From assembly GCA_903837595.1 (NCBI GenBank), contig CAILVI010000562.1, positions 29,975 through 93,974 on the forward strand: 64,000 nt of DNA, given 5' to 3'. This DNA comes from an uncultured Thiodictyon sp. Its GTDB lineage: Bacteria > Pseudomonadota > Gammaproteobacteria > Chromatiales > Chromatiaceae. The notes under the pieces were generated by a model. That model had not been told where the DNA came from. It made no database searches and saw only the letters and a program-made list of their open reading frames with translations. The position numbers and the translations under genes were made by a program. Positions within the stretch are counted from its first letter, which is position 1. Each line of letters begins with the position of its first letter. Of the stretch, positions 1 through 64,000 are shown piece after piece.

Positions 1-272
1 GGCGCTTGGTGGCCATTAAGCACTCTGGCGAGATGGCTGCTCGGTTTTGAGCAAGCCGACTGCCGCGACGTGCGGCGTCGGATTGGACCTTGCTCGCTGG
101 AAAGGCCGAAAAGCTTCGACAACTGGACCAGTTACGAGTGGCGGCGGCACGCCCCAAAGGCATGCCCTGCTTTTGGCACAGTTAGTGCTGCTTGCTGAAG
201 ACTGATTGCCCCAACTGGGGTGGCGATAGCCGCTGGGGCGAAGTATTCATTCAATGATACGGGAGAAAAGAC
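1..272. other. Upstream region of operon 1, no gene supported
   Basis: No recognisable gene lies here. A strong GC hairpin sits at 56-81 (CCGAC, one bulged T, GCCGC, 5-nt loop, GCGGC, GTCGG). It has no T-run after it, so it is not a clear terminator. A sigma-54 type promoter follows at 174. No TGT-N10-ACA activator site was found in the visible part; one could lie left of the window. Confidence 0.5.
174..189 (+). promoter_or_regulatory. Sigma-54 (-24/-12) promoter of operon 1
   Basis: The sequence TGGCACAGTTAGTGCT fits the RpoN consensus TGGCAC-N5-TTGC, with GG at 175-176 and GC at 187-188 at the required spacing. Only the first T of TTGC differs. It lies about 84 bases before the first start codon of operon 1. 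The match was judged by eye. Two similar elements at 15325 and 23082 upstream of functionally related genes raise confidence. Confidence 0.7.
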
Positions 273-1127
273 ATGGCAGCCTCTGAAAAGATCCAAGGCA
301 TTTTCGCCGGTGTAGACGTCGGTTCGCTTGCCTCGAAGTCGGTAATCATTCGCGACGGTGAGATCGCCGGGTTCGGGCTGATTCCGTCCGGGCTGAACTC
401 TGAAGAAAGCGGCCTCAATGCGCTCGCGGCGGCGCTGGAAAGTGCGGGGCTCGAGCGCTCCGATATCAGCCACATCGTCTCTACCGGCTATGGGCGGATT
501 TCCGCAAGTTATGCCTCCAAGACAGTCACCGAAATCACCTGTCACGCCAAGGGTGCGAACTATCTGTTTCCCAATGCCCGCACGATCATCGACATCGGCG
601 GGCAGGATTGCAAAGCCATCCGGGTCAACGGGGACGGTTCCGTGGCCGATTTTGCCATGAACGACAAGTGTGCGGCCGGGACCGGGCGATTCCTCGAGGT
701 CATGGCCGGGCTGTTTAAGGTATCTCTTTCGGAACTGGGCGATCTCTCCCTCAAGGCCGACGCGGTGGTGCCAATGAGCAGCACCTGCACCGTATTCGTG
801 GAATCAGAAACGATCTCCCTGCTTGCCCGCGGCGAAAAGCCGCACAATATTCAGGCCGGCATTCATCATGCCATCGCTAATCGTATCGCCGGGTTGTTCT
901 CACGGGTCGGTATTCAGAGTGACGTCTATTTCTCCGGCGGTGTGGCGAAGAACAAGGGGATGCGCAAGGCACTCGAGGAGGTCCTCAAGGTCAATATCGT
1001 CGAGCCCTATTTCGATCCGCAACTGACCGGGGCTTTAGGCGCCGCGGTGCTGGCCCAGGCGATCGCGGTGAAGGAGGCAAAGAAGGGCCGGCAGCAGGAG
1101 AGCAGCGCGATCCAATCGGCTGCTTAA
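273..1127 (+). CDS. ATP-dependent activator of a 2-hydroxyacyl-CoA dehydratase / benzoyl-CoA reductase-type enzyme (BcrA/BcrD/HgdC family)
   Basis: This 284-residue protein belongs to the ASKHA-fold ATPases that hydrolyse ATP to push one low-potential electron onto a partner reductase. The N-terminal phosphate loop reads GVDVGSLASKS, the second nucleotide motif IDIGGQDCKAI. Two cysteines sit in the family cluster motifs (DKCAAGTGRF and STCTVFVESE); in relatives they bridge a [4Fe-4S] cluster between two subunits. The start has a good ribosome site (GGGAGAAAAG). It is the first gene of a long plus-strand operon with its presumed ferredoxin donor and HgdA/HgdB-like partners downstream. The substrate cannot be read from the sequence. 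Confidence 0.9.
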   Translation: MAASEKIQGIFAGVDVGSLASKSVIIRDGEIAGFGLIPSGLNSEESGLNALAAALESAGLERSDISHIVSTGYGRISASYASKTVTEITCHAKGANYLFPNARTIIDIGGQDCKAIRVNGDGSVADFAMNDKCAAGTGRFLEVMAGLFKVSLSELGDLSLKADAVVPMSSTCTVFVESETISLLARGEKPHNIQAGIHHAIANRIAGLFSRVGIQSDVYFSGGVAKNKGMRKALEEVLKVNIVEPYFDPQLTGALGAAVLAQAIAVKEAKKGRQQESSAIQSAA

Positions 1128-1171
1128 ACCGATCCGCTCAGAGTTCCGGTCCCTGCTGGAGGGGGGACGGA

Positions 1172-1429
1172 ATGTTGTTATCACGGGGTGTCTACGTGGC
1201 CTTCACTATTGCCAGTTCGTGCATCGCCTGCGGCGACTGCTGGAATGCCTGTCCCCAAGACAGTGCGATCATTCCTGGGGATCTGTATCGGATCGATGAG
1301 GACGCCTGCCTGGCCTGCGGCGTCTGTGCCGATATCTGTCCCACCTCCAGCATCTTTGAACCCCGCCCGGTCACTGCCGGCGGCGGGTGCGGTGCGGTCA
1401 ACCACCTGGTGGATTTACGCAATGAATAA
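1172..1429 (+). CDS. 2[4Fe-4S] ferredoxin
   Basis: An 85-residue bacterial-type ferredoxin with two complete cluster motifs, CIACGDCWNACP and CLACGVCADICP. It is a likely soluble electron donor to the ATP-dependent activator encoded just upstream, as in benzoyl-CoA reductase and 2-hydroxyglutaryl-CoA dehydratase systems. A strong GGAGGGGGG ribosome site precedes the ATG. The last codons overlap the start of the next gene, so translation is probably coupled. The short C-terminal tail (about 25 residues, GGGCGAVNH) holds an extra cysteine of unknown role. Confidence 0.93.
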   Translation: MLLSRGVYVAFTIASSCIACGDCWNACPQDSAIIPGDLYRIDEDACLACGVCADICPTSSIFEPRPVTAGGGCGAVNHLVDLRNE

Positions 1430-2363
1430 TGGACTGGCGCTTGAGCGACCCGACCCTGTTTGGGAGGCAGATGAGTTGGCGGTGCATTGGCCTCGCGCAG
1501 CGGGCGAGCGGCGGGTGGACAGTGCCGCCGAGACCACGCCGCTAACGGTTCTTGCCGCGGTGCCGAGCGCTCCGCTGTTGGAGGTGCGGGACCTCGTCAT
1601 CACCTATGAAAACCAGAACACCGGCGAGCTAACGGAGGCGGTCAGCCACGTCAGTCTCAATATCCAGGCAGGGGAGTTCGTCACTATTGTCGGGCTCAGC
1701 GGCTGTGGCAAGTCCTCCTTCCTCAATGCGGTGGCCGGTCTGGTTAAGCCGGCCTCGGGCACGATGAAGGTCGCCGGCAAGCGTATCGACGGCCCGGGGC
1801 CTGACCGCTCGGTGGTCTTCCAGAAGGCGACACTCCTGCCGTGGCGGACCGTGATGGACAACATCATCTACGGACTGGAACTGCGGGGTGTGCCCAAGCC
1901 CATCGCCAGGGAAAGGGCGGAAAGTTGCATCGACCTGGTCCGGTTGCGGGGCTTCGAGCACTTTCATCCTCATGCCCTCTCCGGGGGCATGCAGCAACGC
2001 GTCAACCTCGCGCGGGCACTGGTGACGGAGCCTCAACTCCTGCTCTTGGATGAGCCGTTTGCGGCACTCGACGCGATCACCCGTGAGACGATGCAGAATG
2101 AGTTGCTGTCGATCTGGAACGTCACCCGCAAGACCGTGCTCATGGTCACCCATCAGATCGACGAGGCGGTGCTGCTGTCCGATCGGGTCATCGTCTTCTC
2201 CGACCGGCCCGCGCGCATCGGCACTGAATTCAAGATCAATCTGCCCAGGCCCCGTACCCAGGAGGCCCGCTACAGCCCCGCCTTTGACTACCTCGCCAAA
2301 GAGGTCTTCGGGGTGATTCACAGCAGCGCGAGCAAGCGCGAGGAACCTGAGTATGTCATCTGA
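1422..2363 (+). CDS. ABC transporter ATPase, nitrate/sulfonate/taurine (SsuB/TauB) type
   Basis: A 313-residue ATPase. Walker A is GLSGCGKSS, the signature is LSGGMQQR and Walker B is LLLLDEPFAALD, followed by the switch histidine in MVTHQIDEA. Together with the next gene it forms the inner-membrane importer for small organic anions or related solutes. The ATG at 1422 was chosen because it overlaps the ferredoxin stop by 8 bases; the open frame extends further upstream only as a shadow of the ferredoxin gene. About 55 poorly conserved residues precede the ATPase domain, a longer leader than usual for the family. Confidence 0.92.
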   Translation: MNNGLALERPDPVWEADELAVHWPRAAGERRVDSAAETTPLTVLAAVPSAPLLEVRDLVITYENQNTGELTEAVSHVSLNIQAGEFVTIVGLSGCGKSSFLNAVAGLVKPASGTMKVAGKRIDGPGPDRSVVFQKATLLPWRTVMDNIIYGLELRGVPKPIARERAESCIDLVRLRGFEHFHPHALSGGMQQRVNLARALVTEPQLLLLDEPFAALDAITRETMQNELLSIWNVTRKTVLMVTHQIDEAVLLSDRVIVFSDRPARIGTEFKINLPRPRTQEARYSPAFDYLAKEVFGVIHSSASKREEPEYVI

Positions 2364-3153
2364 CGCCCGTCGCTTCCGTGCCCGCAAGTTCCGGGAAAAC
2401 CTTTTCAGCCTGGGCCTGAGCGGGGGCGTCTTTGTGCTGTTGTTCGCCACCTGGGAATTCGTTGCGCGAGCCCACCTGGTCGACCCGATGTTCTCAAGTT
2501 CACCCTCCCAAGTGCTACTGACCGGTTGGGAACTGATCAACAATGGGACCCTGCTCAAGCACGTGCTGGCGAGCGGAAAGGTGTTCCTGACCGGCTTCGG
2601 TTTGGCGGTGATTCTCGGTATTCCGATCGGGGTCGCGCTCGGCTGGTTCAAGTGGTTCAACCGCGCCTTCAGCCCATTGGTCTCGGCCTTCTACACGATG
2701 CCACGGATCGCGCTCATGCCGCTGTTCATCATCTGGTTTGGTCTGGGCATGGGGTCCAAGGTCGCGCTGATCCTGTTGAGCGCCATTTTCCCGCTCATCG
2801 TCAACATGCAGGTGGCGATGCAGAACATCGATGCCGATTACAAGCGGGTCGGCATCGCCTACGGGGCCAACCAGTGGCAGTTGTTCAGCACAGTTGCATT
2901 GCCGTCCTCCATCCCCTTTCTGCTGACCGGCCTGCGCCTGGCCATGGGGCGTGGGCTGCTGGGGGTGGTCGCGGCGGAAGTGTTCGGGGGGGCGGAGGGT
3001 CTGGGCTATATGATTCAGTATGCCGGGGCGACCTTCCAGATCGATGTCGTATTTGTCGGGGTGGTGGTCATCGCGACCATCGGTGTGATCATGGATCGTA
3101 GCCTCGCCTACGCGAGTCGCCGGGTCGACTCCTGGAAGATCACCGAGACCTGA
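2353..3153 (+). CDS. ABC transporter permease, SsuC/TauC type
   Basis: A 266-residue inner-membrane permease with about six hydrophobic segments. The cytoplasmic EAA-type loop (VALPSSIPFLLTGLRLAMG) contacts the ATPase. It overlaps the ATPase gene by 11 bases, which supports a stoichiometric complex. It is the only permease visible in the island, although two ATPases and two substrate-binding proteins are encoded nearby. Members of this family import nitrate, sulfonates, taurine, pyrimidine precursors and similar molecules, so the substrate is open. Confidence 0.92.
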   Translation: MSSDARRFRARKFRENLFSLGLSGGVFVLLFATWEFVARAHLVDPMFSSSPSQVLLTGWELINNGTLLKHVLASGKVFLTGFGLAVILGIPIGVALGWFKWFNRAFSPLVSAFYTMPRIALMPLFIIWFGLGMGSKVALILLSAIFPLIVNMQVAMQNIDADYKRVGIAYGANQWQLFSTVALPSSIPFLLTGLRLAMGRGLLGVVAAEVFGGAEGLGYMIQYAGATFQIDVVFVGVVVIATIGVIMDRSLAYASRRVDSWKITET

Positions 3154-3260
3154 GCGGGCTGCGTCTCCCGCACTTTTGATCCAGCTCTCCACCGCCGCCG
3201 TGGCCAAGTGACGGCGGGGCGCGAGCGGGTTTGGTTTTCAACGATCGAGAGGAACATGAC

Positions 3261-4448
3261 ATGGCACTGAACGCATTGGAATTGATCTATAAACGGCTCA
3301 GGGAGCGGCCGCAGGAGTTGGTCGAGGCCCGGGCGAACGGGGCCAAGGTGGTCGGATTCCAGGCCTATAATTTGCCCGAGGAGGTCATCTACGCCCTCGG
3401 GCTCATCCCGGTACGCCTGGGCTCAGGTGGCGATGGCGACCTGGTGGAGGTCGGTGGCCGCTACATCTCAACGAAGAACTGCGTCTATGTACGTTCAACG
3501 GTCGGTCTCTTCGCCGAGAACACCGACCCCTACATCGTCAACAGCGACATCGTCGCCTTCGATGCCACCTGCCTGCAGACCTTCCGGACGGCTGAAGTGG
3601 TCCAGTATTACTTCAACCGTGAGGTCATTATTCTCGGGGTACCGCGCAACTTCTATCTGCAAGAGGCGCATACCTATTTTGCTGCCGAACTGCGCCATTT
3701 CGTGAGTCGGCTGGAGGCCATCAGCGGTGTGACGCTCACCCGCGAACGGCTGGCCGACTCGATTGCACTCTATAATGGCATCCGTGATGCCATCGTGCGG
3801 ATCTATCCGTATCAAGCCACCAAGAATCCGGCCATCTCCTGGGAGCAGGTGTTTGACGTCATTCAGGCCGGGTATGTGCTGGATCGGCGTGAATACCTGG
3901 GCCTGCTGGAATCGCTGCTGGCGGAGTTGGTGCAACAGCGCGGGGCCCCGGTGATCGGGGGCGAGGACGACGAGGCTCGCATTTTCATTTCCGGCAGCAC
4001 CATCCCGCCCGGCGACAAGAAGCTCATCAGCATCATGCAGGAACTGGGCGGGCGTATCGTGGGTGATGACCTGTGGTCGGGGCTCATCCCCTATGTCGAT
4101 GTGCAGATCGAGGATGCCACCCTGGAGGCACTGGCCAGCGCCTATCTCAACCGCACCCCGCATGGCGCGCTGCCGTATCTGGAACTGGCGACCGACCGGC
4201 GGATCAAGCGGCTGAAGGAACTGATCACGACGTTTAAGGCCAACGGGGTGATCTATCACACCTTGCGCTATTGCGACCCCTACACCTTCAAGGCGAAGGA
4301 GACCAAGGACATCCTGGAGAAGGAGGGCATACCGCTCCTGGAACTGCACACCGAATATGCGGGTTCCGACTTCGAGGCCATTCGTACCCGGGTCGAGGCC
4401 TTTGTAGAAATGGTCAAGTTGCGGGCGGAGTCGGAGGAGGCGGCATGA
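3261..4448 (+). CDS. HgdB/BcrC-like subunit of a 2-hydroxyacyl-CoA dehydratase / benzoyl-CoA reductase-type enzyme
   Basis: A 395-residue protein with the HgdB/BcrC layout. Three cysteines suited to bind a [4Fe-4S] cluster lie at about C74 (STKNCVYV), C104 (DATCLQTF) and C338 (LRYCDPYT). In the family this subunit pairs with an HgdA/BcrB subunit and takes electrons from the ATP-driven activator. ATG 3261, 9 bases after GAGAGGA, was preferred over an in-frame TTG at 3231. Its stop overlaps the next start (ATGA). Double-cubane cluster proteins belong to the same superfamily, so a non-CoA small-molecule substrate is possible. Confidence 0.88.
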   Translation: MALNALELIYKRLRERPQELVEARANGAKVVGFQAYNLPEEVIYALGLIPVRLGSGGDGDLVEVGGRYISTKNCVYVRSTVGLFAENTDPYIVNSDIVAFDATCLQTFRTAEVVQYYFNREVIILGVPRNFYLQEAHTYFAAELRHFVSRLEAISGVTLTRERLADSIALYNGIRDAIVRIYPYQATKNPAISWEQVFDVIQAGYVLDRREYLGLLESLLAELVQQRGAPVIGGEDDEARIFISGSTIPPGDKKLISIMQELGGRIVGDDLWSGLIPYVDVQIEDATLEALASAYLNRTPHGALPYLELATDRRIKRLKELITTFKANGVIYHTLRYCDPYTFKAKETKDILEKEGIPLLELHTEYAGSDFEAIRTRVEAFVEMVKLRAESEEAA

Positions 4449-5878
4449 GCGCGGTACCACAATACATCACCCGTTCCAGTGTCAGCGATACGGCGGAGTA
4501 TTTCCGCTATCCTGACGAGGTCCGCGAGCAGTTCATCGCGACCGATGACATCGAGTTTCGCGACGGCTCCCGCGTCACGTCCCTGGAGGTCTGGGACTAC
4601 CTGACACAGGTCGGGCCGGTCAAGTATCCAAACCTTTACGACAACAGCAGTCTGTATACCGGGCGGTTGTCGCACGATGTGACCTTCGCGTTCAATCTCA
4701 AGAACGCCTATCTCAGCATGACCATGCACGAGCGCATGACGAAGGCCAAGGCCCAGGGCCGCCCTATCGTCTTCGTGCAGGGCGGGCAGAGCGTCGACCC
4801 CTATTACGCGGCGGGTGCGGTTGCGCTGCGCCCGGCCAGTACCGGCAGCTGGGCGCGGGGCCAGCGGGAGGGCCTGACCCGCAACCAGGACGAGTTGGAA
4901 AGTCGCAGTGATAAGCAGAAGGCGTATAACGCGATCAGCTTCGAGGTCTGCAACTCGGCCGGCTACGAGCACATCCAGGAGGGCAATGTGCCGGCCGACA
5001 TGGTGGCACCCTATACGGCGTTGCGCTGCTCGGATGTCTCCTACGGCACCGAGGCACACCGCCACGGACCGCGCGCCAAGGAGGTAAAGTTGCTCCTGGT
5101 GGACTATCCCCTGGACCATCAGCGGGACAAAGAGTGGGCCATCAGGTATTTCGCCGATAACCTGCATCGGCTGACCCGCAGCATCGACGAGCAGACGGGC
5201 CGCAAGACTACCGACGACGACCTGGCGAGGGAGATCAAACTCCATAACGAAGGCCGCCGTCTGGCGATTGAGATCGCCGATCTGTGGTGGTCGGCGGACC
5301 TGGCCCCGACCAATGGCCGGGATCGCCGCTCACTGTTTCTGCTCGGGGGCATGGAGACCCACGGCGACCCGGTGGCGAGTCTCTCCCTCCTGCGCGAGGC
5401 CCGACGCGACATCGAGAAGCGTGTCAGGCAGGGGCACCGGACCGAGGGTGTCCTGGACAATGCGGCCAGGCTCTTCGTCTGCGGCTCCTGTGTCTTTCCT
5501 AACGATCTGCGCACCGAGGAGGCGGGGGGCATCATCGTCGGCAACGACAATCATTGGAGCGACATCACCACCCTGGTGAACGAGGACGGCGACCCCTATT
5601 ACGAGTTGGCCCGTGCGGTGCTCTCCTATCCCTACGAACAGCCCCTCAAGGAGCGCGCCGGCTGGACCGTCGATCAGATCCGGAAGTCGCGGACCGACGG
5701 CGTGCTCTTCCTCTATAAATGGGGTTGCAATACCCAGTCCGCCATTGCGCGGCTGCTGGTGGATGAAATCAAGGCGCAGACCGGCATCCCCACCATCATC
5801 ATCGAGGATGACATGACCCGCACGCAGACCGAGCAGCTGCAAAACCGGGTCAATTCATTCATCGAGATGGTGTCCTGA
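4445..5878 (+). CDS. HgdA/BcrB-like reductase subunit, full-length copy 1
   Basis: A 477-residue protein of the 2-hydroxyacyl-CoA dehydratase alpha / BcrB type. Candidate cluster or active-site cysteines are C169 (EVCNSAGYEH), C195 (LRCSDVSYG), C346 and C349 (FVCGSCVFPND) and C428 (KWGCNTQSA). The C-terminus ends in the family pattern GIPTIIIEDDM...QLQNRVNSFIEM. It overlaps the BcrC-like gene by 4 bases, so these two are the most likely heterodimer. Two paralogues follow in the same operon, one shortened (5912) and one complete (7892). Confidence 0.87.
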   Translation: MSAVPQYITRSSVSDTAEYFRYPDEVREQFIATDDIEFRDGSRVTSLEVWDYLTQVGPVKYPNLYDNSSLYTGRLSHDVTFAFNLKNAYLSMTMHERMTKAKAQGRPIVFVQGGQSVDPYYAAGAVALRPASTGSWARGQREGLTRNQDELESRSDKQKAYNAISFEVCNSAGYEHIQEGNVPADMVAPYTALRCSDVSYGTEAHRHGPRAKEVKLLLVDYPLDHQRDKEWAIRYFADNLHRLTRSIDEQTGRKTTDDDLAREIKLHNEGRRLAIEIADLWWSADLAPTNGRDRRSLFLLGGMETHGDPVASLSLLREARRDIEKRVRQGHRTEGVLDNAARLFVCGSCVFPNDLRTEEAGGIIVGNDNHWSDITTLVNEDGDPYYELARAVLSYPYEQPLKERAGWTVDQIRKSRTDGVLFLYKWGCNTQSAIARLLVDEIKAQTGIPTIIIEDDMTRTQTEQLQNRVNSFIEMVS

Positions 5879-5911
5879 CGTGCCGCGCCGCCAAGTCGCT
5901 GGGAGAGTCCT

Positions 5912-6856
5912 ATGAGTGCCTTGCCGAAATCGCTCGTCAGCAGCGTGAGCGACGCACCGCAGTACTACCGTTATCCGGAGGAACTCCGCGAGGAGTTCGT
6001 GGCCACCGACGACATCGAGTTCCGCGATGGCTCCAGCGTCACGGCGGCGCAGGTCTGGCACTATCTGACCGAGATCGGCCCGGTAAAGTACGCCAACCTG
6101 TACGAGAAGCACCGGCTTTACTCGGGGCGATTCCCGCGTGATGTGTCATTTCCCTTTACGCTCAAGGACACCTATCTCAGCATGACCATGGAGGATGACC
6201 TGGCGCGCGAGATCAAGCTGCACAACGCCGGGCGCCGCTTGGCGATCGAGATTGCGGACCTGTGGTGGTCGGCGGACCAGTCACCGACCAACGGGAGGGA
6301 CCGGCGTTCGCTTTTCCTGCCCGGCGGGATGGAGACCCATGGTGACCCGGTGGCGAGTCTCTCGTTGTTGCGCGAGGCCAAACGGACCATCGAAAAGCGG
6401 GTCAAGGAGGGGCATCGTGCTGAAGGGGCTCAGCACGATGCGGTGCGGCTCTTCGTGTGCGGTTCCTGCGTCTTCCCGAACGACTTCCGGACCGAAGAGG
6501 CCGGCGGGATCATCGGCGGTAACGACAATCATTGGAGCGACATCACGACCCTGGTCAACGAAGCGGGTGACCCCTATACGGAGCTGGCGCGGGCGGTCCT
6601 CTCCTATCCCTACGAGCAGCCGCTGAAGGAACGCGCCAGCTGGACCGCGGACCAGATCAAACCGTCGCGCGCCGATGGCGTGCTCTTCCTCTACAAGTGG
6701 GGCTGCAACACCCAGTCGGCGATCGCGCGGTTGCTGGTTGACGAATTGCGGGCCCAGACCGGCGTGCCGACCATTATCATTGAGGATGACATGGGGGCGA
6801 CCCAGACCGAGCAGTTGCAGAACCGAGTCAATTCATTTGTGGAGATGGTGTCATGA
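5912..6856 (+). CDS. HgdA/BcrB-like paralogue with a large in-frame internal deletion
   Basis: A 314-residue protein. Residues 1-93 and 94-314 match the N- and C-terminal parts of the 477-residue copy upstream, but 163 residues between LSMTM and DDLAREIK are absent without a frameshift. The missing block contains the counterparts of C169 and C195, two probable cluster ligands; the CGSC and KWGCNTQSA cysteines remain. The start has a GGGAGAG ribosome site and the stop overlaps the next gene (ATGA), so the operon structure is intact. It may be a decaying duplicate or a repurposed subunit. An assembly artefact is also possible. Confidence 0.8.
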   Translation: MSALPKSLVSSVSDAPQYYRYPEELREEFVATDDIEFRDGSSVTAAQVWHYLTEIGPVKYANLYEKHRLYSGRFPRDVSFPFTLKDTYLSMTMEDDLAREIKLHNAGRRLAIEIADLWWSADQSPTNGRDRRSLFLPGGMETHGDPVASLSLLREAKRTIEKRVKEGHRAEGAQHDAVRLFVCGSCVFPNDFRTEEAGGIIGGNDNHWSDITTLVNEAGDPYTELARAVLSYPYEQPLKERASWTADQIKPSRADGVLFLYKWGCNTQSAIARLLVDELRAQTGVPTIIIEDDMGATQTEQLQNRVNSFVEMVS

Positions 6857-7857
6857 CGTTGCGACCAGGCATGAGAAAAGGGCGGCGCATCCTCGTTATT
6901 ACGCTATTGACCTGCTTGGCGTGCCTGGGGTTTGCACCGGCACAGGGTGACCTTGGCGGGACGCCATCGGCAGCGGCGCTGGTCCCCGTGCGCCTCGCCA
7001 ACCTGGGGGTCGGGTTGGCCTCCATGCCCCAGGCGTTGGCCATCGAGCGGGGCATCTTCACCCGCAACGGGATCGATCTGCGGGTGATCAATTTCGTCAA
7101 TGGGGGGGCCGAGGCGACGGCCGGGGTGGCCAGCGGTCAGGTGGACATCGGCAGCTACGGGACGCCGATCCTGATCGGGCTGGCGTTCGGCCTGCCCATC
7201 AAGATCGTCGCCTCCCCGCCGGTCAAGGTCACCGGTTTCGAGTTGGTGGCCAAACCAGAGATCCACTCGGTCAAGGACCTGAAAGGCCAGGTCGTCACCA
7301 GCGGCGCCCTGGGCGGCGGCAGTCACCAGGCGCTGTTGAAGATCCTGCAAAGCAACGGCCTGTCGGATAGCGAGGTCAAGATCGTCGCCGCCGGTGGCGC
7401 CGATGCCGAGATGGTGCTGCGTTCCGGGCGGGTGGCGGCCGTTGTGACCTCGGAGCCGACCCGCCGCAAGCTGGAGGACGACGGGCGCGGCCGCCTGATC
7501 GCCAAGGCCAGCGACTACTACGGGCGTCATCAGCACGGTTTCATCTTTGCCACCAACGCCTTTATCGCGAAGCACCCGGACAGCGTGCGGGCGTACCTGC
7601 GGGCCACGCGTGAATCGCTCCAGTATGCACAGACTCACCTGGATGAGCTGGTTGACTTTTCCGCCGCCCGGATCCGGCTCAAGAAGGACATCATCCGCGC
7701 CTACTTTGAGGAGCAGTTTAAGGTCTGGGATCTGAGCTTCCAGGTCGATGTGGAAGGCACCGCCAATGCCGTGCAGGTCCTCAAAGAATTGAAAGAGATC
7801 AAGGCCACGGCGGTCTTTGATCCCAACACCTGGCTGGACACACGCTTCCTGAATTGA
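6853..7857 (+). CDS. ABC transporter substrate-binding protein, NMT1/SsuA type (copy 1)
   Basis: A 334-residue secreted protein with an N-terminal basic and hydrophobic signal segment (RRILVITLLTCLACLGFA). A lipoprotein-like processing site at the second cysteine cannot be excluded. The body has the pattern of nitrate/sulfonate/THI5-type binding proteins, with GVASGQVDIGSYG near residue 95. It should deliver solute to the permease encoded at 2353. It overlaps the shortened BcrB-like gene by 4 bases. It resembles the binding protein at 9340 but is clearly divergent, which suggests a different ligand or affinity. Confidence 0.88.
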   Translation: MTLRPGMRKGRRILVITLLTCLACLGFAPAQGDLGGTPSAAALVPVRLANLGVGLASMPQALAIERGIFTRNGIDLRVINFVNGGAEATAGVASGQVDIGSYGTPILIGLAFGLPIKIVASPPVKVTGFELVAKPEIHSVKDLKGQVVTSGALGGGSHQALLKILQSNGLSDSEVKIVAAGGADAEMVLRSGRVAAVVTSEPTRRKLEDDGRGRLIAKASDYYGRHQHGFIFATNAFIAKHPDSVRAYLRATRESLQYAQTHLDELVDFSAARIRLKKDIIRAYFEEQFKVWDLSFQVDVEGTANAVQVLKELKEIKATAVFDPNTWLDTRFLN

Positions 7858-7891
7858 GCCCGGTGCATTACCACGACCCCTGGAGACTTTA

Positions 7892-9283
7892 ATGGGCACG
7901 AATGAAAGCCATCTGTTCCGCTATCCCGAGGCCATCAAGGAGGAGTTCCTGGCGGGCGCCGATATCGTCCTGCGCGATGGGACGCGGGTGGCTCCCGCGG
8001 AGATCTGGGCCTACCTGACCGAGGAGGGTCCGGCCAAATATCCGCATATCTACGACCAGAGCAACTATTTCGGCCGGCGGATCTCGGGCGATGTGGGCCT
8101 GTCCTACGCCCTGAAGGCGAACTATCTGCTGATGACCATGAATGACCGGATCTCGCGGGCCAAGGCCCGGGGGGTGCCGGTCGTCTTCGTGCAGGGTGGG
8201 CAGAGCGTCGATCCCTATTACGCGGCCGGGGCGATTGGCCTGCGGCCAGCCAGTACCGGGATCTGGGCGCGGCGCAAGGAGACCGGGCTCTCCCGCAACG
8301 AAGAGGACTTGCGCGGCCAGAAGCGTCGGCAGAAGGCCTACAACGAAATCAGCATCGAGGTCTGCAACTCGGCCGGATACGAACATATCCAGGACGGCCT
8401 GGCGGTCGACATGATTGCACCCTTTTCCTGTCTGCGCTGTTCCGATGTGTCCTATGGCTTGGAGGCCCACCGCCACGGCCAGCGTCAGGATGTCAAACTG
8501 CTGCTGATTGACTATCCGCTGGATCACCAGCGGGACAAGGAATGGGCGATCACCTATTTCGCCGACAACCTGCGCCGGCTCACCCGCAGCATCGATGAGC
8601 TGACCGGCCGCACCACCACCGCCGACGACCTCAGTGCCGAGATCAAGCTCCACAACGAGGGGCGACGCCTGGCGGTGGAGATCGCCGATCTTTGGTGGTC
8701 GGCCCCGGTGCCGCCGACCAACGGCAAGGATCGGCGCGACATCTTCCAGATGGGCGGAATGGAGGTCCATGCCGACCCGACCGCCTCGCTGAGCGTGCTG
8801 CGCGAGGCCCGTGACCTGATCGCCAAACGGGTGGAGACTGGGGTGCATGGGCTGGGGGTCGCCACCGACGCCTCGCGCATCTTTATCTGCGGTTCCTGCG
8901 TCTCGCCCAACGAATACCGGGTGGAACAGGCGGGCGGCATCATTGTCGGCAATGACAATCACTGGAGCGACATCACCACCATCGTCGAGGAGACGGGCGA
9001 CCCCTACTACAATCTGGCCAAGGCGATCCTCTCCTATCCCTACGAGCAACCGATCAAGGAGCGGGCGCGGTGGACGGCGGAACAGATCAAGAAGTCGCGG
9101 GCCGATGGCGTGCTCTTTCTCTACAAGTGGGGATGCAATACGCAGTCCGCGGCGGCGCGCATGATCGTGGACGAGATCAAGGCCCAGACCGGCCTGCCGA
9201 CGCTCATTATCGAAGATGATATGCAGCGCTCCCAGACCGAGCAAATGCACAATCGCATCAGCGCGTTCATCGAGATGCTCTAG
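7892..9283 (+). CDS. HgdA/BcrB-like reductase subunit, full-length copy 2
   Basis: A 463-residue homologue of the 477-residue copy at 4445, with the same cysteine landmarks: EVCNSAGYEH, LRCSDVSYG, FICGSCVSPNE and KWGCNTQSA. The two are similar along their whole length but not identical, so this is an older duplication than a recent copy. The ATG follows GGAGACTTTA. It lies between two genes for substrate-binding proteins, which ties the reductase to the imported compound. It could replace or complement the first copy as partner of the single BcrC-like subunit. Confidence 0.87.
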   Translation: MGTNESHLFRYPEAIKEEFLAGADIVLRDGTRVAPAEIWAYLTEEGPAKYPHIYDQSNYFGRRISGDVGLSYALKANYLLMTMNDRISRAKARGVPVVFVQGGQSVDPYYAAGAIGLRPASTGIWARRKETGLSRNEEDLRGQKRRQKAYNEISIEVCNSAGYEHIQDGLAVDMIAPFSCLRCSDVSYGLEAHRHGQRQDVKLLLIDYPLDHQRDKEWAITYFADNLRRLTRSIDELTGRTTTADDLSAEIKLHNEGRRLAVEIADLWWSAPVPPTNGKDRRDIFQMGGMEVHADPTASLSVLREARDLIAKRVETGVHGLGVATDASRIFICGSCVSPNEYRVEQAGGIIVGNDNHWSDITTIVEETGDPYYNLAKAILSYPYEQPIKERARWTAEQIKKSRADGVLFLYKWGCNTQSAAARMIVDEIKAQTGLPTLIIEDDMQRSQTEQMHNRISAFIEML

Positions 9284-9339
9284 GGCGGCGGCAAGACGAT
9301 GGTCTGTTGCGGGAAAATTTATCGATACCGGAGGCGGCG

Positions 9340-10302
9340 ATGACGCGATGCGCGCGCAACGTGATCGGGCTGGGCCTGATGCTACTCCTGCTGGGAGTCA
9401 CCCAGGCACAAGAGACGGTTACTACCCCTATTCGATTCGGCAATCTGGGGCCTTCGACGAGCGATCTGTATCAGTATCTGGGGCAGGCACAAGGCATCTA
9501 CCGCCGCTACGGGGTGGATCTGGAATTTGTCGAGTTCCTCCAGGGCGGGCCGGAGGCGGTGGCGGCCGCGGCGAGCGGCCAGCTCGATATGGGTACGGCC
9601 GGTACACCCGTGCTCATTGCCATCAGCCGCGGCATACTTCTGCGCCTGGTGGGTGCGTCGCCCCGCAAAGGTCAGGCCTTTGTGCTGGTGGGACGCCCGG
9701 ATACCCAGGACCTCGCCGAACTGAAGGGCAAGGTGGTCGGCATCAGCGCGGTGGGCGGGGGTTCCGCGCAGGCACTGCGGGTCATCCTCGAGGCCAACGG
9801 TGTCGCGGGTGACACGGTCAAGACCATCGCCTTCGGGGCCGGGCCGAACGGCTATCTGTCGCTCAAGTCGGGACGGCTGGCGGCGGCCGTACTCACCGAA
9901 CCCTCTGTGACCAAAGCCGAACGCGATGGGATCGGGAAGGTGCTGGCGGAGGCGGCCCCATACTTTCCCCACTACCAGGCTGGTGGCGTCTTTGCCACCC
10001 GCAGCTTCATCGCGGCGCACTCGCAGGCCATCCGTGCCTTTTTCAAGGCCAACCGGGAGGCCATCGCCTACGCCCGCGCCCATCGGGAGGAGTTGGTGGC
10101 CTTGGGGCACCAGCGGCTGGGGCTCGACGAGGCACTGCTTACCGGGGTATTCGACAAGGAGGTGCCGAAGTGGGACGACAGCGGGTCCATCGACAACGAG
10201 GGCCTGCTCAACGCGATCGCCGTCGTCCAATCCGTTGGTGATATCAGCAAGGACTATCGGCCGGCCATCGAAGACATCACCGACCCCAGTTTTCTAAATT
10301 AA
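9340..10302 (+). CDS. ABC transporter substrate-binding protein, NMT1/SsuA type (copy 2)
   Basis: A 320-residue periplasmic binding protein with a clear signal peptide (NVIGLGLMLLLLGVTQA, cleavage before QE). The repeated family feature is AAASGQLDMGTAGTPV. ATG 9340 was preferred over TTG 9307 because it follows GGAGGCGGCG and places the signal peptide correctly. It is a second partner for the single permease of this operon, or serves a permease outside the window together with the ATPase at 15572. Confidence 0.87.
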   Translation: MTRCARNVIGLGLMLLLLGVTQAQETVTTPIRFGNLGPSTSDLYQYLGQAQGIYRRYGVDLEFVEFLQGGPEAVAAAASGQLDMGTAGTPVLIAISRGILLRLVGASPRKGQAFVLVGRPDTQDLAELKGKVVGISAVGGGSAQALRVILEANGVAGDTVKTIAFGAGPNGYLSLKSGRLAAAVLTEPSVTKAERDGIGKVLAEAAPYFPHYQAGGVFATRSFIAAHSQAIRAFFKANREAIAYARAHREELVALGHQRLGLDEALLTGVFDKEVPKWDDSGSIDNEGLLNAIAVVQSVGDISKDYRPAIEDITDPSFLN

Positions 10303-10326
10303 CAGTACCTCCAACGGAGAACGCGC

Positions 10327-11835
10327 GTGACAGCAAAGAATATTGAATGGGCACTGGAGACCGATGTCGTCGTGGTCGGCGCCGGCGGGGCCGGCCTGGT
10401 ATCGGCCATCAATGCCCATGACCAGGGTGCCCGGGTGGTGATCCTGGAAAAGATGAAGACGGTTGGCGGGATCACGGTCCTGGCCGGGGGTGGCGTCAAG
10501 GCCGCCTGGGACCTCGACCAGGCGATCGCGTACCTGACCAAGACCCAGGGTGGGCGCGTGGGCGAGCGGCTGATCGAGGTCTTTGCCCGGGGGCTGGTGG
10601 AACTGCCCGCTTATCTGCGGGAGCTGGCGAAGGTCAATGACGCCGAGGTGGTCGTACGCGAGGGTAGCCACGGCGGCATCTATCCCTTCCCCGGGGCGAC
10701 CACTATCTACTCCGTGACAGTCAAGGATATCCCCGGCTTTACCGGTTACCCGTGGGCGCACACGGGTAAGAACCTCAACGGCCAGCGGCTCTTCAAGGTG
10801 TTTCTGGATAACGTCGAACAGCGCCAGATCCCGATCCATACGCAGTCGCCGGTGACCTCACTCATCACTGACGGGGAGGGCGCTGTCATTGGGGTGTGGG
10901 CCGATCTCGCGGGTCAGCGACAGGCCATCAGGGCCAACAAGGCGGTCATTCTGGCCTCCGGCGGATTCGAGTTCAATGAGAAGCTCAAGAAGGAGTATTT
11001 CGAGGCCACCCCGGTCTATGCAATGGGCAACCCGGGGAATACCGGCGACGGGATACTCATGGCGCAAAAGGTGGGCGCGGCCTTGTGGCATATGTGGCAC
11101 TATCATGGCTCCTATGGCTTCAAGTTCGGTGATTACGAGACGGCCTTCCGGATTGCCCCCGGCGGCGCCCGCAATCCCGACCGGCCGATTGCCTGGATCG
11201 TCGTCGACAAGGAGGCAAAGCGATTCATGAACGAGCTGCATCCCGCCGTCCAGGATACCGCAGCCCGGCCGCTGGGGCTCTACGACGCGGATATTCCGGA
11301 CTACCCGCGCATCCCCGCCTATCTGATCTTCGACGAGAATGGTCGCAAGCTCGGGCGGATCGCCAATCCGCTGACCTCGCACCCGGATCACCAGTATGTC
11401 TGGAGCGAGGACAACAGCGCCGAGGTGGCCCGTGGCTGGATCAAGAAATACTCAACGGTTGAGGAACTCGCGCAGGGGCAGGGGTGGGACACGCTGGTTC
11501 TCCAGGCCACCTTGCAGCGTTGGAACCAGGGGGTCGAGGCCAAGACTGACCCCGACTTCAAGCGGCCCCCGGGCACCCTGCTGCCGATCAGTGAAGCCCC
11601 CTATTATGTAGTCCCGGTGTGGCCGCTCCTGACCAATACCCAAGGTGGTCCCGAGCATGACGAGCGGCAGCGGGTCCTGGACCCCTATGGCGAGCCCATT
11701 CCCCGGCTGTACTCGGTGGGAGAGCTCGGCTCGTTCTTTGGTCACCTCTATCTGTTGGGCGGCAACCTCAGCGAGGTGGTGATCAGCGGGCGCATCGCCG
11801 GTACGGACGCGGCGCAGTTGCAGGACTGGCGCTGA
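10327..11835 (+). CDS. FAD-dependent oxidoreductase of the fumarate reductase / 3-ketosteroid dehydrogenase flavoprotein family
   Basis: A 502-residue flavoprotein. The dinucleotide-binding motif VVVVGAGGAGLVSAINA occurs at residues 13-29 and the C-terminal FAD-contacting segment reads YSVGELGSFFGHLYLLGGNLSE. It has no signal peptide and no haem motif, so it is probably cytoplasmic. The family reduces or desaturates C-C bonds next to carbonyl groups. The start is GTG with GGAGAAC upstream. The stop overlaps the next ATG (TGATG). It plausibly handles the product of the BcrBC-like reductase, but that is inference from position. Confidence 0.85.
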   Translation: MTAKNIEWALETDVVVVGAGGAGLVSAINAHDQGARVVILEKMKTVGGITVLAGGGVKAAWDLDQAIAYLTKTQGGRVGERLIEVFARGLVELPAYLRELAKVNDAEVVVREGSHGGIYPFPGATTIYSVTVKDIPGFTGYPWAHTGKNLNGQRLFKVFLDNVEQRQIPIHTQSPVTSLITDGEGAVIGVWADLAGQRQAIRANKAVILASGGFEFNEKLKKEYFEATPVYAMGNPGNTGDGILMAQKVGAALWHMWHYHGSYGFKFGDYETAFRIAPGGARNPDRPIAWIVVDKEAKRFMNELHPAVQDTAARPLGLYDADIPDYPRIPAYLIFDENGRKLGRIANPLTSHPDHQYVWSEDNSAEVARGWIKKYSTVEELAQGQGWDTLVLQATLQRWNQGVEAKTDPDFKRPPGTLLPISEAPYYVVPVWPLLTNTQGGPEHDERQRVLDPYGEPIPRLYSVGELGSFFGHLYLLGGNLSEVVISGRIAGTDAAQLQDWR

Positions 11836-12638
11836 TGGCGGTCGTCCTGCATCTGGTCGATCGCCAGGGCGATGATGACCAGGGGTTGAACTGGAGTGCG
11901 GCATCGGCCGATTATCTGCGACACCGCAACGGCTATCCGAATTGTTATTTCCGGCTGTTGCGGGAGTTGGGGGTCGGGGTGGCGGGTAGCCGCATTCTCG
12001 ACCTGGGTGTGGGCACCGGGGCCCTCGCCCTGCCCTTTGCCCGGCAAGGCGCCCGGGTCATCGGCATCGATCAGGCCCTCGGCCAAATCCTGGCGTGTCG
12101 CGTCCGGGCCAGGGAGTTGGGGTTGGGCCTCGATCTGAGGGTCGGGCAGGCCGAGTCCACCGGCGTGCTGACCGCCTCCATCGATGTGGTGACGGCCAGC
12201 ATGTGTTGGGGCTATTTCGATAAGTCGGCGGTGGTGGCCGAGGTGCGACGGGTCCTGGTGCCGGGCGGGCGCCTGTTGATTTCTTCCATCAACTGGCCGG
12301 CCATTCCCGGTACGCTGACCGAACGCACCAAGGCCCTGATGGCACGTTTTGCGCCGGCCATGCGGCGTAAGACGGACGATGACAGTGCCCCGGTGTTGCT
12401 GCCCCCCGAGCTGCAGGGCGACTTTCGGCTGCAAACCTGGCACCAGTACGCCACCACCCTGAGGTTCAGCAAAGAGGCTTGGCGCGGCCGGGTGCGCGCC
12501 TGCAAATGGATGGCCCCGACGCTCTCCCCGGAAGAGGTCCAGGCCTTCGATACGGCACACGCACAACTCCTGACCGATGAACCCGAACCGCTCCAGATCG
12601 ATCATCTGGTCCAGTTCTCGATCTTCACCCGCCGCTGA
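11835..12638 (+). CDS. SAM-dependent methyltransferase, class I (copy 1)
   Basis: A 267-residue class I methyltransferase with the SAM-binding motif ILDLGVGTGALALPF followed by the acidic residue in VIGIDQA, and the post-II pattern VVTASMCWGYFDK. It starts inside the stop of the flavoprotein gene. The next gene encodes a paralogue with the same N-terminal sequence character (DWS/NWS...Y..HR.GY), so the two may form a heterodimer or act in sequence. The methyl acceptor cannot be predicted. Confidence 0.87.
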   Translation: MAVVLHLVDRQGDDDQGLNWSAASADYLRHRNGYPNCYFRLLRELGVGVAGSRILDLGVGTGALALPFARQGARVIGIDQALGQILACRVRARELGLGLDLRVGQAESTGVLTASIDVVTASMCWGYFDKSAVVAEVRRVLVPGGRLLISSINWPAIPGTLTERTKALMARFAPAMRRKTDDDSAPVLLPPELQGDFRLQTWHQYATTLRFSKEAWRGRVRACKWMAPTLSPEEVQAFDTAHAQLLTDEPEPLQIDHLVQFSIFTRR

Positions 12639-12670
12639 AACGCCGGCCCAACCGCGACCAGGAGCACCCC

Positions 12671-13456
12671 ATGACCCAAGCCGCCACGCGCCGCCAACTC
12701 GACTGGAGCCGGACCTCGAAGGATTACATCAGCCATAGGCCAGGTTACACAGACGCCCACTTCCAATTTCTCAAACAATTAGGCATAGGCCTGCCGGGGC
12801 AGCAGATTCTGGACCTCGGGACCGGCACCGGTGCCCTGGCCCTGCCCTTTGCACGGCAGGGCGCGCGCGTCACGGCGGTGGATGCGGCCCCCGGGCAGAT
12901 CGCGTCCGCGCAAGCACGGGCGTTGGAAGAACACCTGGATATCCGCTTCATCGTCTCGCCAGCCGAGGAGGTGGAGTTGGATGAGGGCGGGTTCGACGTC
13001 GTCACTGCCAGCATGTCCTGGGGTTATCTAGACAAGACGCGCATCGTCCCGCTGGTCAAACGGCTGTTGCGTCCCCTGGGGCGGCTGCTGGTAAGTTCCA
13101 CCACCTGGCTCGGCGATGCAGACGCGCTGACGCGCGGCACTCAGGCACTCATCGGCCGTTATTGCACGGGCGTGTCCGGTCGCGACAACCATCTCGATCG
13201 GGAGCTGATTCCGGCGTGGGCGTCGGGGCATTTTCGCCTCCTGACCTACCACCAGTATGTCGCCGCCTTGCCCTTTACTCATGAGTCCTGGCGTGGTCGC
13301 CTGCGGGCCAGCAAGTGGATCGGCGCCGCCTTACCGCCGGAACAGGTCGAGGCCTTCGACCGCGATCTGGCCGCACTGCTCAAGCGGGAGGCGCCGGAGC
13401 GGTTCCATGTCGACCATGGCGTGCGCTTACAGATATTTCAGGCCCTAGCGTCATGA
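12671..13456 (+). CDS. SAM-dependent methyltransferase, class I (copy 2)
   Basis: A 261-residue paralogue of the methyltransferase at 11835. It has motif I ILDLGTGTGALALPFARQGA, then VTAVDAA and VVTASMSWGYLDK. An AGGAGC ribosome site precedes the ATG, and the stop overlaps the following hydrolase start (ATGA). The paralogous pair in an operon with reductases suggests modification of a pathway intermediate or of a cofactor. Confidence 0.87.
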   Translation: MTQAATRRQLDWSRTSKDYISHRPGYTDAHFQFLKQLGIGLPGQQILDLGTGTGALALPFARQGARVTAVDAAPGQIASAQARALEEHLDIRFIVSPAEEVELDEGGFDVVTASMSWGYLDKTRIVPLVKRLLRPLGRLLVSSTTWLGDADALTRGTQALIGRYCTGVSGRDNHLDRELIPAWASGHFRLLTYHQYVAALPFTHESWRGRLRASKWIGAALPPEQVEAFDRDLAALLKREAPERFHVDHGVRLQIFQALAS

Positions 13457-14244
13457 CCACCAGTTGTAACGGACGTTGCGCCGGCCCAGTATCGACCGTC
13501 GGCATCGAATGGCCGGGCATCGTCGTGCGCGCGGCGCTGATCTGCACGCTCGACGACATCATGCCGGCCTACGTGGCGCGGCCGCGCCACACCGATACGG
13601 CACCGATCCTGCTGCTGATCCACGAGGTCTTCGGCCTCGACCGCTATATCCGCGATGTCGCCCACCGGCTGGCGGCGCAGGGTTATTTCGTCCTGGTGCC
13701 GGACCTGTTCATCCGTCAGGGCGACCCGGCGGTGTTCGATTTGGAGCAGGACCTGCAGACCAAACTCGCCGCCCGCGTGCCCGACGAGCAGGTGCTCGAC
13801 GACCTCGACGCGGCCGTGGCGTGGGCGGGGCAGAACGGCGGTGACGTGAGCCGACTGGGCGTCACCGGCTTCTCCTGGGGCGGGCGCATCGCCTGGCTGT
13901 ACGCGGCGCGCGAGCGGCGCCTGAGGGCGGCGGTTGCGTGGTGTGGCCTGCTCGATGGCGAGCGCAACGCACTGCGGCCCCGGCATCCGATCGACCTTGC
14001 CGGCCAGCTCGACACGCCTGTGCTGGGGCTGCACGGGGGCCCGGACGCGACGACGCAGCGCTTGCGTGCCTTGCTGGCACAGGCACACAGTGCCTCGATC
14101 GTCCACGAGTATCCCGAGGTGCCGCCCGCCTTTCACGCGCACTACCGCGGCAGCTTCCGCGAGGAGGCGGCGCAAGACGGCTGGGCACGCATGCTGGACT
14201 GGTTCGAGCGTCATGGTGTGGCGCCGGCGTCGGCCTTAGATTGA
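13453..14244 (+). CDS. Dienelactone hydrolase family alpha/beta hydrolase
   Basis: A 263-residue alpha/beta hydrolase of the dienelactone hydrolase family. The HEVFGLDRYIRDVAHRLA segment and the nucleophile elbow GVTGFSWGG are present; the nucleophile is serine where classical dienelactone hydrolases use cysteine. A late Asp (GGPDATT) and His (FHAHYRG) can complete the triad. The ATG overlaps the methyltransferase stop by 4 bases, so it closes operon 1. It may hydrolyse an ester, lactone or thioester intermediate. The 23 residues before the fold are cysteine-containing and unassigned. Confidence 0.83.
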   Translation: MTTSCNGRCAGPVSTVGIEWPGIVVRAALICTLDDIMPAYVARPRHTDTAPILLLIHEVFGLDRYIRDVAHRLAAQGYFVLVPDLFIRQGDPAVFDLEQDLQTKLAARVPDEQVLDDLDAAVAWAGQNGGDVSRLGVTGFSWGGRIAWLYAARERRLRAAVAWCGLLDGERNALRPRHPIDLAGQLDTPVLGLHGGPDATTQRLRALLAQAHSASIVHEYPEVPPAFHAHYRGSFREEAAQDGWARMLDWFERHGVAPASALD

Positions 14245-14289
14245 TCGGTAGGGTCCGCGGTGCGGGCCAGCGAACTTGCAGGCAACGTG

Positions 14290-15012
14290 CTAGCCGGGAT
14301 GACGATCAATTTTTTTAATTGTTACGTGGATACTTCCCAGCTGGTCGATCGTGGCACATAGCGTATCTCTGTCATCGACCCGGCCAACGCCCGCTGGGGT
14401 GCCAGTAAATAGAATGTCGCCAGGATTGAGCTCCACCAATTTCGAAATCTCAGAGATGATTTCATTGACGGACCAGATCATCTGATCAATATTACCGGTT
14501 TGTCTGCGCCGGGCGTTGACGTCCAGCGTCATGTTGCCAGTGCGAATCTCCCCGACGTCTGCTTTGCGGTGTAACACCCCGATCGGGGCACAATCGTCGA
14601 AGTTCTTAGCCATGTCCCACGGCCAACGGTTACCCTTGAAAACCGCTTGCAGATCGCGTCGCGTCATATCCAGTCCAATGGCATACCCGAAAATATGTTG
14701 GGCGGCCCGCTCAGGAGCAATATCTCTTCCCCCAGTGTCAAGCGCGACGACCAGTTCAACCTCATATTGCAAATCCGCCGTAGCCGATGGGTGGCGGATT
14801 TCAATCTTGTCGCCTGAGTGATTTTGTGCGACGACAAACGTGGGCGACTTCTGGAAAAAAAAGGGCATGGCTCGCTGCGGTACAGCCCCCATTTCAAGGG
14901 CATGTTCCTCATAATTTCGCCCAATACAGAAAATTCGACGTATAGGGAAGAATAAGCCGCTGTCGGCGACGGTCAGGCAGTTAGGTTCGGGTGGCGGAAA
15001 AACATACGTCAT
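14290..15012 (-). CDS. Fumarylacetoacetate hydrolase (FAH) family protein
   Basis: A 240-residue protein of the FAH / fumarylpyruvate hydrolase / 2-hydroxyhepta-diene-dioate isomerase family. It contains CIGRNYEEHALEMG, the metal-binding acidic pair in QYEVELVVAL, and the C-terminal loop GDILFTGTPAGVG. It cleaves or isomerises 2-oxo acids such as acylpyruvates. It converges on operon 1 and lies back to back with operon 2. Its base composition is less GC-rich than its neighbours, so it may have a separate origin. A role in the island's pathway is possible but unproved. Confidence 0.88.
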   Translation of the reverse strand: MTYVFPPPEPNCLTVADSGLFFPIRRIFCIGRNYEEHALEMGAVPQRAMPFFFQKSPTFVVAQNHSGDKIEIRHPSATADLQYEVELVVALDTGGRDIAPERAAQHIFGYAIGLDMTRRDLQAVFKGNRWPWDMAKNFDDCAPIGVLHRKADVGEIRTGNMTLDVNARRRQTGNIDQMIWSVNEIISEISKLVELNPGDILFTGTPAGVGRVDDRDTLCATIDQLGSIHVTIKKIDRHPG

Positions 15013-15145
15013 GTTGTCATCCAGCGGTGAGTCCCCAAGGTCGCCAGCATAGCATCTGCGACATCAGCGGACGCGTCTTCATCGCAGCGGGTGCCCCTCC
15101 TGGGGCAGAACGATGCTCGCTACGGCCATTCCGCAGTGGCAGTCC

Positions 15146-15196
15146 GGCTGTTGGCAAACTGGCATCTGCCGCGGCCGACTGCTGCCGCAGCAACAG
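15146..15196 (+). promoter_or_regulatory. Conserved 51-bp upstream module (copy 1)
   Basis: This segment aligns without gaps to 22910-22960. Both start GGCTGTTG and end in the identical TGCTGCCGCAGCAACAG. The latter contains the palindrome TGCTG-CCG-CAGCA and fits TGC-N10-ACA, one base from the NifA site TGT-N10-ACA. Each copy ends about 125 bases before a sigma-54 promoter, the usual distance of an enhancer-binding site. It is probably the binding site of the activator. Confidence 0.65.
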
Positions 15197-15324
15197 ATTC
15201 ACCCCAGCCAAGGCTCACCGCCGCGGCGAACGGCACTCCTGTCGTTTTGCGTTACCGATTAAGAATGAGTCTGTTAGCGTCTGACAGCCGCAGCCGCGCG
15301 GGCGTTCGCGGTCTGCCGTTCAGA

Positions 15325-15340
15325 TGGCACGTTTGCTGCT
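15325..15340 (+). promoter_or_regulatory. Sigma-54 (-24/-12) promoter of operon 2
   Basis: TGGCACGTTTGCTGCT has GG at 15326-15327 and GC at 15338-15339, the exact RpoN spacing. The -24 block TGGCACG is perfect and the -12 block is CTGCT. It lies 86 bases before the first ATG of operon 2. A nearly identical element precedes the radical SAM genes at 23082. Confidence 0.78.
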
Positions 15341-15425
15341 TAATGACTGGAAACGTGGCGCCGTGCCACCATGAATGCGGGTTTCTTGGCAGACCCTTCA
15401 AAGCAGATCATTGGGTGAGAACATC

Positions 15426-15575
15426 ATGACTCGATTCGACCAGCGCGTCGGCGTGCTGTGGCCCCGCGGCCGTGCGGGCATGACGGACGCATTGACGCAG
15501 TGGCGCAGGCAACAGCGGGCCGCGATGTCGAGCGCGGACCCTATGATCGCAAGCGACTTGCGCGACTGGCTATGA
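15426..15575 (+). CDS. Small protein at the head of operon 2, function unknown
   Basis: A 49-residue open frame beginning MTRFDQRVGVLWPRG. It has a GGTGAG ribosome site and its stop overlaps the ATG of the ABC ATPase (ATGA). Its leader and first codons resemble those of the radical SAM gene at 23168 (MTQLDQRAAA), so the promoter-to-start segment was probably duplicated. It may be a genuine small protein, or a truncated leader that now only couples translation. No known family was recognised. Confidence 0.45.
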   Translation: MTRFDQRVGVLWPRGRAGMTDALTQWRRQQRAAMSSADPMIASDLRDWL

Positions 15576-16447
15576 CCGGGTTACCCATGAGTCTGGCCTT
15601 CGACCAACGCCCTCCACTGGGTGGCGCGCCTGCATTCGCCGCTGAGGTGGCCTTGGTGAGTGCCCCGGCAGCGATTCACCAGCAACCGGCGCCCCCAGCA
15701 GGCGCAAGCGCACTGAAGCTGGATCGTATCCACAAGACCTTCCAGGTCGACGGGCGGCCGATCGAGGTACTGATCGACATCAACCTGGATGTGCGGGCCG
15801 GCGAATTCGTCTGCCTGGTCGGCGCCTCCGGCTGCGGCAAGTCCACGATCCTGCGCATGATCGGTGGACTCGAAACACCCACCACCGGCGCGGTCCTGAT
15901 CGATGGCAAGGCGGTGACCGGGCCGGGGTTGGATCGCGGGATCGTCTTCCAGGAGCATCGATTGTTTCCCTGGTTGACAGTCGAGGAGAACATCCTGCTG
16001 GGCCTTGATGCGTTGAGCCTGGCACCGGCCGAAAAGCGACGGCTGGTGACTGAGCACATCGTACTGGTCGGCCTCACCGGCTTCGAGAAGGCCTACCCGG
16101 GGCAACTCTCGGGCGGTATGGCACAACGCGCCGCCATCGCCCGCGGCCTGGTGGCGAAACCGGCGATCCTGCTGCTGGACGAGCCGCTGGGGGCACTCGA
16201 TGCGCTCACACGCACCTATTTGCAGGAAGAACTGCTGCGCATTTGGGACCAAGAGACCAGCACGACGCTGATGGTGACGCACGACGTGGAGGAGGCCTTG
16301 TATCTGGCCGATCGCGTCATCGTGCTGGACCGGCGCCCGGGACGCATCCGCAGCATCGTCGAGGTGGATATCGAGCGCCCGCGCCGGCGCGGCGACCCGA
16401 TCTTCGGTTCACTTAAGGAACAGGTCCTCGGCGAGTTGCGTCATTGA
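15572..16447 (+). CDS. ABC transporter ATPase, nitrate/sulfonate type (second copy)
   Basis: A 291-residue ATPase with Walker A GASGCGKST, signature LSGGMAQRAAIARGL, Walker B ILLLDEPLGALD and switch His in MVTHDVEEA. It belongs to the same SsuB/TauB group as the ATPase at 1422 but is a distinct protein. No permease lies in this operon, so it may energise the permease at 2353 or one outside the window. The ATG at 15572 overlaps the stop of the small protein. About 45 residues rich in Ala and Pro precede the ATPase domain. Confidence 0.9.
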   Translation: MTGLPMSLAFDQRPPLGGAPAFAAEVALVSAPAAIHQQPAPPAGASALKLDRIHKTFQVDGRPIEVLIDINLDVRAGEFVCLVGASGCGKSTILRMIGGLETPTTGAVLIDGKAVTGPGLDRGIVFQEHRLFPWLTVEENILLGLDALSLAPAEKRRLVTEHIVLVGLTGFEKAYPGQLSGGMAQRAAIARGLVAKPAILLLDEPLGALDALTRTYLQEELLRIWDQETSTTLMVTHDVEEALYLADRVIVLDRRPGRIRSIVEVDIERPRRRGDPIFGSLKEQVLGELRH

Positions 16448-16532
16448 TATCCGCGGCGGTGCCGGCGTTGACCGCCAATGACCGCGTGGGCGGCTTGCTT
16501 CCGTATAGATCACAATCACAGGCGACCACTCT

Positions 16533-17408
16533 ATGACCAAGCGTACACAGCATATCGCCATCTATGGCAAGGGCGGTATCGGCAAGTCGACGACGACCTC
16601 CAATATTGCCGCGGCGCTGGCCGATGCCGGCTATCGGGTGGTGCAGATCGGCTGCGACCCCAAGGCCGATTCCACCGTCACGCTGCGCGGAGTCAATTAC
16701 CTGCCCACGGTGCTGGACCGCACGCGTGAGGGCGGGCGGGTCCATCTGGAGGATATCTCCGTGGTCGGCTTCCGCGGCGTACTCTGCATTGAGGCCGGCG
16801 GCCCGGTGCCCGGGGTCGGCTGCGCCGGGCGCGGCATCAATGCCGCGATCAGCCTGCTCCAGGACCTGCACCTGTTCGAGGAGTTCAAACCTGACATCGT
16901 GCTCTATGACGTACTCGGCGACGTGGTCTGCGGCGGTTTTGCCGTACCGATCCGTGAGGGTCTCACCGACCGTGTCTATGTGGTCTCCTCGTCCGATTTC
17001 ATGGCGATCTATGCCGCGAACAACCTGTTCAAGGCAATCCAGAAGTACGCCCCCTCGGGCGGCGCCAAGCTCGGCGGGATCATCGCCAACGGGTTGATTG
17101 CGCCCTATGCGCGCCCGCTGATCGACGACTTCGCGGTCCAGACCGAGACCCGCGTCGTCCAATATATCCCGCGCTCATCGACCGTCGCCCAGGCCGAACT
17201 GCACGGCACGACGGTGATCGAGGCGGCGCCCGATTCGGCGCATGCGGCCATCTACCGCGAGCTGGGCGAGAAGATCGTGGCCGACGACTCGTCGGTGGTC
17301 CCGCAGCCGCTGGGGGTCAATGACCTGCGCGACTGGGCACGCCAATGGGGCGACCTGATCCTGCGCGAGGGTGCGGATGCGCCCGTGCCGATCCGGGCGG
17401 TCGCCTAA
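16533..17408 (+). CDS. NifH-like nitrogenase reductase (Fe protein) homologue
   Basis: A 291-residue homodimeric-type Fe protein. The P-loop is GKGGIGKST (residues 12-20) and switch I is GCDPKADST. The two [4Fe-4S] ligands are C97 (GVGCAGRG) and C133 ([11 protein letters not shown]). Arg100, the residue ADP-ribosylated by DraT in nitrogenase reductases, is present. It should pass electrons with ATP hydrolysis to the two nitrogenase-like subunits that follow directly. The sequence is closer in general character to nitrogenase-like reductases than to canonical NifH, but phylogeny is needed to place it. Confidence 0.9.
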
Positions 17409-18851
17409 GTGGGCGCCGCGTGGGCGCGGGTGACGGGGGGCTTGAGGGGCAAGACGGCGCCGATCCGCGAGAAGCGGCTCGGTGCCATCGGGGCCTATAG
17501 CGGCAGCCTGTCGGGGCTGCTCCAGGAGGTGCTGCGGGGCGAGCTCAAGCAGCGCGTACGCACCTTTGCTCAGGATGGGCCGAGCGACCTGCAGGTGGCG
17601 CTCGAGCTGCTCGGCACCATCGCGGACGCCGCGATCGTGGTCCATGGTCCGGCCGGGTGCGCCGCGAGCCTGCGCGGCGGTGACGCGGGGGGCGCCGGAC
17701 GCTGGCTGGTGACCGGCATCAATGAGCGTGAGTCGATCCTGGGCGCCGAGACCAAGCTGCGCCAGGCGATCGTGCAGGCGCACCGGGCCTGGTCGCCGGC
17801 GGCGATCTTCGTGGTCGCCACACCGGTGGTGGCTATCAACAACGATGACATCGAGACGGCGGTGATCGACGCCCGCGAGGAGCTGGGCATCCCGATCGTG
17901 CCCGTCTACACCGATGGCTTCCGCTCCAAGGTGGCGGCCACCGGGTACGATGTCAGCGTACATGCGCTGATCAAGCACGTGGCTCCGTCCCGGCCGCGCC
18001 CCCGTGGCGAGCACATCAACCTGCTCGCCGTCGCGGAGAGCCGCCACAACGTCGATGCTCTGCGTGGGCTCCTGGCTGAGCTTGGCCTGGACGCCCAGGT
18101 CTTCCCGCGGTATGGGCGCATCAGCGAGGCGCCGCAGCTAGCCGAGGCCCGGTTGTCGGTGGCGATCGACGCCGGCACGGCCGGTTACGCCGGTGAACTG
18201 CTCGAAGAGCTTTACGACATTCCCTTCCTGCGCCTGCCGCCACCGGTCGGCATCCCGGCGACCGCTCGCTGGCTCGATGCGATTGCCGCGGCGACCGGTC
18301 GCGACGCGCAGTGCCCGGACCTCATCGCGCGCCATACGGAGCGGGTCGCCGAGCTGGTGCAGGCGGCCGGCGCCTTGCAGCGCGCGCCGCTCTTCATCAA
18401 CCTGCCGGCCGGCAGCGCCTTTGCCGTCGCGCAACTGGCACACGCGTTGGACCTGCGCGTGACCGGCTGCAAGTTCTCCGAGATCGGCGATGGCGATGCG
18501 CCGGCCCTGGCGACCCTGCTGGCGGACCACGGCGACCTTCCGGTCCTGGTCGGCAACGGCCAGGTCTTCGAGGAGGCCAACCTGCTGGGCACGCTCAAGC
18601 CCGCGCTCTACGTCGGCAGCGGCAATCGGGCGGTGCATGCCCTGCGCCTGGGGATCCCGGTATTCGACCTGGCCCGGCGGCCCACGCTCGGTTACGCGGG
18701 GGTCGAGTCCATCCTGACCGGCCTGGCGCGCACGCTCGGCAAGCCCGCGCTGGCGCACTTCCTCGCCGACGGCGGCGGCACGGACGACGCCTACACCGCC
18801 TCCTGGCTCGGCAAGAGCACCCACTGGCACGTCAAGCACGAGTCCAACTGA
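17409..18851 (+). CDS. Nitrogenase-like subunit, NifD/NifE/NifN fold (one P-cluster-type cysteine)
   Basis: A 480-residue protein of the nitrogenase component 1 superfamily, with REKRLGAIGAYSGSLSG near the N-terminus and VHGPAGCAASLRGG (C84) matching the second P-cluster cysteine of NifD. The first cysteine position is Gly and the third is Thr (T138 in VVATPVVAINNDDIE). The regions matching the FeMo-cofactor ligands C275 and H442 of NifD lack both residues. It starts at GTG directly after the nifH-like stop; no better start was seen. It should pair with the next gene product. It is not a dinitrogen-type NifD. Confidence 0.82.
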   Translation: MGAAWARVTGGLRGKTAPIREKRLGAIGAYSGSLSGLLQEVLRGELKQRVRTFAQDGPSDLQVALELLGTIADAAIVVHGPAGCAASLRGGDAGGAGRWLVTGINERESILGAETKLRQAIVQAHRAWSPAAIFVVATPVVAINNDDIETAVIDAREELGIPIVPVYTDGFRSKVAATGYDVSVHALIKHVAPSRPRPRGEHINLLAVAESRHNVDALRGLLAELGLDAQVFPRYGRISEAPQLAEARLSVAIDAGTAGYAGELLEELYDIPFLRLPPPVGIPATARWLDAIAAATGRDAQCPDLIARHTERVAELVQAAGALQRAPLFINLPAGSAFAVAQLAHALDLRVTGCKFSEIGDGDAPALATLLADHGDLPVLVGNGQVFEEANLLGTLKPALYVGSGNRAVHALRLGIPVFDLARRPTLGYAGVESILTGLARTLGKPALAHFLADGGGTDDAYTASWLGKSTHWHVKHESN

Positions 18852-18852
18852 T

Positions 18853-20226
18853 ATGACGATCGTCCACGAGGATAGAAACGGCTGTGCTCTGCACGGGGGT
18901 GTGCGCCTGCTTGGCGCGATCGGCGGCCTGGTGCCGATCGTGCATGCCAACGCCGGGTGCAGCCTGGGCGCGACCCTGGCCGACGGCACCCCGAGCGGCA
19001 GCGGCGGGCCGCGTTACACCGGGCCGCTGGAAACCAGTTCCACCACCCTGGTCGAACGCCATGTGGTCTTTGGCGGCGGGTCGCGCCTGCGCGAGCAGAT
19101 CAAGAACACGGTCAAGGTGCTGGCCGGCGACGCCTATGTGGTACTCACCGGGTGCGTGCCGGAGGTGATCGGGGACGACGTCCCGGCGATGGTCAAGGAG
19201 GCTCGCCAACAGCATTTTCCGGTACTCAGCGTGGCGACCCCGGGCTTCAATGGCAACGCCTATCGCGGCTACGAGACCCTCCTGAACACGCTGGTCGACC
19301 AGTTGCCGCCGCTGCTTGATGAGGCGGCCGCGGCGGCGGATGCGGCCCCGGACGCGACGGCAGAAGCGATCAACCTGCTCGGTATCGCCCCCGGTCAGGA
19401 CGCCTTCTGGGAGGGTGATCTGCTCGAACTGGAGGGCTGGATCGGGCGCCTCGGCGTCCCGGTGCGCCGCCTGGTCGGCGTCGGCCAGACGAGCGCGGAT
19501 TGGCGCGTCCTGCCCCGCGCGCGGCTCAACGTCGTCCTGTCGCCCTGGGGTCGGGAGGCCGCCCGGCGGCTGCACAGCCGCCACGGGACGCCATTTGTCG
19601 ACTTCGGATGGCTCCCGGTGGGCAGTCGCGACCTGGCGCTCCTCATCGGACAGATCGGCCAGTCACTGGGGGTCGCGGCCGAGGGGATCGCGGCAGTCAC
19701 GCAGGCGCTCGATGTGCGTGAGCGTCACTTTCTCCAGAAGTTTGCCGCCAGCTATCTGCACCACGGGCTGCAGCAACGGGTGGCGATCGTCGGCGGCACG
19801 GCCTATGCCATCGGGCTCGCGCGCTACCTGGCCGGCACCCTGGGTCAGACGCTCGCCGCCGTGATCGTCACGGACGTCCCGGACGAGAGCCGGCGCCCGG
19901 ATATCACCGCCGCGCTCGGCGGCGGCGCGGAGGCGGTCCTGTTCAGCGACAGTAGCGATGAGATTGCCGCCGCGCTGACGGCCGCCGCACCGCAGGTCAT
20001 CTTCGGCAGCGTCATCGAGGCCGGCGCCGCCCGGGCACTGGACGCGCCGCTGGTCATCACCGCTGCGCCGACCGGTCACAGCCCGGTGCTGGTGCGCAGC
20101 TATGCCGGCATCGCCGGTGCCCTGGCCTTGGCGGAGGACTTCAGCGCCGCGGTGATCCGCCACCAGGCGGCGGCGGACGAGCACGCGGCCGGCACGGCAT
20201 GGCCGCTGTCGCGACGCGCCGCATGA
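18853..20226 (+). CDS. Nitrogenase-like subunit, NifK/NifE fold (three P-cluster-type cysteines)
   Basis: A 457-residue partner of the preceding subunit. It keeps three cysteines in P-cluster positions: C11 (NGCALHGG), C36 (NAGCSLGA) and C101 (VVLTGCVPEVIGDD). With one cysteine from the partner this gives a 3+1 ligand set, as in NifEN, which carries a [4Fe-4S] cluster there, rather than the 3+3 set of NifDK. The ATG lies one base after the preceding stop and its own stop overlaps the MFS start. Substrate unknown; it could be a reductase or a cofactor-assembly scaffold. Confidence 0.82.
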   Translation: MTIVHEDRNGCALHGGVRLLGAIGGLVPIVHANAGCSLGATLADGTPSGSGGPRYTGPLETSSTTLVERHVVFGGGSRLREQIKNTVKVLAGDAYVVLTGCVPEVIGDDVPAMVKEARQQHFPVLSVATPGFNGNAYRGYETLLNTLVDQLPPLLDEAAAAADAAPDATAEAINLLGIAPGQDAFWEGDLLELEGWIGRLGVPVRRLVGVGQTSADWRVLPRARLNVVLSPWGREAARRLHSRHGTPFVDFGWLPVGSRDLALLIGQIGQSLGVAAEGIAAVTQALDVRERHFLQKFAASYLHHGLQQRVAIVGGTAYAIGLARYLAGTLGQTLAAVIVTDVPDESRRPDITAALGGGAEAVLFSDSSDEIAAALTAAAPQVIFGSVIEAGAARALDAPLVITAAPTGHSPVLVRSYAGIAGALALAEDFSAAVIRHQAAADEHAAGTAWPLSRRAA

Positions 20227-21467
20227 GTGCGGGCGCGACCCGGCCGATGGCGACGCGCGGCGTCCTCGGCGGTTTCCTGGTCCTGAATGTCGTCAGCGGC
20301 ACCGTGGCCGGGGCCATGCAGTTGATGGTCCCGCTGTTTGCACTCCAACTGCTGGCGACGACGGCCCAGATCGGCATGATCCGCGGCATCTCCGGGCTCG
20401 GCCTGCTGCTGCTGGTGATCCCCGCGGGCTTTCTGGTGGATCACTTCGGCGCGCGCCGGCTGTTCCTGCTGGGCAGCCTGGTCGGTACGGTCCTGACCTT
20501 CGCGATCCCGTTGTCCCAGATACCGTTGCACCTGCTCGCGCTGCAAGGGGCACTCGGCCTTTTCGCGTCGCTCAAGTCGACCGCGCTCACCTCCTCTTTC
20601 TTTTCCCGGATCAGGGAGATGGGCATTGCCCGCGCCGGATGGTACAAGGGCTCGATGTCCATCGGTTTGAGCTTCCTTGGGCCGCTGTTGGCGGCCGCAC
20701 TGACGCAGGCGCTGGCCCCCGAGCAGATCTTCCGGCTGTTGGCCGTGATGACCCTGTTACCGATCGCGCTCGTCTTCTTCTTTCATGAGGAGGCCCGACC
20801 CGCGGCCCGCCAATCTGGCCTCACCGCCGGCATCCGGGCGCAATTGAGCGACCTGCGCGCCCTGCTCGCGAATAACCCGCTGGTGTTGCCCCTGCTCACC
20901 GAGGCGGCGGCCGGGGGCTGTTTTGCGGCCTTTACCGCCTTCATCGTGCCGATCGTGGTCCTCTCGCTGCACCTGCCCGGCGGCTTTGCCTCGGTCCTGA
21001 CCAGCCTGGAGGGTGGGGCCTTCATCCTGACGGTCTTCCTCGCCGGTGGGCTGATCAGGCACCTGTCCCCGCTGCAGCTCTACCTGCTCGCGGTCACGGT
21101 GACCCTGGGTGCCCTGATCGGACTGGGGGTTCCCGGGGAGGTGTTCCGGGTCGCGGCCTTCTCCGTGGTGCTGGGGGTGGGCCTGGGGCTCTTCAATCTG
21201 GTTACGGCCATGCGCCAGGGGCTGATCAAGGGCGAGAAGGGCAAGGCCGTCTCGCTCTTCGGGGCCTCGATCGGTATTGGACTGTGTCTCGGCCCGTTGT
21301 TGGGCGGCCAGGTCGGTGCGCACTTCTACCCCAGCGCGGCCTTCATCGCCTTCGTCCCCGTCTTCCTCGCCCTGGCCGCGCTCGCGGTCCGCGAGGCGCG
21401 TATCCACGGTCCGGCGCTGGCCCTGGCCTTCCGCGGGGGGCCGGTGGGCGAGGCCGCGGAGGCTTGA
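20223..21467 (+). CDS. MFS transporter
   Basis: A 414-residue integral membrane protein with about 12 hydrophobic helices and the MFS loop motif GFLVDHFGARRLFLLG. The ATG overlaps the stop of the nitrogenase-like gene (ATGA), so it is translationally coupled. It may export a product or import a substrate of the nitrogenase-like enzyme. Direction and cargo cannot be read from the sequence. Confidence 0.88.
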   Translation: MSAGATRPMATRGVLGGFLVLNVVSGTVAGAMQLMVPLFALQLLATTAQIGMIRGISGLGLLLLVIPAGFLVDHFGARRLFLLGSLVGTVLTFAIPLSQIPLHLLALQGALGLFASLKSTALTSSFFSRIREMGIARAGWYKGSMSIGLSFLGPLLAAALTQALAPEQIFRLLAVMTLLPIALVFFFHEEARPAARQSGLTAGIRAQLSDLRALLANNPLVLPLLTEAAAGGCFAAFTAFIVPIVVLSLHLPGGFASVLTSLEGGAFILTVFLAGGLIRHLSPLQLYLLAVTVTLGALIGLGVPGEVFRVAAFSVVLGVGLGLFNLVTAMRQGLIKGEKGKAVSLFGASIGIGLCLGPLLGGQVGAHFYPSAAFIAFVPVFLALAALAVREARIHGPALALAFRGGPVGEAAEA

Positions 21468-21504
21468 TCCGCCGGTACCCACTGACATCAATAAGGATTC
21501 ACCC

Positions 21505-22647
21505 ATGACCGCCCCCCGCCTCGCACCGCAGCTCACCGGCCTCCGTTGCTTTGCCTGCGGGCAAAGCCACGATCCCCGCACCCTGCAAAGCCTCTGCACG
21601 CACTGCGGCCTGCCGCTGCGGGTCGACTACGACCTGTCCGCCGTCCAGCTGTGGCTCACCGACCTCGCCGACCGGCCGCCGACCCTGTGGCGCTACCGCG
21701 AGGTCCTGCCGTTGCACGACACTGATGCGGTCTCGCTCGCCGAAGGCTTCACGCCGCTGCTGCCCGTCGGCGACGGCGTCTGGGTCAAAGACGAGGCCCG
21801 CAACCCGACGGGCTCCTTCAAGGCGCGTGGCATGGCGGTGGCGGTCTCGATGGCCAAGCAATTGGGTGCGCGGGGCTTGTCCGCCCCCTCGGCCGGCAAC
21901 GCGGCCGGTGCGCTGGCCGCCTACGGGGCGCGCGCCGGCATGCCGGTGACGGTGGCGATGCCGCAGGACACCCCCACGGCCTTCTTTGACGAATGCGAGC
22001 TCTACGGCGCCACCATCCACCGTGTTGCGGGGACCATCGCCGACGCCGGTAAGTTCCTGCGCGAGCATGGACCCAAAGACGCCTTCGATATCTCGACCTT
22101 GCGCGAGCCGTATCGGATCGAAGGCAAGAAAACGATGGGATACGAACTGGTCGAGCAATTCGCGGGCGAGGTGCCGGACGTGGTGCTCTATCCCACCGGC
22201 GGCGGAACCGGCCTGGTCGGCATGTGGAAGGCCTTCAAAGAAATGGCACAGCTCGGCTGGATCGCACCGGGGATCTGCCCGCGCTTCGTCTCGGTCCAGG
22301 CCGCCGGTTGCGCGCCGGTCGCCAAGGCCTTTCACGCGGGCCAGGAGCGAACGGTGCCGTGGCCCGATCCTCACACCGCGGCGTACGGACTGCGCGTCCC
22401 ATCCCCATTGGGCGGCTTTCTCTGCGTCCAGGCCTTGCGTGAATCGCACGGGACGGCGATCACTATTGACGAAGACGATATGCAACGCGCTACCCGCGAC
22501 CTTGCTGTGCGCTCCGGTATCGACGTCTGCCCCGAGGGCGGCGCGGCCTGGGCCGCGTGGGAGCGCTTGCGCGAAAACGGATTCATCCGTGACGGCGAAC
22601 GTGTCGTCGTCTTCAATACCGGGACGGGATTGAAATACCGCGAATAG
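21505..22647 (+). CDS. PLP-dependent enzyme of the threonine synthase family with N-terminal zinc ribbon
   Basis: A 380-residue fold-type II PLP enzyme. The N-terminal four-cysteine ribbon (CFACG and CTHCG) precedes the lysine motif NPTGSFKARG, where Lys should form the Schiff base. A glycine-rich phosphate loop (PTGGGTGLVGMW) follows. The family makes threonine from O-phosphohomoserine or performs related beta- or gamma-replacement reactions. As the last gene of operon 2 it is probably not housekeeping; a replacement reaction with a sulfur or nitrogen nucleophile is possible but inferred. Confidence 0.85.
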   Translation: MTAPRLAPQLTGLRCFACGQSHDPRTLQSLCTHCGLPLRVDYDLSAVQLWLTDLADRPPTLWRYREVLPLHDTDAVSLAEGFTPLLPVGDGVWVKDEARNPTGSFKARGMAVAVSMAKQLGARGLSAPSAGNAAGALAAYGARAGMPVTVAMPQDTPTAFFDECELYGATIHRVAGTIADAGKFLREHGPKDAFDISTLREPYRIEGKKTMGYELVEQFAGEVPDVVLYPTGGGTGLVGMWKAFKEMAQLGWIAPGICPRFVSVQAAGCAPVAKAFHAGQERTVPWPDPHTAAYGLRVPSPLGGFLCVQALRESHGTAITIDEDDMQRATRDLAVRSGIDVCPEGGAAWAAWERLRENGFIRDGERVVVFNTGTGLKYRE

Positions 22648-22694
22648 AGCGTTCCGCCTTGCCTTGCGACCGGGCTAAGCCCCGAAGGGGCGCG

Positions 22695-22851
22695 ACATAC
22701 CAGCCCAGGGCAACGCCCTGGGATAGCATTGCGTCATTGGTCTAGCCCTGAAAGGGCGTGACATAATGGTGGAGATCCATCTGTCACGCCCTTATAGGGC
22801 TAGGCCCCCCTATATGCCTCATACCCAGGGCGTTGCCCTGGGCTGGTATGT
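22695..22851. repeat. Nested inverted repeats (REP-like, CCCAGGGC family)
   Basis: An outer 28-bp inverted pair (22695-22722 and 22824-22851, core CCCAGGGC-AAC-GCCCTGGG) encloses an inner 21-bp pair (22743-22763 and 22782-22802, core TAGCCCT...AGGGC). Every arm is itself a hairpin. A related block lies at 27335-27377. It may act as a transcript end for operon 2 or be a mobile REP-type repeat; there is no T-run. Confidence 0.75.
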
Positions 22852-22909
22852 TCGACCCCGTTGGGGTCGGCACGCAAGATAGGGTGGAACCGGGTACGAG
22901 TTGTCCGCC

Positions 22910-22960
22910 GGCTGTTGACAACACGGCCCATGCCCAGGCCGATTGCTGCCGCAGCAACAG
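22910..22960 (+). promoter_or_regulatory. Conserved 51-bp upstream module (copy 2)
   Basis: Gap-free match to 15146-15196, ending in the identical TGCTGCCGCAGCAACAG. This copy also has the perfect palindrome TGTTG-A-CAACA near its left end. It ends 122 bases before the sigma-54 promoter at 23082. Confidence 0.65.
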
Positions 22961-23081
22961 GCCGGCCCGGACCTGGCGCCCGCCGCGACCGCTGCCATGA
23001 CCTCAGGTATCACCTCCATCCTTTTGTTCCCCAGCTGACAATCAACCGGTTAGCCCGTCGCCGACCCCGGCTGGATGCGTA

Positions 23082-23097
23082 TGGCACGATTGCTGCT
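23082..23097 (+). promoter_or_regulatory. Sigma-54 (-24/-12) promoter of the radical SAM genes
   Basis: TGGCACGATTGCTGCT has correct GG to GC spacing and differs from the operon 2 promoter at two positions only. It lies 71 bases before the radical SAM start codon. Confidence 0.78.
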
Positions 23098-23167
23098 ATA
23101 CGCTTTCAGACGCAGCGCTTCGGCGACTTAGTTCGCATTCATTATCCGCTCATTCGGTGAGACCATC

Positions 23168-24517
23168 ATGACCCAACTCGATCAGCGTGCAGCAGCACCG
23201 CATCTCCGCGTGAGCCCCGGCATCCAGGGTGTTGCGCTTGACCTGCACGCGCCGACGCCTGCCCTCGGTAGCGAGATCCGCTTCGGCGCACAACCGAAAC
23301 AGTCCGCCAATGCCGGATTGAAGGATGCGCTGTATCGCGAGCTGGAGTTGCATGTCGATCTGTCGGTGCAGGGTGTCAATATCGACCCGGCGGACCATGC
23401 CGCGTTGAATGCCCTGGGCGGCGGCAGGACCTTCGGTCCCACGCGCCTGGACGAAGACCTCACACTGCAATTGCCGTCATTTTATCTGCCCCACGGGTTA
23501 TCCGCCGGCGTCCGGCTCAGTCCCCATTCGGTCTATGGCCTGGTGGTCGAGGACGGCGAGCCGGTGCTCTGCCGTTACGGCAAACGCCGGACCTTGGTTG
23601 CCAAGCTGGATTATCGCAGAAAGCCCAAGTCGCCCCTGGCCGGCCGGGTGACCTCCGATGGCGTGAGCTTCGAGGACATCGCAAGAATCGATGAGACCAC
23701 CGGCCTGGTGCATGTCTCCTACAGCAAGGAGTGCTCGTTAAAGGACAAAGGCGAGGAATGCAAGTTCTGCAATTACGACAACCGCAACGCCATCGTCAAG
23801 ACGCCGCGACAGGTGGGCGAGCTCTTTGCTGCGGCGGTCGAGGCGGGGGTGGCCAGCAGCTTCCACCTGACTGGCGGTTTCATCCCCGAGCGTCGTGAGC
23901 TGGAGCACTATATCGATGTGGCCGAGGAGATCAAGGCGCGGACCGGCCTGGAAGGCTTCGTCGGTTCCATCTCCATGGGGGCGACCGAAGACTATACGAT
24001 CTTCGACAAGTTGAAAGAGGCAGGTTATGTCATGATCGGCTCGAACATGGAGGTGTGGGATCGCAACTTCCGTAAGGCGATCGTCCCCGGCAAGGAAAAC
24101 CAGTGCGGCGGCTGGGACAACTGGGTGGCGTCGCTCGAATATGCCGTCAAGGTGTTTGGTACGACCAAGATCGTCTCCAACATCGTTGCCGGTATCGAGA
24201 CCAAGAAGTCCATCCTGGAGGGGGTCGAGTATCTGTGCTCCCGGGGCATCCTGGGCAACGCCGGCATCTGGCGGCCGACCCCCGGGACGGACCTGGAAGG
24301 CCATCAGACACCCTTGGCCTCCTGGCATCTCGATCTGGCATTCAAGCGGGTGGCCATCTATAAGAAATACGGCTTCACGCGGGAGCAGATCCATTCCTAT
24401 CACGGCGCCGGCGGGATCGCCGGGATCATTTATCGGATCGAGGATGAGTTGTTCGAGGATGGCAAGCTCAAGAGCCTCTACCATCCGCGGCTCACGCTGC
24501 AGAACCAAACCCACTGA
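23168..24517 (+). CDS. Radical SAM protein with unusual CX8CX2C cluster motif (copy 1)
   Basis: A 449-residue protein. The candidate radical SAM cluster ligands are C189, C198 and C201 (ECSLKDKGEECKFCNYDNRN), a CX8CX2C spacing instead of the usual CX3CX2C. The following barrel resembles BioB-type enzymes, with FHLTGG, GSISMGA, a GSNMEVWDRNF strand and the late HQTPLASWHLD. It is followed by a paralogue and lies under its own sigma-54 promoter next to the nitrogenase-like operon. It may mature a cofactor or transform the substrate. The ATG follows GGTGAG. Confidence 0.83.
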   Translation: MTQLDQRAAAPHLRVSPGIQGVALDLHAPTPALGSEIRFGAQPKQSANAGLKDALYRELELHVDLSVQGVNIDPADHAALNALGGGRTFGPTRLDEDLTLQLPSFYLPHGLSAGVRLSPHSVYGLVVEDGEPVLCRYGKRRTLVAKLDYRRKPKSPLAGRVTSDGVSFEDIARIDETTGLVHVSYSKECSLKDKGEECKFCNYDNRNAIVKTPRQVGELFAAAVEAGVASSFHLTGGFIPERRELEHYIDVAEEIKARTGLEGFVGSISMGATEDYTIFDKLKEAGYVMIGSNMEVWDRNFRKAIVPGKENQCGGWDNWVASLEYAVKVFGTTKIVSNIVAGIETKKSILEGVEYLCSRGILGNAGIWRPTPGTDLEGHQTPLASWHLDLAFKRVAIYKKYGFTREQIHSYHGAGGIAGIIYRIEDELFEDGKLKSLYHPRLTLQNQTH

Positions 24518-24557
24518 CAGCGACCGATCGACCGGCTCACGAAACAGGAATACAGCA

Positions 24558-25829
24558 ATGACTCAGCTCTCGACTGAACCGACCGCCGCGGCGCGTCCGC
24601 AACCAGCCTATCTCTCGAATCAGGCGCTGAAGGATGCGCTCTATAACGAACTGGAACTGCACGTCGACCTGGCGGTGCAGGGTGTGCAGGTGGACCCGGA
24701 GGACTATGCCGAGCTGCATCGCCTGGCGGGTGGTAAGGACTTGGGACCCACCACCTTGAGCGAGCTCAGGGCCCCGACCCTGCCGTCCTTTACCTTGCCC
24801 CATGGGCTGTCCGGCGACGCGCGCCAGAATGACCGTTCGATCTACGGTCTGGTGGTGGAGGATGGTCAGCCGGTGCTTTACCGTTACGGCAAGCGCACCA
24901 CCCGGATCGCCGAGGTGGAGTTCCCGCAACGGCCCAAGTCGCCGTTGGCCGGCCGGTTCACCAGCGACGGCGTGCCCTTTTCGGATATTGCCCGGGTCAG
25001 TTCGTCCACCGGGTTGGTTCATGTCTCCTTCAGCGTCGAATGCTCGCTGAAAGACAAGGGTGAGGAATGCAAGTTCTGCAATTACGACAATCGTAACAGC
25101 ATCATCAAGACCCCCCGCCAGGTGGCCGAGGTGTTTGCCGCCGCGATCGAGGCCGGGGTGGCAACCAGTTTCCACCTGACCGGCGGCTTCGTCCCCGAGC
25201 GCCGTGAGCTCGAGTATTACACCGATGTGGCCGAAGAGATCCGGGCGCACACCGGCCTGGACGACTTCGTCGGCTCCATCTCGATGGGTGCACCGGCTGA
25301 CTACACCGTGTTCGACAAATTGAAAGAGGCCGGTTACTTCTTTATCGGCTCTAATATGGAGATCTGGGACCGGAACATTCGTAAGGCGATCGTACCTGGA
25401 AAGGAGAACGTCTGCGGCGGCTGGGACAATTGGGTGGGCGCACTGGAATACGCCGCCGGCGTCTTCGGTCGGGCGCACATCTCCTCCAATATCGTCGCGG
25501 GCATCGAAACGAAGAAGTCGGTGCTGGACGGCGTCGAATATCTGGCCTCGCGCGGCATCCTGGGTAAGGCCGGGATCTGGCGTCCGACGGATGGCACGGA
25601 CCTTGAAGGCCACCAGACCCCGGAGGCGGCATGGCACCTGGACGTGGCCTACAAGCAGCGTGACATTTATCGGAAATACGGCTACACCCTGGATGAGATC
25701 CACGCACATCACAGCGCCGGCGGCTTGACCGGTCTGCTCTACCGGATCGAGGAGGAGTATTTCGAGAACGGTAAGCTCAAGCGCTGGCGTCACCCGACGC
25801 TGCAATTGGCGCTCAACAAGACTCATTGA
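24558..25829 (+). CDS. Radical SAM protein with unusual CX8CX2C cluster motif (copy 2)
   Basis: A 423-residue paralogue of the preceding protein, alike over nearly the whole length. Cluster motif C162, C171 and C174 in ECSLKDKGEECKFCNYDNRN, with the same GSISMGA, GSNMEIWDRN and HQTPEAAWHLD landmarks. The start was set at ATG 24558; the open frame upstream is only a shadow of the first gene. The pair may act as a heterodimer or on successive intermediates. The N-terminal 25 residues differ from copy 1. Confidence 0.83.
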   Translation: MTQLSTEPTAAARPQPAYLSNQALKDALYNELELHVDLAVQGVQVDPEDYAELHRLAGGKDLGPTTLSELRAPTLPSFTLPHGLSGDARQNDRSIYGLVVEDGQPVLYRYGKRTTRIAEVEFPQRPKSPLAGRFTSDGVPFSDIARVSSSTGLVHVSFSVECSLKDKGEECKFCNYDNRNSIIKTPRQVAEVFAAAIEAGVATSFHLTGGFVPERRELEYYTDVAEEIRAHTGLDDFVGSISMGAPADYTVFDKLKEAGYFFIGSNMEIWDRNIRKAIVPGKENVCGGWDNWVGALEYAAGVFGRAHISSNIVAGIETKKSVLDGVEYLASRGILGKAGIWRPTDGTDLEGHQTPEAAWHLDVAYKQRDIYRKYGYTLDEIHAHHSAGGLTGLLYRIEEEYFENGKLKRWRHPTLQLALNKTH

Positions 25830-25839
25830 TCCACCCACA

Positions 25840-26085
25840 ATGGCGAGGCCGTCGGGGGCGCGTGGGGGGGCGCAACCGGCCTCGGTCATCACTGCGGTCG
25901 TGCAACAAGGTCCGGTCATCTCGGAGGTCGATGTACAGACCGACGGGGGAATTGTTACCGCGACCATTACCACCGGCTCCATCAAACACCTGAAGCTCGC
26001 GGTCGGCAGCCAGGTCCTGGCGCTGATCAAGTCCAGCGATGTCGTGATCGCCACGCTGCGCAACGCCAACCACGACGCTCCATGA
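25840..26085 (+). CDS. Molbindin-like (Mop/TOBE) small protein
   Basis: An 81-residue protein whose residues 15-75 fit the TOBE/Mop fold seen in molbindins and ModE/ModC tails, with VQTDGGIVTATITTGSIKHLKLAVGSQVLALIKSSDVVIAT. Such domains bind molybdate or other oxyanions. It starts 10 bases after the second radical SAM gene but without a convincing ribosome site, so its start could be internal. Its place at the end of the nitrogenase-like island suggests a link with metal supply. Confidence 0.72.
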   Translation: MARPSGARGGAQPASVITAVVQQGPVISEVDVQTDGGIVTATITTGSIKHLKLAVGSQVLALIKSSDVVIATLRNANHDAP

Positions 26086-26367
26086 ATGCGGTGATGCGCG
26101 GGTAGCTTGATAGTTGAGTGCGCGTGTTCAGCCGTTCGCCAATGACCATGCGAGGCCAGTCCGGCGCAGGATGCAACCGTGTAGCGGCGGGTTTCAAACC
26201 CGTTCCTACGGCTCGACCTTCTGTGTCCCTTATAACACACAAAAGATCCTTGGCGAGCTTGGCGCCTTGGCGTGACAAGTGCCCGTTCTTGGATCCTATG
26301 GGGGGAGGGGACTGCCCGCCTTGCGAACAGTTTGGCTCATAACCGTCACCATCGCTGGCGAAGCGGT
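26086..26367. other. Intergenic region with a short palindromic repeat
   Basis: No gene is supported. At 26188-26202 CGGGTTT-C-AAACCCG forms a near-perfect stem, flanked by GTAG and CTAC at 26181 and 26206, so the whole can extend to about 30 bases. It may end transcription of the radical SAM unit or be a dispersed repeat. Confidence 0.5.
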
Positions 26368-26787
26368 CTAGGGCCAGGCGAGGATCAATACCCCAATCAG
26401 TATGAACAGCCCGCCGAGTATCAGCTTGAGCGTCACGGCCTCACCAAGAAAAAGGACCGCCAGGACGATAGCAAAGGCCACGCTCAGTTTGTCGATGGGG
26501 GCCACCAGAGAGGCCGGCGCCAATTGCAGCGCGCGGTAGTAGAGCAGCCAGGAGCAACCCGTTGCCAAGCCGGAGAGTACGAGAAAGGCAAGTGGGCGAA
26601 GGCCCACTGCTTTGGGTAGTAACCATTCGCCGCGAGCGCTGACGATGCCAACCGTCATGACCAGAATCACCAGCGTCCGGATCAGGGTCGCTAGGTTAGA
26701 GTTCAGTCCTTCCACGCCGAGCTTGCCGAAGATGGCGGTCAGACCCGCGAAGAAAGCCGAACCGAGCGCGAACAGTTGCCAGGACAT
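26368..26787 (-). CDS. EamA/DMT-type small membrane protein
   Basis: A 139-residue protein with about five hydrophobic helices and the EamA-family pattern: FALGSAFFAGLTAIFGKLGVEGLNSN at the start, LYYRALQLAPASLVAPIDKLS in the middle and FLGEAVTLKLILGGLFILIGVLIL at the end. It corresponds to a single EamA domain, half the usual transporter, so it may dimerise. No strong ribosome site is seen. It is not obviously tied to its neighbours. Confidence 0.8.
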   Translation of the reverse strand: MSWQLFALGSAFFAGLTAIFGKLGVEGLNSNLATLIRTLVILVMTVGIVSARGEWLLPKAVGLRPLAFLVLSGLATGCSWLLYYRALQLAPASLVAPIDKLSVAFAIVLAVLFLGEAVTLKLILGGLFILIGVLILAWP

Positions 26788-26978
26788 TGCGGTGACAGGG
26801 GTCCGAAGCTAAAACGCTAGGTTACCGCGGACCGCGATTGAATGGCTAATCTGATTTTCGGATGCCGATAGCCGGCCGGCATGAACGAGCTCTGCGGAAA
26901 TTCCGCCTTCCCCCGCGTCGGATGCGATGCCAGACTGCAACGCAACGAAGCGCTTTCCTTGGTGTGGTGAAATTGTCA

Positions 26979-27002
26979 GGCGCCTGCAAGGCGCCTTTTT
27001 TT
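26979..27002 (+). terminator. Rho-independent terminator, plus strand
   Basis: GGCGCC, a 5-nt loop, GGCGCC and seven T residues form a classical intrinsic terminator reading rightward. No plus-strand gene ends just before it, so it may terminate an unannotated small RNA beginning somewhere in 26800-26970. On the minus strand it lacks a T-run and cannot serve rnfH well. Confidence 0.7.
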
Positions 27003-27049
27003 GCCGTCAGGTGACGCGATTGGTCAAGGCCGGCGCTCGGGGCACATCC

Positions 27050-27313
27050 TCACTCCCGATCGCGACGCTCCACGGTCTCGGGATCGGCGATAATGGGGCG
27101 GTAGATCTCGACCCGATTGCCGGCGGCGAGCGCCGTGTCGAGGCGCACGACCTTACCGAAGATGCCGACCTGGTTGCGCGCCAGATCGATCTCCGGGAAT
27201 TGGTCCAGTAGTCCGGAGCGCAGGATGGCGTCGCGCGCGCAACTGCCGTCCGGCACATCGAGCTTGAGCCAGGTCTGTTTGAACTTGTCCGCATAGGCGA
27301 CGCCGACGTGCAT
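27050..27313 (-). CDS. rnfH: RnfH family protein
   Basis: An 87-residue ubiquitin-like-fold protein of the RnfH family, with VGVAYADKFKQTWLKLDVPDG, the GIFGKVVRLDTAL segment and the RVEIYRPIIADP ending typical of the group. A GGAGG ribosome site precedes the ATG. It is the last gene of the rnfB-rnfC-rnfH minus-strand unit. RnfH often accompanies nitrogen-fixation Rnf clusters, where its exact role is not settled. Confidence 0.87.
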   Translation of the reverse strand: MHVGVAYADKFKQTWLKLDVPDGSCARDAILRSGLLDQFPEIDLARNQVGIFGKVVRLDTALAAGNRVEIYRPIIADPETVERRDRE

Positions 27314-27334
27314 GGTAACCTCCGGAGTTGAAGC

Positions 27335-27377
27335 CAGGGCGTTAGCCCTGGACTGCTATGTCACGCCCCTGTGGGGC
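27335..27377. repeat. REP-like palindrome pair between rnfC and rnfH
   Basis: CAGGGC-GTTA-GCCCTG (27335-27350) and GCCCC-TGT-GGGGC (27365-27377) are two adjacent hairpins of the same family as the repeat at 22695-22851 (CAGGGC and CTATGTCACGCCC elements are shared). Confidence 0.6.
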
Positions 27378-27399
27378 TTAAGTGTCTTGTCTTTCTGGT

Positions 27400-28887
27400 T
27401 CAGGCCGTCGCGTGACTGTCCGCCGGTGTCGGCTTGGGCGCCGCCGGCTTGGCCGTGGTGTCGCGCTTACGCGCCGCCATGGCCTCACGCTTGGCACGTT
27501 GGATCGCCTCCATCCGCTCCGCGCGTTGCTCCACCAGGCGCCGGGTCTCGGTCTGCTTCTGCTTGGCGCGCCCGCGGGCGGCCATCTCGCCCTTGGCGTA
27601 GTTGAAGAACTGCACCAGCGGGATGTGCGACGGGCAGACAAAGGAGCAGGAACCGCAGCCGATGCAGTCCATGAGCCCCAGGCGCACCGTCCCCTCCAGG
27701 TCACCGGCGCGGGCGTGGGCGGCCATGTTGAGCGGCAACAGGCCGCAGGGGCAGGCATCGACGCAGCTCGCGCAGCGGATACAGGGCGAGCTGGGGCCGG
27801 CATTGATCTCGGTCGCGGTCAGCGCCAGCACCCCATTGCTGCCCTTCACGATGGGTACGCGGGTGCTCGGCAGTGGCTGCCCCATCATCGGCCCGCCGCT
27901 CACCAGCCGTGCCGGTTCCTCCCGGAAGCCGCCGCAATGGTCGATCAGGTGCTGTACCGGCGTGCCTAGTGGGACCCGCAGGTTGCGTGGCCGGTTGATG
28001 GCGGCGCCGCTCACCGTGACCAGCCGCGCTACCAAGGGCCGGCCCAGGCGCAGGGCCTGGTGGACCGCGAAGGCGGTCGCCGGGTTGTGGACGACGACCC
28101 CGATGTCGGCGGTCAGGCCCCGGGCCGGGGTCTCCTGGCCGGTGAGGGTCTGCACCAAGTGCTTTTCGGAGCCCATGGGGAAGCGCATGGGCAGACGGGC
28201 GACTTTGATCTCGGGGTAGGGCGCGGCGGCCCCGGTCATGGCGTCCTGTGCCTGCGGCTTGTTGTTCTCGATCCCGATGATGATCCGCGACACCCCCAGG
28301 GCATGGGCCATGATGCGGGCGCCGTCGAGGACCTCGTCGGCGTGCTCGCGCATCAGCCGGTCGTCACAGGTGAGATAAGGTTCGCATTCGGCCCCGTTGA
28401 TCACCAGGGTATGTAGACTGTACTTGGTGCGCAGGTTGAGCTTGACCGCCGACGGGAAGGTCGCGCCCCCCATTCCGACGATGCCGGCCGCCGCGACTTT
28501 TTCAGCGATCGCTTCCGGTGGCAGGGCGAATGGGTCCGCCACGCCTTCCAATCCCGCAAGCCAAAGGTCCTCGCGATCGGGTTGCAGGGTGATGGTGCGC
28601 ACCGACAGCCCCGAGGCGTGGTGGGCCGGGAAGCTGCCGATGCCCATGATGCGCCCCGAGGTTGGGGCATGGACCGGGGCTGACATCGGTCCCTGGGCCG
28701 CGCCGATGAGCTCGCCCTTGGCCACCCGCTGGCCGCGGCGCACCGCCGGGGTGGCCGGGTTGCCGATGTGCTGCTGCAAGGGCACATGCAGCAGTGGCGC
28801 TAAGGGCAGGTCCTCGATCGCCTGATTGGCGGCCAGGTGTTTGCGGTCTTCCGGATGGACGCCGCCGCGGATCTTGAAGAGCTTCAT
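27400..28887 (-). CDS. rnfC: Electron transport complex subunit RnfC
   Basis: A 495-residue NADH/FMN-binding peripheral subunit of the Rnf complex, which couples ferredoxin reduction to ion motive force. The N-terminal IRGGVHPEDRK, the glycine-rich GIVGMGGATFPSAVKL and NGAECEPYLTCDDRLMRE are family hallmarks. Two [4Fe-4S] motifs follow: CIRCASCVDACPCG and CIGCGSCSFVCP. The C-terminus is short, with a basic and Ala-rich tail, unlike the long repeats of enterobacterial RnfC. GGAGG precedes the ATG. It lies 13 bases after rnfB. Confidence 0.95.
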   Translation of the reverse strand: MKLFKIRGGVHPEDRKHLAANQAIEDLPLAPLLHVPLQQHIGNPATPAVRRGQRVAKGELIGAAQGPMSAPVHAPTSGRIMGIGSFPAHHASGLSVRTITLQPDREDLWLAGLEGVADPFALPPEAIAEKVAAAGIVGMGGATFPSAVKLNLRTKYSLHTLVINGAECEPYLTCDDRLMREHADEVLDGARIMAHALGVSRIIIGIENNKPQAQDAMTGAAAPYPEIKVARLPMRFPMGSEKHLVQTLTGQETPARGLTADIGVVVHNPATAFAVHQALRLGRPLVARLVTVSGAAINRPRNLRVPLGTPVQHLIDHCGGFREEPARLVSGGPMMGQPLPSTRVPIVKGSNGVLALTATEINAGPSSPCIRCASCVDACPCGLLPLNMAAHARAGDLEGTVRLGLMDCIGCGSCSFVCPSHIPLVQFFNYAKGEMAARGRAKQKQTETRRLVEQRAERMEAIQRAKREAMAARKRDTTAKPAAPKPTPADSHATA

Positions 28888-28900
28888 GGGGCCTCCCGCC

Positions 28901-29434
28901 TCAGGCGGTTACCGTGGCCGGATTGGGCCAGAACCAGGTTTGCAGAGTCGCCGCGATGGGCCGCATCTCGATGCACTCGGTGGGGCACACCTCGAAGCAT
29001 TTCTCGCAGCCGATACAGGCGTCCGCGAAGACGCTATGGATCATGTTATTCGCCCCCATGATCGCGTCGGTGGGGCAGCGCTTGAAGCACTTGGTGCAGC
29101 CCACGCAGAGGTTCTCGTTGATGTGTGCGACGGCCGGGGCCTTTTCCGCCACGCCAGCGAGATCCACCGTTTTGCCGAGCAGGCTGCCCAGGGCCTCCGC
29201 GACGGCTCGCCCGCCGGGGGGGCAGACGGTCGGCGGGGCGGTGCCAGCGGTGAGTGCCTCGGCCGCCTGGCCGCAGCCAACGTAACCGCACTGCCCGCAC
29301 TGGGAGCCGGGGAGCAGTGCCAAGGCCTGTGCGGTCAATGGGTTGCCCTCCACCCGCAGGTAGCGGGAGGCGAGCCCTAGCAGGGCGCCGAGGATCAGGC
29401 CGAGGGCGGAGAGACTGCCAATGGCGGCGAGCAT
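28901..29434 (-). CDS. rnfB: Electron transport complex subunit RnfB
   Basis: A 177-residue iron-sulfur subunit of the Rnf complex with one N-terminal membrane helix (LGLILGALLGLASRYL), the CGQCGYVGCG cluster motif and two [4Fe-4S] motifs (CVGCTKCFKRCP and CIGCEKCFEVCP). The start at MLAAIGSL was chosen because it places the helix at the N-terminus; the frame is open further upstream. It is the first gene after a sigma-54 promoter at 29571-29585. rnfA, rnfD, rnfG and rnfE are not in the window. Confidence 0.94.
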   Translation of the reverse strand: MLAAIGSLSALGLILGALLGLASRYLRVEGNPLTAQALALLPGSQCGQCGYVGCGQAAEALTAGTAPPTVCPPGGRAVAEALGSLLGKTVDLAGVAEKAPAVAHINENLCVGCTKCFKRCPTDAIMGANNMIHSVFADACIGCEKCFEVCPTECIEMRPIAATLQTWFWPNPATVTA

Positions 29435-29570
29435 GGTTGGATGCCTCTGGTCGATGAAGGGAGACACCGCGGTGCGGTGTCTCGCAGGTATCCGGTGCGC
29501 TGCGCCGCGAGCCGGTAGGGTCCGCTGCGCGGACCGATGGTCCTTTCGCACCTTGCGCAAAGACCGCCAT

Positions 29571-29585
29571 GCAAACGCAGTGCCA
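29571..29585 (-). promoter_or_regulatory. Sigma-54 (-24/-12) promoter of rnfBCH
   Basis: Read on the minus strand, TGGCACTGCGTTTGC matches TGGCAC-N5-TTGC perfectly. It lies about 137 bases before the chosen rnfB start. Two TGT-N10-ACA elements stand 146-203 bases upstream. Confidence 0.8.
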
Positions 29586-29730
29586 GGCGGTTCTGGTCCT
29601 GACCCATTAGCGTCGCTTGGGAAGCCAATAGTGTCATAAATAGAATTTTATAATCAATTTGTTACGTTATCTTTGCGGGCGCTGCCCCGGTCTGGCGGAC
29701 GGCTCCCGGGCGGCCGACTGCGCTCTGGGC

Positions 29731-29746
29731 TGTTGACGACACGACA
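29731..29746. promoter_or_regulatory. NifA-type activator site 1 (TGT-N10-ACA)
   Basis: TGT-TGACGACACG-ACA fits the NifA upstream activator consensus exactly. It is inside the rnfB/nifL divergent region, and its GGCTGTTGAC context resembles the left end of the 51-bp modules at 15146 and 22910. Confidence 0.6.
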
Positions 29747-29772
29747 ACACCCACGCCGCCATACAGTAGAAT

Positions 29773-29788
29773 TGTCGTAATATCGACA
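29773..29788. promoter_or_regulatory. NifA-type activator site 2 (TGT-N10-ACA)
   Basis: TGT-CGTAATATCG-ACA is an exact match to the NifA consensus, with perfect TGTCG/CGACA arms. It lies upstream of both the minus-strand rnf promoter and nifL. Confidence 0.68.
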
Positions 29789-29927
29789 GGCCGCCGAACG
29801 GGCCAGGCCCCATCCGGGTTGCCGCACCGCCACCGCCCCGCACTTGCCACGTCTTAATTTGCGTTCCATGGTCGACGAATTGCCTTGCGCGATTGCGCCG
29901 CCCCCAACGCCAACCTTGGAGAACACC

Positions 29928-31560
29928 GTGTCGGCCCGACCATCCCTGGAGTCCCCGGAACAGCTTGTCGCTACCGCACTGGGTGAGTTCCTCGCCGCCC
30001 CTCCGGCAGGCACCCCGGCGGAGGTCATCGAAGCCCTCACCCTGATGGCGGGCAATCCCCGCGATCCGCTCTCCCCGCGGCTCTTCTTCGAGGCCGTGGA
30101 GCAGGCCCCCTCGGCCATCTCCATCACCGACGTGCGCGCGACCATCCTCTACGCCAACCGTGCCTTCGAGGTCCTGACCGGCTACAGCCGCGACGAGGTC
30201 ATCGGGAACAACGAGGGGATCCTGTCCAATCACGCCACGCCGACCAACGTCTACCAGCACCTGTGGCGGACCATCCAGCGCAAGCAGACCTGGACCGGGA
30301 CCCTGATCAATCGCACCAAACAGGGCGGGGACTACTTGGCTGAACTGGTGATCGCCCCGGTGCTGGATTGCCACGGGGAACTCAAGTATTTCCTGGGCAT
30401 GCACCGCGACGTGACCAAGGTACACGAGCTGGAGGGCGAGTTGCGCCGCCAGAAGGGGCGCATGGAGACTGTCCTGGACGCGGCCCCGGTGGTGATCGTG
30501 TTGCTCGATGCCGAGGGTCGGGTGATCCTCGACAACCAGGAGTACAAGACGCTCGCCGGCGAACTGCACGGGGAGGTGCCGGCACAGGTCCTGAGTACCG
30601 CGCTGCGCGAGCAGGTCGGTCTGGACCCGCTGGCCGAGTGTCTGGGCGGGCGTGCCTTCAAGGACCTGGAGGTCAGCATCAGTGTCGAAGGTCTAGGCGC
30701 AACGCGCTGGTTCTCCTGCTCCGGCACCCCGGCGGACGAGGTCGACCCCAGCGCACGCGGCTTCTTTGGCCGGCAGAGGCCGGGCGAGCGGCGGATGCTC
30801 CTGCTGGCCAACGAGGTCACCGCCCGGCGCCGCGAGGTGGATCGGGCGCACCTGGAGAATCTGCGCGCCCGGCTGGCCGAGCAGCAGCTGGCCCACGGCA
30901 TGCGCGAGGCCCTCTCCGCCGCCATCTACCAGATCCAGGCCCCCATGAACGTGATCCAGGCCGCCGCCGCCATGGCCCGCGGCGGTAACGCGAGCCTCGC
31001 GACCCTGGCCGGGATGCTGGAGGAGATCAGTGTCTCTGGGGCACACGCCCTGGAGACCCTGAAGGCGGCGCTGCCGGAGGGACCGCGCGAGATCGGGGTG
31101 ATGGTCAACGTCAACGACCTGCTGCGCCAGGTCCTGGTGCTGGAGACCGACCGGCTGCTGGCCGCCGGCATCGTGGTGGACTGGCGCCCGACCCCCCTGT
31201 TGCCGCCGCTCTCGGGCCACCAGGATTCACTGCGCTCGCTCTTCAAGCACCTGATCGACAACGCCATCCAGGCACTCAACGAGTCCGGGCGGCCACAGCG
31301 CGACCTGCTGCTCGCCACCCGCCCGCTGGACGGCGCGGTGGAGGTGGTGATCCAGGACAATGGCCGCGGCATCCCCCACGGGGACCGCTACCGGGTCTTT
31401 GAACCCTTCTACATCGGCTGGCGCAATCGCCGCGGCCGGGCCGGCATGGGGCTCGCCATGGCCCAGGAGATCGTCACCGCCCACGGCGGCAGTATCGAGG
31501 TCGACCCGGATTGCCAGGACGGCTGTCGCATCCTGCTCACCCTGAACGCCGTGGCCACCG

Positions 31561-31568
<8 letters not shown>
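29928..31568 (+). CDS. nifL: NifL-type PAS sensor / anti-activator
   Basis: A 546-residue protein with a first PAS domain beginning at [33 protein letters not shown], a second PAS-like region ([18 protein letters not shown]) and a C-terminal GHKL ATPase-like domain ([34 protein letters not shown]). In gammaproteobacteria NifL binds FAD in its first PAS and inhibits NifA under oxygen or excess fixed nitrogen. GTG 29928 was chosen for its TTGGAG ribosome site; ATG 29868 is an alternative. It overlaps nifA by 8 bases, as expected for a stoichiometric inhibitor pair. Confidence 0.9.
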
Positions 31569-33231
<1,663 letters not shown>

Positions 33232-33261
33232 GCGCTACCCTCTGGTGACACCTACCTTCTG

Positions 33262-33285
33262 GTGACACCGCTCCAGCGGTGTCAC
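33262..33285. repeat. REP palindrome, copy 1 (forward)
   Basis: Eleven-base arms GTGACACCGCT and AGCGGTGTCAC around CC, followed by the family tail CCATGTGTCAGGCGCTCCGC. Five further copies occur at 34165, 35935, 36090, 36777 and 38835. The RAYT at 36207 is the likely mobiliser. Confidence 0.85.
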
Positions 33286-33465
33286 CCATGTGTCAGGCGC
33301 TCCGCGCCGAGCGGCCTCTGGGTACGGGACCGGCCACGGGCTGATCCAGGCCCCGCCGCACCATACCCGCGGCGCCCCGTCCCGCCCGAGTGATCGGATT
33401 TCTTCCATCGCGGGGCCATCCTGCATAGACTTGAGTTCGCCACCCTCGCCCATCAGGAGCCGCCA

Positions 33466-33699
33466 ATGACCCTGACCGTCAACGTCCACGAGGCCAAGAC
33501 CCACCTATCCAAGCTCTTGGAGCAGGCCCATGCCGGTGAGGAGATCATCCTGGCCAAGGCCGGCAAGCCCTATGCGCGCCTGATGCCCTTGGCGCCCACA
33601 CCAACACGGCGTCAACCGGGGCGCCTTGAGGGCCGCGTGACCGACGCCTTCTTTGAACCCCTGCCCCCGGAAGAACTGGACGCCTGGGAAGGCCGGTGA
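33466..33699 (+). CDS. Phd/YefM-type antitoxin
   Basis: A 77-residue antitoxin with the N-terminal fold motif VNVHEAKTHLSKLLEQAHAGEEIILAKAGKPYARLMP. It binds its operator DNA and neutralises the PIN-domain toxin encoded directly downstream. CAGGAGCC precedes the ATG, and the stop overlaps the toxin start. The pair lies among REP repeats in an accessory segment. Confidence 0.92.
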   Translation: MTLTVNVHEAKTHLSKLLEQAHAGEEIILAKAGKPYARLMPLAPTPTRRQPGRLEGRVTDAFFEPLPPEELDAWEGR

Positions 33700-34085
33700 T
33701 GCGGCTACTGCTCGATACCCATGCGCTGCTATGGTGGTTCACCGCCGACGCGCGGCTGTCTGTCAGGGCTCAGGCCGCCATCGCCGATGAGGCCAACACG
33801 ATCCATGTCAGCGCGGCAAGTGCCTGGGACATCGCCACTAAGCAGCGGATTGGCAAGCTGGATGAGGTCCCCAAAGCGGCCGAGCGGTTTGCAGAACTGG
33901 TTGCCGCTGACGGCTTCCTGCATCTGCCGGTCAGCTATCTCCACGGACTGCGGACGGGAGGCTACGCCCTGGCCCACCGCGACCCCTTCGATCGCATGCT
34001 GGCGGCCCAGAGTGAGTTGGAATCCATGGTTCTGGTGACCCGAGATCCCGCGTTCAGCGCGTTCCCGGTCGCCACGCTGTGGTGA
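33699..34085 (+). CDS. PIN-domain toxin (VapC-like ribonuclease)
   Basis: A 128-residue PIN-domain protein. The first catalytic Asp is in LLLDTHALLWW, a Glu-like region in ADEANTIHVSAASAWDIA, and the central acidic motif is HRDPFDRMLAAQ. It is a probable Mg-dependent RNase held inactive by the Phd-type antitoxin. The ATG at 33699 overlaps the antitoxin TGA; a GTG three bases earlier is equally possible. Confidence 0.9.
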   Translation: MRLLLDTHALLWWFTADARLSVRAQAAIADEANTIHVSAASAWDIATKQRIGKLDEVPKAAERFAELVAADGFLHLPVSYLHGLRTGGYALAHRDPFDRMLAAQSELESMVLVTRDPAFSAFPVATLW

Positions 34086-34655
34086 CGAAAGATGGTCACC
34101 CCCGTGTTTGCATTGGCGGCAAGTCTCCTCACCCTCTGGTGACACCGCTCCAACCTCCCTTCTGGTGACACCGCTGCGGCGGTGTCACCCTGTGTCAGGC
34201 GCTCCGCGCCGGGAGTGCCAGCGCGAATCCCAGGCAACTCGCTCCCCGCCCCTTGGGGCGCAGCGCATCCGGCGCCTGCGCGATACCCCCGGTGCGGTGT
34301 CAAGAGAGCAGCGTTTCGCCAATGCTGCCAATTGAGTTCCCTAATCCTCTGGTCCGCCGCACACCCTTGACAGGTGTATTGTTTTTGTGGATACTGCCGC
34401 CGCGTCACACCCAATAAGGCCCCGGACCCCGTATGCGATCAAATAGATCAGGAATGCGGATTGCCGGTCGGGATGCGTGATGCCCCGGCCCCCGCCGGTC
34501 GCGAATAGGGACTTGGTTCGCAACCGCTGTTTCGCACCCAGTCCCCGCCTGTTCTCGCAGCTGGTTCACGGCAGCGCCCGCGTTGTCATGGATCGATCGA
34601 CCACCGTAGATGCCAGGCCTTGATCAAGGCCGGCGATGACGACTGAGGACGCACC
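34086..34655. other. Intergenic region with a REP copy
   Basis: No gene is supported. It carries a partial and a full REP element around 34135-34230 with family tail sequence. The rest has lower GC towards the MORN gene, and no terminator was recognised. Confidence 0.5.
34165..34188. repeat. REP palindrome, copy 2 (forward, variant loop)
   Basis: GTGACACCGC and GCGGTGTCAC arms around TGCG, with the tail CCTGTGTCAGGCGCTCCGC. A degraded partial copy (GTGACACCGCTCCAACC) lies just before it at 34139. Confidence 0.8.
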
Positions 34656-35891
34656 ATGAAAAGACTGATCTGTGCCGTGCCATTGCTTTGTTCAGTGAAT
34701 TCGTATGCAGGAGGATGGATTGCTGATTCCGCCAGTGGATGCCAGGTTTGGAATGGTAATCCGTCACCTGGCGAAAGCATCAAATGGTCAGGGCCGTGCT
34801 CAAATAAAAGGGCCAACGGCAACGGGGTACTACAGTGGTTGCTCAACGGGAAGCCGAACGGACGCTATGAAGGCGAGTACCGAGATGGCCAGCAGAGTGG
34901 CCGAGGTACCTACACTTGGGCCAACGGCAAACGCTACGAAGGCGAGTACCGGGATGGCAAGCGGTGTCCTAGTGAAATCTCCTGCTCGGCCAAAGAGTAT
35001 CCCGCTGGTACCTGGACGTCCATTGGTTGGGAAGAGCTTTATAAGTTGATGTCAGGCAATACCCTGATTTCGCAGAATAAATTCTTTTGCGCGGACAAGA
35101 ACACCAACCACGAATGCCTCGCGATTTCAATTCTTAATTCATCGGATGTTAAGATCGATCGCATACCGGCCACGGTCATCTATCCCGAAAGAAAGCAAGT
35201 CCTGAGCGGTGAGTGGGGCTACTATGCGGCAAACCTGATGGATATGGGGCTGAACGCGGGATTTTTCACTATGGTGACGGACAATCGCGCCTTGCCATTT
35301 GCCAGCCATGTTTCGATCAACAATAAAAAAGACATGTTTCGGGCCCAGTATGATGGCGTAGACATCGTCGTGAAAATCAAGCCGGGACACGACAACAAAT
35401 ACGTCGCGGATGCCAAGAAGGGTGATTTCCAACAGGTCGATGCGCGCGGCCGGATGACCTTTGGGCAGGCGGTGATGGCCAAGGCCGTCAACGGGTTCGT
35501 CAAGGCATGGAATGAGGGTGGGACAGCAGGTGACCTCAATAACCTCGCCTACTCATTTCACGACTGGGCTGACGGTATGTACGCAGTTCGCATAGGCAGC
35601 GGCGACCTCAAGAATCTCGCCTACTCACTTCATGACTGGGTTGACGGCATGTACGCACATCGCATAGGGAGCGGCGACCTCAAGAGCCTCGCCTACTCAT
35701 TTCACGACTGGGCTGACGGCATGTACGCAAGTCGCATAGGCAGCAGTGACCTCAAGAACCTCGCCTACTCACTTCACGACTGGGTTGACGGCATGTACGC
35801 CAGTCGCATAGAAAGCAGTGACCTCAAGAACCTCGCCTACTCACTTCACAAATGGACTGATGGCATGTACGCACATCGCATAAAGGGATAA
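34656..35891 (+). CDS. Secreted MORN-repeat protein with five C-terminal 24-residue repeats
   Basis: A 411-residue protein with a signal peptide (MKRLICAVPLLCSVNSYA). About residues 70-105 carry MORN repeats (GRYEGEYRDG, GKRYEGEYRDG). A middle region of about 180 residues is unassigned. The C-terminus is five near-identical 24-residue repeats of the form (S/G)DLKNLAYSLHDWVDGMYAxRIG. Base composition is less GC-rich than the neighbours, which suggests transfer. MORN motifs often bind membranes or partners; the function is unknown. The start has no strong ribosome site but the signal peptide supports it. Confidence 0.82.
   Translation: MKRLICAVPLLCSVNSYAGGWIADSASGCQVWNGNPSPGESIKWSGPCSNKRANGNGVLQWLLNGKPNGRYEGEYRDGQQSGRGTYTWANGKRYEGEYRDGKRCPSEISCSAKEYPAGTWTSIGWEELYKLMSGNTLISQNKFFCADKNTNHECLAISILNSSDVKIDRIPATVIYPERKQVLSGEWGYYAANLMDMGLNAGFFTMVTDNRALPFASHVSINNKKDMFRAQYDGVDIVVKIKPGHDNKYVADAKKGDFQQVDARGRMTFGQAVMAKAVNGFVKAWNEGGTAGDLNNLAYSFHDWADGMYAVRIGSGDLKNLAYSLHDWVDGMYAHRIGSGDLKSLAYSFHDWADGMYASRIGSSDLKNLAYSLHDWVDGMYASRIESSDLKNLAYSLHKWTDGMYAHRIKG
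35529..35888 (+). repeat. Five in-frame 72-bp tandem repeats
   Basis: Five units of 72 bases encode the 24-residue repeats at the end of the MORN protein. Units differ by a few bases, and odd and even units alternate FHDWAD and LHDWVD, which suggests amplification as a two-unit block. Confidence 0.9.
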
Positions 35892-35934
35892 AGGGATAAA
35901 GGCGTCGGGCGCGAGTGGTTGCTGTTCTGTTCTG

Positions 35935-35958
35935 GTGACACCGCTCCAGCGGTGTCAC
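35935..35958. repeat. REP palindrome, copy 3 (forward)
   Basis: Identical palindrome to copy 1, with the tail CCATGTGTCAGGCGCTTCGC. It lies between the MORN gene and the RAYT. Confidence 0.85.
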
Positions 35959-36089
35959 CCATGTGTCAGGCGCTTCGCGCCGGGAGTCCGCAGCCTCTAC
36001 CCCGGCTGATTGGTAGCTCCGGCCTCGGGGCGCAGAGCGCCCAACACAGGCGCGACAACGCCAGAGCGGTGTCGCGAGAGGTTATTCTG

Positions 36090-36113
36090 GTGACACCGCT
36101 CCAGCGGTGTCAC
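36090..36113. repeat. REP palindrome, copy 4 (forward)
   Basis: Identical palindrome to copy 1, with the tail CCATGTGTCTGGCGCTCCGC. It lies 93 bases before the RAYT start. Confidence 0.85.
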
Positions 36114-36206
36114 CCATGTGTCTGGCGCTCCGCGCCGGGAATCCCCAGACCCCGAATAGACCAGGCGGGCTTTTCAGAGTGAAACACCATCACGAAGGAG
36201 GCACCC

Positions 36207-36740
36207 ATGGCCCGCACCCGCTACCACTTCGCCGAGCACGACCGGCCGCACTTCCTCACCGATACGGTCGTCGAATGGCTGCCGGTCTTTACCCGCCCGG
36301 AGACGGCGCAGGTCCTGTTCGATTCCTGGACCTGGCTCCAGGCCAACGCCGGGTTGCGCCTTTATGGCTTCGTGTTGCTGGAGAATCATCTGCACGCGGT
36401 CGCCCAGGCGTCGGACTTGCCGGGGGTCTGGCAGCGGTTTAAGTCATTCACCGCCAAGCGGTTGATCGAGGTGCTGGAGACGGCGGGTGCGCGGCAGTTG
36501 CTGGACCGGATGGCCTTTGCGTTCAAGGCGCAGCGCGGGGATCGGACGCATCAGTTCTGGCAGGAGGGGTCGCACCCGCAGGCGATCGAGGGGGAGGAGA
36601 TGCTGCGGCAGAAATTGGAGTATATCCATTGGAACCCGGTGAAGCGGGGGTTCGTGGATGAGCCGGAGTATTGGCGGTGGTCGAGTGCGCGTGTTTATGC
36701 GGGGCGGGCGGGGGTGGTTGAGGTCTTTACTGATTGGTGA
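36207..36740 (+). CDS. REP-associated tyrosine transposase (RAYT)
   Basis: A 177-residue Y1-type transposase. The metal-binding motif appears as ENHLHAVAQ (HxH within LLENHLH), and the C-terminal hallmark is YIHWNPVKRGFVDEPEYWRWSSARVY, whose tyrosines fit the RAYT pattern. An AGGAGGC ribosome site precedes the ATG. It is flanked by forward REP palindromes on the left (35935, 36090) and an inverted one on the right (36777), the classical arrangement of these domesticated transposases. It probably moves or maintains the REP elements in this window. Confidence 0.9.
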   Translation: MARTRYHFAEHDRPHFLTDTVVEWLPVFTRPETAQVLFDSWTWLQANAGLRLYGFVLLENHLHAVAQASDLPGVWQRFKSFTAKRLIEVLETAGARQLLDRMAFAFKAQRGDRTHQFWQEGSHPQAIEGEEMLRQKLEYIHWNPVKRGFVDEPEYWRWSSARVYAGRAGVVEVFTDW

Positions 36741-36776
36741 CCTGGGACTTCGCGGCGCACAGCGCCTGACACAGGC

Positions 36777-36800
36777 GTGACACCGCTGGAGCGGTGTCAC
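36777..36800. repeat. REP palindrome, copy 5 (inverted)
   Basis: Arms GTGACACCGCT and AGCGGTGTCAC around GG, preceded by GCGCCTGACACAGGC, the reverse complement of the forward-copy tail. It is fused on its right to the 20-bp tandem array. Confidence 0.85.
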
Positions 36801-36990
36801 GAGAGAGGTTGCGGTGTCACGAGAGAGGTTGCGGTGTCACGAGAGAGGTTGCGGTGTCACGAGAGAGGTTGCGGTGTCACGAGAGAGATTGCGGTGTCAC
36901 GAGAGAGATTGCGGTGTCACGAGAGAGATTGCGGTGTCACGAGAGAGATTGCGGTGTAACGAGAGAGATTGCGGTGTCACGAGCGTGCAT
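36791..36990 (+). repeat. 20-bp tandem array grown from a REP half
   Basis: Nine complete units GCGGTGTCACGAGAGAGGTT (the first four) or ...GAGATT (the last five), then a tenth unit that diverges after ten bases. The unit begins with the right arm of the REP palindrome at 36777, so the array is an expansion of that end. Unit length is not a multiple of three and the apparent open frames here are not genes. Confidence 0.95.
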
Positions 36991-37014
36991 CGGTGAATTG
37001 GCGGAGGTCAATGT

Positions 37015-38772
37015 ATGAACATCAAACGATTGGTATGGTGGTCTGTGTTATGCGGCGTGGGGGCTTTGGTCAGCGGCCAATCAGGTGCCGCGGAAACCGC
37101 CGATTGGGTATTCACCAATGCCCGGGTCTATACGGTGGATGCGCACCGGCCCTGGGTGCAGGCCGTGGCCGTCAAGGGTGCGGCGATCCTGGCCGTGGGC
37201 AGCAACGATGAGATGACGGAACTGACTGGTCCACAGACGCGGTCAGTCGATCTTCAGGGGCGGCTGCTGCTGCCGGGCTTCATCGATGGGCATAATCATT
37301 TTCTCTCAGGGCCCTATGCCAAACGCGGTGTCAAGCTGAACGGGGCGCGGGACAAGGCGGAACTGCTCCAGCGGGTGGCCGATTATATCCGGGCCAATCC
37401 CGACCGCACCCGCTATACGGGGTATGGCTGGAGCTATCCGATGATGGGCGAGGCCAAGGGGACCCGGCAGGAACTCGACGCACTGGCAGCAGACAAACCG
37501 ATCATCCTCTTCAATGAAGACACCCACGGCGTCTGGTTCAATACCAGGGCGATGGAATTGGGTGGGCTGAGCCCGACGGCCGCCGACCCGACGCCCACGT
37601 CGCATTACACGCGCGGCGCCGACGGTACGCTCGCCGGTATCGCGGTGGAGCCGGAGGCCTGGAGGGGGATGCTCCTGGGGGCCGGGGTCCTGGGGGGGAA
37701 GGAGATGCTCGCCGCAATCGCGCAAGAGGTCTTTCCGAAACTGCCCCCGGCCGGTATCACCGCCAACCACGATATGGCGATCTGGGCGCCTGATTTTCCT
37801 CAGGGTTATCTGGGCCTGGAGCTGTTGACCGAGATGGAACGCGCGGGAAAACTCCCCGTGCGGGTGGTTTCGGTCCTCGGGGTCCGCGATGCCAATGCCT
37901 CTGCGCAAGAACATGTTACGCTTTTGAAACAATGGAATGAACGATATCGGACGCCCCTGGTGCAGGTCACCGGGCTGAAGATTTGGGCCGACGGGACCAC
38001 CGATACCCATACCGCGGTACAACTGCAACCCTATGCCGACGACCCCGCGACCAAGGGCGAGAGTGACTGGACGACCGAAACGCTGGCACGCTGGATCGCC
38101 CTGGCCTATGCGGCAGGGTTCGATGTGCATATCCATGCCATGGGCGACGGCTCGATCCGGCGCGCGCTGGATGCCTTTGAGCGCGTTGCGGGACAAATGG
38201 ATGTCCGGCAGCGCCGCTCGGCCCTGCATCACCTGAGCGTTATCCACCCCGACGACCTGCCACGCTTCAAGCAATTGGGCATCGGCGGCAATACGACACT
38301 GGAGTGGCTGGTCACCTATTGGGACGTCGCCCGGACGCTCGTTGGTGAGCAGATGCGGGCCGCGGAATGGGATGTGTGGAAACAGCTGATCGAGGAGGGT
38401 GTCAACGTCAGCTTCGGCGGCGACATCCCCGGTACCGATCCGGACGAATTGGCTCCGCTGTATCAGATGCAGGTCGCGGCCACCGGACGGATTCCCGCCT
38501 CGCCCGGCCTCGGCTCGGCACCGCCGGACCGCATTCCCTCCCGGGAGCAGATGGTCTATGGCTATACCCTGGCCGGGGCGCGACAGATGCGGCTGGAGGA
38601 CCGCATCGGGTCCATTGAGGAGGGAAAGCTCGCTGACCTCATCATCCTGGATCGGGATATCTTCAGTATTCCGGCCGACCAGCTGGCGTCAGTCAAGGTG
38701 TTGATGACGATGATGAACGGCAACATCACGCATCTGGACAGTCAAGGGGCGGCGGTAATCGGGTTGCATTGA
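37015..38772 (+). CDS. Secreted amidohydrolase (YtcJ-like, amidohydrolase family 3)
   Basis: A 585-residue metal-dependent hydrolase with an N-terminal signal peptide ending near GQSGAAE. The first metal motif is LLPGFIDGHNHF (about 87-96), later metal ligands lie in DVHIHAMGDGSI and the C-terminal strand of the composite domain reads IGSIEEGKLADLIILDRDIF. The family hydrolyses C-N bonds of exo-cyclic amides or cyclic compounds; the substrate is unknown. The 20-bp tandem array ends 24 bases upstream, so the array may influence its transcription. Confidence 0.88.
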   Translation: MNIKRLVWWSVLCGVGALVSGQSGAAETADWVFTNARVYTVDAHRPWVQAVAVKGAAILAVGSNDEMTELTGPQTRSVDLQGRLLLPGFIDGHNHFLSGPYAKRGVKLNGARDKAELLQRVADYIRANPDRTRYTGYGWSYPMMGEAKGTRQELDALAADKPIILFNEDTHGVWFNTRAMELGGLSPTAADPTPTSHYTRGADGTLAGIAVEPEAWRGMLLGAGVLGGKEMLAAIAQEVFPKLPPAGITANHDMAIWAPDFPQGYLGLELLTEMERAGKLPVRVVSVLGVRDANASAQEHVTLLKQWNERYRTPLVQVTGLKIWADGTTDTHTAVQLQPYADDPATKGESDWTTETLARWIALAYAAGFDVHIHAMGDGSIRRALDAFERVAGQMDVRQRRSALHHLSVIHPDDLPRFKQLGIGGNTTLEWLVTYWDVARTLVGEQMRAAEWDVWKQLIEEGVNVSFGGDIPGTDPDELAPLYQMQVAATGRIPASPGLGSAPPDRIPSREQMVYGYTLAGARQMRLEDRIGSIEEGKLADLIILDRDIFSIPADQLASVKVLMTMMNGNITHLDSQGAAVIGLH

Positions 38773-38834
38773 GGTTCGGTCGCTCGGGCCGAGTTGGCCC
38801 GATACCACCCGGGCGCGCAGCGCCCGACACAGGC

Positions 38835-38858
38835 GTGACACCGCTGGAGCGGTGTCAC
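38835..38858. repeat. REP palindrome, copy 6 (inverted)
   Basis: Same inverted form as copy 5, between the convergent amidohydrolase and vWA genes. It could end both transcripts as a stem-loop, but has no T-run. Confidence 0.85.
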
Positions 38859-38868
38859 GAGAGATAAG

Positions 38869-40890
38869 CTACGGCAAATCGGTCAGCGGAATGGGATACA
38901 CCAACTCCGCCGGGTCGCTGGTGCCGCTCTGGGCCAGATCCACCCATTTATCCTGATCGGCATAATAGAGGCCGTAGCGGCGGATCTTTTTGTTGAGCTG
39001 GTCGATGAACTCGTATTGCCGCATGGTGCCCCAACGCGTCCAGGTGTCCTGGGTCAGGGTCAATACGTCGCTCTTGTAGGGCAGACCCTGGAGGTATTCG
39101 CCCAGCAGGCCCAGGTCCGCCAGCCGGGTGGATTCCTCAATGCCGCCGGCCAGGGGGTCGACACTGAAGCGCGCGGCGACCGAGGCCAGGCGGTTGAAGA
39201 AGCTGCGGGCGGTGTTTTCGGCGTTCAGGTCGGTCTCGGCGGCCTCGACGATGCCCTTCAGGACCAGCTGCAGGTCGGAGAGTTGGTCCTTGGTCAGGAG
39301 CACCCGCACGTCCACGGCAAAGCGTGAGGGGTCGGCGAAGTCCTTGTCGCTGATCCAGGCCTCGAAGACCTCCGGCGCCCGGGTGCCCTGGACCTGGCCT
39401 AGATAGGCGAGTTGCGCGGCGTGGCCCAGGCTGTCGACGATCGCGCGACTCTGCGCCGACTGGTCGTCGGCTTTCGGCGGCGTGGCGGCAGCGACCGGTT
39501 GGCGGCCGGTCGGCCGCGCCAGGTTCTCGATCAGGCGCCCGGCATAGGCGTCGATGGCCGTGCCGAAGGCGGCCACACTCCCGTCGGCGATGGGAAAATA
39601 GGCGCTCTGTTGGTTGACTGCATTGGTCGACAGCGTCCGGTACTGGCCGGCGGCGGCTTCGGTGTCGCCCAGGCGCCTGGCCTTGGGGGTGAGCAGGTGC
39701 AGCACGGCGATGGAGGTGCCGGCCTCGCCGGCGAGACTGCGCAGCCGTAGCGCGTCCAGCCCGGTGCTGGACTGCACGCGCTGCCCGGTGGCGCCGTCGC
39801 GCTGGGTGCCGTCGAGTGCGCCGGCATCGGTGATCAGGATGATGTGGCGCTCGGCGAAGCGTTGCCGCCAGTCGGGGGCGTCCAGCGCGGCCTGGATGCC
39901 GGCATAGGGGTCCTCATCGAACCGGTCGGTGGACACCCGGGCCTCATCCAGTGTGCTCACCCGCCGGAGGAAGTCGCGCCCGTCCTGTACCTGTGCGGGG
40001 TTGGCATAGGTGCGGGCGACGAATTCGAGCCCGCGCGCCTTGGCCGGGTCGGCTGAGGGGGCACGGAAGGCGACCAGTCCGAAGGCAACCCGATCAAGCA
40101 GCCCGGCCTTGGCGATCTGCTGGTAGAAGCGCCCCACGGCGGCTTTGGTTTGGGCGATGTAGGGTCCCATGGAGACCGTGGAGTCGATGACGAAGACGAC
40201 TGCGGCGCGATAGTCGGACGGGGTCGCGGCGTTCTGGGGTTTGGTCGTGGCGGCGGGGCCCGTGCCGGGCAGCGTCACCGAGGCGACCTTCAGTGCCCGC
40301 ACCTTATCACCGGTGGGGGCGCGGACTTCGGCGAAGTCCAGGATCGGCAACAGATAGAAGTGCCGGTGCAAATCGATGAAATTGGCGGGCTCGACGGCCA
40401 GGATGCGCGGGTCTGGTCGGCCCGCGTCAACGGTGCGTCGCAGGGCCCCGGCCGCCTCTCCCGGGTTGGGGCTGTCGAGGATCGCGCGCAGGTCGTCCCA
40501 ACTGCGCAGAAACAGCATGGGCTCACGCCCGGCGCCCTGGTTGGTGAAGGCCAGGGTGAGTTGCTGTTTCCAGGGGATGGTTTGTGCGGCGGGCAGCCAG
40601 CCCAGGATGCTCTGGTCGCGGGTCCCGGTGCCGACCCGCAACCAGTCCTGCCCGCCGAAGCCCTCCCGGGCATAGACATAGAGTCTGGACAGTGCCTTGA
40701 TCGGTGACGGGTTCGGGGCCTGGTTGGCTCCAGTGCCCGGCGCCGCGGCAATCACGGCCCCCGGTCGGGTCAGTACCCGCTCGTAGACGGCACGCTTGCC
40801 GGGTGGGTGCAGCGGTTCCGCCACCACGGCGAAGGTACAGGCCAGCAGCACGAGCGCCAGGGCCGGCAGTCGGTACTTTGGTTGGTCCAT
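38869..40890 (-). CDS. Periplasmic or secreted von Willebrand factor A domain protein
   Basis: A 673-residue protein with a signal peptide (LALVLLACTFAVVA). The vWA domain starts near residue 230 at AAVVFVIDSTVSMG, a DxTxS variant of the MIDAS motif, with the later TDAG strand (HIILITDAG). The N-terminal 200 residues include an SH3-like region (SRLYVYAREG...GWLPAAQ), and the C-terminal 170 residues are unassigned. The layout recalls the extracytoplasmic part of PpkA-type proteins, but no kinase is attached. It follows the two signalling genes on the same strand by 24 bases; AGGTGG precedes the ATG. Confidence 0.83.
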   Translation of the reverse strand: MDQPKYRLPALALVLLACTFAVVAEPLHPPGKRAVYERVLTRPGAVIAAAPGTGANQAPNPSPIKALSRLYVYAREGFGGQDWLRVGTGTRDQSILGWLPAAQTIPWKQQLTLAFTNQGAGREPMLFLRSWDDLRAILDSPNPGEAAGALRRTVDAGRPDPRILAVEPANFIDLHRHFYLLPILDFAEVRAPTGDKVRALKVASVTLPGTGPAATTKPQNAATPSDYRAAVVFVIDSTVSMGPYIAQTKAAVGRFYQQIAKAGLLDRVAFGLVAFRAPSADPAKARGLEFVARTYANPAQVQDGRDFLRRVSTLDEARVSTDRFDEDPYAGIQAALDAPDWRQRFAERHIILITDAGALDGTQRDGATGQRVQSSTGLDALRLRSLAGEAGTSIAVLHLLTPKARRLGDTEAAAGQYRTLSTNAVNQQSAYFPIADGSVAAFGTAIDAYAGRLIENLARPTGRQPVAAATPPKADDQSAQSRAIVDSLGHAAQLAYLGQVQGTRAPEVFEAWISDKDFADPSRFAVDVRVLLTKDQLSDLQLVLKGIVEAAETDLNAENTARSFFNRLASVAARFSVDPLAGGIEESTRLADLGLLGEYLQGLPYKSDVLTLTQDTWTRWGTMRQYEFIDQLNKKIRRYGLYYADQDKWVDLAQSGTSDPAELVYPIPLTDLP

Positions 40891-40914
40891 TTTTTTCCAC
40901 CTAAGATGACCGAA

Positions 40915-42405
40915 TCAACTTCCGTCGCGGGTACCTCGCGACGCAAAGGACTCGGGAAAGGCGTGGATCAGTATCCGCCGTGCCAATTGGAAGGCAAAAC
41001 TCTCGCGCTGGGTGCGCGAGAAGTCACAATGGCGAAACAGCGTCGACTCACCGGACTCGCTGACCGGCGTCCAGCCGTATCTCACCCGGCGCATGCGGCT
41101 CGGATAGAACCAGAACATGCGATACAGACTCTGCAGGAAGAACTGCCGGTCGCGCTCATCCACCCGGTTCGGGGTATCCTTCTCCAATTCGCGGATCAGT
41201 TGGTCGTAATAGGGGTCGTTGTCGTCCGCGCTACGGCGCTCGCCGAGCAGGCGCTTGGTCTCGAAATAGACCCGATCCAGGGGGAGCTTGCGCCCCTCGG
41301 CATTGGCCCCGATCAATTCTGCAGTGTCGTCTTCACTCACCTCCCCGAAGGTGCGGCTAAGCAGCCCGAGCAGCAGTTGCTCATGGGGCTGTGACTCGCG
41401 GGGAAAGGCGAACATGGCCCGCAGGTCCGCCATGAAGATGAAGGCCACATCGGCCTCGCTCAGATCATCGAGCAATTGGGTGTGTGACGTCCAGTTGCGC
41501 ACCTCCTTGAGGATGGTGCCATAGCTCGCCATATAGGTGGACTTGTCCGGCAGGTGGTTGACCTTGGCGCGATTGTCCCATTCCCGGCTGAGCGCGTGCA
41601 GAAGGATGCGGTAGCGCTGTTTGCGCTGCTCGGACACCGGCGGCGCGCACAGCGGCAGCAGCGCCGTCATGCTGGCCAGATAGTCCCGCACATAGTCGGG
41701 TGAGGCGGGGCCCGGTGGCCATTCCGGTTCGTCCTCCCGCTTGAAGAAGAGCGAGAACAGCAACCCGTCATCACCCCGCCGGTCGAGCAGTTCCTCGGCC
41801 GCGGCGCAACCCATGAGGACGCCGCGGCGCAGCACCGAATAGGCGTCCGTCTGCTTCTGTGCGATCCACTGGCGCACGACCGCATCGTGCTTGGTATAGA
41901 TGACCGGCGGGGTCAGCTTGGCGGCCTCGAAGGCGTGCGTAATGGAGGTGAGTTGATCGCCGTGATTGGAACAGAACAGGATGTGCCGCCGCGGGAAGCC
42001 GGCCTCGATCAGGAGTTCGGTGAAGATGTGGTAGCCGGCCACTTTCTTCAGTTCGCTGACGGCGGCACGCCAGCCGGGGCCGAGCGGCTCGGCGGTGTCT
42101 TTCAGGTACCTTTTCTCGCGCAGGAAGTGATCGATCTCGGCCACCGATTCCGGGTCGTCGAGGTCGTAGTCCTCATAGGGCTTAAGGTCGATATCGATGA
42201 CCACATAATCGATTTCGGCCAGTTGCTGCGGGTCACGTACCAGGCGATAGGCCTCGAAAAAGGTGGTCTTGAGTGTGATTCCGCGCGCGCGCAGCCAGGC
42301 TTTGAGTTCCGGCAGGGCGGGCGGGCACTCGGGCAGCCCGAATACCTGATCGACAGTCGCCCGGATGTCGCCTTCAAAATCCTCGATCCACAGAAAATCG
42401 CTCAT
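40915..42405 (-). CDS. Atypical response-regulator-like protein
   Basis: A 496-residue cytoplasmic protein. The N-terminus has receiver-like features: FLWIEDFEGDIR (acidic pocket), YVVIDIDL (phospho-acceptor-type Asp strand) and a later YTKHD near the conserved Lys position. The insert between them is much longer than in a standard receiver. The C-terminal 300 residues contain no DNA-binding motif I recognise. It lies 5 bases after the membrane kinase-like gene and 24 bases before the vWA gene. Function is inferred only from this context. Confidence 0.68.
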   Translation of the reverse strand: MSDFLWIEDFEGDIRATVDQVFGLPECPPALPELKAWLRARGITLKTTFFEAYRLVRDPQQLAEIDYVVIDIDLKPYEDYDLDDPESVAEIDHFLREKRYLKDTAEPLGPGWRAAVSELKKVAGYHIFTELLIEAGFPRRHILFCSNHGDQLTSITHAFEAAKLTPPVIYTKHDAVVRQWIAQKQTDAYSVLRRGVLMGCAAAEELLDRRGDDGLLFSLFFKREDEPEWPPGPASPDYVRDYLASMTALLPLCAPPVSEQRKQRYRILLHALSREWDNRAKVNHLPDKSTYMASYGTILKEVRNWTSHTQLLDDLSEADVAFIFMADLRAMFAFPRESQPHEQLLLGLLSRTFGEVSEDDTAELIGANAEGRKLPLDRVYFETKRLLGERRSADDNDPYYDQLIRELEKDTPNRVDERDRQFFLQSLYRMFWFYPSRMRRVRYGWTPVSESGESTLFRHCDFSRTQRESFAFQLARRILIHAFPESFASRGTRDGS

Positions 42406-42410
42406 TGGAG

Positions 42411-43823
42411 TTACTCTAAGAACAGGTTTGCCGGCAATTGCATGCTCAGGCCGAATGAATGCCCGGTCGCGGTGGTGCTGAGTCGACCGTTGAGCTTCTC
42501 GATCAGCAGGTGCAGAAAATCATGGCCGCGGCCGCTGCCCTTGACCATCGCTGCCGCGCTGGGCGTGGTCGGGTTGTCGACGATGAGTTCGACCAGGCCG
42601 CCGGTGCTGACCCACGACGCCTGGGTCTGGGTGCGGTCGGCGGAGGCGTAGTATTTGAACAGATTGGTGAAAGACTCGGTGAAGAGGATGGTGAGGAACG
42701 ACCCGGTAGTCCCGAACGGGGTGAAGCGGATCGGTGACTCCGCAAAGCCCTGGGTATGCAATGGGAAGAAGCGCTCGCCGATCCAGTCGGATAGGTCGGC
42801 GAGGCGCGCCCGCGGGAGTAATTCCATCAGTGACCTTTCCCATTCGCCCCGCAGGCGTTCCGCCAGTGGCCGATGCTGCTCATGCCAATCCCGCAAGCGG
42901 AGCCCGCTCGGCACCAGCGCGGTGCGCCGCGCGTAACACAGGAAATGCTGTTGAATGCGCTCACTCCCGCGTTGGGTCAGGAGTTGCCCCAAGGCGAGCC
43001 CCAGTGAGCGGACGACGATTTCCTCCAGGGTGGCCGCGCCGTTCTGGTCCTCATGGAGCTTGTGGCGCAGCAATTCAGTATTAGTGGAGATCAGGCCGAA
43101 GATATCAAGCAGGCCGCGCATGGTGTTGACCGCCTCACGGTGTACCCAGGGACTGTTTTCATGTTCGGTATTATAGACAATGCGGTCCAGTGACCCGCGG
43201 AACTTGTGCGCCACCAACGCCATCACGTCCTCCTGCTCCTTGTTCTTGATGCGTAGCACCTCGGCGTCATAGAGCGCGCGTTTGGCGATCTCGCTCTTGG
43301 CGTGCAGGCGGCGCAGATACTTCAGCTGGAAGAGGTAACCGCGATAAAACTCCTCGGACAGCAGGATCAGACAGAAGATGGGGATGGTCAGTAGGGTCAG
43401 CATCTCCATCGCGTGTCCGCCTTCGAGTGGGAGAGTCGCGGGGAAGAGCAGCGAGCGCACCAGGATCAGGGACGCGAAGGCCATCATCCCGTAGGCGAAC
43501 CGGTTCAGGTAGCGCGGGTTGCGATTGGTATAACGGATCGGATCGGAGAAGACGCGGATGGCCGGAAACAGGACCGACAGACGATCGCTCCCGGGGGTGT
43601 CGGGCCGCGCCGAGCGTGCGATCCGCGCGATCCGATGGTACCCCCGCCGGCCGTAGGTGGCCGCCATGATCACCGTGGCCACGTACACGAAGAACGCGAT
43701 GGGCGACTCGGTGTACACGGCGCTGAGCGACGGCAGGCTGTTCGTCAACAGGTAGACGAGATAGGTCGCGGCCTCCATCAGGCAGTAGCCGATAGCGATC
43801 TTGGTGAAGGTCGAGATGTGCAT
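42411..43823 (-). CDS. Membrane histidine-kinase-like protein
   Basis: A 470-residue protein with about four N-terminal membrane helices (up to residue 160), a coiled linker, and DVMALVAHKFRGSLDRI, which resembles a dimerisation/phospho-acceptor helix with His. A GHKL-like ATPase region follows, with the N-box in ESFTNLFKYYAS and the glycine loop KGSGRGHDFLHLLIEKLNG. It probably signals to the receiver-like protein encoded 5 bases downstream. Motifs are degenerate compared with classical kinases. Confidence 0.73.
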   Translation of the reverse strand: MHISTFTKIAIGYCLMEAATYLVYLLTNSLPSLSAVYTESPIAFFVYVATVIMAATYGRRGYHRIARIARSARPDTPGSDRLSVLFPAIRVFSDPIRYTNRNPRYLNRFAYGMMAFASLILVRSLLFPATLPLEGGHAMEMLTLLTIPIFCLILLSEEFYRGYLFQLKYLRRLHAKSEIAKRALYDAEVLRIKNKEQEDVMALVAHKFRGSLDRIVYNTEHENSPWVHREAVNTMRGLLDIFGLISTNTELLRHKLHEDQNGAATLEEIVVRSLGLALGQLLTQRGSERIQQHFLCYARRTALVPSGLRLRDWHEQHRPLAERLRGEWERSLMELLPRARLADLSDWIGERFFPLHTQGFAESPIRFTPFGTTGSFLTILFTESFTNLFKYYASADRTQTQASWVSTGGLVELIVDNPTTPSAAAMVKGSGRGHDFLHLLIEKLNGRLSTTATGHSFGLSMQLPANLFLE

Positions 43824-44071
43824 GGTCGGGGTGGCTCGGGGGTGCCGACGGGGGGGCGTGGTGACGGGCGGCAGGGGGGGCGGCGAGCGTTAAGGATCGC
43901 ACGCTCCGCCGGACAGTGCCAGGGTCCGGGTGCGGCAACGCTATTCTGGGTTTCGACATTCGGCGTAGAAAACTTCAGCTATCTTAACATCGGCGGTACC
44001 ACCGACCGGGCAAGATCAGCGTTGGCGGGCGACCGCCGACAGTTCGTCGCTTGGCCCAACGGAGATACCCT

Positions 44072-46774
44072 ATGTCCCTGTTAATAATCAAACACGGCTC
44101 CACGGCTCTAGCCTCAAAGTCTGGTCGTGCTCCTCCTGCACACTGCCTGGCCATCGTCGCCGGTCGATGTCTCATCGGCGGGTGGCTGCTGTCCCTGTTG
44201 ACGCTGGCTGCACTCGCCATACCCGCGGCCGCGCCGGCGGCCGCGGCCGCGAGTGGCCCGAGCATCGTCTCGTTCGACGGTCGGCGGCTCATGGTGCGTC
44301 GACGCTTGTCCGACGGTACTTTGTCTGCGACGGCCGAGTCCTTTGCGATGCGGGGCGTCGTGTGGTCGCCGGCCAGCCGCGGCACCAACACCTCGAAGAC
44401 CGACCCGAATAATGCCAACGTGCGGCGCGCGGAATTTAAGACCTGGCAGGCAGTCGATGTCCCTTTGCTCGCGGCCATGCACGTCAACACGGTCCGGCTG
44501 CTGCTGGACCCCGGGGTCGACCCGGTCCTGGGTCCGGCCGGGTTGCAGGTGCTCGATGCGCTGTACGCCCAGGGGATCATGGTCGTGATGAATGTGGACG
44601 ATGGCGTCAACGACCTGGCGCGGATCGGACAGGCGGTCGCTTATTATAAGGATCACCCCGCGGTGCTCATGTGGATGCTGGGTAGCGAATGGAACATCAA
44701 CCTCTATTACGGGGTGGCCTCATCCATCTTGGATGCGGCACAACGCACCGAGCGCGCCGCCGCCCTGGTCAAGAGTCTGGACACCAATCACCCGGTCGCC
44801 AGCAGCTATGGAGAGATCGACTATGCGTCCCCCGGCCACTCCCTGGCGGATACCCGGACCTACGTCAACTCCACCTGCCCGAGCGTCGATGTCTGGGCAC
44901 TCAATATCTACCGCAGTAGCACCTTCGGTACGCTGTTCGATCAGTGGGCGTCGATCACCGATAAACCCATGTTGATCGGCGAAGCGGGCACCGATGCCTA
45001 TCGCTCAACCGCCACGACGCCGAACCCGCCAGGGGCCGTCGATCAGCTCATGCAGGCGAGTTGGGACCTGTCACTCTGGAACGATATTGTGTACCATCTC
45101 TCGACCGCCTCGCCGAATGGTGTGGCGGTTGGCGGGACCCTGTTCGAGTGGAATGACGAATGGTGGAAGGTCGCGCCTGCCGGGTCGCAACAGCCGGGCG
45201 GGTTCGTCCTGGCGGCCGGCCACCCCGATGGTTTCGCCAACGAGGAATATTTCGGCTTGCTCGATATTGATCGGGTACCGCGTCAGGTCTACAACAGCCT
45301 GCGCGACGCCTTTGCCGCCCAGGCGTACGACATCGATTTTATGTCGATGCGCAGCCCCATCGAAACCAATCTCGGGAGTTTCCTGGTGGCGGGTCGCTCG
45401 CCCGCGGGAAGCGCCATCACACTGAACGGCAGTTCCTTGATCCCAGCCCCAGACGCAGCCGGAAATTTTGCCACCGTCGTGGCGTTGACGGCCGGCGACA
45501 ACGCACTGACCTTGGTCGTCACCGCGTCCGGACAGGCGCCGGTCACCTATAGCAAGGTGGTTCGCTATACGCCGGGGTTCAGTACCCAGTACCGTAATCT
45601 GGTCTATGTCGATGTCGCGACCGCCGCCATTGCCGGGACCGCCGTGATCGATCCGGACGGGGACCGTATTCTTGGGCTGCTACCGGGGCGGCACGCGGTG
45701 GCCCTGTCGCCGGACGGGCGATTCCTCTATATGTCCGATCGTGGGGTCGTGGATACCACCACCCACCAGGCGGCGGCCTTCGGGCCTTTGCCGTTGTCTG
45801 CGGACTTCGCGACTAATGCGTTCTTAGTCTCGCCAGTCGGGGACCGGCTCTATGTCCGCCAACAGGTTGTTGACGTGCCAGCAAATACACTGGCGCCGGA
45901 CCTGTGTGCCAATATTGACAGCGCTACCTTTTACACTGATCCAGCAATTTCGGCCGATGGTGTGACGCTATTCGCCGGCCGGAATCCGATCCAGCGTATC
46001 ACGCGGGCCGCGGACGGTACTTATGGATGTGTTGCGACTGCGATTCAAGACCGTCCGACGCGCCCCCTTCCCGGCGACCTGGCGCTGTCACCGGATGGGC
46101 GCCTGTTGTTCCGCACGTCCTATGGGTATGCGATTGGCGGACTCGATGTCTTCGACGCGAGTACCTATGCGGAGGTCGGCACGGTGGAGGGGCTCCGCGA
46201 TTATGCGGGCGGGATCGCTTTTGCGGCGGACGGACACCGGGCGATCATCGGCAGTGTCGGGAATCCGAATCCTTCCTGGGGCGGTGGGCGCCTGTCGGTG
46301 ATCGGGTGGGTGGACGGCCCGTCACCACAGGTCCAACTGCTCTCGTACACCAGCCTGGACGACGGCAATAATCTGGCGATCGGCCCGCGGGACCGGGTCT
46401 ATGCGTCGTCCAAGGCCAGGCTCGGAATCGACGCATTCGACCTGAGTGCGAGCAGCGTCCTGAACCGGGTCAAGGGGTTCGTCCTCGGTGTCGGGTCAGG
46501 GTACCGGGACATACAGCGGGTCCTGCTGAAATCCATTGCGGATGCCGACGGGGATGGCGTTGCCGACCCGATCGACAACTGCCCGACGATCGCCAATTCG
46601 GGGCAGGCCGATTTTGACCGCGATGGGCTGGGCGATGCCTGCGACCCGGACATCGACGGCGACGGTGCCACCAATCTACAAGAGTATCGGTGGGGCCTCG
46701 ACCCGCGGAACCCGGCCGACTACCCATCGCTGGTCGTGCCTCGCTCGGGGGGGTGGCGGGCTATTCGGCGCTGA
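44072..46774 (+). CDS. Secreted glycoside-hydrolase-like protein with calcium-binding C-terminal repeats
   Basis: A 900-residue exported protein. A long N-terminal leader has a hydrophobic segment ([16 protein letters not shown]). A TIM-barrel region at about 80-400 resembles family 2/5 glycosidases, with E206 in LGSEWN as possible acid/base and E304 in [10 protein letters not shown] as possible nucleophile. A beta-propeller-like middle ([25 protein letters not shown]) follows. The C-terminus has thrombospondin type 3 calcium motifs ([35 protein letters not shown]). ATG 44072 follows AACGGAGA. Substrate is unknown. Confidence 0.8.
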
Positions 46775-47218
46775 TTGACACCACAGGAGGATGGACCTGC
46801 CTGGACGCGTTGCTGCTCGGGCGGTTGCCACAGCGGGCTGTCTGGGCGGGTTCTTCCGAGTGCTCACCTGCGCTTGCCGGTAGGCATCTTTGCCCGCTTG
46901 TAACTGCGCCGATATTGTGGAAGTGCTCGGACGCCACTAGGGCGTGGAGTTTTTCAGCCAGATTCATGGCCTCTGCCGCTGCGCAGCAACATCGCTACAC
47001 ACCCCAGCGTCTCGCAAACGCCGCTGCCAGACTCTCGTAGGTGCAGACCTGGATAAGTGTAAAAATTAAGTATATCAATATTATACCGCGCTGCTAAGCC
47101 CGCCTAGCCGTGGCGTCTACCCGTCGCGCGTGCTGCTGTGACGCAACGCACACGCACATCCGGCCGGTCCCCGTGATAGCCTGTGCCCAACACGAATCTC
47201 CTACCAGGCCGATCGCCC
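46775..47218. other. Intergenic region, mostly featureless
   Basis: No gene is supported. A short minus-strand frame (46967 down to 46761, MNLAEKLHALVASEHFHNIG) faintly recalls the AEKLHAL segment of AbiEii-type nucleotidyltransferases and could be a remnant. An AT-rich stretch at 47055-47090 may hold the promoter of the next gene. Confidence 0.4.
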
Positions 47219-47860
47219 ATGCAGCAACTCACCCCCGAAGGTCAGCGCCTCGTCGCTGAACTGGCCAGCCGCCACGGTTTCAGCGTGGATGCCGTCACCC
47301 ACCTGCTGTTCGCCGTGCGCAACGGCAACGGCACCATGGCCCAGTTCGGCCACCCGGAGTTCGGCGGTGGCGGCCAGTGGATGCGCGGCGGCATGATCAT
47401 GCTGGGTGACATGTTCAACCACGCGCTCAAGGGCCGCGTCGACGCGCTGTGCAGCGAGATCGCCGACGTCCTCGCCCGCCAGCCCGGGCCGCTTCAGACC
47501 GGCAGCTTCCAGTCCCAGAGTCAGGGCGGGTCCGGCTACCAGACTCAGGCCGCCGGGGGCTTTGCGGGGCAGTCCAGCCTGTTTGTCCCGGACCCACTGA
47601 TGCACTGGTGGCCCGCGCAGTTGGGGTCCCCTAGCGCCACTGGCTCCCAGAATCAGGTGAAATACGCCTATTTCGCCAATATCCGGCGGTTGGCGGTGGA
47701 TACCGGCGGGGAGTGTTGGGTCTATGATACCCAGGACCACCAGATCGGCGGTTTCTCGCAGCAACAGGGCTATGGTTCCTCGATCACCTTCACCAGTCAG
47801 TATGGCACCGTTAACCTGGCGAGCCTGCCGGTGGTCTCACGGGGGCCCTCGGTGGGTTGA
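47219..47860 (+). CDS. SHOCT-like domain protein
   Basis: A 213-residue soluble protein. The N-terminal 70 residues (LTPEGQRLVAELASRHGFSVDAVTHLLFAV, then a Gly-rich FGHPEFGGGGQW) resemble proteins annotated as SHOCT-domain containing. A Gln/Gly/Ser-rich linker (GSFQSQSQGGSGYQTQAAGG) joins it to a C-terminal part with DTQDHQIGGFSQQQ. ATG 47219 was preferred over GTG 47183. Function is unknown. Confidence 0.72.
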   Translation: MQQLTPEGQRLVAELASRHGFSVDAVTHLLFAVRNGNGTMAQFGHPEFGGGGQWMRGGMIMLGDMFNHALKGRVDALCSEIADVLARQPGPLQTGSFQSQSQGGSGYQTQAAGGFAGQSSLFVPDPLMHWWPAQLGSPSATGSQNQVKYAYFANIRRLAVDTGGECWVYDTQDHQIGGFSQQQGYGSSITFTSQYGTVNLASLPVVSRGPSVG

Positions 47861-47905
47861 GTCGGCGGGCGCCGGCCCCGGTCCCTTGAGTGAAAGGACT
47901 TTCAT

Positions 47906-48451
47906 ATGATTTCGGTCGCCGCCTATCTGGAGAACGAGAAGGTCGCGGATCTGAAGAGCGAGTACGTCAATGGCCGGCGCGTCCCGGTGGTGGGCGCCAG
48001 CCGGTTGCACGACCAACTCTGCATGCGCCTCGCCCGCCTGCTCCAGCAGCAATTGGTGGGGTCGCCCTACCGCCTGTTCCGCCCGACGGTCAAGGTCCAT
48101 ATCCACGATGCCGGCGACGAACGCTTCTACTACCCGGACCTCCAGGTTGGCCACGCGGAGGGCCTCGAGCACCCGGACTTTCTGGACGCGCCCCGGCTGA
48201 TCCTGGAGGTGCTCTCGGCGCGTACTGAGCAGCGCGACCGGGAGGAAAAGGCGCCGGCCTACTGCCGCATCGCCGGGCTCGAAGAGTTGGTCCTGATTGC
48301 CCACGACACACCGCGCATTGAGGTGTGGCGGCGCGCGCTGGGTTGGGTGCCGCAGATCGTCACCGGCACCCAGCGTCTGCCGCTCCTGAGCGTGGCGGGC
48401 GAGATCCCGTTGGAACTGCTCTATGGCGGACTGGCTCTGCCCGGCTCATGA
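47906..48451 (+). CDS. Uma2 family (DUF820) endonuclease-fold protein
   Basis: A 181-residue protein of the Uma2 family, with a PD-(D/E)XK-like fold. Visible features are [12 protein letters not shown] at the N-terminus, RFYYPDLQV (catalytic Asp), PRLILEVLS (Glu) and [20 protein letters not shown]. The family is abundant in phototrophs and often linked to transposons; biochemical roles are mostly unknown. GAAAGGACTTTCAT leads to the ATG. Confidence 0.88.
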
Positions 48452-48527
48452 GCCAAACCGGCCCGGGCTGCGGCTATTGGGGGTTGGGTTCGTAATTCAG
48501 TGTTTTGTGTACAGGCTAGCCGTTTCC

Positions 48528-50660
48528 ATGGATCAAGCGCCGGACCTTTTTTCCTATCGCCGGCACTGGGCACACAAGCTCGGAGTCGCCCCGGAGCTGC
48601 CCATGTCGCGGGCGGAGATGGATCTGCTCGGCTGGGATGCCTGCGACGTGATCATCGTCACCGGCGACGCCTATGTGGACCACCCCTCCTTCGGCATGGC
48701 GATCATCGGCCGGTTGCTGGAGGCCCAGGGGTTTCGGGTCGGCATCATTAGTCAGCCGGACTGGACCTTGGCGGCCGACTTCCAACGTCTTGGGCGCCCG
48801 ACGCTCTTCTTCGGCATCACCGCCGGCAACATGGACAGCATGGTCAACCGCTACACGGCAGACCGGCGGGCGCGTTCGGACGACGCCTATACCCCGGGTG
48901 GCGTCGCCGATCGGCGCCCGGACCGCTCGGTGACCGTGTATGCCCAGCGCGCGCGCGAGGCGTACAAGGACGTCCCCATCATCATCGGCGGGATTGAGGC
49001 CAGCCTGCGGCGCATCGCCCACTATGATCACTGGTCGGAGAAGGTGCGCCGTGCCGCCTTGGTGGACGCCAAGGCGGACCTGCTGATCTTCGGTAATGCG
49101 GAGCGGGCGGTGGTGGAGGTGGCGCACCGGTTGGCCCGGGGCGAGCCCATCGCCGCCATCCGCGACGTGCGCGGCACCGGTTTCATGGTGCGTGAGGTGG
49201 CGGCGGCCTGGACCGAGATCGATTCCAGCCACTTGGACCAACCGGGGTGGGTGGAGTCCCATCGGGACCCCTATGTTGCGGAGCCGGTGGGGTGCGTCGC
49301 GACGCCAGCGGGGCAGGGTGCCGAGCCAGTCGCGGCCGTTCCTATCACCTTCCACCGCCGCCCCCGCCACCTGGACCGGGGACACACCGTGGTGCGCCTG
49401 CCCTCCTTCGAGCAGGTGCGCGCTGACCCCGTCCTCTACGCCCACGCCTCCCGGGTCTTTCATCAGGAGACCAACCCCGGTAACGCCCGCGCCCTGATCC
49501 AGGGCCACGGCGATCGGGCGGTCTGGCTCAACCCCCCGCCGATCCCGCTGACCACCGCCGAACTGGACCGGGTCTATGAGCTGCCCTACAGCCGTCGCCC
49601 GCACCCGGGCTACGGTGCGCAGCCCATTCCCGCCTGGGAGATGATCCGCTTCTCGGTGAACATCCTGCGCGGTTGCTTCGGCGGCTGTACCTTCTGTTCC
49701 ATCACCGAGCACGAGGGGCGGATCATCCAGAACCGCTCGGAGGCGTCCATCCTGCGCGAGATCGCGGAGGTCCGGGATCACACGGCGGGCTTCACCGGCA
49801 CCATCTCCGACTTGGGTGGTCCCACCGCCAACATGTGGCGGCTGGCCTGTAAGGACCGGGCGATCGAGTCGTCCTGCCGTAAACTCTCCTGCGTCTATCC
49901 CGCCATCTGTCCGAATATGAATACGGACCATGGCCCGCTGATCCAACTGTATCGGGCGGCGCGTCAGGTCCCCGGCATCAAGCGGGTGCTGATCGCCTCG
50001 GGTCTGCGCTATGACCTGGCGGTGCGCTCACCGGAGTATGTCCGCGAGCTGGTTACCCACCACGTTGGCGGCTATCTCAAGATTGCGCCTGAGCACACCG
50101 AGCCCGGGCCACTCTCCAAGATGCAGAAACCCGGCATCGGCGCCTACGACCGCTTCAAGGCGATGTTCGACAAATACTCCAAAGAGGCGGGCAAGGAGCA
50201 GTACCTGATCCCCTATTTCATCGCCGCCCACCCGGGGACCACCGATCTCGATATGCTCAACCTGGCACTGTGGCTGAAGCGCAACGGCTTCCGGCCGGAT
50301 GCGGTCCAGGGCTTCCTGCCCACCCCGCTGGCCATCGCCTCGGCCATGTACCACACGGGTTTCAATCCACTGCAACGGGTGGGTCGGGACGCCGAGCGGG
50401 TGAGCGTGGTGCGCGGCGCGCGGCAGCGGCGTCTGCACAAGGCCTTCCTGCGCTATCACGACCCGGAGAACTGGCCGCTGCTGCGCGAGGCGCTCAATGC
50501 GATGGGGCGGACCGACCTGATCGGCAACGGCAAGCGCCACCTGATCCCCGCCTTCCAGCCCGCCGGTACCGGCGGGACGCCGGAGGGTCGGCGCCGCCCC
50601 GGGTTGGGCCTGGCCCCGGGGGGGGGCACTGCTATGCGTCCGACCGGGCGCCGACGTTAG
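48528..50660 (+). CDS. ygiQ: YgiQ family radical SAM protein
   Basis: A 710-residue B12-independent-type radical SAM protein of the YgiQ (UPF0313) family. The cluster motif CFGGCTFCS is in the middle of the protein, preceded by a Rossmann-like N-terminal region ([36 protein letters not shown]). The C-terminus has the usual [12 protein letters not shown] and QGFLPTPL segments. Length is close to known members (about 700-740). ATG 48528 was chosen over upstream in-frame codons because family members begin with a similar DLFSYRRHW segment. Function of the family is unresolved. Confidence 0.93.
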
Positions 50661-50670
50661 ACGCGGTCCG

Positions 50671-51377
50671 TCAAAATAGTTCCGCGGGCTTGCCCTCACC
50701 TCGGGCAAGCCCCACGATCATGTCCCGCAACTTGTAGACCTCCAGCGACGTGTCGCCCTAGTCCCGTCCGCGGGCATAGCGCAGCTCGGCCTTGATCATC
50801 GTTCCGGCCAGCCGGTCCGTCTGCAACCGGTCGAGGCTTTAGCCGGTGGCGGCTTCCGGCAAACTCAAGAGAAATCAGTGGCGCCTGCGAGCCGGACCGG
50901 CTAACGGCCATGGCGCTCGCGCCACCCCGAACGATGAAAGTGGCGGGCGCCTTGGCCGTTCCCCTCCCCGGCCATCCCCCAATAGGGGAGGGAGAAGTGG
51001 AGCGCGCTCCCGGCGCGACTTTCACCGTAAGCCTCGACCTCCAGTGGCCGGAACGATGACCAAGGCCCGGTTTCCGCTGCCTCGGCGCCGATCGGCGGGA
51101 TGCGGCCCTCGTCGATCGTGACGCCGCGGGCGAGGAAGCGGGACTGCGCGTAGGCGTGTTGGTGGATGAACTCCAGGGCCAGCAGACAGGGCTCCCCGGC
51201 GTGTCGGTCCAGGGCGAACAGTAGTCGGTTACTGCGGTCCAGGCGCGCCCGGTAGAGATTGTCGCCGACCTTCTTGATCTGCGCCGAGCGGAAATCGCCG
51301 GTCCGCAGGTAGCCCGCGAGCTTGTCAAAGCCGGGAATGGCCGCGATATCCAGACCGCGGTAGATCAGAATCTTCAT
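50671..51377 (-). pseudogene. Broken helicase-type gene with RelE-like N-terminus, interrupted by a repeat element
   Basis: From ATG 51377 the minus strand encodes MKILIYRGLDIAAIPGF... with IKKVGDNLYRARLDRSNRLLFAL and EFIHQHAYAQSRFL, like the RelE-like N-terminal part of some UvrD-type helicases. After about 100 residues the frame enters a 280-bp repeat element. Beyond it a short 3' end remains (AELRYARGRD, stop, GDTSLEVYKLRDMIVGLARG...), with an in-frame TAG. The whole helicase core is missing, so this is a remnant. The family assignment rests on pattern memory only. Confidence 0.6.
50788..51067. mobile_element. MITE-like element with 23-bp terminal inverted repeats (copy 1, complete)
   Basis: The ends (50788-50810 and 51045-51067) are inverted repeats that match at 22 of 23 positions, core CATCGTTCCGGCCA. 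The 280-bp element contains a second inner inverted pair around GTGAAAGT and ACTTTCAT, and no open frame of its own. Related sequence recurs at 58157-58311 (inverted, inner part) and 63887-64000 (same orientation, cut by the window end). It lies inside a disrupted gene, which fits insertion. Confidence 0.7.
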
Positions 51378-51858
51378 GGCACCCCTGCTGATTGTGGACC
51401 CAGGATGGACCTGCATCCCGGCCTTCAAACTCACCATCACCATAAGGTGTGTGCAGAAGCGCCAGACCGGTGGGGCGGTTCTGTGAGGGGGCGATGGGCT
51501 CTGTCGCTCCGTCGCGTTTTTGCAACAACGGGCGCCGCCATCCGGCCCAACGCGGTGCCGCAGACAGCGTGTCTTGCGGGCCGCCGCGTGGCGTGCAACG
51601 CGCGTTCGTTGCAAATATGTTGCTCAGAGGAAAAAAAGTTGCACTGGCAGATGCGTTGTGGGCTAAAATCGCACTGTCCGGCTGTTCAGTCAGCGAGCCT
51701 CGTCCAGGCTCAAGGCACCTTAGCCGTCGTGTCGGGAGGTCGGCGGCGGCTCGCGGCGCTGGCTCGGCCGCTAGGTGTTGCTTTTTACTGACATGGCGAG
51801 ACCATCAAGCCGCTTTATCGACCGAACTCCCCCAACCAATCGCAACAGGAAACACAAG
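51378..51858. other. Intergenic region upstream of the OmpA-like gene
   Basis: No gene is supported. A possible sigma-70 promoter at 51639-51669 has TTGCAC and TAAAAT with a long 19-base spacer, on the plus strand, about 190 bases before the OmpA-like start. A purine-rich AGAGGAAAAAAAG lies just before it. Confidence 0.35.
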
Positions 51859-52482
51859 ATGCGCAAAGACCACAAGACCTTCCGCGCCGCTGCCGTGGCC
51901 GCCTCGCTGGCGATGGCCGCGGTGCTCGCAGCCCCCGTCAGCGCTGAGGATTCGATCGGCCTGTACTGGAAATCCGCGCCGACCACCACCGCCTGGGTCA
52001 ACCCCTACGGTGAGTGCTGGCAGGGACAGGACGGCGAAAAGCTGGCTCCGTGCGGCGAAGTCGCCTTTGTCCCCCATGCCCCACTGGTCATGCGCCTGCT
52101 GTTTGAAATCAACAGGTACAAGCTCCAGGACATCCGTAACCCCGAAGAACTGCGCAAGCTCGATACCCTGATCGCGGAATTCAAGGCAACCCCGCGTGAA
52201 GAGGTGGTCAGCATCGTCGGCCACACCGACAAGCTGGGCAGCCTGCAACTCAACCAGGTGCTGAGTGAAAACCGTGCCGAGACCATCAAGAACTACATGA
52301 TCGACCATGGTTACCCCGCCGCCGATATCCGCGAGGTAAAGGGCATGGCCTGGGAAGGCGGCAACGACGTCGCCGCCAACGGTGCGGTCATCGACCTGGG
52401 TCCCTTGGAGAACAATCCCCTGCGTCGTCGCGTCGTCGTGACCGAGCTCGGCCCCGATCAGCTCAAGCAGTTCAGCCAGTAG
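51859..52482 (+). CDS. OmpA-family C-terminal domain periplasmic protein
   Basis: A 207-residue exported protein with signal peptide MRKDHKTFRAAAVAASLAMA...APVSA. After a short linker with two cysteines (GECWQGQDGEKLAPCGE, possibly a disulfide) follows an OmpA-like peptidoglycan-binding domain: LLFEINRYKLQD, SIVGHTDKLGS and LSENRAETIKNYMIDHGYP, ending NNPLRRRVVV. It probably tethers the envelope to the cell wall. AGGAAACACAAG precedes the ATG; an intrinsic terminator follows at 52693. Confidence 0.9.
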   Translation: MRKDHKTFRAAAVAASLAMAAVLAAPVSAEDSIGLYWKSAPTTTAWVNPYGECWQGQDGEKLAPCGEVAFVPHAPLVMRLLFEINRYKLQDIRNPEELRKLDTLIAEFKATPREEVVSIVGHTDKLGSLQLNQVLSENRAETIKNYMIDHGYPAADIREVKGMAWEGGNDVAANGAVIDLGPLENNPLRRRVVVTELGPDQLKQFSQ

Positions 52483-52692
52483 TCCGGCCCTGGATCGGCC
52501 CCGCGCGGGTGCCGATCCTTCAGCCCCCAGGGAATCCGCCGCCACGGGGCGTTTAGCCGCGCCCCAAACCCAATCGACATCGAACGCGCTGCCGCTGTAC
52601 CTGCCGGTCCCGGCAATGGGTCGTGTGGCCGGAAGAAATGGATGACACCCATCCAATAGGCCTCATCCCCCCCGACGGAGGCTTAAAGGACG

Positions 52693-52726
52693 ACCGGCCC
52701 TCGGGTTTCCCGATGGCCGGTTTTTT
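52693..52726 (+). terminator. Rho-independent terminator of the OmpA-like gene
   Basis: ACCGGCC/GGCCGGT arms extended by CTCGGG/CCCGAT close on a TTT loop and run into six T residues. It is oriented with the OmpA-like gene and overlaps the end of the convergent CapA-like gene. Confidence 0.88.
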
Positions 52727-53732
52727 ATGGGGTTTCGCAGGGTAATAGCATGGTCTGTCCCCGTTCCCAGCAGGCGCCGACGGCATCGTCAGCCGCAGCG
52801 GGATGGGGAATCCCTTGGTCGTCGATCTGGGCGACGAAGGTCCGCCACCGGCGCACACCCTGTTGGTCCAACTCCAGGCGTAGCAACCATCCGGTGTTGT
52901 TGACGGCCTTGTCGAACCCGTTGAAGACAAAATTGCCCAGGCTGTAGATGATCGGCTTACCGCGATACTGCTCAGTGTCCTGGGTGACGTGAGGGTGGCC
53001 GCCGATCACCGCATCGGCCCCGGCATCGATCATCAGGCGCGCCAATTGGCGTTGGCGGGGACTGGCAATGGTGTCGTGTTCCCAGCCCCAGTGCATGATC
53101 GGGATCACGAGATCGGCGTGATCGGTGCCGCGGGCGCGGGCGATATCGCGCTCAACCTGCTCATCTTCACTCCAGGCGACCCCCGGTTGATCGGCACCGG
53201 CCTCGAAGCTGCGCGGCAGGAATTCGTCGTAGCCGAGGAACGCGATCCGCAGCCCGTTACGCTCGATGATGAGCGGTCGATGTGCCTGCGCCAAATTGAT
53301 GCCGCCGCCGAACCGGCCGATACCTGCCTGATCCAGGAGGCCCAGCATCTCGGCGAAGGCGCCCGGTCCAAAGTCGCCGGAGTGATTATTGGCCAGGGTC
53401 ACCGCATCGAAATGCCGTTTGAGCGGCTGCAAGGTGCGCGGGTGGGCGCGGAAGGTATAGGGCTTCCCGGGCTCGGCCTCGCCCTGGGTCGCCACGACAC
53501 ACTCCAGGTTACCGATCCGGATATCGGCGCCGTCCAGCTGCGCGGCAAAGGGCGCGAAGGGGTCCTGGCCGCGCTCGATCGCCGTCCCCGGCGACTCGTC
53601 GAGCATGATGTCGCCGACCACGGCCAGCGTAACGGTCGGTGCTGGCGGTGGCACCGCGGCCATGGCGCCAGAGCAGCAGGCGAGGGCGCAACACAGGGCG
53701 GCCGCCAGGTGAGGGCAGCGGACTGTCGTCAT
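52725..53732 (-). CDS. CapA family (PGA_cap) metallophosphatase-fold protein
   Basis: A 335-residue exported protein with a signal peptide (ALCCALACCSGAMAA). The CapA/PgsA calcineurin-like features are VTLAVVGDIMLDES, IGNLECVV, VTLANNHSGDFG, MHWGWEHD and IGGHPHVTQ. Members act in poly-gamma-glutamate capsule production or in other cell-surface processes. GGAGG precedes the ATG at 53732, which overlaps the upstream gene's stop (ATGA). No other capsule gene is nearby. Confidence 0.9.
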   Translation of the reverse strand: MTTVRCPHLAAALCCALACCSGAMAAVPPPAPTVTLAVVGDIMLDESPGTAIERGQDPFAPFAAQLDGADIRIGNLECVVATQGEAEPGKPYTFRAHPRTLQPLKRHFDAVTLANNHSGDFGPGAFAEMLGLLDQAGIGRFGGGINLAQAHRPLIIERNGLRIAFLGYDEFLPRSFEAGADQPGVAWSEDEQVERDIARARGTDHADLVIPIMHWGWEHDTIASPRQRQLARLMIDAGADAVIGGHPHVTQDTEQYRGKPIIYSLGNFVFNGFDKAVNNTGWLLRLELDQQGVRRWRTFVAQIDDQGIPHPAAADDAVGACWERGQTMLLPCETP

Positions 53733-54166
53733 GGATTGACCTCCAATAGCGCGCACCCATACTGGAACTGCCGCTCGCGCCCGGGTGAATACAGATAATT
53801 CCGGCCGGTGAGCGCGTCCCGGGCGGGGTCGGTCTGAATCGTCGGCGCCTGGTACTTGGCCTCGTGCAACAAGAGCATGCGCCGGTCGGTCTCGTAGTAG
53901 GTATAGAGATTGATGTATTGCACCCGCTGCGCGTCACCGATCACGACGGCCTTGAAGTGGAAACCGGTGTTGATGTGGATCGCGGGGACGCTGTAGGGGT
54001 CGGCCACCGGGGCGAATTCGAGTACCTGGGAGGTCGCGCCCTGCTCGATTTGGCAGCGCAGGCGCGGGGCGGCCGCCGCAGTTGCCGGCATGGCCCAGGC
54101 CGCGAGCAGGCTGAGTACCAGGGCTGATTGTGCGACGCGGTGACGGCTCAATTGGCGTGGTGGCAT
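53729..54166 (-). CDS. Secreted protein of unknown function
   Basis: A 145-residue exported protein with signal segment SALVLSLLAAWAMPATAAAA. The mature part (QIEQGATSQVLEFAPVADPYS, INTGFHFKAVVIGDAQRVQYINLYTYYE, RNYLYSPGRERQFQYGCALLEV) has two cysteines that could form one disulfide and a likely beta-sandwich. It overlaps the CapA-like start by 4 bases, so the two are co-translated and may share an envelope function. No family was recognised. Confidence 0.75.
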   Translation of the reverse strand: MPPRQLSRHRVAQSALVLSLLAAWAMPATAAAAPRLRCQIEQGATSQVLEFAPVADPYSVPAIHINTGFHFKAVVIGDAQRVQYINLYTYYETDRRMLLLHEAKYQAPTIQTDPARDALTGRNYLYSPGRERQFQYGCALLEVNP

Positions 54167-54862
54167 CGGCTTTTTTAGGGGCGGGCGATCAGGCTGAATT
54201 GGGAGCCAGCATACCAGCCTCTGTCGTCGCCCGCCGCGTCCCCGGTCGATCGGGCGCTGCGGCGGCACTTTGCCGCGTGTCGGTCCGACTGGGAGATGCA
54301 AGCGGCGAGCCTCCTGACCTGCGCCCGCCCCGCGCCCGCGACTCCGCCGGCCGAGTCAAGGCCCTGGTGCGCTATTGCCGCGACTGGGTCAGTAGCGAAC
54401 ACCCCTCGACCGTGCTTGAAGGGCCGCTCGGTCTCTAGGATCGCGCCCCCCCGTCGACCTCCTCCGCCCAGTCGAAAGCGGTCTGGGTGCGCCCCGCGGA
54501 CCGCCAAGACCCACCTGGCGGACCTGAGTGCCCTGAGCCTGCCGGCGCAACTGTGCCGCTGCCAACCCCAGATGCGCTGAGTTCAAGCCAGCGAGACCAC
54601 GCTTGAGGAGTGGGCTGATCGCGTGTTGGAGTGCCGGAGCCTGAAGGAGATCTGTGGCGGATCGGCTTGAGTGGGCGGCCCATTGGGTGCAGGGAGCAAC
54701 GACGCGCCTCTTTATGTCGTACGTCCCCATTACCCTAGTCAAGCCTGGGGGAACCTGATAAGTTTCCATACGAGCGATTACGCCGATTATCATGAGAAAA
54801 CCCCCGGCTGTGCCGGGGGATCGTTGCTGGGATCTTACGAAATAACCATGATGGGAGGCCAT
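54167..54862. other. Intergenic region, no gene supported
   Basis: Fragmented short frames with no recognisable protein. The GC content drops towards the methyltransferase start. It may hold a decayed gene between 54290 and 54600, but no frame is convincing. Confidence 0.4.
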
Positions 54863-57169
54863 ATGCCTACTGATGCACACGTAATGCTTCGTGAGTTTAA
54901 CGCGTGGCTCAGCGTTGACTTCCATGCGCCCCCCGATTTGATGGCCGCGGCCCAGGATGCCATTGATGGCTGTAAAGGTTGGCCGATGCACACTGAGCAA
55001 GAGCGTCGGCGGCGGTTGATTGCCCTAATCAATGGGAAATTGAAGCTGAACAAGGACCCGATGCGGTCATTGCTGGACGGGGCAGCACGGAGCCGTATTT
55101 TCCCGAATTACCACGATAAGACCGAAATCTTAGAGTGTCTTGATTTCGGCGACGAGAGACGTTTTCACCACTGGCTCGCACAGTCTGGCTATGAAAACTC
55201 GCTTGCGCTACAATTCATTCCAACGACGGCAAGCGAGTCACTGGAGCGATTTCACCAATTACTCCGTACCGGCAGAGTTAACCGGACCGACGCACGATCT
55301 TGTGATCTCTCAGAGCGCCAGACGGAAATCTTTCGCTCGCTTTTCGGAAGCTTTATCTTCTATGCCTTTCCCGCGGAGGCAATGCATCGCCATTTTAATC
55401 ATGACTGCAATGCAATTTATCGGGATAACTATTACCAACACCTGCTTGCATTTCATGCGCAAGCCCTCCACCGTGATTCCGCTCTGGTGTTCTTGCGGGT
55501 CACCCAGGAAATGATTGACGGATTAACAAAAATCGATCTACGCGATGCGCTCTGCACGTTCATCTGCGACACCTACGATCGTCTTGCGAATCACTGCGTC
55601 TTAGCGGTCCAACTCCCGCCTTTTCGGGATGGGAAGGAGGACGGCCAATGGCGCCTGTTCTCCGACATTGTTCTTTATGCGGAGAAGCACCGCGAAGTCC
55701 ATTTGAAAACGGGGTATTTCCGACCGCGAGAAATCGAGCGCGCAACGTCGGAACATATCCCCAGCCTGGACACATCGAAAGCGCGGTTCGATCTCGCCAA
55801 TGAAGGCTATTTCTTCCGGGACTGTTTTATCTTGTTGACTTCCGGCGACATAACCTGCCGATGCGACAATCAGCCTGGGGATATATTACTCCTGTTCGAT
55901 AAGCACGCGCGTGATGAAACTCTCATTCCGTGCCCAGCATGCCGCTCACGCAATGTTGCAGGTAATTCCTATCCTGCACTCGGCATACGAGGTTGGGAGT
56001 GCCGTAATCCGATTTGTCCTGATCGTAGCGCGTTCGACCGGGGTAATCGCTACTCCCTTTCCGCCCTCATCAAGCAGGAGGCGATTAGGTCAGAAGCCGA
56101 CCAAATCCCAGAATGGAGCCTGCGGCGATGGAAGTTAGACCTGATATCCGATATTGACGATAACGCCGTGCCGGATATGTTGATCAGGCATTACAGTCTA
56201 CATGGCGATACGGTGATTTTCGTTAACGGCACCTGTCGCACGCAGGAGATGCATGGGCGTCGCATCGTACACGAAATATTCGACCCAACAAAAGCCGTTA
56301 AAGGGATGCATGAGAAGTTTCAATCATCCGCTTTATTTGATCGATTTGTTATCGATCGAATGCCGGTGGCGAATTCGGTAGCGGCGCTGGTTCCGCATCG
56401 CTCACAGGATGCTTTAGTCTATCATGGCGATTGCTTTGAGGTGCTGTCGCGGCTGCCGGACGCATCGATCGATGGAGCGGTCACGTCACCACCCTACTAC
56501 AACGCGCGCAGCTATACGACTTGGTCTAATATCTACTGCTACTTGTATGATATGTACAATTCAGCGAGGGCAGTATACCGAACGCTTAAACCAGGGTCTT
56601 ACTATATCTTCAACATCTTCGATTATTTCGACAATGAAAACGGTATCGTGTTCTCGGCAATGGGCAAGAAACGGATGATTCTTGGGGCTTACATAATTAA
56701 TTTATTCAGACGAATTGGCTTTGGTCTGGAGGGTAATGTGGCATGGTATAAGGGGAAAGTCGAGGGCAAGCGCAATTACAATCAAGGAAACCGCTCGCCA
56801 TACTACCAGGCTCCGCTGAATTGTTGGGAGCATTGCCTTATATTCCGCAAGCCTGGTGGCACGTCTTGCGCTTATCAGTTCCCGGTCTTTCTCGACGCCA
56901 AGCCGGTCTACAAGATTGTCCGTGGAGAGAATGTGCTCGGCCACACCGCTCCCTTCCCGAATGCAATTCCTGAATTGCTGATTTCCAGGATGCATACTGG
57001 AATGTGCGTCCTCGACCCCTTTTCTGGAAGCATGACGACCGGCCGGACGGTGCATCAGCATGGCGTTGCATCGATTTCGATTGAGATCTTGAAAGAATAT
57101 TGCGAGCTTGGAATCAGATTATTGGAGAAAGAAACCCAGGCGTCGCTACAGAAGGACCTGTTTGCTTAG
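54863..57169 (+). CDS. DNA methyltransferase (N4/N6-type) with large N-terminal region, possibly restriction-related
   Basis: A 768-residue protein. The C-terminal third has the amino-methyltransferase catalytic motif VTSPPYYNARS and, later, the SAM motif VLDPFSGSMTTG, an order typical of beta-type N4/N6 enzymes. The N-terminal 450 residues are unassigned and include a four-cysteine zinc ribbon (CPACRS and CRNPICP). ATG 54863 follows GGGAGG; in-frame ATGs at 54848 are less well placed. Base composition is clearly lower in GC than the neighbours, so it is probably acquired. No separate endonuclease is seen; the N-terminal part could contain it. Confidence 0.85.
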   Translation: MPTDAHVMLREFNAWLSVDFHAPPDLMAAAQDAIDGCKGWPMHTEQERRRRLIALINGKLKLNKDPMRSLLDGAARSRIFPNYHDKTEILECLDFGDERRFHHWLAQSGYENSLALQFIPTTASESLERFHQLLRTGRVNRTDARSCDLSERQTEIFRSLFGSFIFYAFPAEAMHRHFNHDCNAIYRDNYYQHLLAFHAQALHRDSALVFLRVTQEMIDGLTKIDLRDALCTFICDTYDRLANHCVLAVQLPPFRDGKEDGQWRLFSDIVLYAEKHREVHLKTGYFRPREIERATSEHIPSLDTSKARFDLANEGYFFRDCFILLTSGDITCRCDNQPGDILLLFDKHARDETLIPCPACRSRNVAGNSYPALGIRGWECRNPICPDRSAFDRGNRYSLSALIKQEAIRSEADQIPEWSLRRWKLDLISDIDDNAVPDMLIRHYSLHGDTVIFVNGTCRTQEMHGRRIVHEIFDPTKAVKGMHEKFQSSALFDRFVIDRMPVANSVAALVPHRSQDALVYHGDCFEVLSRLPDASIDGAVTSPPYYNARSYTTWSNIYCYLYDMYNSARAVYRTLKPGSYYIFNIFDYFDNENGIVFSAMGKKRMILGAYIINLFRRIGFGLEGNVAWYKGKVEGKRNYNQGNRSPYYQAPLNCWEHCLIFRKPGGTSCAYQFPVFLDAKPVYKIVRGENVLGHTAPFPNAIPELLISRMHTGMCVLDPFSGSMTTGRTVHQHGVASISIEILKEYCELGIRLLEKETQASLQKDLFA

Positions 57170-57534
57170 CTGCCACCATCGGACACGCAAAATTGTCAGG
57201 CGCTGAAATCCCGCTCGATCCGCAGCGGCGGTTGGTGACGCGCGTGTCGGGTCTACCCCAAGGTCGACGCAAGGCGCGTCGCGGCCCGGGCGGCGGGGAT
57301 CCCGCAGTCCGGGCAAAGCGCTGCCTGTCAGGATGGGCGGGGGCGGGGGCGTAACCTCCCTCGTGTTCCCGCGTGGGGGCATCACGGCATTTCTTAAACA
57401 GCGCCCACTGAGTGTAAAATGCCGGCGCGCCAGCTCTTGAGCTTGGCGCACCCGTGGCAGCCCTCTGGGATACCCGCCCGTGAATCCCCAAGGGGTTTCC
57501 TCCAATATTCACCCTAAATCAAACGGAGACTTCT
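57170..57534. other. Intergenic region, no gene supported
   Basis: High-GC DNA without a recognisable gene. The ribosome site and leader of the small membrane protein occupy its right end (AACGGAGACTTCT). Confidence 0.4.
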
Positions 57535-57789
57535 ATGGATTTCATCAGCCTGACCTACATCGCGGCCGGCGCCGCGCTCGGATGGCTTGTCGCAGTCCTG
57601 GTGCAGCGCGGTGCGTTCGGTCGAATCATCGACCTCGCCACCGGTGGCCTGGGCGCTTGGTTCGGCGGCTACGTTTTCGGCCAGTTTGGCCTTGCCACGC
57701 AGTACCCTGGTTGGCATGGTACGTTGGGCGCCGCCCTTATCGGTGCCGCCGTGCTCTTGTTCGTGCTCGCTTTGATCAGGCGGTCCTGA
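57535..57789 (+). CDS. GlsB/YeaQ/YmgE family small membrane protein
   Basis: An 84-residue integral membrane protein with three hydrophobic helices and the family pattern YIAAGAALGWLVAVLV, ATGGLGAWFGGYVFG and GAALIGAAVLLFVLALIRR. The family is called transglycosylase-associated and is often stress-linked. AACGGAGA precedes the ATG. It stands alone between the methyltransferase and an IS66 remnant. Confidence 0.88.
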   Translation: MDFISLTYIAAGAALGWLVAVLVQRGAFGRIIDLATGGLGAWFGGYVFGQFGLATQYPGWHGTLGAALIGAAVLLFVLALIRRS

Positions 57790-57899
57790 TCCGAGTCCGC
57801 GGGGTGGGCCGGCCGGCGACGCGTGCGCCAAGGCCCTCCGCCCCGCGGTTGGCTTGGGCCCGCGCCTGCTCAAGAACCCTGCGATAAACGCGTCTTTGT

Positions 57900-58062
57900 C
57901 GGCAGCACGGGGCAGGCACTGCGCACCGGTCCCGGCGGGCGTGCCGACCTGAGCTTCCTCGCCGTTCTGCTCATCGACAAGTTCCTCTACCACCTGCCGC
58001 TGTACCCATCGACACCAACCATCTGGAGCGCGCCCTGCGGCCGATACCCATGGGTCGGCGTT
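57900..58062 (+). pseudogene. IS66 transposase remnant
   Basis: ADLSFLAVLLIDKFLYHLPLY (57940-58004) resembles the IS66 TnpC segment before the catalytic domain. One base out of frame, PIDTNHLERALRPIPMGRR (from 58005) matches the conserved C-terminal NRAERALRPI region. The central catalytic part is deleted, so only a scar remains. Confidence 0.65.
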
Positions 58063-58156
58063 ATGTGCAGCTCCGGAGTATGTGCGGTTGCCGGTTCCAC
58101 GACGATCGTGTCACTTTGATACAACGAGTGTTTTCGTCTGCGGCAGTCGTCCCCTA

Positions 58157-58311
58157 CCGTGAAAGTCGCGTCGGGAGCGCGCTCTACTTTTCCCTCTCCC
58201 GCTGAGAGAGGGCGCAGAGGGAACGGCTAAGGCGCCACCAACTTTCACTTTGCGGGGTGGTGCGGGCGCCATGGGCGTTAGCCGCTCCGGCGTGCAGGTG
58301 CCACTGATTTA
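58157..58311. mobile_element. MITE-like element, partial inverted copy
   Basis: This segment matches the reverse complement of about 50895-51035, sharing GTGAAAGTCGCG, GGGAGCGCGCTC, the AACGGC(T/C)AAGGCGCC block, CACTTTCA and the TTAGCCG(G/C)TCCGG tail through CCACTGATTT. The outer terminal repeats are missing. It truncates the 3' end of hepT. Confidence 0.65.
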
Positions 58312-58554
58312 TCACGTATATTTTGGGAGTCGCCAGGGCACCTGGGGGTTGGCGTTTCGCACCGACCCTGGGACGCGGGTTGCCGCCTCGCCGATCAGCT
58401 CTAGATTGCTTAGGGTGGCATCGTAGGTTAGGCCATCGCTCAAGAATCCGCGCTGGTCCAGGCCGTCGGTGTAAGCGGTGACCTTCTCGGGGAATCCGAT
58501 CATGTCATCCAGCTAGAAGGCCCATTCGCGTGGACCGCCGCCGGTCTCAGACAC
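58312..58554 (-). pseudogene. hepT: HepT-like toxin, broken by a stop codon and a 3' truncation
   Basis: The frame starts at GTG 58554, overlapping mntA by 8 bases as in intact pairs. It reads VSETGGGPREWAF, then TAG (58515-58513), then LDDMIGFPEKVTAYTDGLDQRGF...NLELIGEAATRVPGSVRNANPQVPWR. The stop falls where a Tyr is expected. The repeat element at 58157-58311 removes the C-terminus with the catalytic RX4-6H motif. The toxin should be inactive. Confidence 0.82.
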
Positions 58555-58837
58555 GAACCGCCTCCCGCTCGATGTAGGGTCGTAACTCGGGGCGCAGGGC
58601 CTTCTCAGTGACCAGATCGACGGGACGGCTGAGCAGGTCTTCGAGGCAGAACTGGACGCCGAAGAAACGCTCCGACGTGGCCGGTCCATCGAAGGCCACC
58701 AGGATATCCACGTCGCTATCTTCCCGCGCATCGTCCCGGACCGTGGAGCCGAACAGGGCGAGCGACGTCACACCGAAGCGGCCGGCCAGGAGTCCCTTGT
58801 GCTCGGAAAGAAGCTTCAAGGCATTGCTGCGAAGCAT
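58547..58837 (-). CDS. mntA: MntA-like minimal nucleotidyltransferase antitoxin
   Basis: A 96-residue minimal nucleotidyltransferase with the catalytic pattern GSTVRDDAREDSDVDILVAF (GSx10DxD). MntA proteins AMPylate the HepT toxin to neutralise it. The frame is intact although its HepT partner is broken. ATG 58837 follows GGGAGACGGA. The family C-terminus (DLVTEKALRPELRPYIEREAV) is complete. Confidence 0.87.
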   Translation of the reverse strand: MLRSNALKLLSEHKGLLAGRFGVTSLALFGSTVRDDAREDSDVDILVAFDGPATSERFFGVQFCLEDLLSRPVDLVTEKALRPELRPYIEREAVRV

Positions 58838-59223
58838 TTGTTCCGTCTCCCGGTCACTATGCAGTTCTTGCGATTCGAGCCGCACCGTTCGATGGCCACG
58901 CCGGCGGTGCAATCGATCAAATCTCAAGGCGCGGCGGCAGTCTAGTAAGCAAAACCGGAGTCTGGGCTCCGGGGGGGGGCGTCTAGGCGGCATCCGCCCG
59001 GCCACTTCGCCCGCTCCCATCCATGCTGGTACCATAGCGCGCAGTCCACCACGGCGAAGGCTGCTCGATCAGCACCCGCGAAACTGCTTGCGTGGCCGTG
59101 GCCCGGCGGTGAGCGGCGTGCGTCAAGGCTCGGCCTGACCCCGCACGGGCGCCGAACGCGTGGGCCAGCGCCGCCGACAGGCGTGCCGCCGGTGTCTGAG
59201 CATCGCCCCGTTTGGAGAGTACA
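58838..59223. other. Intergenic region, no gene supported
   Basis: High-GC DNA without a recognised gene. Includes a run of nine G residues at 58971. The ribosome site of the next gene (TTGGAGAG) is at its right end. Confidence 0.4.
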
Positions 59224-60252
59224 ATGAAGCAACACTCCCGTTGGCTTGCCGCCCTGATCTTCCTGGCTGTCCTGCCGCTGACCCCAGCACCGGCGTCGGC
59301 CGACACCCTCCAGGACGTCAAGGCGCGCGGCGTCCTGCGCTGCGGCGTCAATGGCGCCGTTCCCGGCCTCTCCTTCAAAGACGCCCAGGGCAACTGGAGC
59401 GGGCTCGACGTCGACTTCTGCCGGGCGGTGGCGGCCGCCGTGCTCGGGCACAAGGATAAGCTGGACTTGGTACCCATCCCCAACAGCGAACGCTTCGATG
59501 CGCTGGGCGAGGGACGTGTGGACCTGATGTCAGAGAACGCCACCTGGAACCTGTCCCGGGACCTCGCTAAGGGCATCATCTTCGTCGCGACCCTCTATTA
59601 CGATGGCCAGGGATTCATGGTCCAGCGTAGCACCAGCACCATGAGTGCCCGGGAACTCTCCGGGAAGCCGATCTGTACCAGCGCCGAGAGCACCTCCCCG
59701 GGCGATGCGCGTACCTATTTTGCCCGCAATCGCATGGAGTTCGACCTCAGAGAGTTCGCCGACATCAAGGCGGCGACCAAGGCCTATCTGAGCGGCACCT
59801 GCTACGCCCTGACCTCAGACCTGTCCGAGCTCTATGCCATGCGCGCCGGACTGGCCGGCGAAAACGCCCATCGCATCCTGCCGGAGATCATCTCCAAGGA
59901 GCCCCTGGCACCGGCCGTACGCCGCGGCGACGATCGCTGGTTCGATATCGTGCGCTGGACGCTCTTTACGCTGATCAACGCCGAGGAGGCCGGGGTCGAC
60001 TCCACCAACGTCGACGCGGTGCGCGGGCGTGCCCGCGCCGACGATGTGCAAATGCTGCTGGACGTGGACGGGCGCACCGGCAAGTTGCTAGGGCTTGACC
60101 CGGGTTGGAGCTACCGCGTCATCAGCCAGGTGGGCAACTATGCCGAGGTCTTCGAGCGTAACCTGGGCACCGGCTCACCCCTGAAGATCGCGCGTGGCTT
60201 CAATGCACTGTGGCGCGATGGCGGGATCTTGTATGCCCCGCCGGCGCGCTGA
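59224..60252 (+). CDS. Amino-acid ABC transporter substrate-binding protein (AapJ-like)
   Basis: A 342-residue periplasmic binding protein, with a signal peptide ending near APASA. The family features are DTLQDVKARGVLRCGVNG, SGLDVDFCRAVAAAVLG and RFDALGEGRVDLMSENATWNLSRD. It matches general L-amino-acid binding proteins, but no permease or ATPase gene follows. TTGGAGAG precedes the ATG. It may be an orphan component of a transporter encoded elsewhere. Confidence 0.9.
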   Translation: MKQHSRWLAALIFLAVLPLTPAPASADTLQDVKARGVLRCGVNGAVPGLSFKDAQGNWSGLDVDFCRAVAAAVLGHKDKLDLVPIPNSERFDALGEGRVDLMSENATWNLSRDLAKGIIFVATLYYDGQGFMVQRSTSTMSARELSGKPICTSAESTSPGDARTYFARNRMEFDLREFADIKAATKAYLSGTCYALTSDLSELYAMRAGLAGENAHRILPEIISKEPLAPAVRRGDDRWFDIVRWTLFTLINAEEAGVDSTNVDAVRGRARADDVQMLLDVDGRTGKLLGLDPGWSYRVISQVGNYAEVFERNLGTGSPLKIARGFNALWRDGGILYAPPAR

Positions 60253-60363
60253 CAACCAATACAATACGTGAGTACGTGCGGTCGTGGCAATCCCGGCCGG
60301 TATCCCCGTGCTAACGCACTTGCGTACTTCCGTACTATACCCACTTCCGATTCGAGTTCTATC

Positions 60364-61605
60364 ATGCCATTGATCAAGCCCTTCGCCGGTCTGCGTCCCG
60401 CCACCGGCCGTGCCGCCGAGGTTGCCGCCCCGCCCTATGACGTGATGAATGCGCAGGAGGCGCGCGCCATGGTGGAGGGCCGCCCCCTGAGCTTCCTGCA
60501 CATCTCCCGCCCGGAAGTGGACCTGCCGCTGGACACCGACCCCTATGCCGCGGAGGTCTATGCCAAGGCGCGGGAGAATCTGGAGCGGATGATTACGCAG
60601 CGGGTGATGGTGCGCGACCCGGCGCCGCACTATTACTGCTATCGCCTGACCATGGGCCGGCACGTACAGACTGGGCTGGTGGCGGCCGCCGCGGTGGCTG
60701 CCTATGACGCGGGGCGGATCAAGAAGCACGAGTTTACCCGCCCAGTGAAGGAGGACGACCGGGTGCGCAATATCGATACGCTCAATGCCCAGACCGGCCC
60801 CGTGTTCCTGGTCTATCGGGCCACCGCCACCATCGACCAGGTGCTGAGCCGGGTGAGTGCCGCCGCCCCCGAGGTGGACTTCACCGCCCCGGACGGCGTT
60901 CGCCATGAGCTCTGGGCCATCGCCGATCGGCCGACCATCGACGCGCTGACCGCCGCCTTTGCGGCCCTGGACTCACTCTACGTGGCCGATGGACATCACC
61001 GCTCTGCCGCCGCCTCCCGGGTCGCGGCCGCGCGCCGTGCCGACAACCCCGCCCATACCGGCGATGAGTCCTACAACTTCTTCCTGTCCGTGATCTTCCC
61101 CCACGATCAGATGCAGATCCTGCCCTACAACCGTCTGGTGCGTGACCTGCATGGCCATACCCCCAAGACCCTGCTGGAGCGCCTGGCCACGCGCTTCACC
61201 ATCGAGGCCGTCGCGCAACCGCTCCAGCCGACCGCCCATGGCCAGTTCGGGATGTACCTGGCCGGTCAATGGTACCGGCTGACCCTGAACCCCGAACTCA
61301 TTCCCGCCGCGGACCCCGTGGCCCGGCTGGATGTCAGCCTGCTCCAGGACAACCTGATCGGCCCCGTGCTCGGCATCCTGGACCCCCGGCGGGATGAGCG
61401 CATCGACTTCGTGGGCGGCATCCGCGGCCTTGCTCCCTTGAGCGAGCGGGTGGACTCGGGCGAGATGGCTCTCGCCTTATCGCTGCACCCCACCTCAATG
61501 GATGAGTTGATGGCGGTCGCCGACTCGGGTGAGGTGATGCCCCCGAAGTCCACCTGGTTCGAGCCCAAGCTGGCGGACGGATTGGTCAGTCACGTCTTGG
61601 ATTAG
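60364..61605 (+). CDS. DUF1015 family protein
   Basis: A 413-residue cytoplasmic protein of the DUF1015 family: IKPFAGLRPATGRAAEVAAPPYDVMN at the N-terminus, then YYCYRLTMGRHVQTGLVA, LYVADGHHRSAAASRVAA in the middle and a C-terminal MPPKSTWFEPKL. Some relatives are annotated as SerK-type ADP-dependent serine kinases. ATG 60364 was chosen; the preceding open frame is not conserved in character. It lies 21 bases before relA and is probably in the same transcript. Confidence 0.9.
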   Translation: MPLIKPFAGLRPATGRAAEVAAPPYDVMNAQEARAMVEGRPLSFLHISRPEVDLPLDTDPYAAEVYAKARENLERMITQRVMVRDPAPHYYCYRLTMGRHVQTGLVAAAAVAAYDAGRIKKHEFTRPVKEDDRVRNIDTLNAQTGPVFLVYRATATIDQVLSRVSAAAPEVDFTAPDGVRHELWAIADRPTIDALTAAFAALDSLYVADGHHRSAAASRVAAARRADNPAHTGDESYNFFLSVIFPHDQMQILPYNRLVRDLHGHTPKTLLERLATRFTIEAVAQPLQPTAHGQFGMYLAGQWYRLTLNPELIPAADPVARLDVSLLQDNLIGPVLGILDPRRDERIDFVGGIRGLAPLSERVDSGEMALALSLHPTSMDELMAVADSGEVMPPKSTWFEPKLADGLVSHVLD

Positions 61606-61626
61606 TGCCGCAAAGCGGAACTCCCT

Positions 61627-63858
61627 ATGGTCAAAGCAGTCTATAACCTCCCCGAGGAGTGCAACGAGGACGACGCCGCCATCAGCCACTGGCTGGACAA
61701 GCTAGCGCCCAACTACACCCGCGAGGAGCTCGCGCTGATCGCCGGGGCCTGTGCCGCACTCACCCGCTGCCAGGGTGACCGCCGCATCGAGACCGGCGAG
61801 ACCCATGTGCGCCACGTACTGTCCACCGCGGACATCCTGGCCCAATTGCGCATGGACCACGAGACCGTGATCGCCGCCCTGCTCAACGGCTGCCTCGGCC
61901 AGGGCGAGTCGACCGAGGCGCAACTGGCGGACCGTTTCAGCCCCGGTATCGCCCGCATGGTCGGGGATCTCGCGCGCATCCGCCAGATCGCGAGCGTGGA
62001 GGCGATCATCGCCGCCAAGGACCAGGAGGAGCACGAGGAAAACCTGCGGCGCCTCCTGCTCGGTATCGCCGAGGATGTGCGGGTGGTGCTGGTGGTGCTC
62101 GCGGAGCGCCTGCACCTGATGCGCGCGGTGAAGAATCTGGAACGGAAGCCGCGCGAGCGCATCGCCCGCGACACCCAGCGCATCTATGCCCCGCTGGCCA
62201 ACCGGCTCGGCATGTGGCAGGTCAAATGGGAACTGGAAGACCTGGCGCTGCGCTATCTGGAGCCCCAGGCCTACCAGCGCATTGCGCGGGCGATCGACGA
62301 GCGGCGCGAGGAGCGGCAGCGCTATATCCGGGAGGTGATCGCGACCCTGGAGCGCACCTTTGCGGAGGCCGGGATCGAGGCCCAGGTTACCGGTCGGGTC
62401 AAACACATCTACAGCATCTGGCGCAAGATGCAGCGCAAGGGCGTGGACATCACCCAAATCTTCGACCTGCGCGCGGTGCGTGTGCTGGTCGACTCGGTGG
62501 CCGACTGCTATGCCGCCTTGGGCCTGGTCCACGGACTCTGGCACCACATCCCCAAGGAGTTCGACGACTATATCGCCAGCCCCAAGGGCAACCTCTACCA
62601 GTCACTGCACACGGCGGTCAGCGGTCCCGGCGACAAGCCGCTGGAGATCCAGATCCGGACCCACGGGATGCACAACCATGCCGAGCTGGGTGTGGCGGCG
62701 CACTGGGCCTACAAGGAGGCCGGGAAGGGGCCGGACGCCGAGTTCCAGCGCCGCGTCAACTGGATGCGCAACTTCCTGGAGATCAAGAGCGAGGGCGAGG
62801 ACGCCACCGACATCCTGGAGCGGGGCCGGGCCGAATTCGCGCCCACGCACATCTATGTACTCACCCCCCAGGCCAAGGTCATCGAACTGCCCAAGGGGTC
62901 GACCCCGCTCGATTTCGCCTACGAAGTCCACTCCGAGGTCGGCCACCGCTGCCGGGGCGCGCGGGTCAACGGGCGCATCGTCCCCCTGGTCTATCGGCTG
63001 AGCAGCGGTGAGACGGTGGAGATCCTCACCCAGAAGAACGCCGCCCCCAGCCGGGACTGGCTGAGCCCGCACCATGGCTATCTCACCACGTCGCACGCCC
63101 GTAACCGGGTCAGGCAGTGGTTCAAGCGCCAGGACTACGACCTGCATTGCCAGGCCGGACGCGCCGCCCTGGATCGCGAGTTAGTGCGCCTCGGGATCGC
63201 CGAGAAGCCCCAGTTTGACCAACTCGCCCCGCACTTCAACTTCAAGCGCGGGGATGACGTCCTGGCCGCCCTCGGGCGCGGTGACCTGACCGTGGGTGTG
63301 GTCGCCCGCCAGGTCGGCGACCCGCGCACCCCCGATGGGCGCCCGGAGGGACGCGGGGAGGTGCCGGAGCAGCGCCCTCGGCCCCCCGCCAAGCCCAAGT
63401 CCGGCGCCCGGGATGTCGTGGTGGAGGGCGTCGACGATATGTTGACCCAGATTGCCCACTGCTGCAAACCGGTTCCCTCTGACCCCATCGTTGGCTATGT
63501 CACCCGCGGGCGCGGGATCACCGTCCATCGGCGCGACTGCCCCAACGTGCGCCACCTGCCGCTGGAGGAGACCGAGCGGCTACTGCGTGTGCGCTGGGCC
63601 GACCAGGGCGTCGACGCCATCTACCCGGTGGACCTGCTGGTCATCGCCGCCGACCGCAAGGGCCTGCTGCGCGACATCACCTCGGTCTTCGCCGACGCGG
63701 ATATCGACGTGCTCGGGGTCAATTCGCATTCAGAGCGCAGCACCGACACCGCCGCCATGCGCTTTACCGTCGAGGTGCACGACATGGCGCACCTGGAATG
63801 GGTACTGGCCAAGCTCGCCCAGACCCCCGATGTGTTGGAGGTCCGGCGGGCCTATTAA
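61627..63858 (+). CDS. relA: GTP pyrophosphokinase RelA
   Basis: A 743-residue (p)ppGpp synthetase. Domains in order: an HD domain at about 50-200 whose metal ligands are lost (AALLNGCLGQ where hydrolases have LLHDVVED), the synthetase domain (RVKHIYSIWRKMQRKGVDITQIFDLRAVRV, then GNLYQSLHTAV near 320), a TGS domain from about 410 and a C-terminal ACT domain. An inactive HD domain is typical of gammaproteobacterial RelA, so this is a ribosome-dependent synthetase without hydrolase activity. Confidence 0.95.
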   Translation: MVKAVYNLPEECNEDDAAISHWLDKLAPNYTREELALIAGACAALTRCQGDRRIETGETHVRHVLSTADILAQLRMDHETVIAALLNGCLGQGESTEAQLADRFSPGIARMVGDLARIRQIASVEAIIAAKDQEEHEENLRRLLLGIAEDVRVVLVVLAERLHLMRAVKNLERKPRERIARDTQRIYAPLANRLGMWQVKWELEDLALRYLEPQAYQRIARAIDERREERQRYIREVIATLERTFAEAGIEAQVTGRVKHIYSIWRKMQRKGVDITQIFDLRAVRVLVDSVADCYAALGLVHGLWHHIPKEFDDYIASPKGNLYQSLHTAVSGPGDKPLEIQIRTHGMHNHAELGVAAHWAYKEAGKGPDAEFQRRVNWMRNFLEIKSEGEDATDILERGRAEFAPTHIYVLTPQAKVIELPKGSTPLDFAYEVHSEVGHRCRGARVNGRIVPLVYRLSSGETVEILTQKNAAPSRDWLSPHHGYLTTSHARNRVRQWFKRQDYDLHCQAGRAALDRELVRLGIAEKPQFDQLAPHFNFKRGDDVLAALGRGDLTVGVVARQVGDPRTPDGRPEGRGEVPEQRPRPPAKPKSGARDVVVEGVDDMLTQIAHCCKPVPSDPIVGYVTRGRGITVHRRDCPNVRHLPLEETERLLRVRWADQGVDAIYPVDLLVIAADRKGLLRDITSVFADADIDVLGVNSHSERSTDTAAMRFTVEVHDMAHLEWVLAKLAQTPDVLEVRRAY

Positions 63859-63886
63859 AGGAGGAGGGGCGTTCCGCCCCTGCGGC

Positions 63887-64000
63887 GGCCTTTATCATCG
63901 TTCCGGCCAGCCGGTCCGTCTGCAACCGGAGGTCGAGGCTTTAGCCGGTGGCGGTTTCCGGCGAACTCAAGAGAAATCAGTGGTCCCTGCGAGCCGGACC
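63887..64000. mobile_element. MITE-like element, left part of a copy cut by the window end
   Basis: GGCC followed by TTTATCATCGTTCCGGCCA and the next 90 bases match 50788-50905 closely, in the same orientation. Differences are few single bases and a 2-base insertion. It lies 28 bases after relA, after a short GGGGCG-TTC-CGCCCC hairpin. Confidence 0.75.

Follow-up and report, generated by a model that had tools for sequence, protein, structure and literature searches.

Two Ssu-type importers and two ATP-driven reductases in a gene island of an uncultured Thiodictyon sp.: a possible organosulfur-scavenging locus

Two ATP-driven electron donors, an HgdC/BcrA-type activator and a NifH-like Fe protein, are encoded in neighbouring operons of a photosynthetic bacterium, an uncultured Thiodictyon sp., raising the question of whether they serve one reductive system or two, and on what substrate. 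The window analysed here is a stretch of 64,000 nucleotides (GCA_903837595.1, contig CAILVI010000562.1, positions 29,975 to 93,974), in which operon 1 spans 273-14244 and operon 2 15587-22647, with two variant radical SAM genes downstream of the latter. An earlier note on this DNA had proposed a single, undescribed system for the import and reductive processing of a small molecule. Every part that it named – activator, ferredoxin, HgdA/HgdB-like reductases, SsuBC-type importer, NifH homologue, nitrogenase-like subunits, and the two radical SAM paralogues and molbindin-like protein that follow – was recovered in place by Pfam and NCBIfam profile search. The genes of operon 1 are:

273-1127, plus strand: HgdC/BcrA-type ATPase activator, ATP-driven electron donor 1 (TIGR00241, E 1.5e-82, over cut-off; PF01869)
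1172-1429, plus strand: 2[4Fe-4S] ferredoxin, in frame over 1172-1429 (Fer4 on 1199-1429; two CxxCxxCxxxC motifs), likely the donor to the activator
1422-2363, plus strand: SsuB/TauB-type importer ATPase (profile match)
2353-3153, plus strand: SsuC/TauC-type permease (profile match)
3261-4448, plus strand: HgdB-like subunit (PF06050; invariant Cys 74, 104 and 338 in a 20-sequence alignment)
4445-5878, plus strand: HgdA-like subunit, copy 1 (PF06050; in the HgdA alignment)
5912-6856, plus strand: HgdA-like copy 2, internally truncated (two cluster-type cysteines missing in alignment)
6853-7857, plus strand: SsuA/NMT1-type substrate-binding protein 1 (profile match)
7892-9283, plus strand: HgdA-like subunit, copy 3 (invariant Cys 158, 183, 336 and 415, and His193)
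9307-10302, plus strand: SsuA/NMT1-type substrate-binding protein 2 (profile match)
10327-11835, plus strand: FAD_binding_2/flavocytochrome-c-like oxidoreductase (profile match)
11835-12638 and 12671-13456, plus strand: two SAM-dependent methyltransferases (profile match)
13453-14244, plus strand: dienelactone-hydrolase-family protein (profile match)

The truncated copy 2, unmentioned in the earlier note, is probably degenerate. The flavoprotein, the two methyltransferases and the DLH-type hydrolase had likewise been passed over, as had the second SsuB, the MFS transporter and the threonine-synthase-like PLP enzyme of operon 2. By tblastn the flavoprotein recurs in operon 1 homologues (L054-L057 and L061), and the methyltransferases are absent from the matches listed in L051-L071 at E 1e-8. 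The SsuBC, activator, HgdB, HgdA and binding-protein genes stand together in four relative loci (L053, L054, L055, L057), and in L056 these genes are split into two divergently oriented sets on either side of a TonB-dependent receptor. For the GC-rich loci L056-L058, L060 and L108, where automatic reading frames were partly wrong, tblastn matches were used instead.

HgdA, HgdB and the activator show the features of the BCR/HAD superfamily (archerases), namely two HGD-D subunits with three cluster-type cysteines each. These cysteines are invariant across 20 HgdB and 30 HgdA sequences, the alignments being built from selected whole copies of the window and loci L053-L070 (the window copy at 5912-6856, the L067 copies, a single copy from L065 and another from L069, and truncated fragments were among those left out). 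In a profile alignment spanning HgdA residues 152-463, Cys 158, 183 and 415 fall on cysteines of the HAD alpha subunit, and the predicted model of HgdA copy 3 (pLDDT 86.9) matches 20 HAD, BCR and DCCP chains with E values of 2e-15 to 1e-11.

Such resemblance suits an alternative in which the two modules are unrelated, share an anoxic niche, and operon 1 encodes an ordinary CoA-thioester archerase that handles an imported carboxylic acid and is of the same type as 2-hydroxyacyl-CoA dehydratases or aryl-CoA reductases. DLH- and FAH-family genes nearby speak for it, as does invariant Cys336, which we dropped as a peculiarity of the operon 1 family on finding an aligned Cys in both the HAD alpha subunit and MbdN; that counterpart raised the alternative in our estimation and lowered both the C-S-cleaving and the whole-island readings given below. 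On the other side, no CoA ligase or CoA transferase occurs among the profile-named genes of operon 1 (the flanks of relatives' loci are only partly named), and all HAD/BCR equivalog scores of its proteins lie under the curated NCBIfam cut-offs. We regard this alternative as rather unlikely. That operon 1 instead encodes a CoA-independent archerase – a new class of ATP-dependent C-S-cleaving enzymes on the benzoyl-CoA-reductase/dehydratase scaffold, taking an Ssu-imported sulfonate – is possible, if doubtful. No description of the operon 1 system was found in the literature searched, and the enzyme is apparently undescribed.

Operon 2 is not undescribed. Its genes, and those that follow, are:

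15587-16447, plus strand: second SsuB/TauB-type ATPase (profile match)
16533-17408, plus strand: NflH, NifH-like Fe protein, ATP-driven electron donor 2 (PF00142, E 4.8e-92; 364.5 against a nifH equivalog cut-off of 394.35)
17409-18851, plus strand: NflD, nitrogenase component 1 family, Isr-like (profile; alignment)
18853-20226, plus strand: NflK, nitrogenase component 1 family, Isr-like (Cys11, Cys36, Cys101)
20199-21467, plus strand: MFS transporter (53% identical to one adjoining rSAM-NflHDK in L108)
21505-22647, plus strand: PLP enzyme, threonine synthase family (NF006050, over cut-off)
23168-24517, plus strand: variant radical SAM protein 1, CX8CX2C (NF045502 variant_rSAM, over cut-off; IsrB-like in position and partnership)
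24558-25829, plus strand: variant radical SAM protein 2 (NF045502, over cut-off; 71% identical to protein 1)
25840-26085, plus strand: single TOBE domain, molbindin-like (PF03459)

One SsuA-like and two SsuC genes about 1 kb upstream of the window are possible partners of the second SsuB, and an Ssu-type transporter would thus accompany operon 2 as well. Of the P-cluster-type cysteines, NflD keeps only the equivalent of NifD Cys88; Pro stands in place of Cys154 and Asp in place of Cys275. The same pattern is described for the isethionate reductase IsrBHDK, reported with SsuCAB from Rhodobacter capsulatus in 2024 and acting on a sulfonate: IsrD has only the Cys88 equivalent, Pro/Ser at Cys154 and no Cys275, and IsrK three P-cluster-type cysteines (PMC11423573). 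The cysteine pattern and the linked radical SAM genes therefore remove operon 2 from the undescribed systems; on the testable sequence features, compared through the published description, it fits the isethionate reductase (Isr) type. That description gives 'Arg' at the Cys62 position (PMC11423573), and the residue there in the window NflD depends on the alignment; three Chlorobiaceae relatives (L104, L106, L113) have Cys in the Cys275 column.

In phylogenetic trees, the window D and K subunits group with 12 other sequences of the same pattern in one clade, apart from ten sequences with three P-cluster-type cysteines in D (support 100/100 for D, 97/99 for K); R. capsulatus IsrD is not in the tree, nor are the Bch rows, the L115 NflD is truncated where its contig stops, and four extra three-Cys D/K pairs come from two plasmids, of Chlorohelix and Treponema. 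The radical SAM family occurs in 11/11 HgdA genomes with a close NflK vs 0/7 without one, and in L108 and L114 its gene lies directly upstream of nflH, as isrB does (PMC11423573). Methylthio-alkane reductase (Mar) was considered as another identity, since MarDK are the closest solved structures to NflD and NflK (E 2.9e-37 and 1e-59). We rejected it: NflD lacks two of the three P-cluster-type cysteines as well as a Cys in place of the MarD Cys270 cofactor ligand, and the families matched by the radical SAM partner are variant_rSAM and MSMEG_0568, with no NifB family among them, which leaves Mar highly improbable.

Whether the two operons form one system, as had been supposed, was addressed through their distribution. 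Relatives of the operon 1 HgdA at 45-83% identity occur in Bacillota, Acetobacteraceae, Chlorobiaceae and a Bathyarchaeota-labelled MAG. Plasmids queried with HgdA, NflD, the flavoprotein and one radical SAM protein gave at most 44% identity among the matches listed. Each module occurs without the other: of the 18 genomes carrying the HgdA family, 7 lack a close NflK, and among the 23 Chlorobiaceae in which NflK occurs, 14 have no HgdA. Nevertheless, the remaining 11 of the 18 contain NflK at E 1e-30 or better, against none of 397 other genomes sampled from the window's phylum, an imperfect co-occurrence control in that aerobes are numerous in this sample and scoring covered at most 4 candidates per genome (at most 7 in two other searches). 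Among 86 Chlorobiaceae, NflK was found in 9/13 genomes with HgdA vs 14/73 without (one-sided p 6e-4, uncorrected for kinship), and five (G220, G221, G223, G224, G225) hold both modules on one contig within 12 kb. (Among the loci compared, L102-L107 cover the same ground as L064, L065 and L069.)

Co-occurrence of the two modules is above background, and this, with the five linked loci, argues against wholly unrelated modules, even if the 7 genomes with module 1 alone favour them. So do the differing divergences: relative to the same genome (G215), HgdA1 is 82% and NflD 43% identical, from which it follows that the modules have probably moved separately. A single obligate enzyme with two donors is rejected on the same two grounds, independent occurrence and unequal divergence, the first of these being the outcome that the earlier note had itself named as refuting. 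What survives of the one-system claim is that two modules are often kept together; the broader proposal of import and reductive small-molecule processing by two ATP-driven donors is supported, and the modules are linked in some other genomes.

The shared promoter type had been taken to suggest one regulon. Three sites match the sigma-54-type pattern TGGCAC-N6-TGCW:

174-189, plus strand: sigma-54-type promoter-like site before operon 1
15325-15340, plus strand: sigma-54-type promoter-like site before operon 2
23082-23097, plus strand: sigma-54-type promoter-like site before the radical SAM genes

A further site at 29570 lies upstream of rnfB, giving four occurrences in the window vs 0.31 expected, and to this extent the shared promoter type stands. 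A slightly stricter pattern, which excludes the site at 174, has 33 matches genome-wide vs 16 for a reversed control, so that about half of the sites may be chance; five of the 33 fall on the window's own 94-kb contig. As the strict pattern is absent from all 39 relative loci, we rejected it as a regulon mark shared beyond this genome.

These sites nonetheless bear on the element gained, for which nitrogen and sulfur had both been suggested. The island might belong to an RpoN/nitrogen regulon and import and reduce a nitrogenous small molecule: rnfH/C/B, nifL and nifA lie 1-7 kb downstream, the same promoter pattern precedes nifH on another contig (C142), and a TGT-N10-ACA motif at 23025 starts 57 bases before the 23082 site. 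However, that motif, present twice in the rnfB-nifL intergenic region, was not found near the promoter of either operon, nor in the 600 bases preceding the window or its first 200 bases; the relatives lack the strict promoter pattern; and the described enzyme sharing the operon 2 cysteine pattern acts on a sulfonate (PMC11423573). Nitrogen scavenging is, in our judgement, improbable, though the nifLA/rnf neighbourhood and the sigma-54-like promoters leave room for nitrogen regulation.

Sulfur is the favoured element. The flanks of L054 carry a CymR-like regulator, cysE, cysK, a cystathionine-lyase-type gene, a contig-end-cut fragment of another, and metA; L061 has metY, a partial metX and a cysteine-synthase-like gene within about 8 kb; and the window's own contig carries metY and metX some 27 kb upstream. 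The named sulfur amino-acid genes searched for are near operon 1 in only 2/19 relative loci, and near 1/12 Isr-type loci (L108, where the cysE-like match is weak). Sulfide is usually available to purple and green sulfur bacteria, so that a need for organic sulfur is not obvious, and NMT1/SsuA-type proteins also bind sulfur-free ligands.

Drawing on gene content, fold, cysteine patterns, co-occurrence and linkage, all established by computation, our preferred reading, to which we assign a probability of a little under one half, is an island for scavenging organosulfur that consists of two modules, transferable independently of one another and each combining an importer of the Ssu type with an ATP-driven low-potential reductase. 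Module 2 would comprise SsuB, NflHDK and the radical SAM proteins, possibly with the SsuA/SsuC/SsuC upstream of the window, and form an Isr-type enzyme. NflH would spend ATP to hand electrons to NflDK. The latter may have four cysteines binding its cluster and lack a FeMoco-like cofactor, and with its radical SAM partner it would cleave a sulfonate C-S bond to yield sulfite. Module 1 would consist of SsuBC, two binding proteins, ferredoxin, activator, HgdB, HgdA and flavoprotein, and form a BCR/HAD-superfamily enzyme. Here the ferredoxin-reduced activator would inject electrons into the HgdA/HgdB pair, with one putative three-cysteine cluster site per subunit; HgdA would then cleave the imported substrate, which is again most likely a sulfonate or some other organosulfur compound, and the flavoprotein may afterwards reduce or oxidise the carbon product.

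If this reading is true, a second, unrelated family of ATP-driven enzymes contributes to organosulfur assimilation in anaerobes, and Isr-type enzymes are placed in Chlorobiaceae, a name absent from the main text of the Isr paper (PMC11423573). Should the C-S-cleaving archerase also be true, ATP-driven reductive desulfonation would have arisen twice in anaerobes, on the nitrogenase fold (Isr) and on the archerase fold, with both often carried. Restriction to CoA esters has been termed a current limitation of BCR-type enzymes, and the physiological relevance of DCCP reactions has been termed unclear (PMC11971306). A transferable operon pairing an archerase-type enzyme with an importer offers a direct handle on a physiological, perhaps CoA-free, substrate.

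Among known systems, (R)-2-hydroxyisocaproyl-CoA dehydratase and the class I benzoyl-CoA reductases share with operon 1 an activator, two HGD-D subunits of the same fold and three aligned cluster-type cysteines (PMC11971306). Operon 1 differs from them in being encoded with an Ssu-type importer, in having no recognised CoA-activating gene, in scoring under the curated cut-offs, and in the long N-terminal part of HgdA ahead of the first cluster-type Cys. The double-cubane cluster protein (DCCP), which acts with its own reductase, provides the best NCBIfam model for HgdB (NF040772), but at 206 bits vs a 350-bit cut-off, and with only three invariant cysteines, where six hold the [8Fe-9S] cluster of BzdN (PMC11971306), we rejected this identity. 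Mar (MarBHDK) resembles operon 2 as a nitrogenase-like reductase of sulfur compounds and is its best solved-structure match, yet has a P-cluster and an [Fe8S9C] cofactor (PMC12552129), ligands of both being missing from the window NflD. The Isr paper, whose main text contains neither 'dehydratase' nor 'BadF', describes the nearest counterpart of operon 2: in the window as in Isr, D has one P-cluster-type Cys and K three, Pro/Ser stands at the Cys154 position and no Cys at that of Cys275, and a radical SAM protein and an Ssu-type transporter are linked, while, as far as the described features allow comparison, the window differs in that its radical SAM genes lie downstream and are duplicated (PMC11423573).

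The island studied here lies on a 94-kb contig, of which the window covers bases 29975-93974, in a draft genome (7.79 Mb, 576 contigs, 2.44% contamination) that also encodes NifH, NifD, BchL and BchX; judged by this gene content, the host is probably a phototrophic diazotroph. Profile and sequence searches of the window bore out the gene content and coordinates that an earlier note had given for the island, which is arranged as follows.

273-14244, + strand: operon 1 (activator, ferredoxin, SsuBC importer, binding proteins, HgdB, HgdA copies, flavoprotein)
14290-15012, opposite strand: FAH-family gene, between operon 1 and operon 2
about 15587-22647: operon 2 (SsuB and the nitrogenase-like NflHDK)
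23168-26085: two paralogous variant radical SAM genes and a TOBE protein, after operon 2
27050-33231: rnfH, rnfC and rnfB (- strand), nifL and nifA (+ strand), directly after the island

The variant radical SAM paralogues are 71% identical to each other. About 150 internal residues, two cluster-type cysteines among them, are missing from the second HgdA-like copy (5912-6856), whose frame is intact; it is probably a decaying tandem duplicate. By eye, short repeated GC-rich motifs, partly palindromic, are visible in the intergenic stretch at 22650-22900 and are possibly repetitive extragenic elements.

A collection of 84,980 species genomes, queried with the window's three HgdA copies, yielded 19 loci, hosted by Bacillota metagenome-assembled genomes (MAGs), a Paenibacillaceae MAG, Ruminiclostridium hungatei, Rhodospirillales/Acetobacteraceae MAGs, a Bathyarchaeota-labelled MAG and Chlorobiaceae. 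Four of these loci (L053, L054, L055 and L057) unite SsuB, SsuC, activator, HgdB, HgdA and a binding protein, and at L056 the same set is split into two divergent halves that flank a TonB-dependent receptor. Of these five loci, all but L053, which ends too early to include it, have the flavoprotein, as does L061. That the window shares 65-83% identity with hosts so distant from it, and that none of the other 209 genomes of the window's order has a match above 28.3 bits (12 contain a weaker one), points to spread of operon 1 by horizontal transfer.

The earlier note had joined both operons into one reductive system with two ATP-driven donors. Co-occurrence upholds an association but not a fixed union, as each module is also found alone. 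NflK is present at E 1e-30 or better (at least 269 bits) in 11 of the 18 genomes with the HgdA family, and the other seven have only weak matches (at most 57 bits). Among 398 genomes sampled from the window's phylum, a set rich in aerobes and so a loose control, NflK reached E 1e-30 in the window's own alone. Of 86 Chlorobiaceae genomes, 23 have NflK, 13 have HgdA and nine have both, where a hand calculation would predict about 3.5 with both (one-sided Fisher p 6e-4, without correction for kinship); HgdA is alone in four and NflK alone in 14. Five of the nine (G220, G221, G223, G224 and G225) carry both modules on one contig, at most 12 kb apart, and the other four on separate contigs of draft genomes. 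Nor is linkage general: in R. hungatei and the Paenibacillaceae MAG, each module lies on a long contig of its own. The two modules are, in sum, separable but associated.

Several Chlorobiaceae arrangements deserve mention in their own right. On G222:C100, G226:C34 and G227:C51, a variant radical SAM gene immediately adjoins the HgdA gene, bridging both modules; G222 has nine matches to this radical SAM family and two close NflK genes. Elsewhere in that genome (L112, 607-4794, on G222:C26), NflHDK has at a distance of 4-7 kb the genes for two activator-like proteins, one 677 aa long, and for an HGD-D protein of a different kind, which scores 66 bits against the double-cubane family. At least five radical SAM paralogues accompany them, and here archerase and isethionate reductase (Isr)-type genes may have been paired independently.

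The HgdA family has four invariant cysteines (158, 183, 336 and 415; 30 sequences aligned), of which 158, 183 and 415 match cysteines of the alpha subunit of 2-hydroxyacyl-CoA dehydratase (HAD) in the alignment. Cys336 was considered as a family peculiarity and rejected, an aligned cysteine being found in the HAD alpha subunit and in MbdN. The predicted HgdA model (pLDDT 86.9) matches 20 HAD, benzoyl-CoA reductase (BCR) and double-cubane cluster protein chains with TM-scores of 0.59-0.68 on the query. With only three cysteines in HgdB, all invariant (20 sequences aligned), a six-cysteine [8Fe-9S] cluster such as that described for BzdN (PMC11971306) is ruled out there. By analogy with HAD and BCR, electrons would pass from ferredoxin through the activator to HgdA/HgdB. 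No CoA-activating gene is among the named genes of operon 1, which hints that its substrate may be free rather than CoA-bound.

A role for operon 1 in sulfur acquisition is supported by its own Ssu-type importer and by the sulfur amino-acid genes flanking two relatives. At L054, the operon is bordered by metA at one end and by a CymR-like regulator, cysE, cysK and cystathionine-lyase-type genes at the opposite end; at L061, metY, part of metX and a cysteine-synthase-like gene fall within about 8 kb. Such context occurs at only two of the 19 loci, and we therefore hold this reading at about one half. The window's own contig also has metY and metX, some 27 kb upstream of operon 1. About 1 kb ahead of the window come an SsuA-like gene and a pair of SsuC genes, and farther upstream an MFS gene, two genes of ABC exporter type and one for a TonB-dependent receptor. 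Sigma-54-like sites occur at 174, 15325, 23082 and 29570, the last upstream of rnfB, between rnfB and nifL. The contig carries two more ahead of the window (G000:C562, 8701 and 17342), near a TonB-type gene and the TonB-dependent receptor gene. TGT-N10-ACA, the NifA-type motif, appears twice in the rnfB-nifL intergenic region (29731, 29773) and once at 23025; a motif scan found none near the operon 1 and operon 2 promoters, and the eight in the whole window, against 6.3 expected, are no excess over chance. The neighboring rnf genes could be a source of reduced ferredoxin for both donors.

Other nitrogenase-like loci were also found. R. hungatei has four more D/K pairs, of the three-Cys type (L118-L121), with cysK-like genes near those of L118 and L121 and metY-like genes near that of L121, and an arylsulfotransferase-family protein (PF05935) after NflHDK at L109 (10671-12128). 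A plasmid of Candidatus Chlorohelix allophototropha (L051) bears two HDK sets, one of them accompanied by nifB and by an oxygenase of the isopenicillin N synthase family.

Methylthio-alkane reductase subunits are the closest solved structures to those of operon 2, yet in NflD of the window only one of the three P-cluster-type cysteines remains and the cofactor cysteine is missing; NflK keeps all three of its own. To our knowledge, the sole characterized enzyme with this cysteine pattern is sulfite-releasing and acts on a sulfonate. The pattern equals that published for Isr, whose description gives IsrD one cysteine, with Pro/Ser at the Cys154 position, and IsrK three, without Cys275 or His442 (PMC11423573); absence of Cys275 is not uniform among relatives, as three from Chlorobiaceae have a cysteine in that column. 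In D/K trees, 13 sequences of Isr-type pattern, the window's included, separate from ten three-Cys sequences. All 11 HgdA genomes that have a close NflK also have the variant radical SAM family, which the other seven lack, and at L108 and L114 a radical SAM gene immediately precedes nflH, matching the position of isrB before the H gene. On these grounds we take operon 2 and the radical SAM genes to be Isr-like, the Rhodobacter capsulatus enzyme being known here by published description only. In the published work, isrBHDK with ssuCAB enabled R. sphaeroides growth on isethionate, ethanol not being demonstrated as the product (PMC11423573). The main text of that paper contains neither 'dehydratase' nor 'BadF', and we found no report in the open-licence literature linking an HgdA/B-activator operon to sulfonate import or a nitrogenase-like enzyme. 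Where the earlier note had proposed a candidate undescribed system, we see an apparently undescribed archerase module alongside a known enzyme type, Isr.
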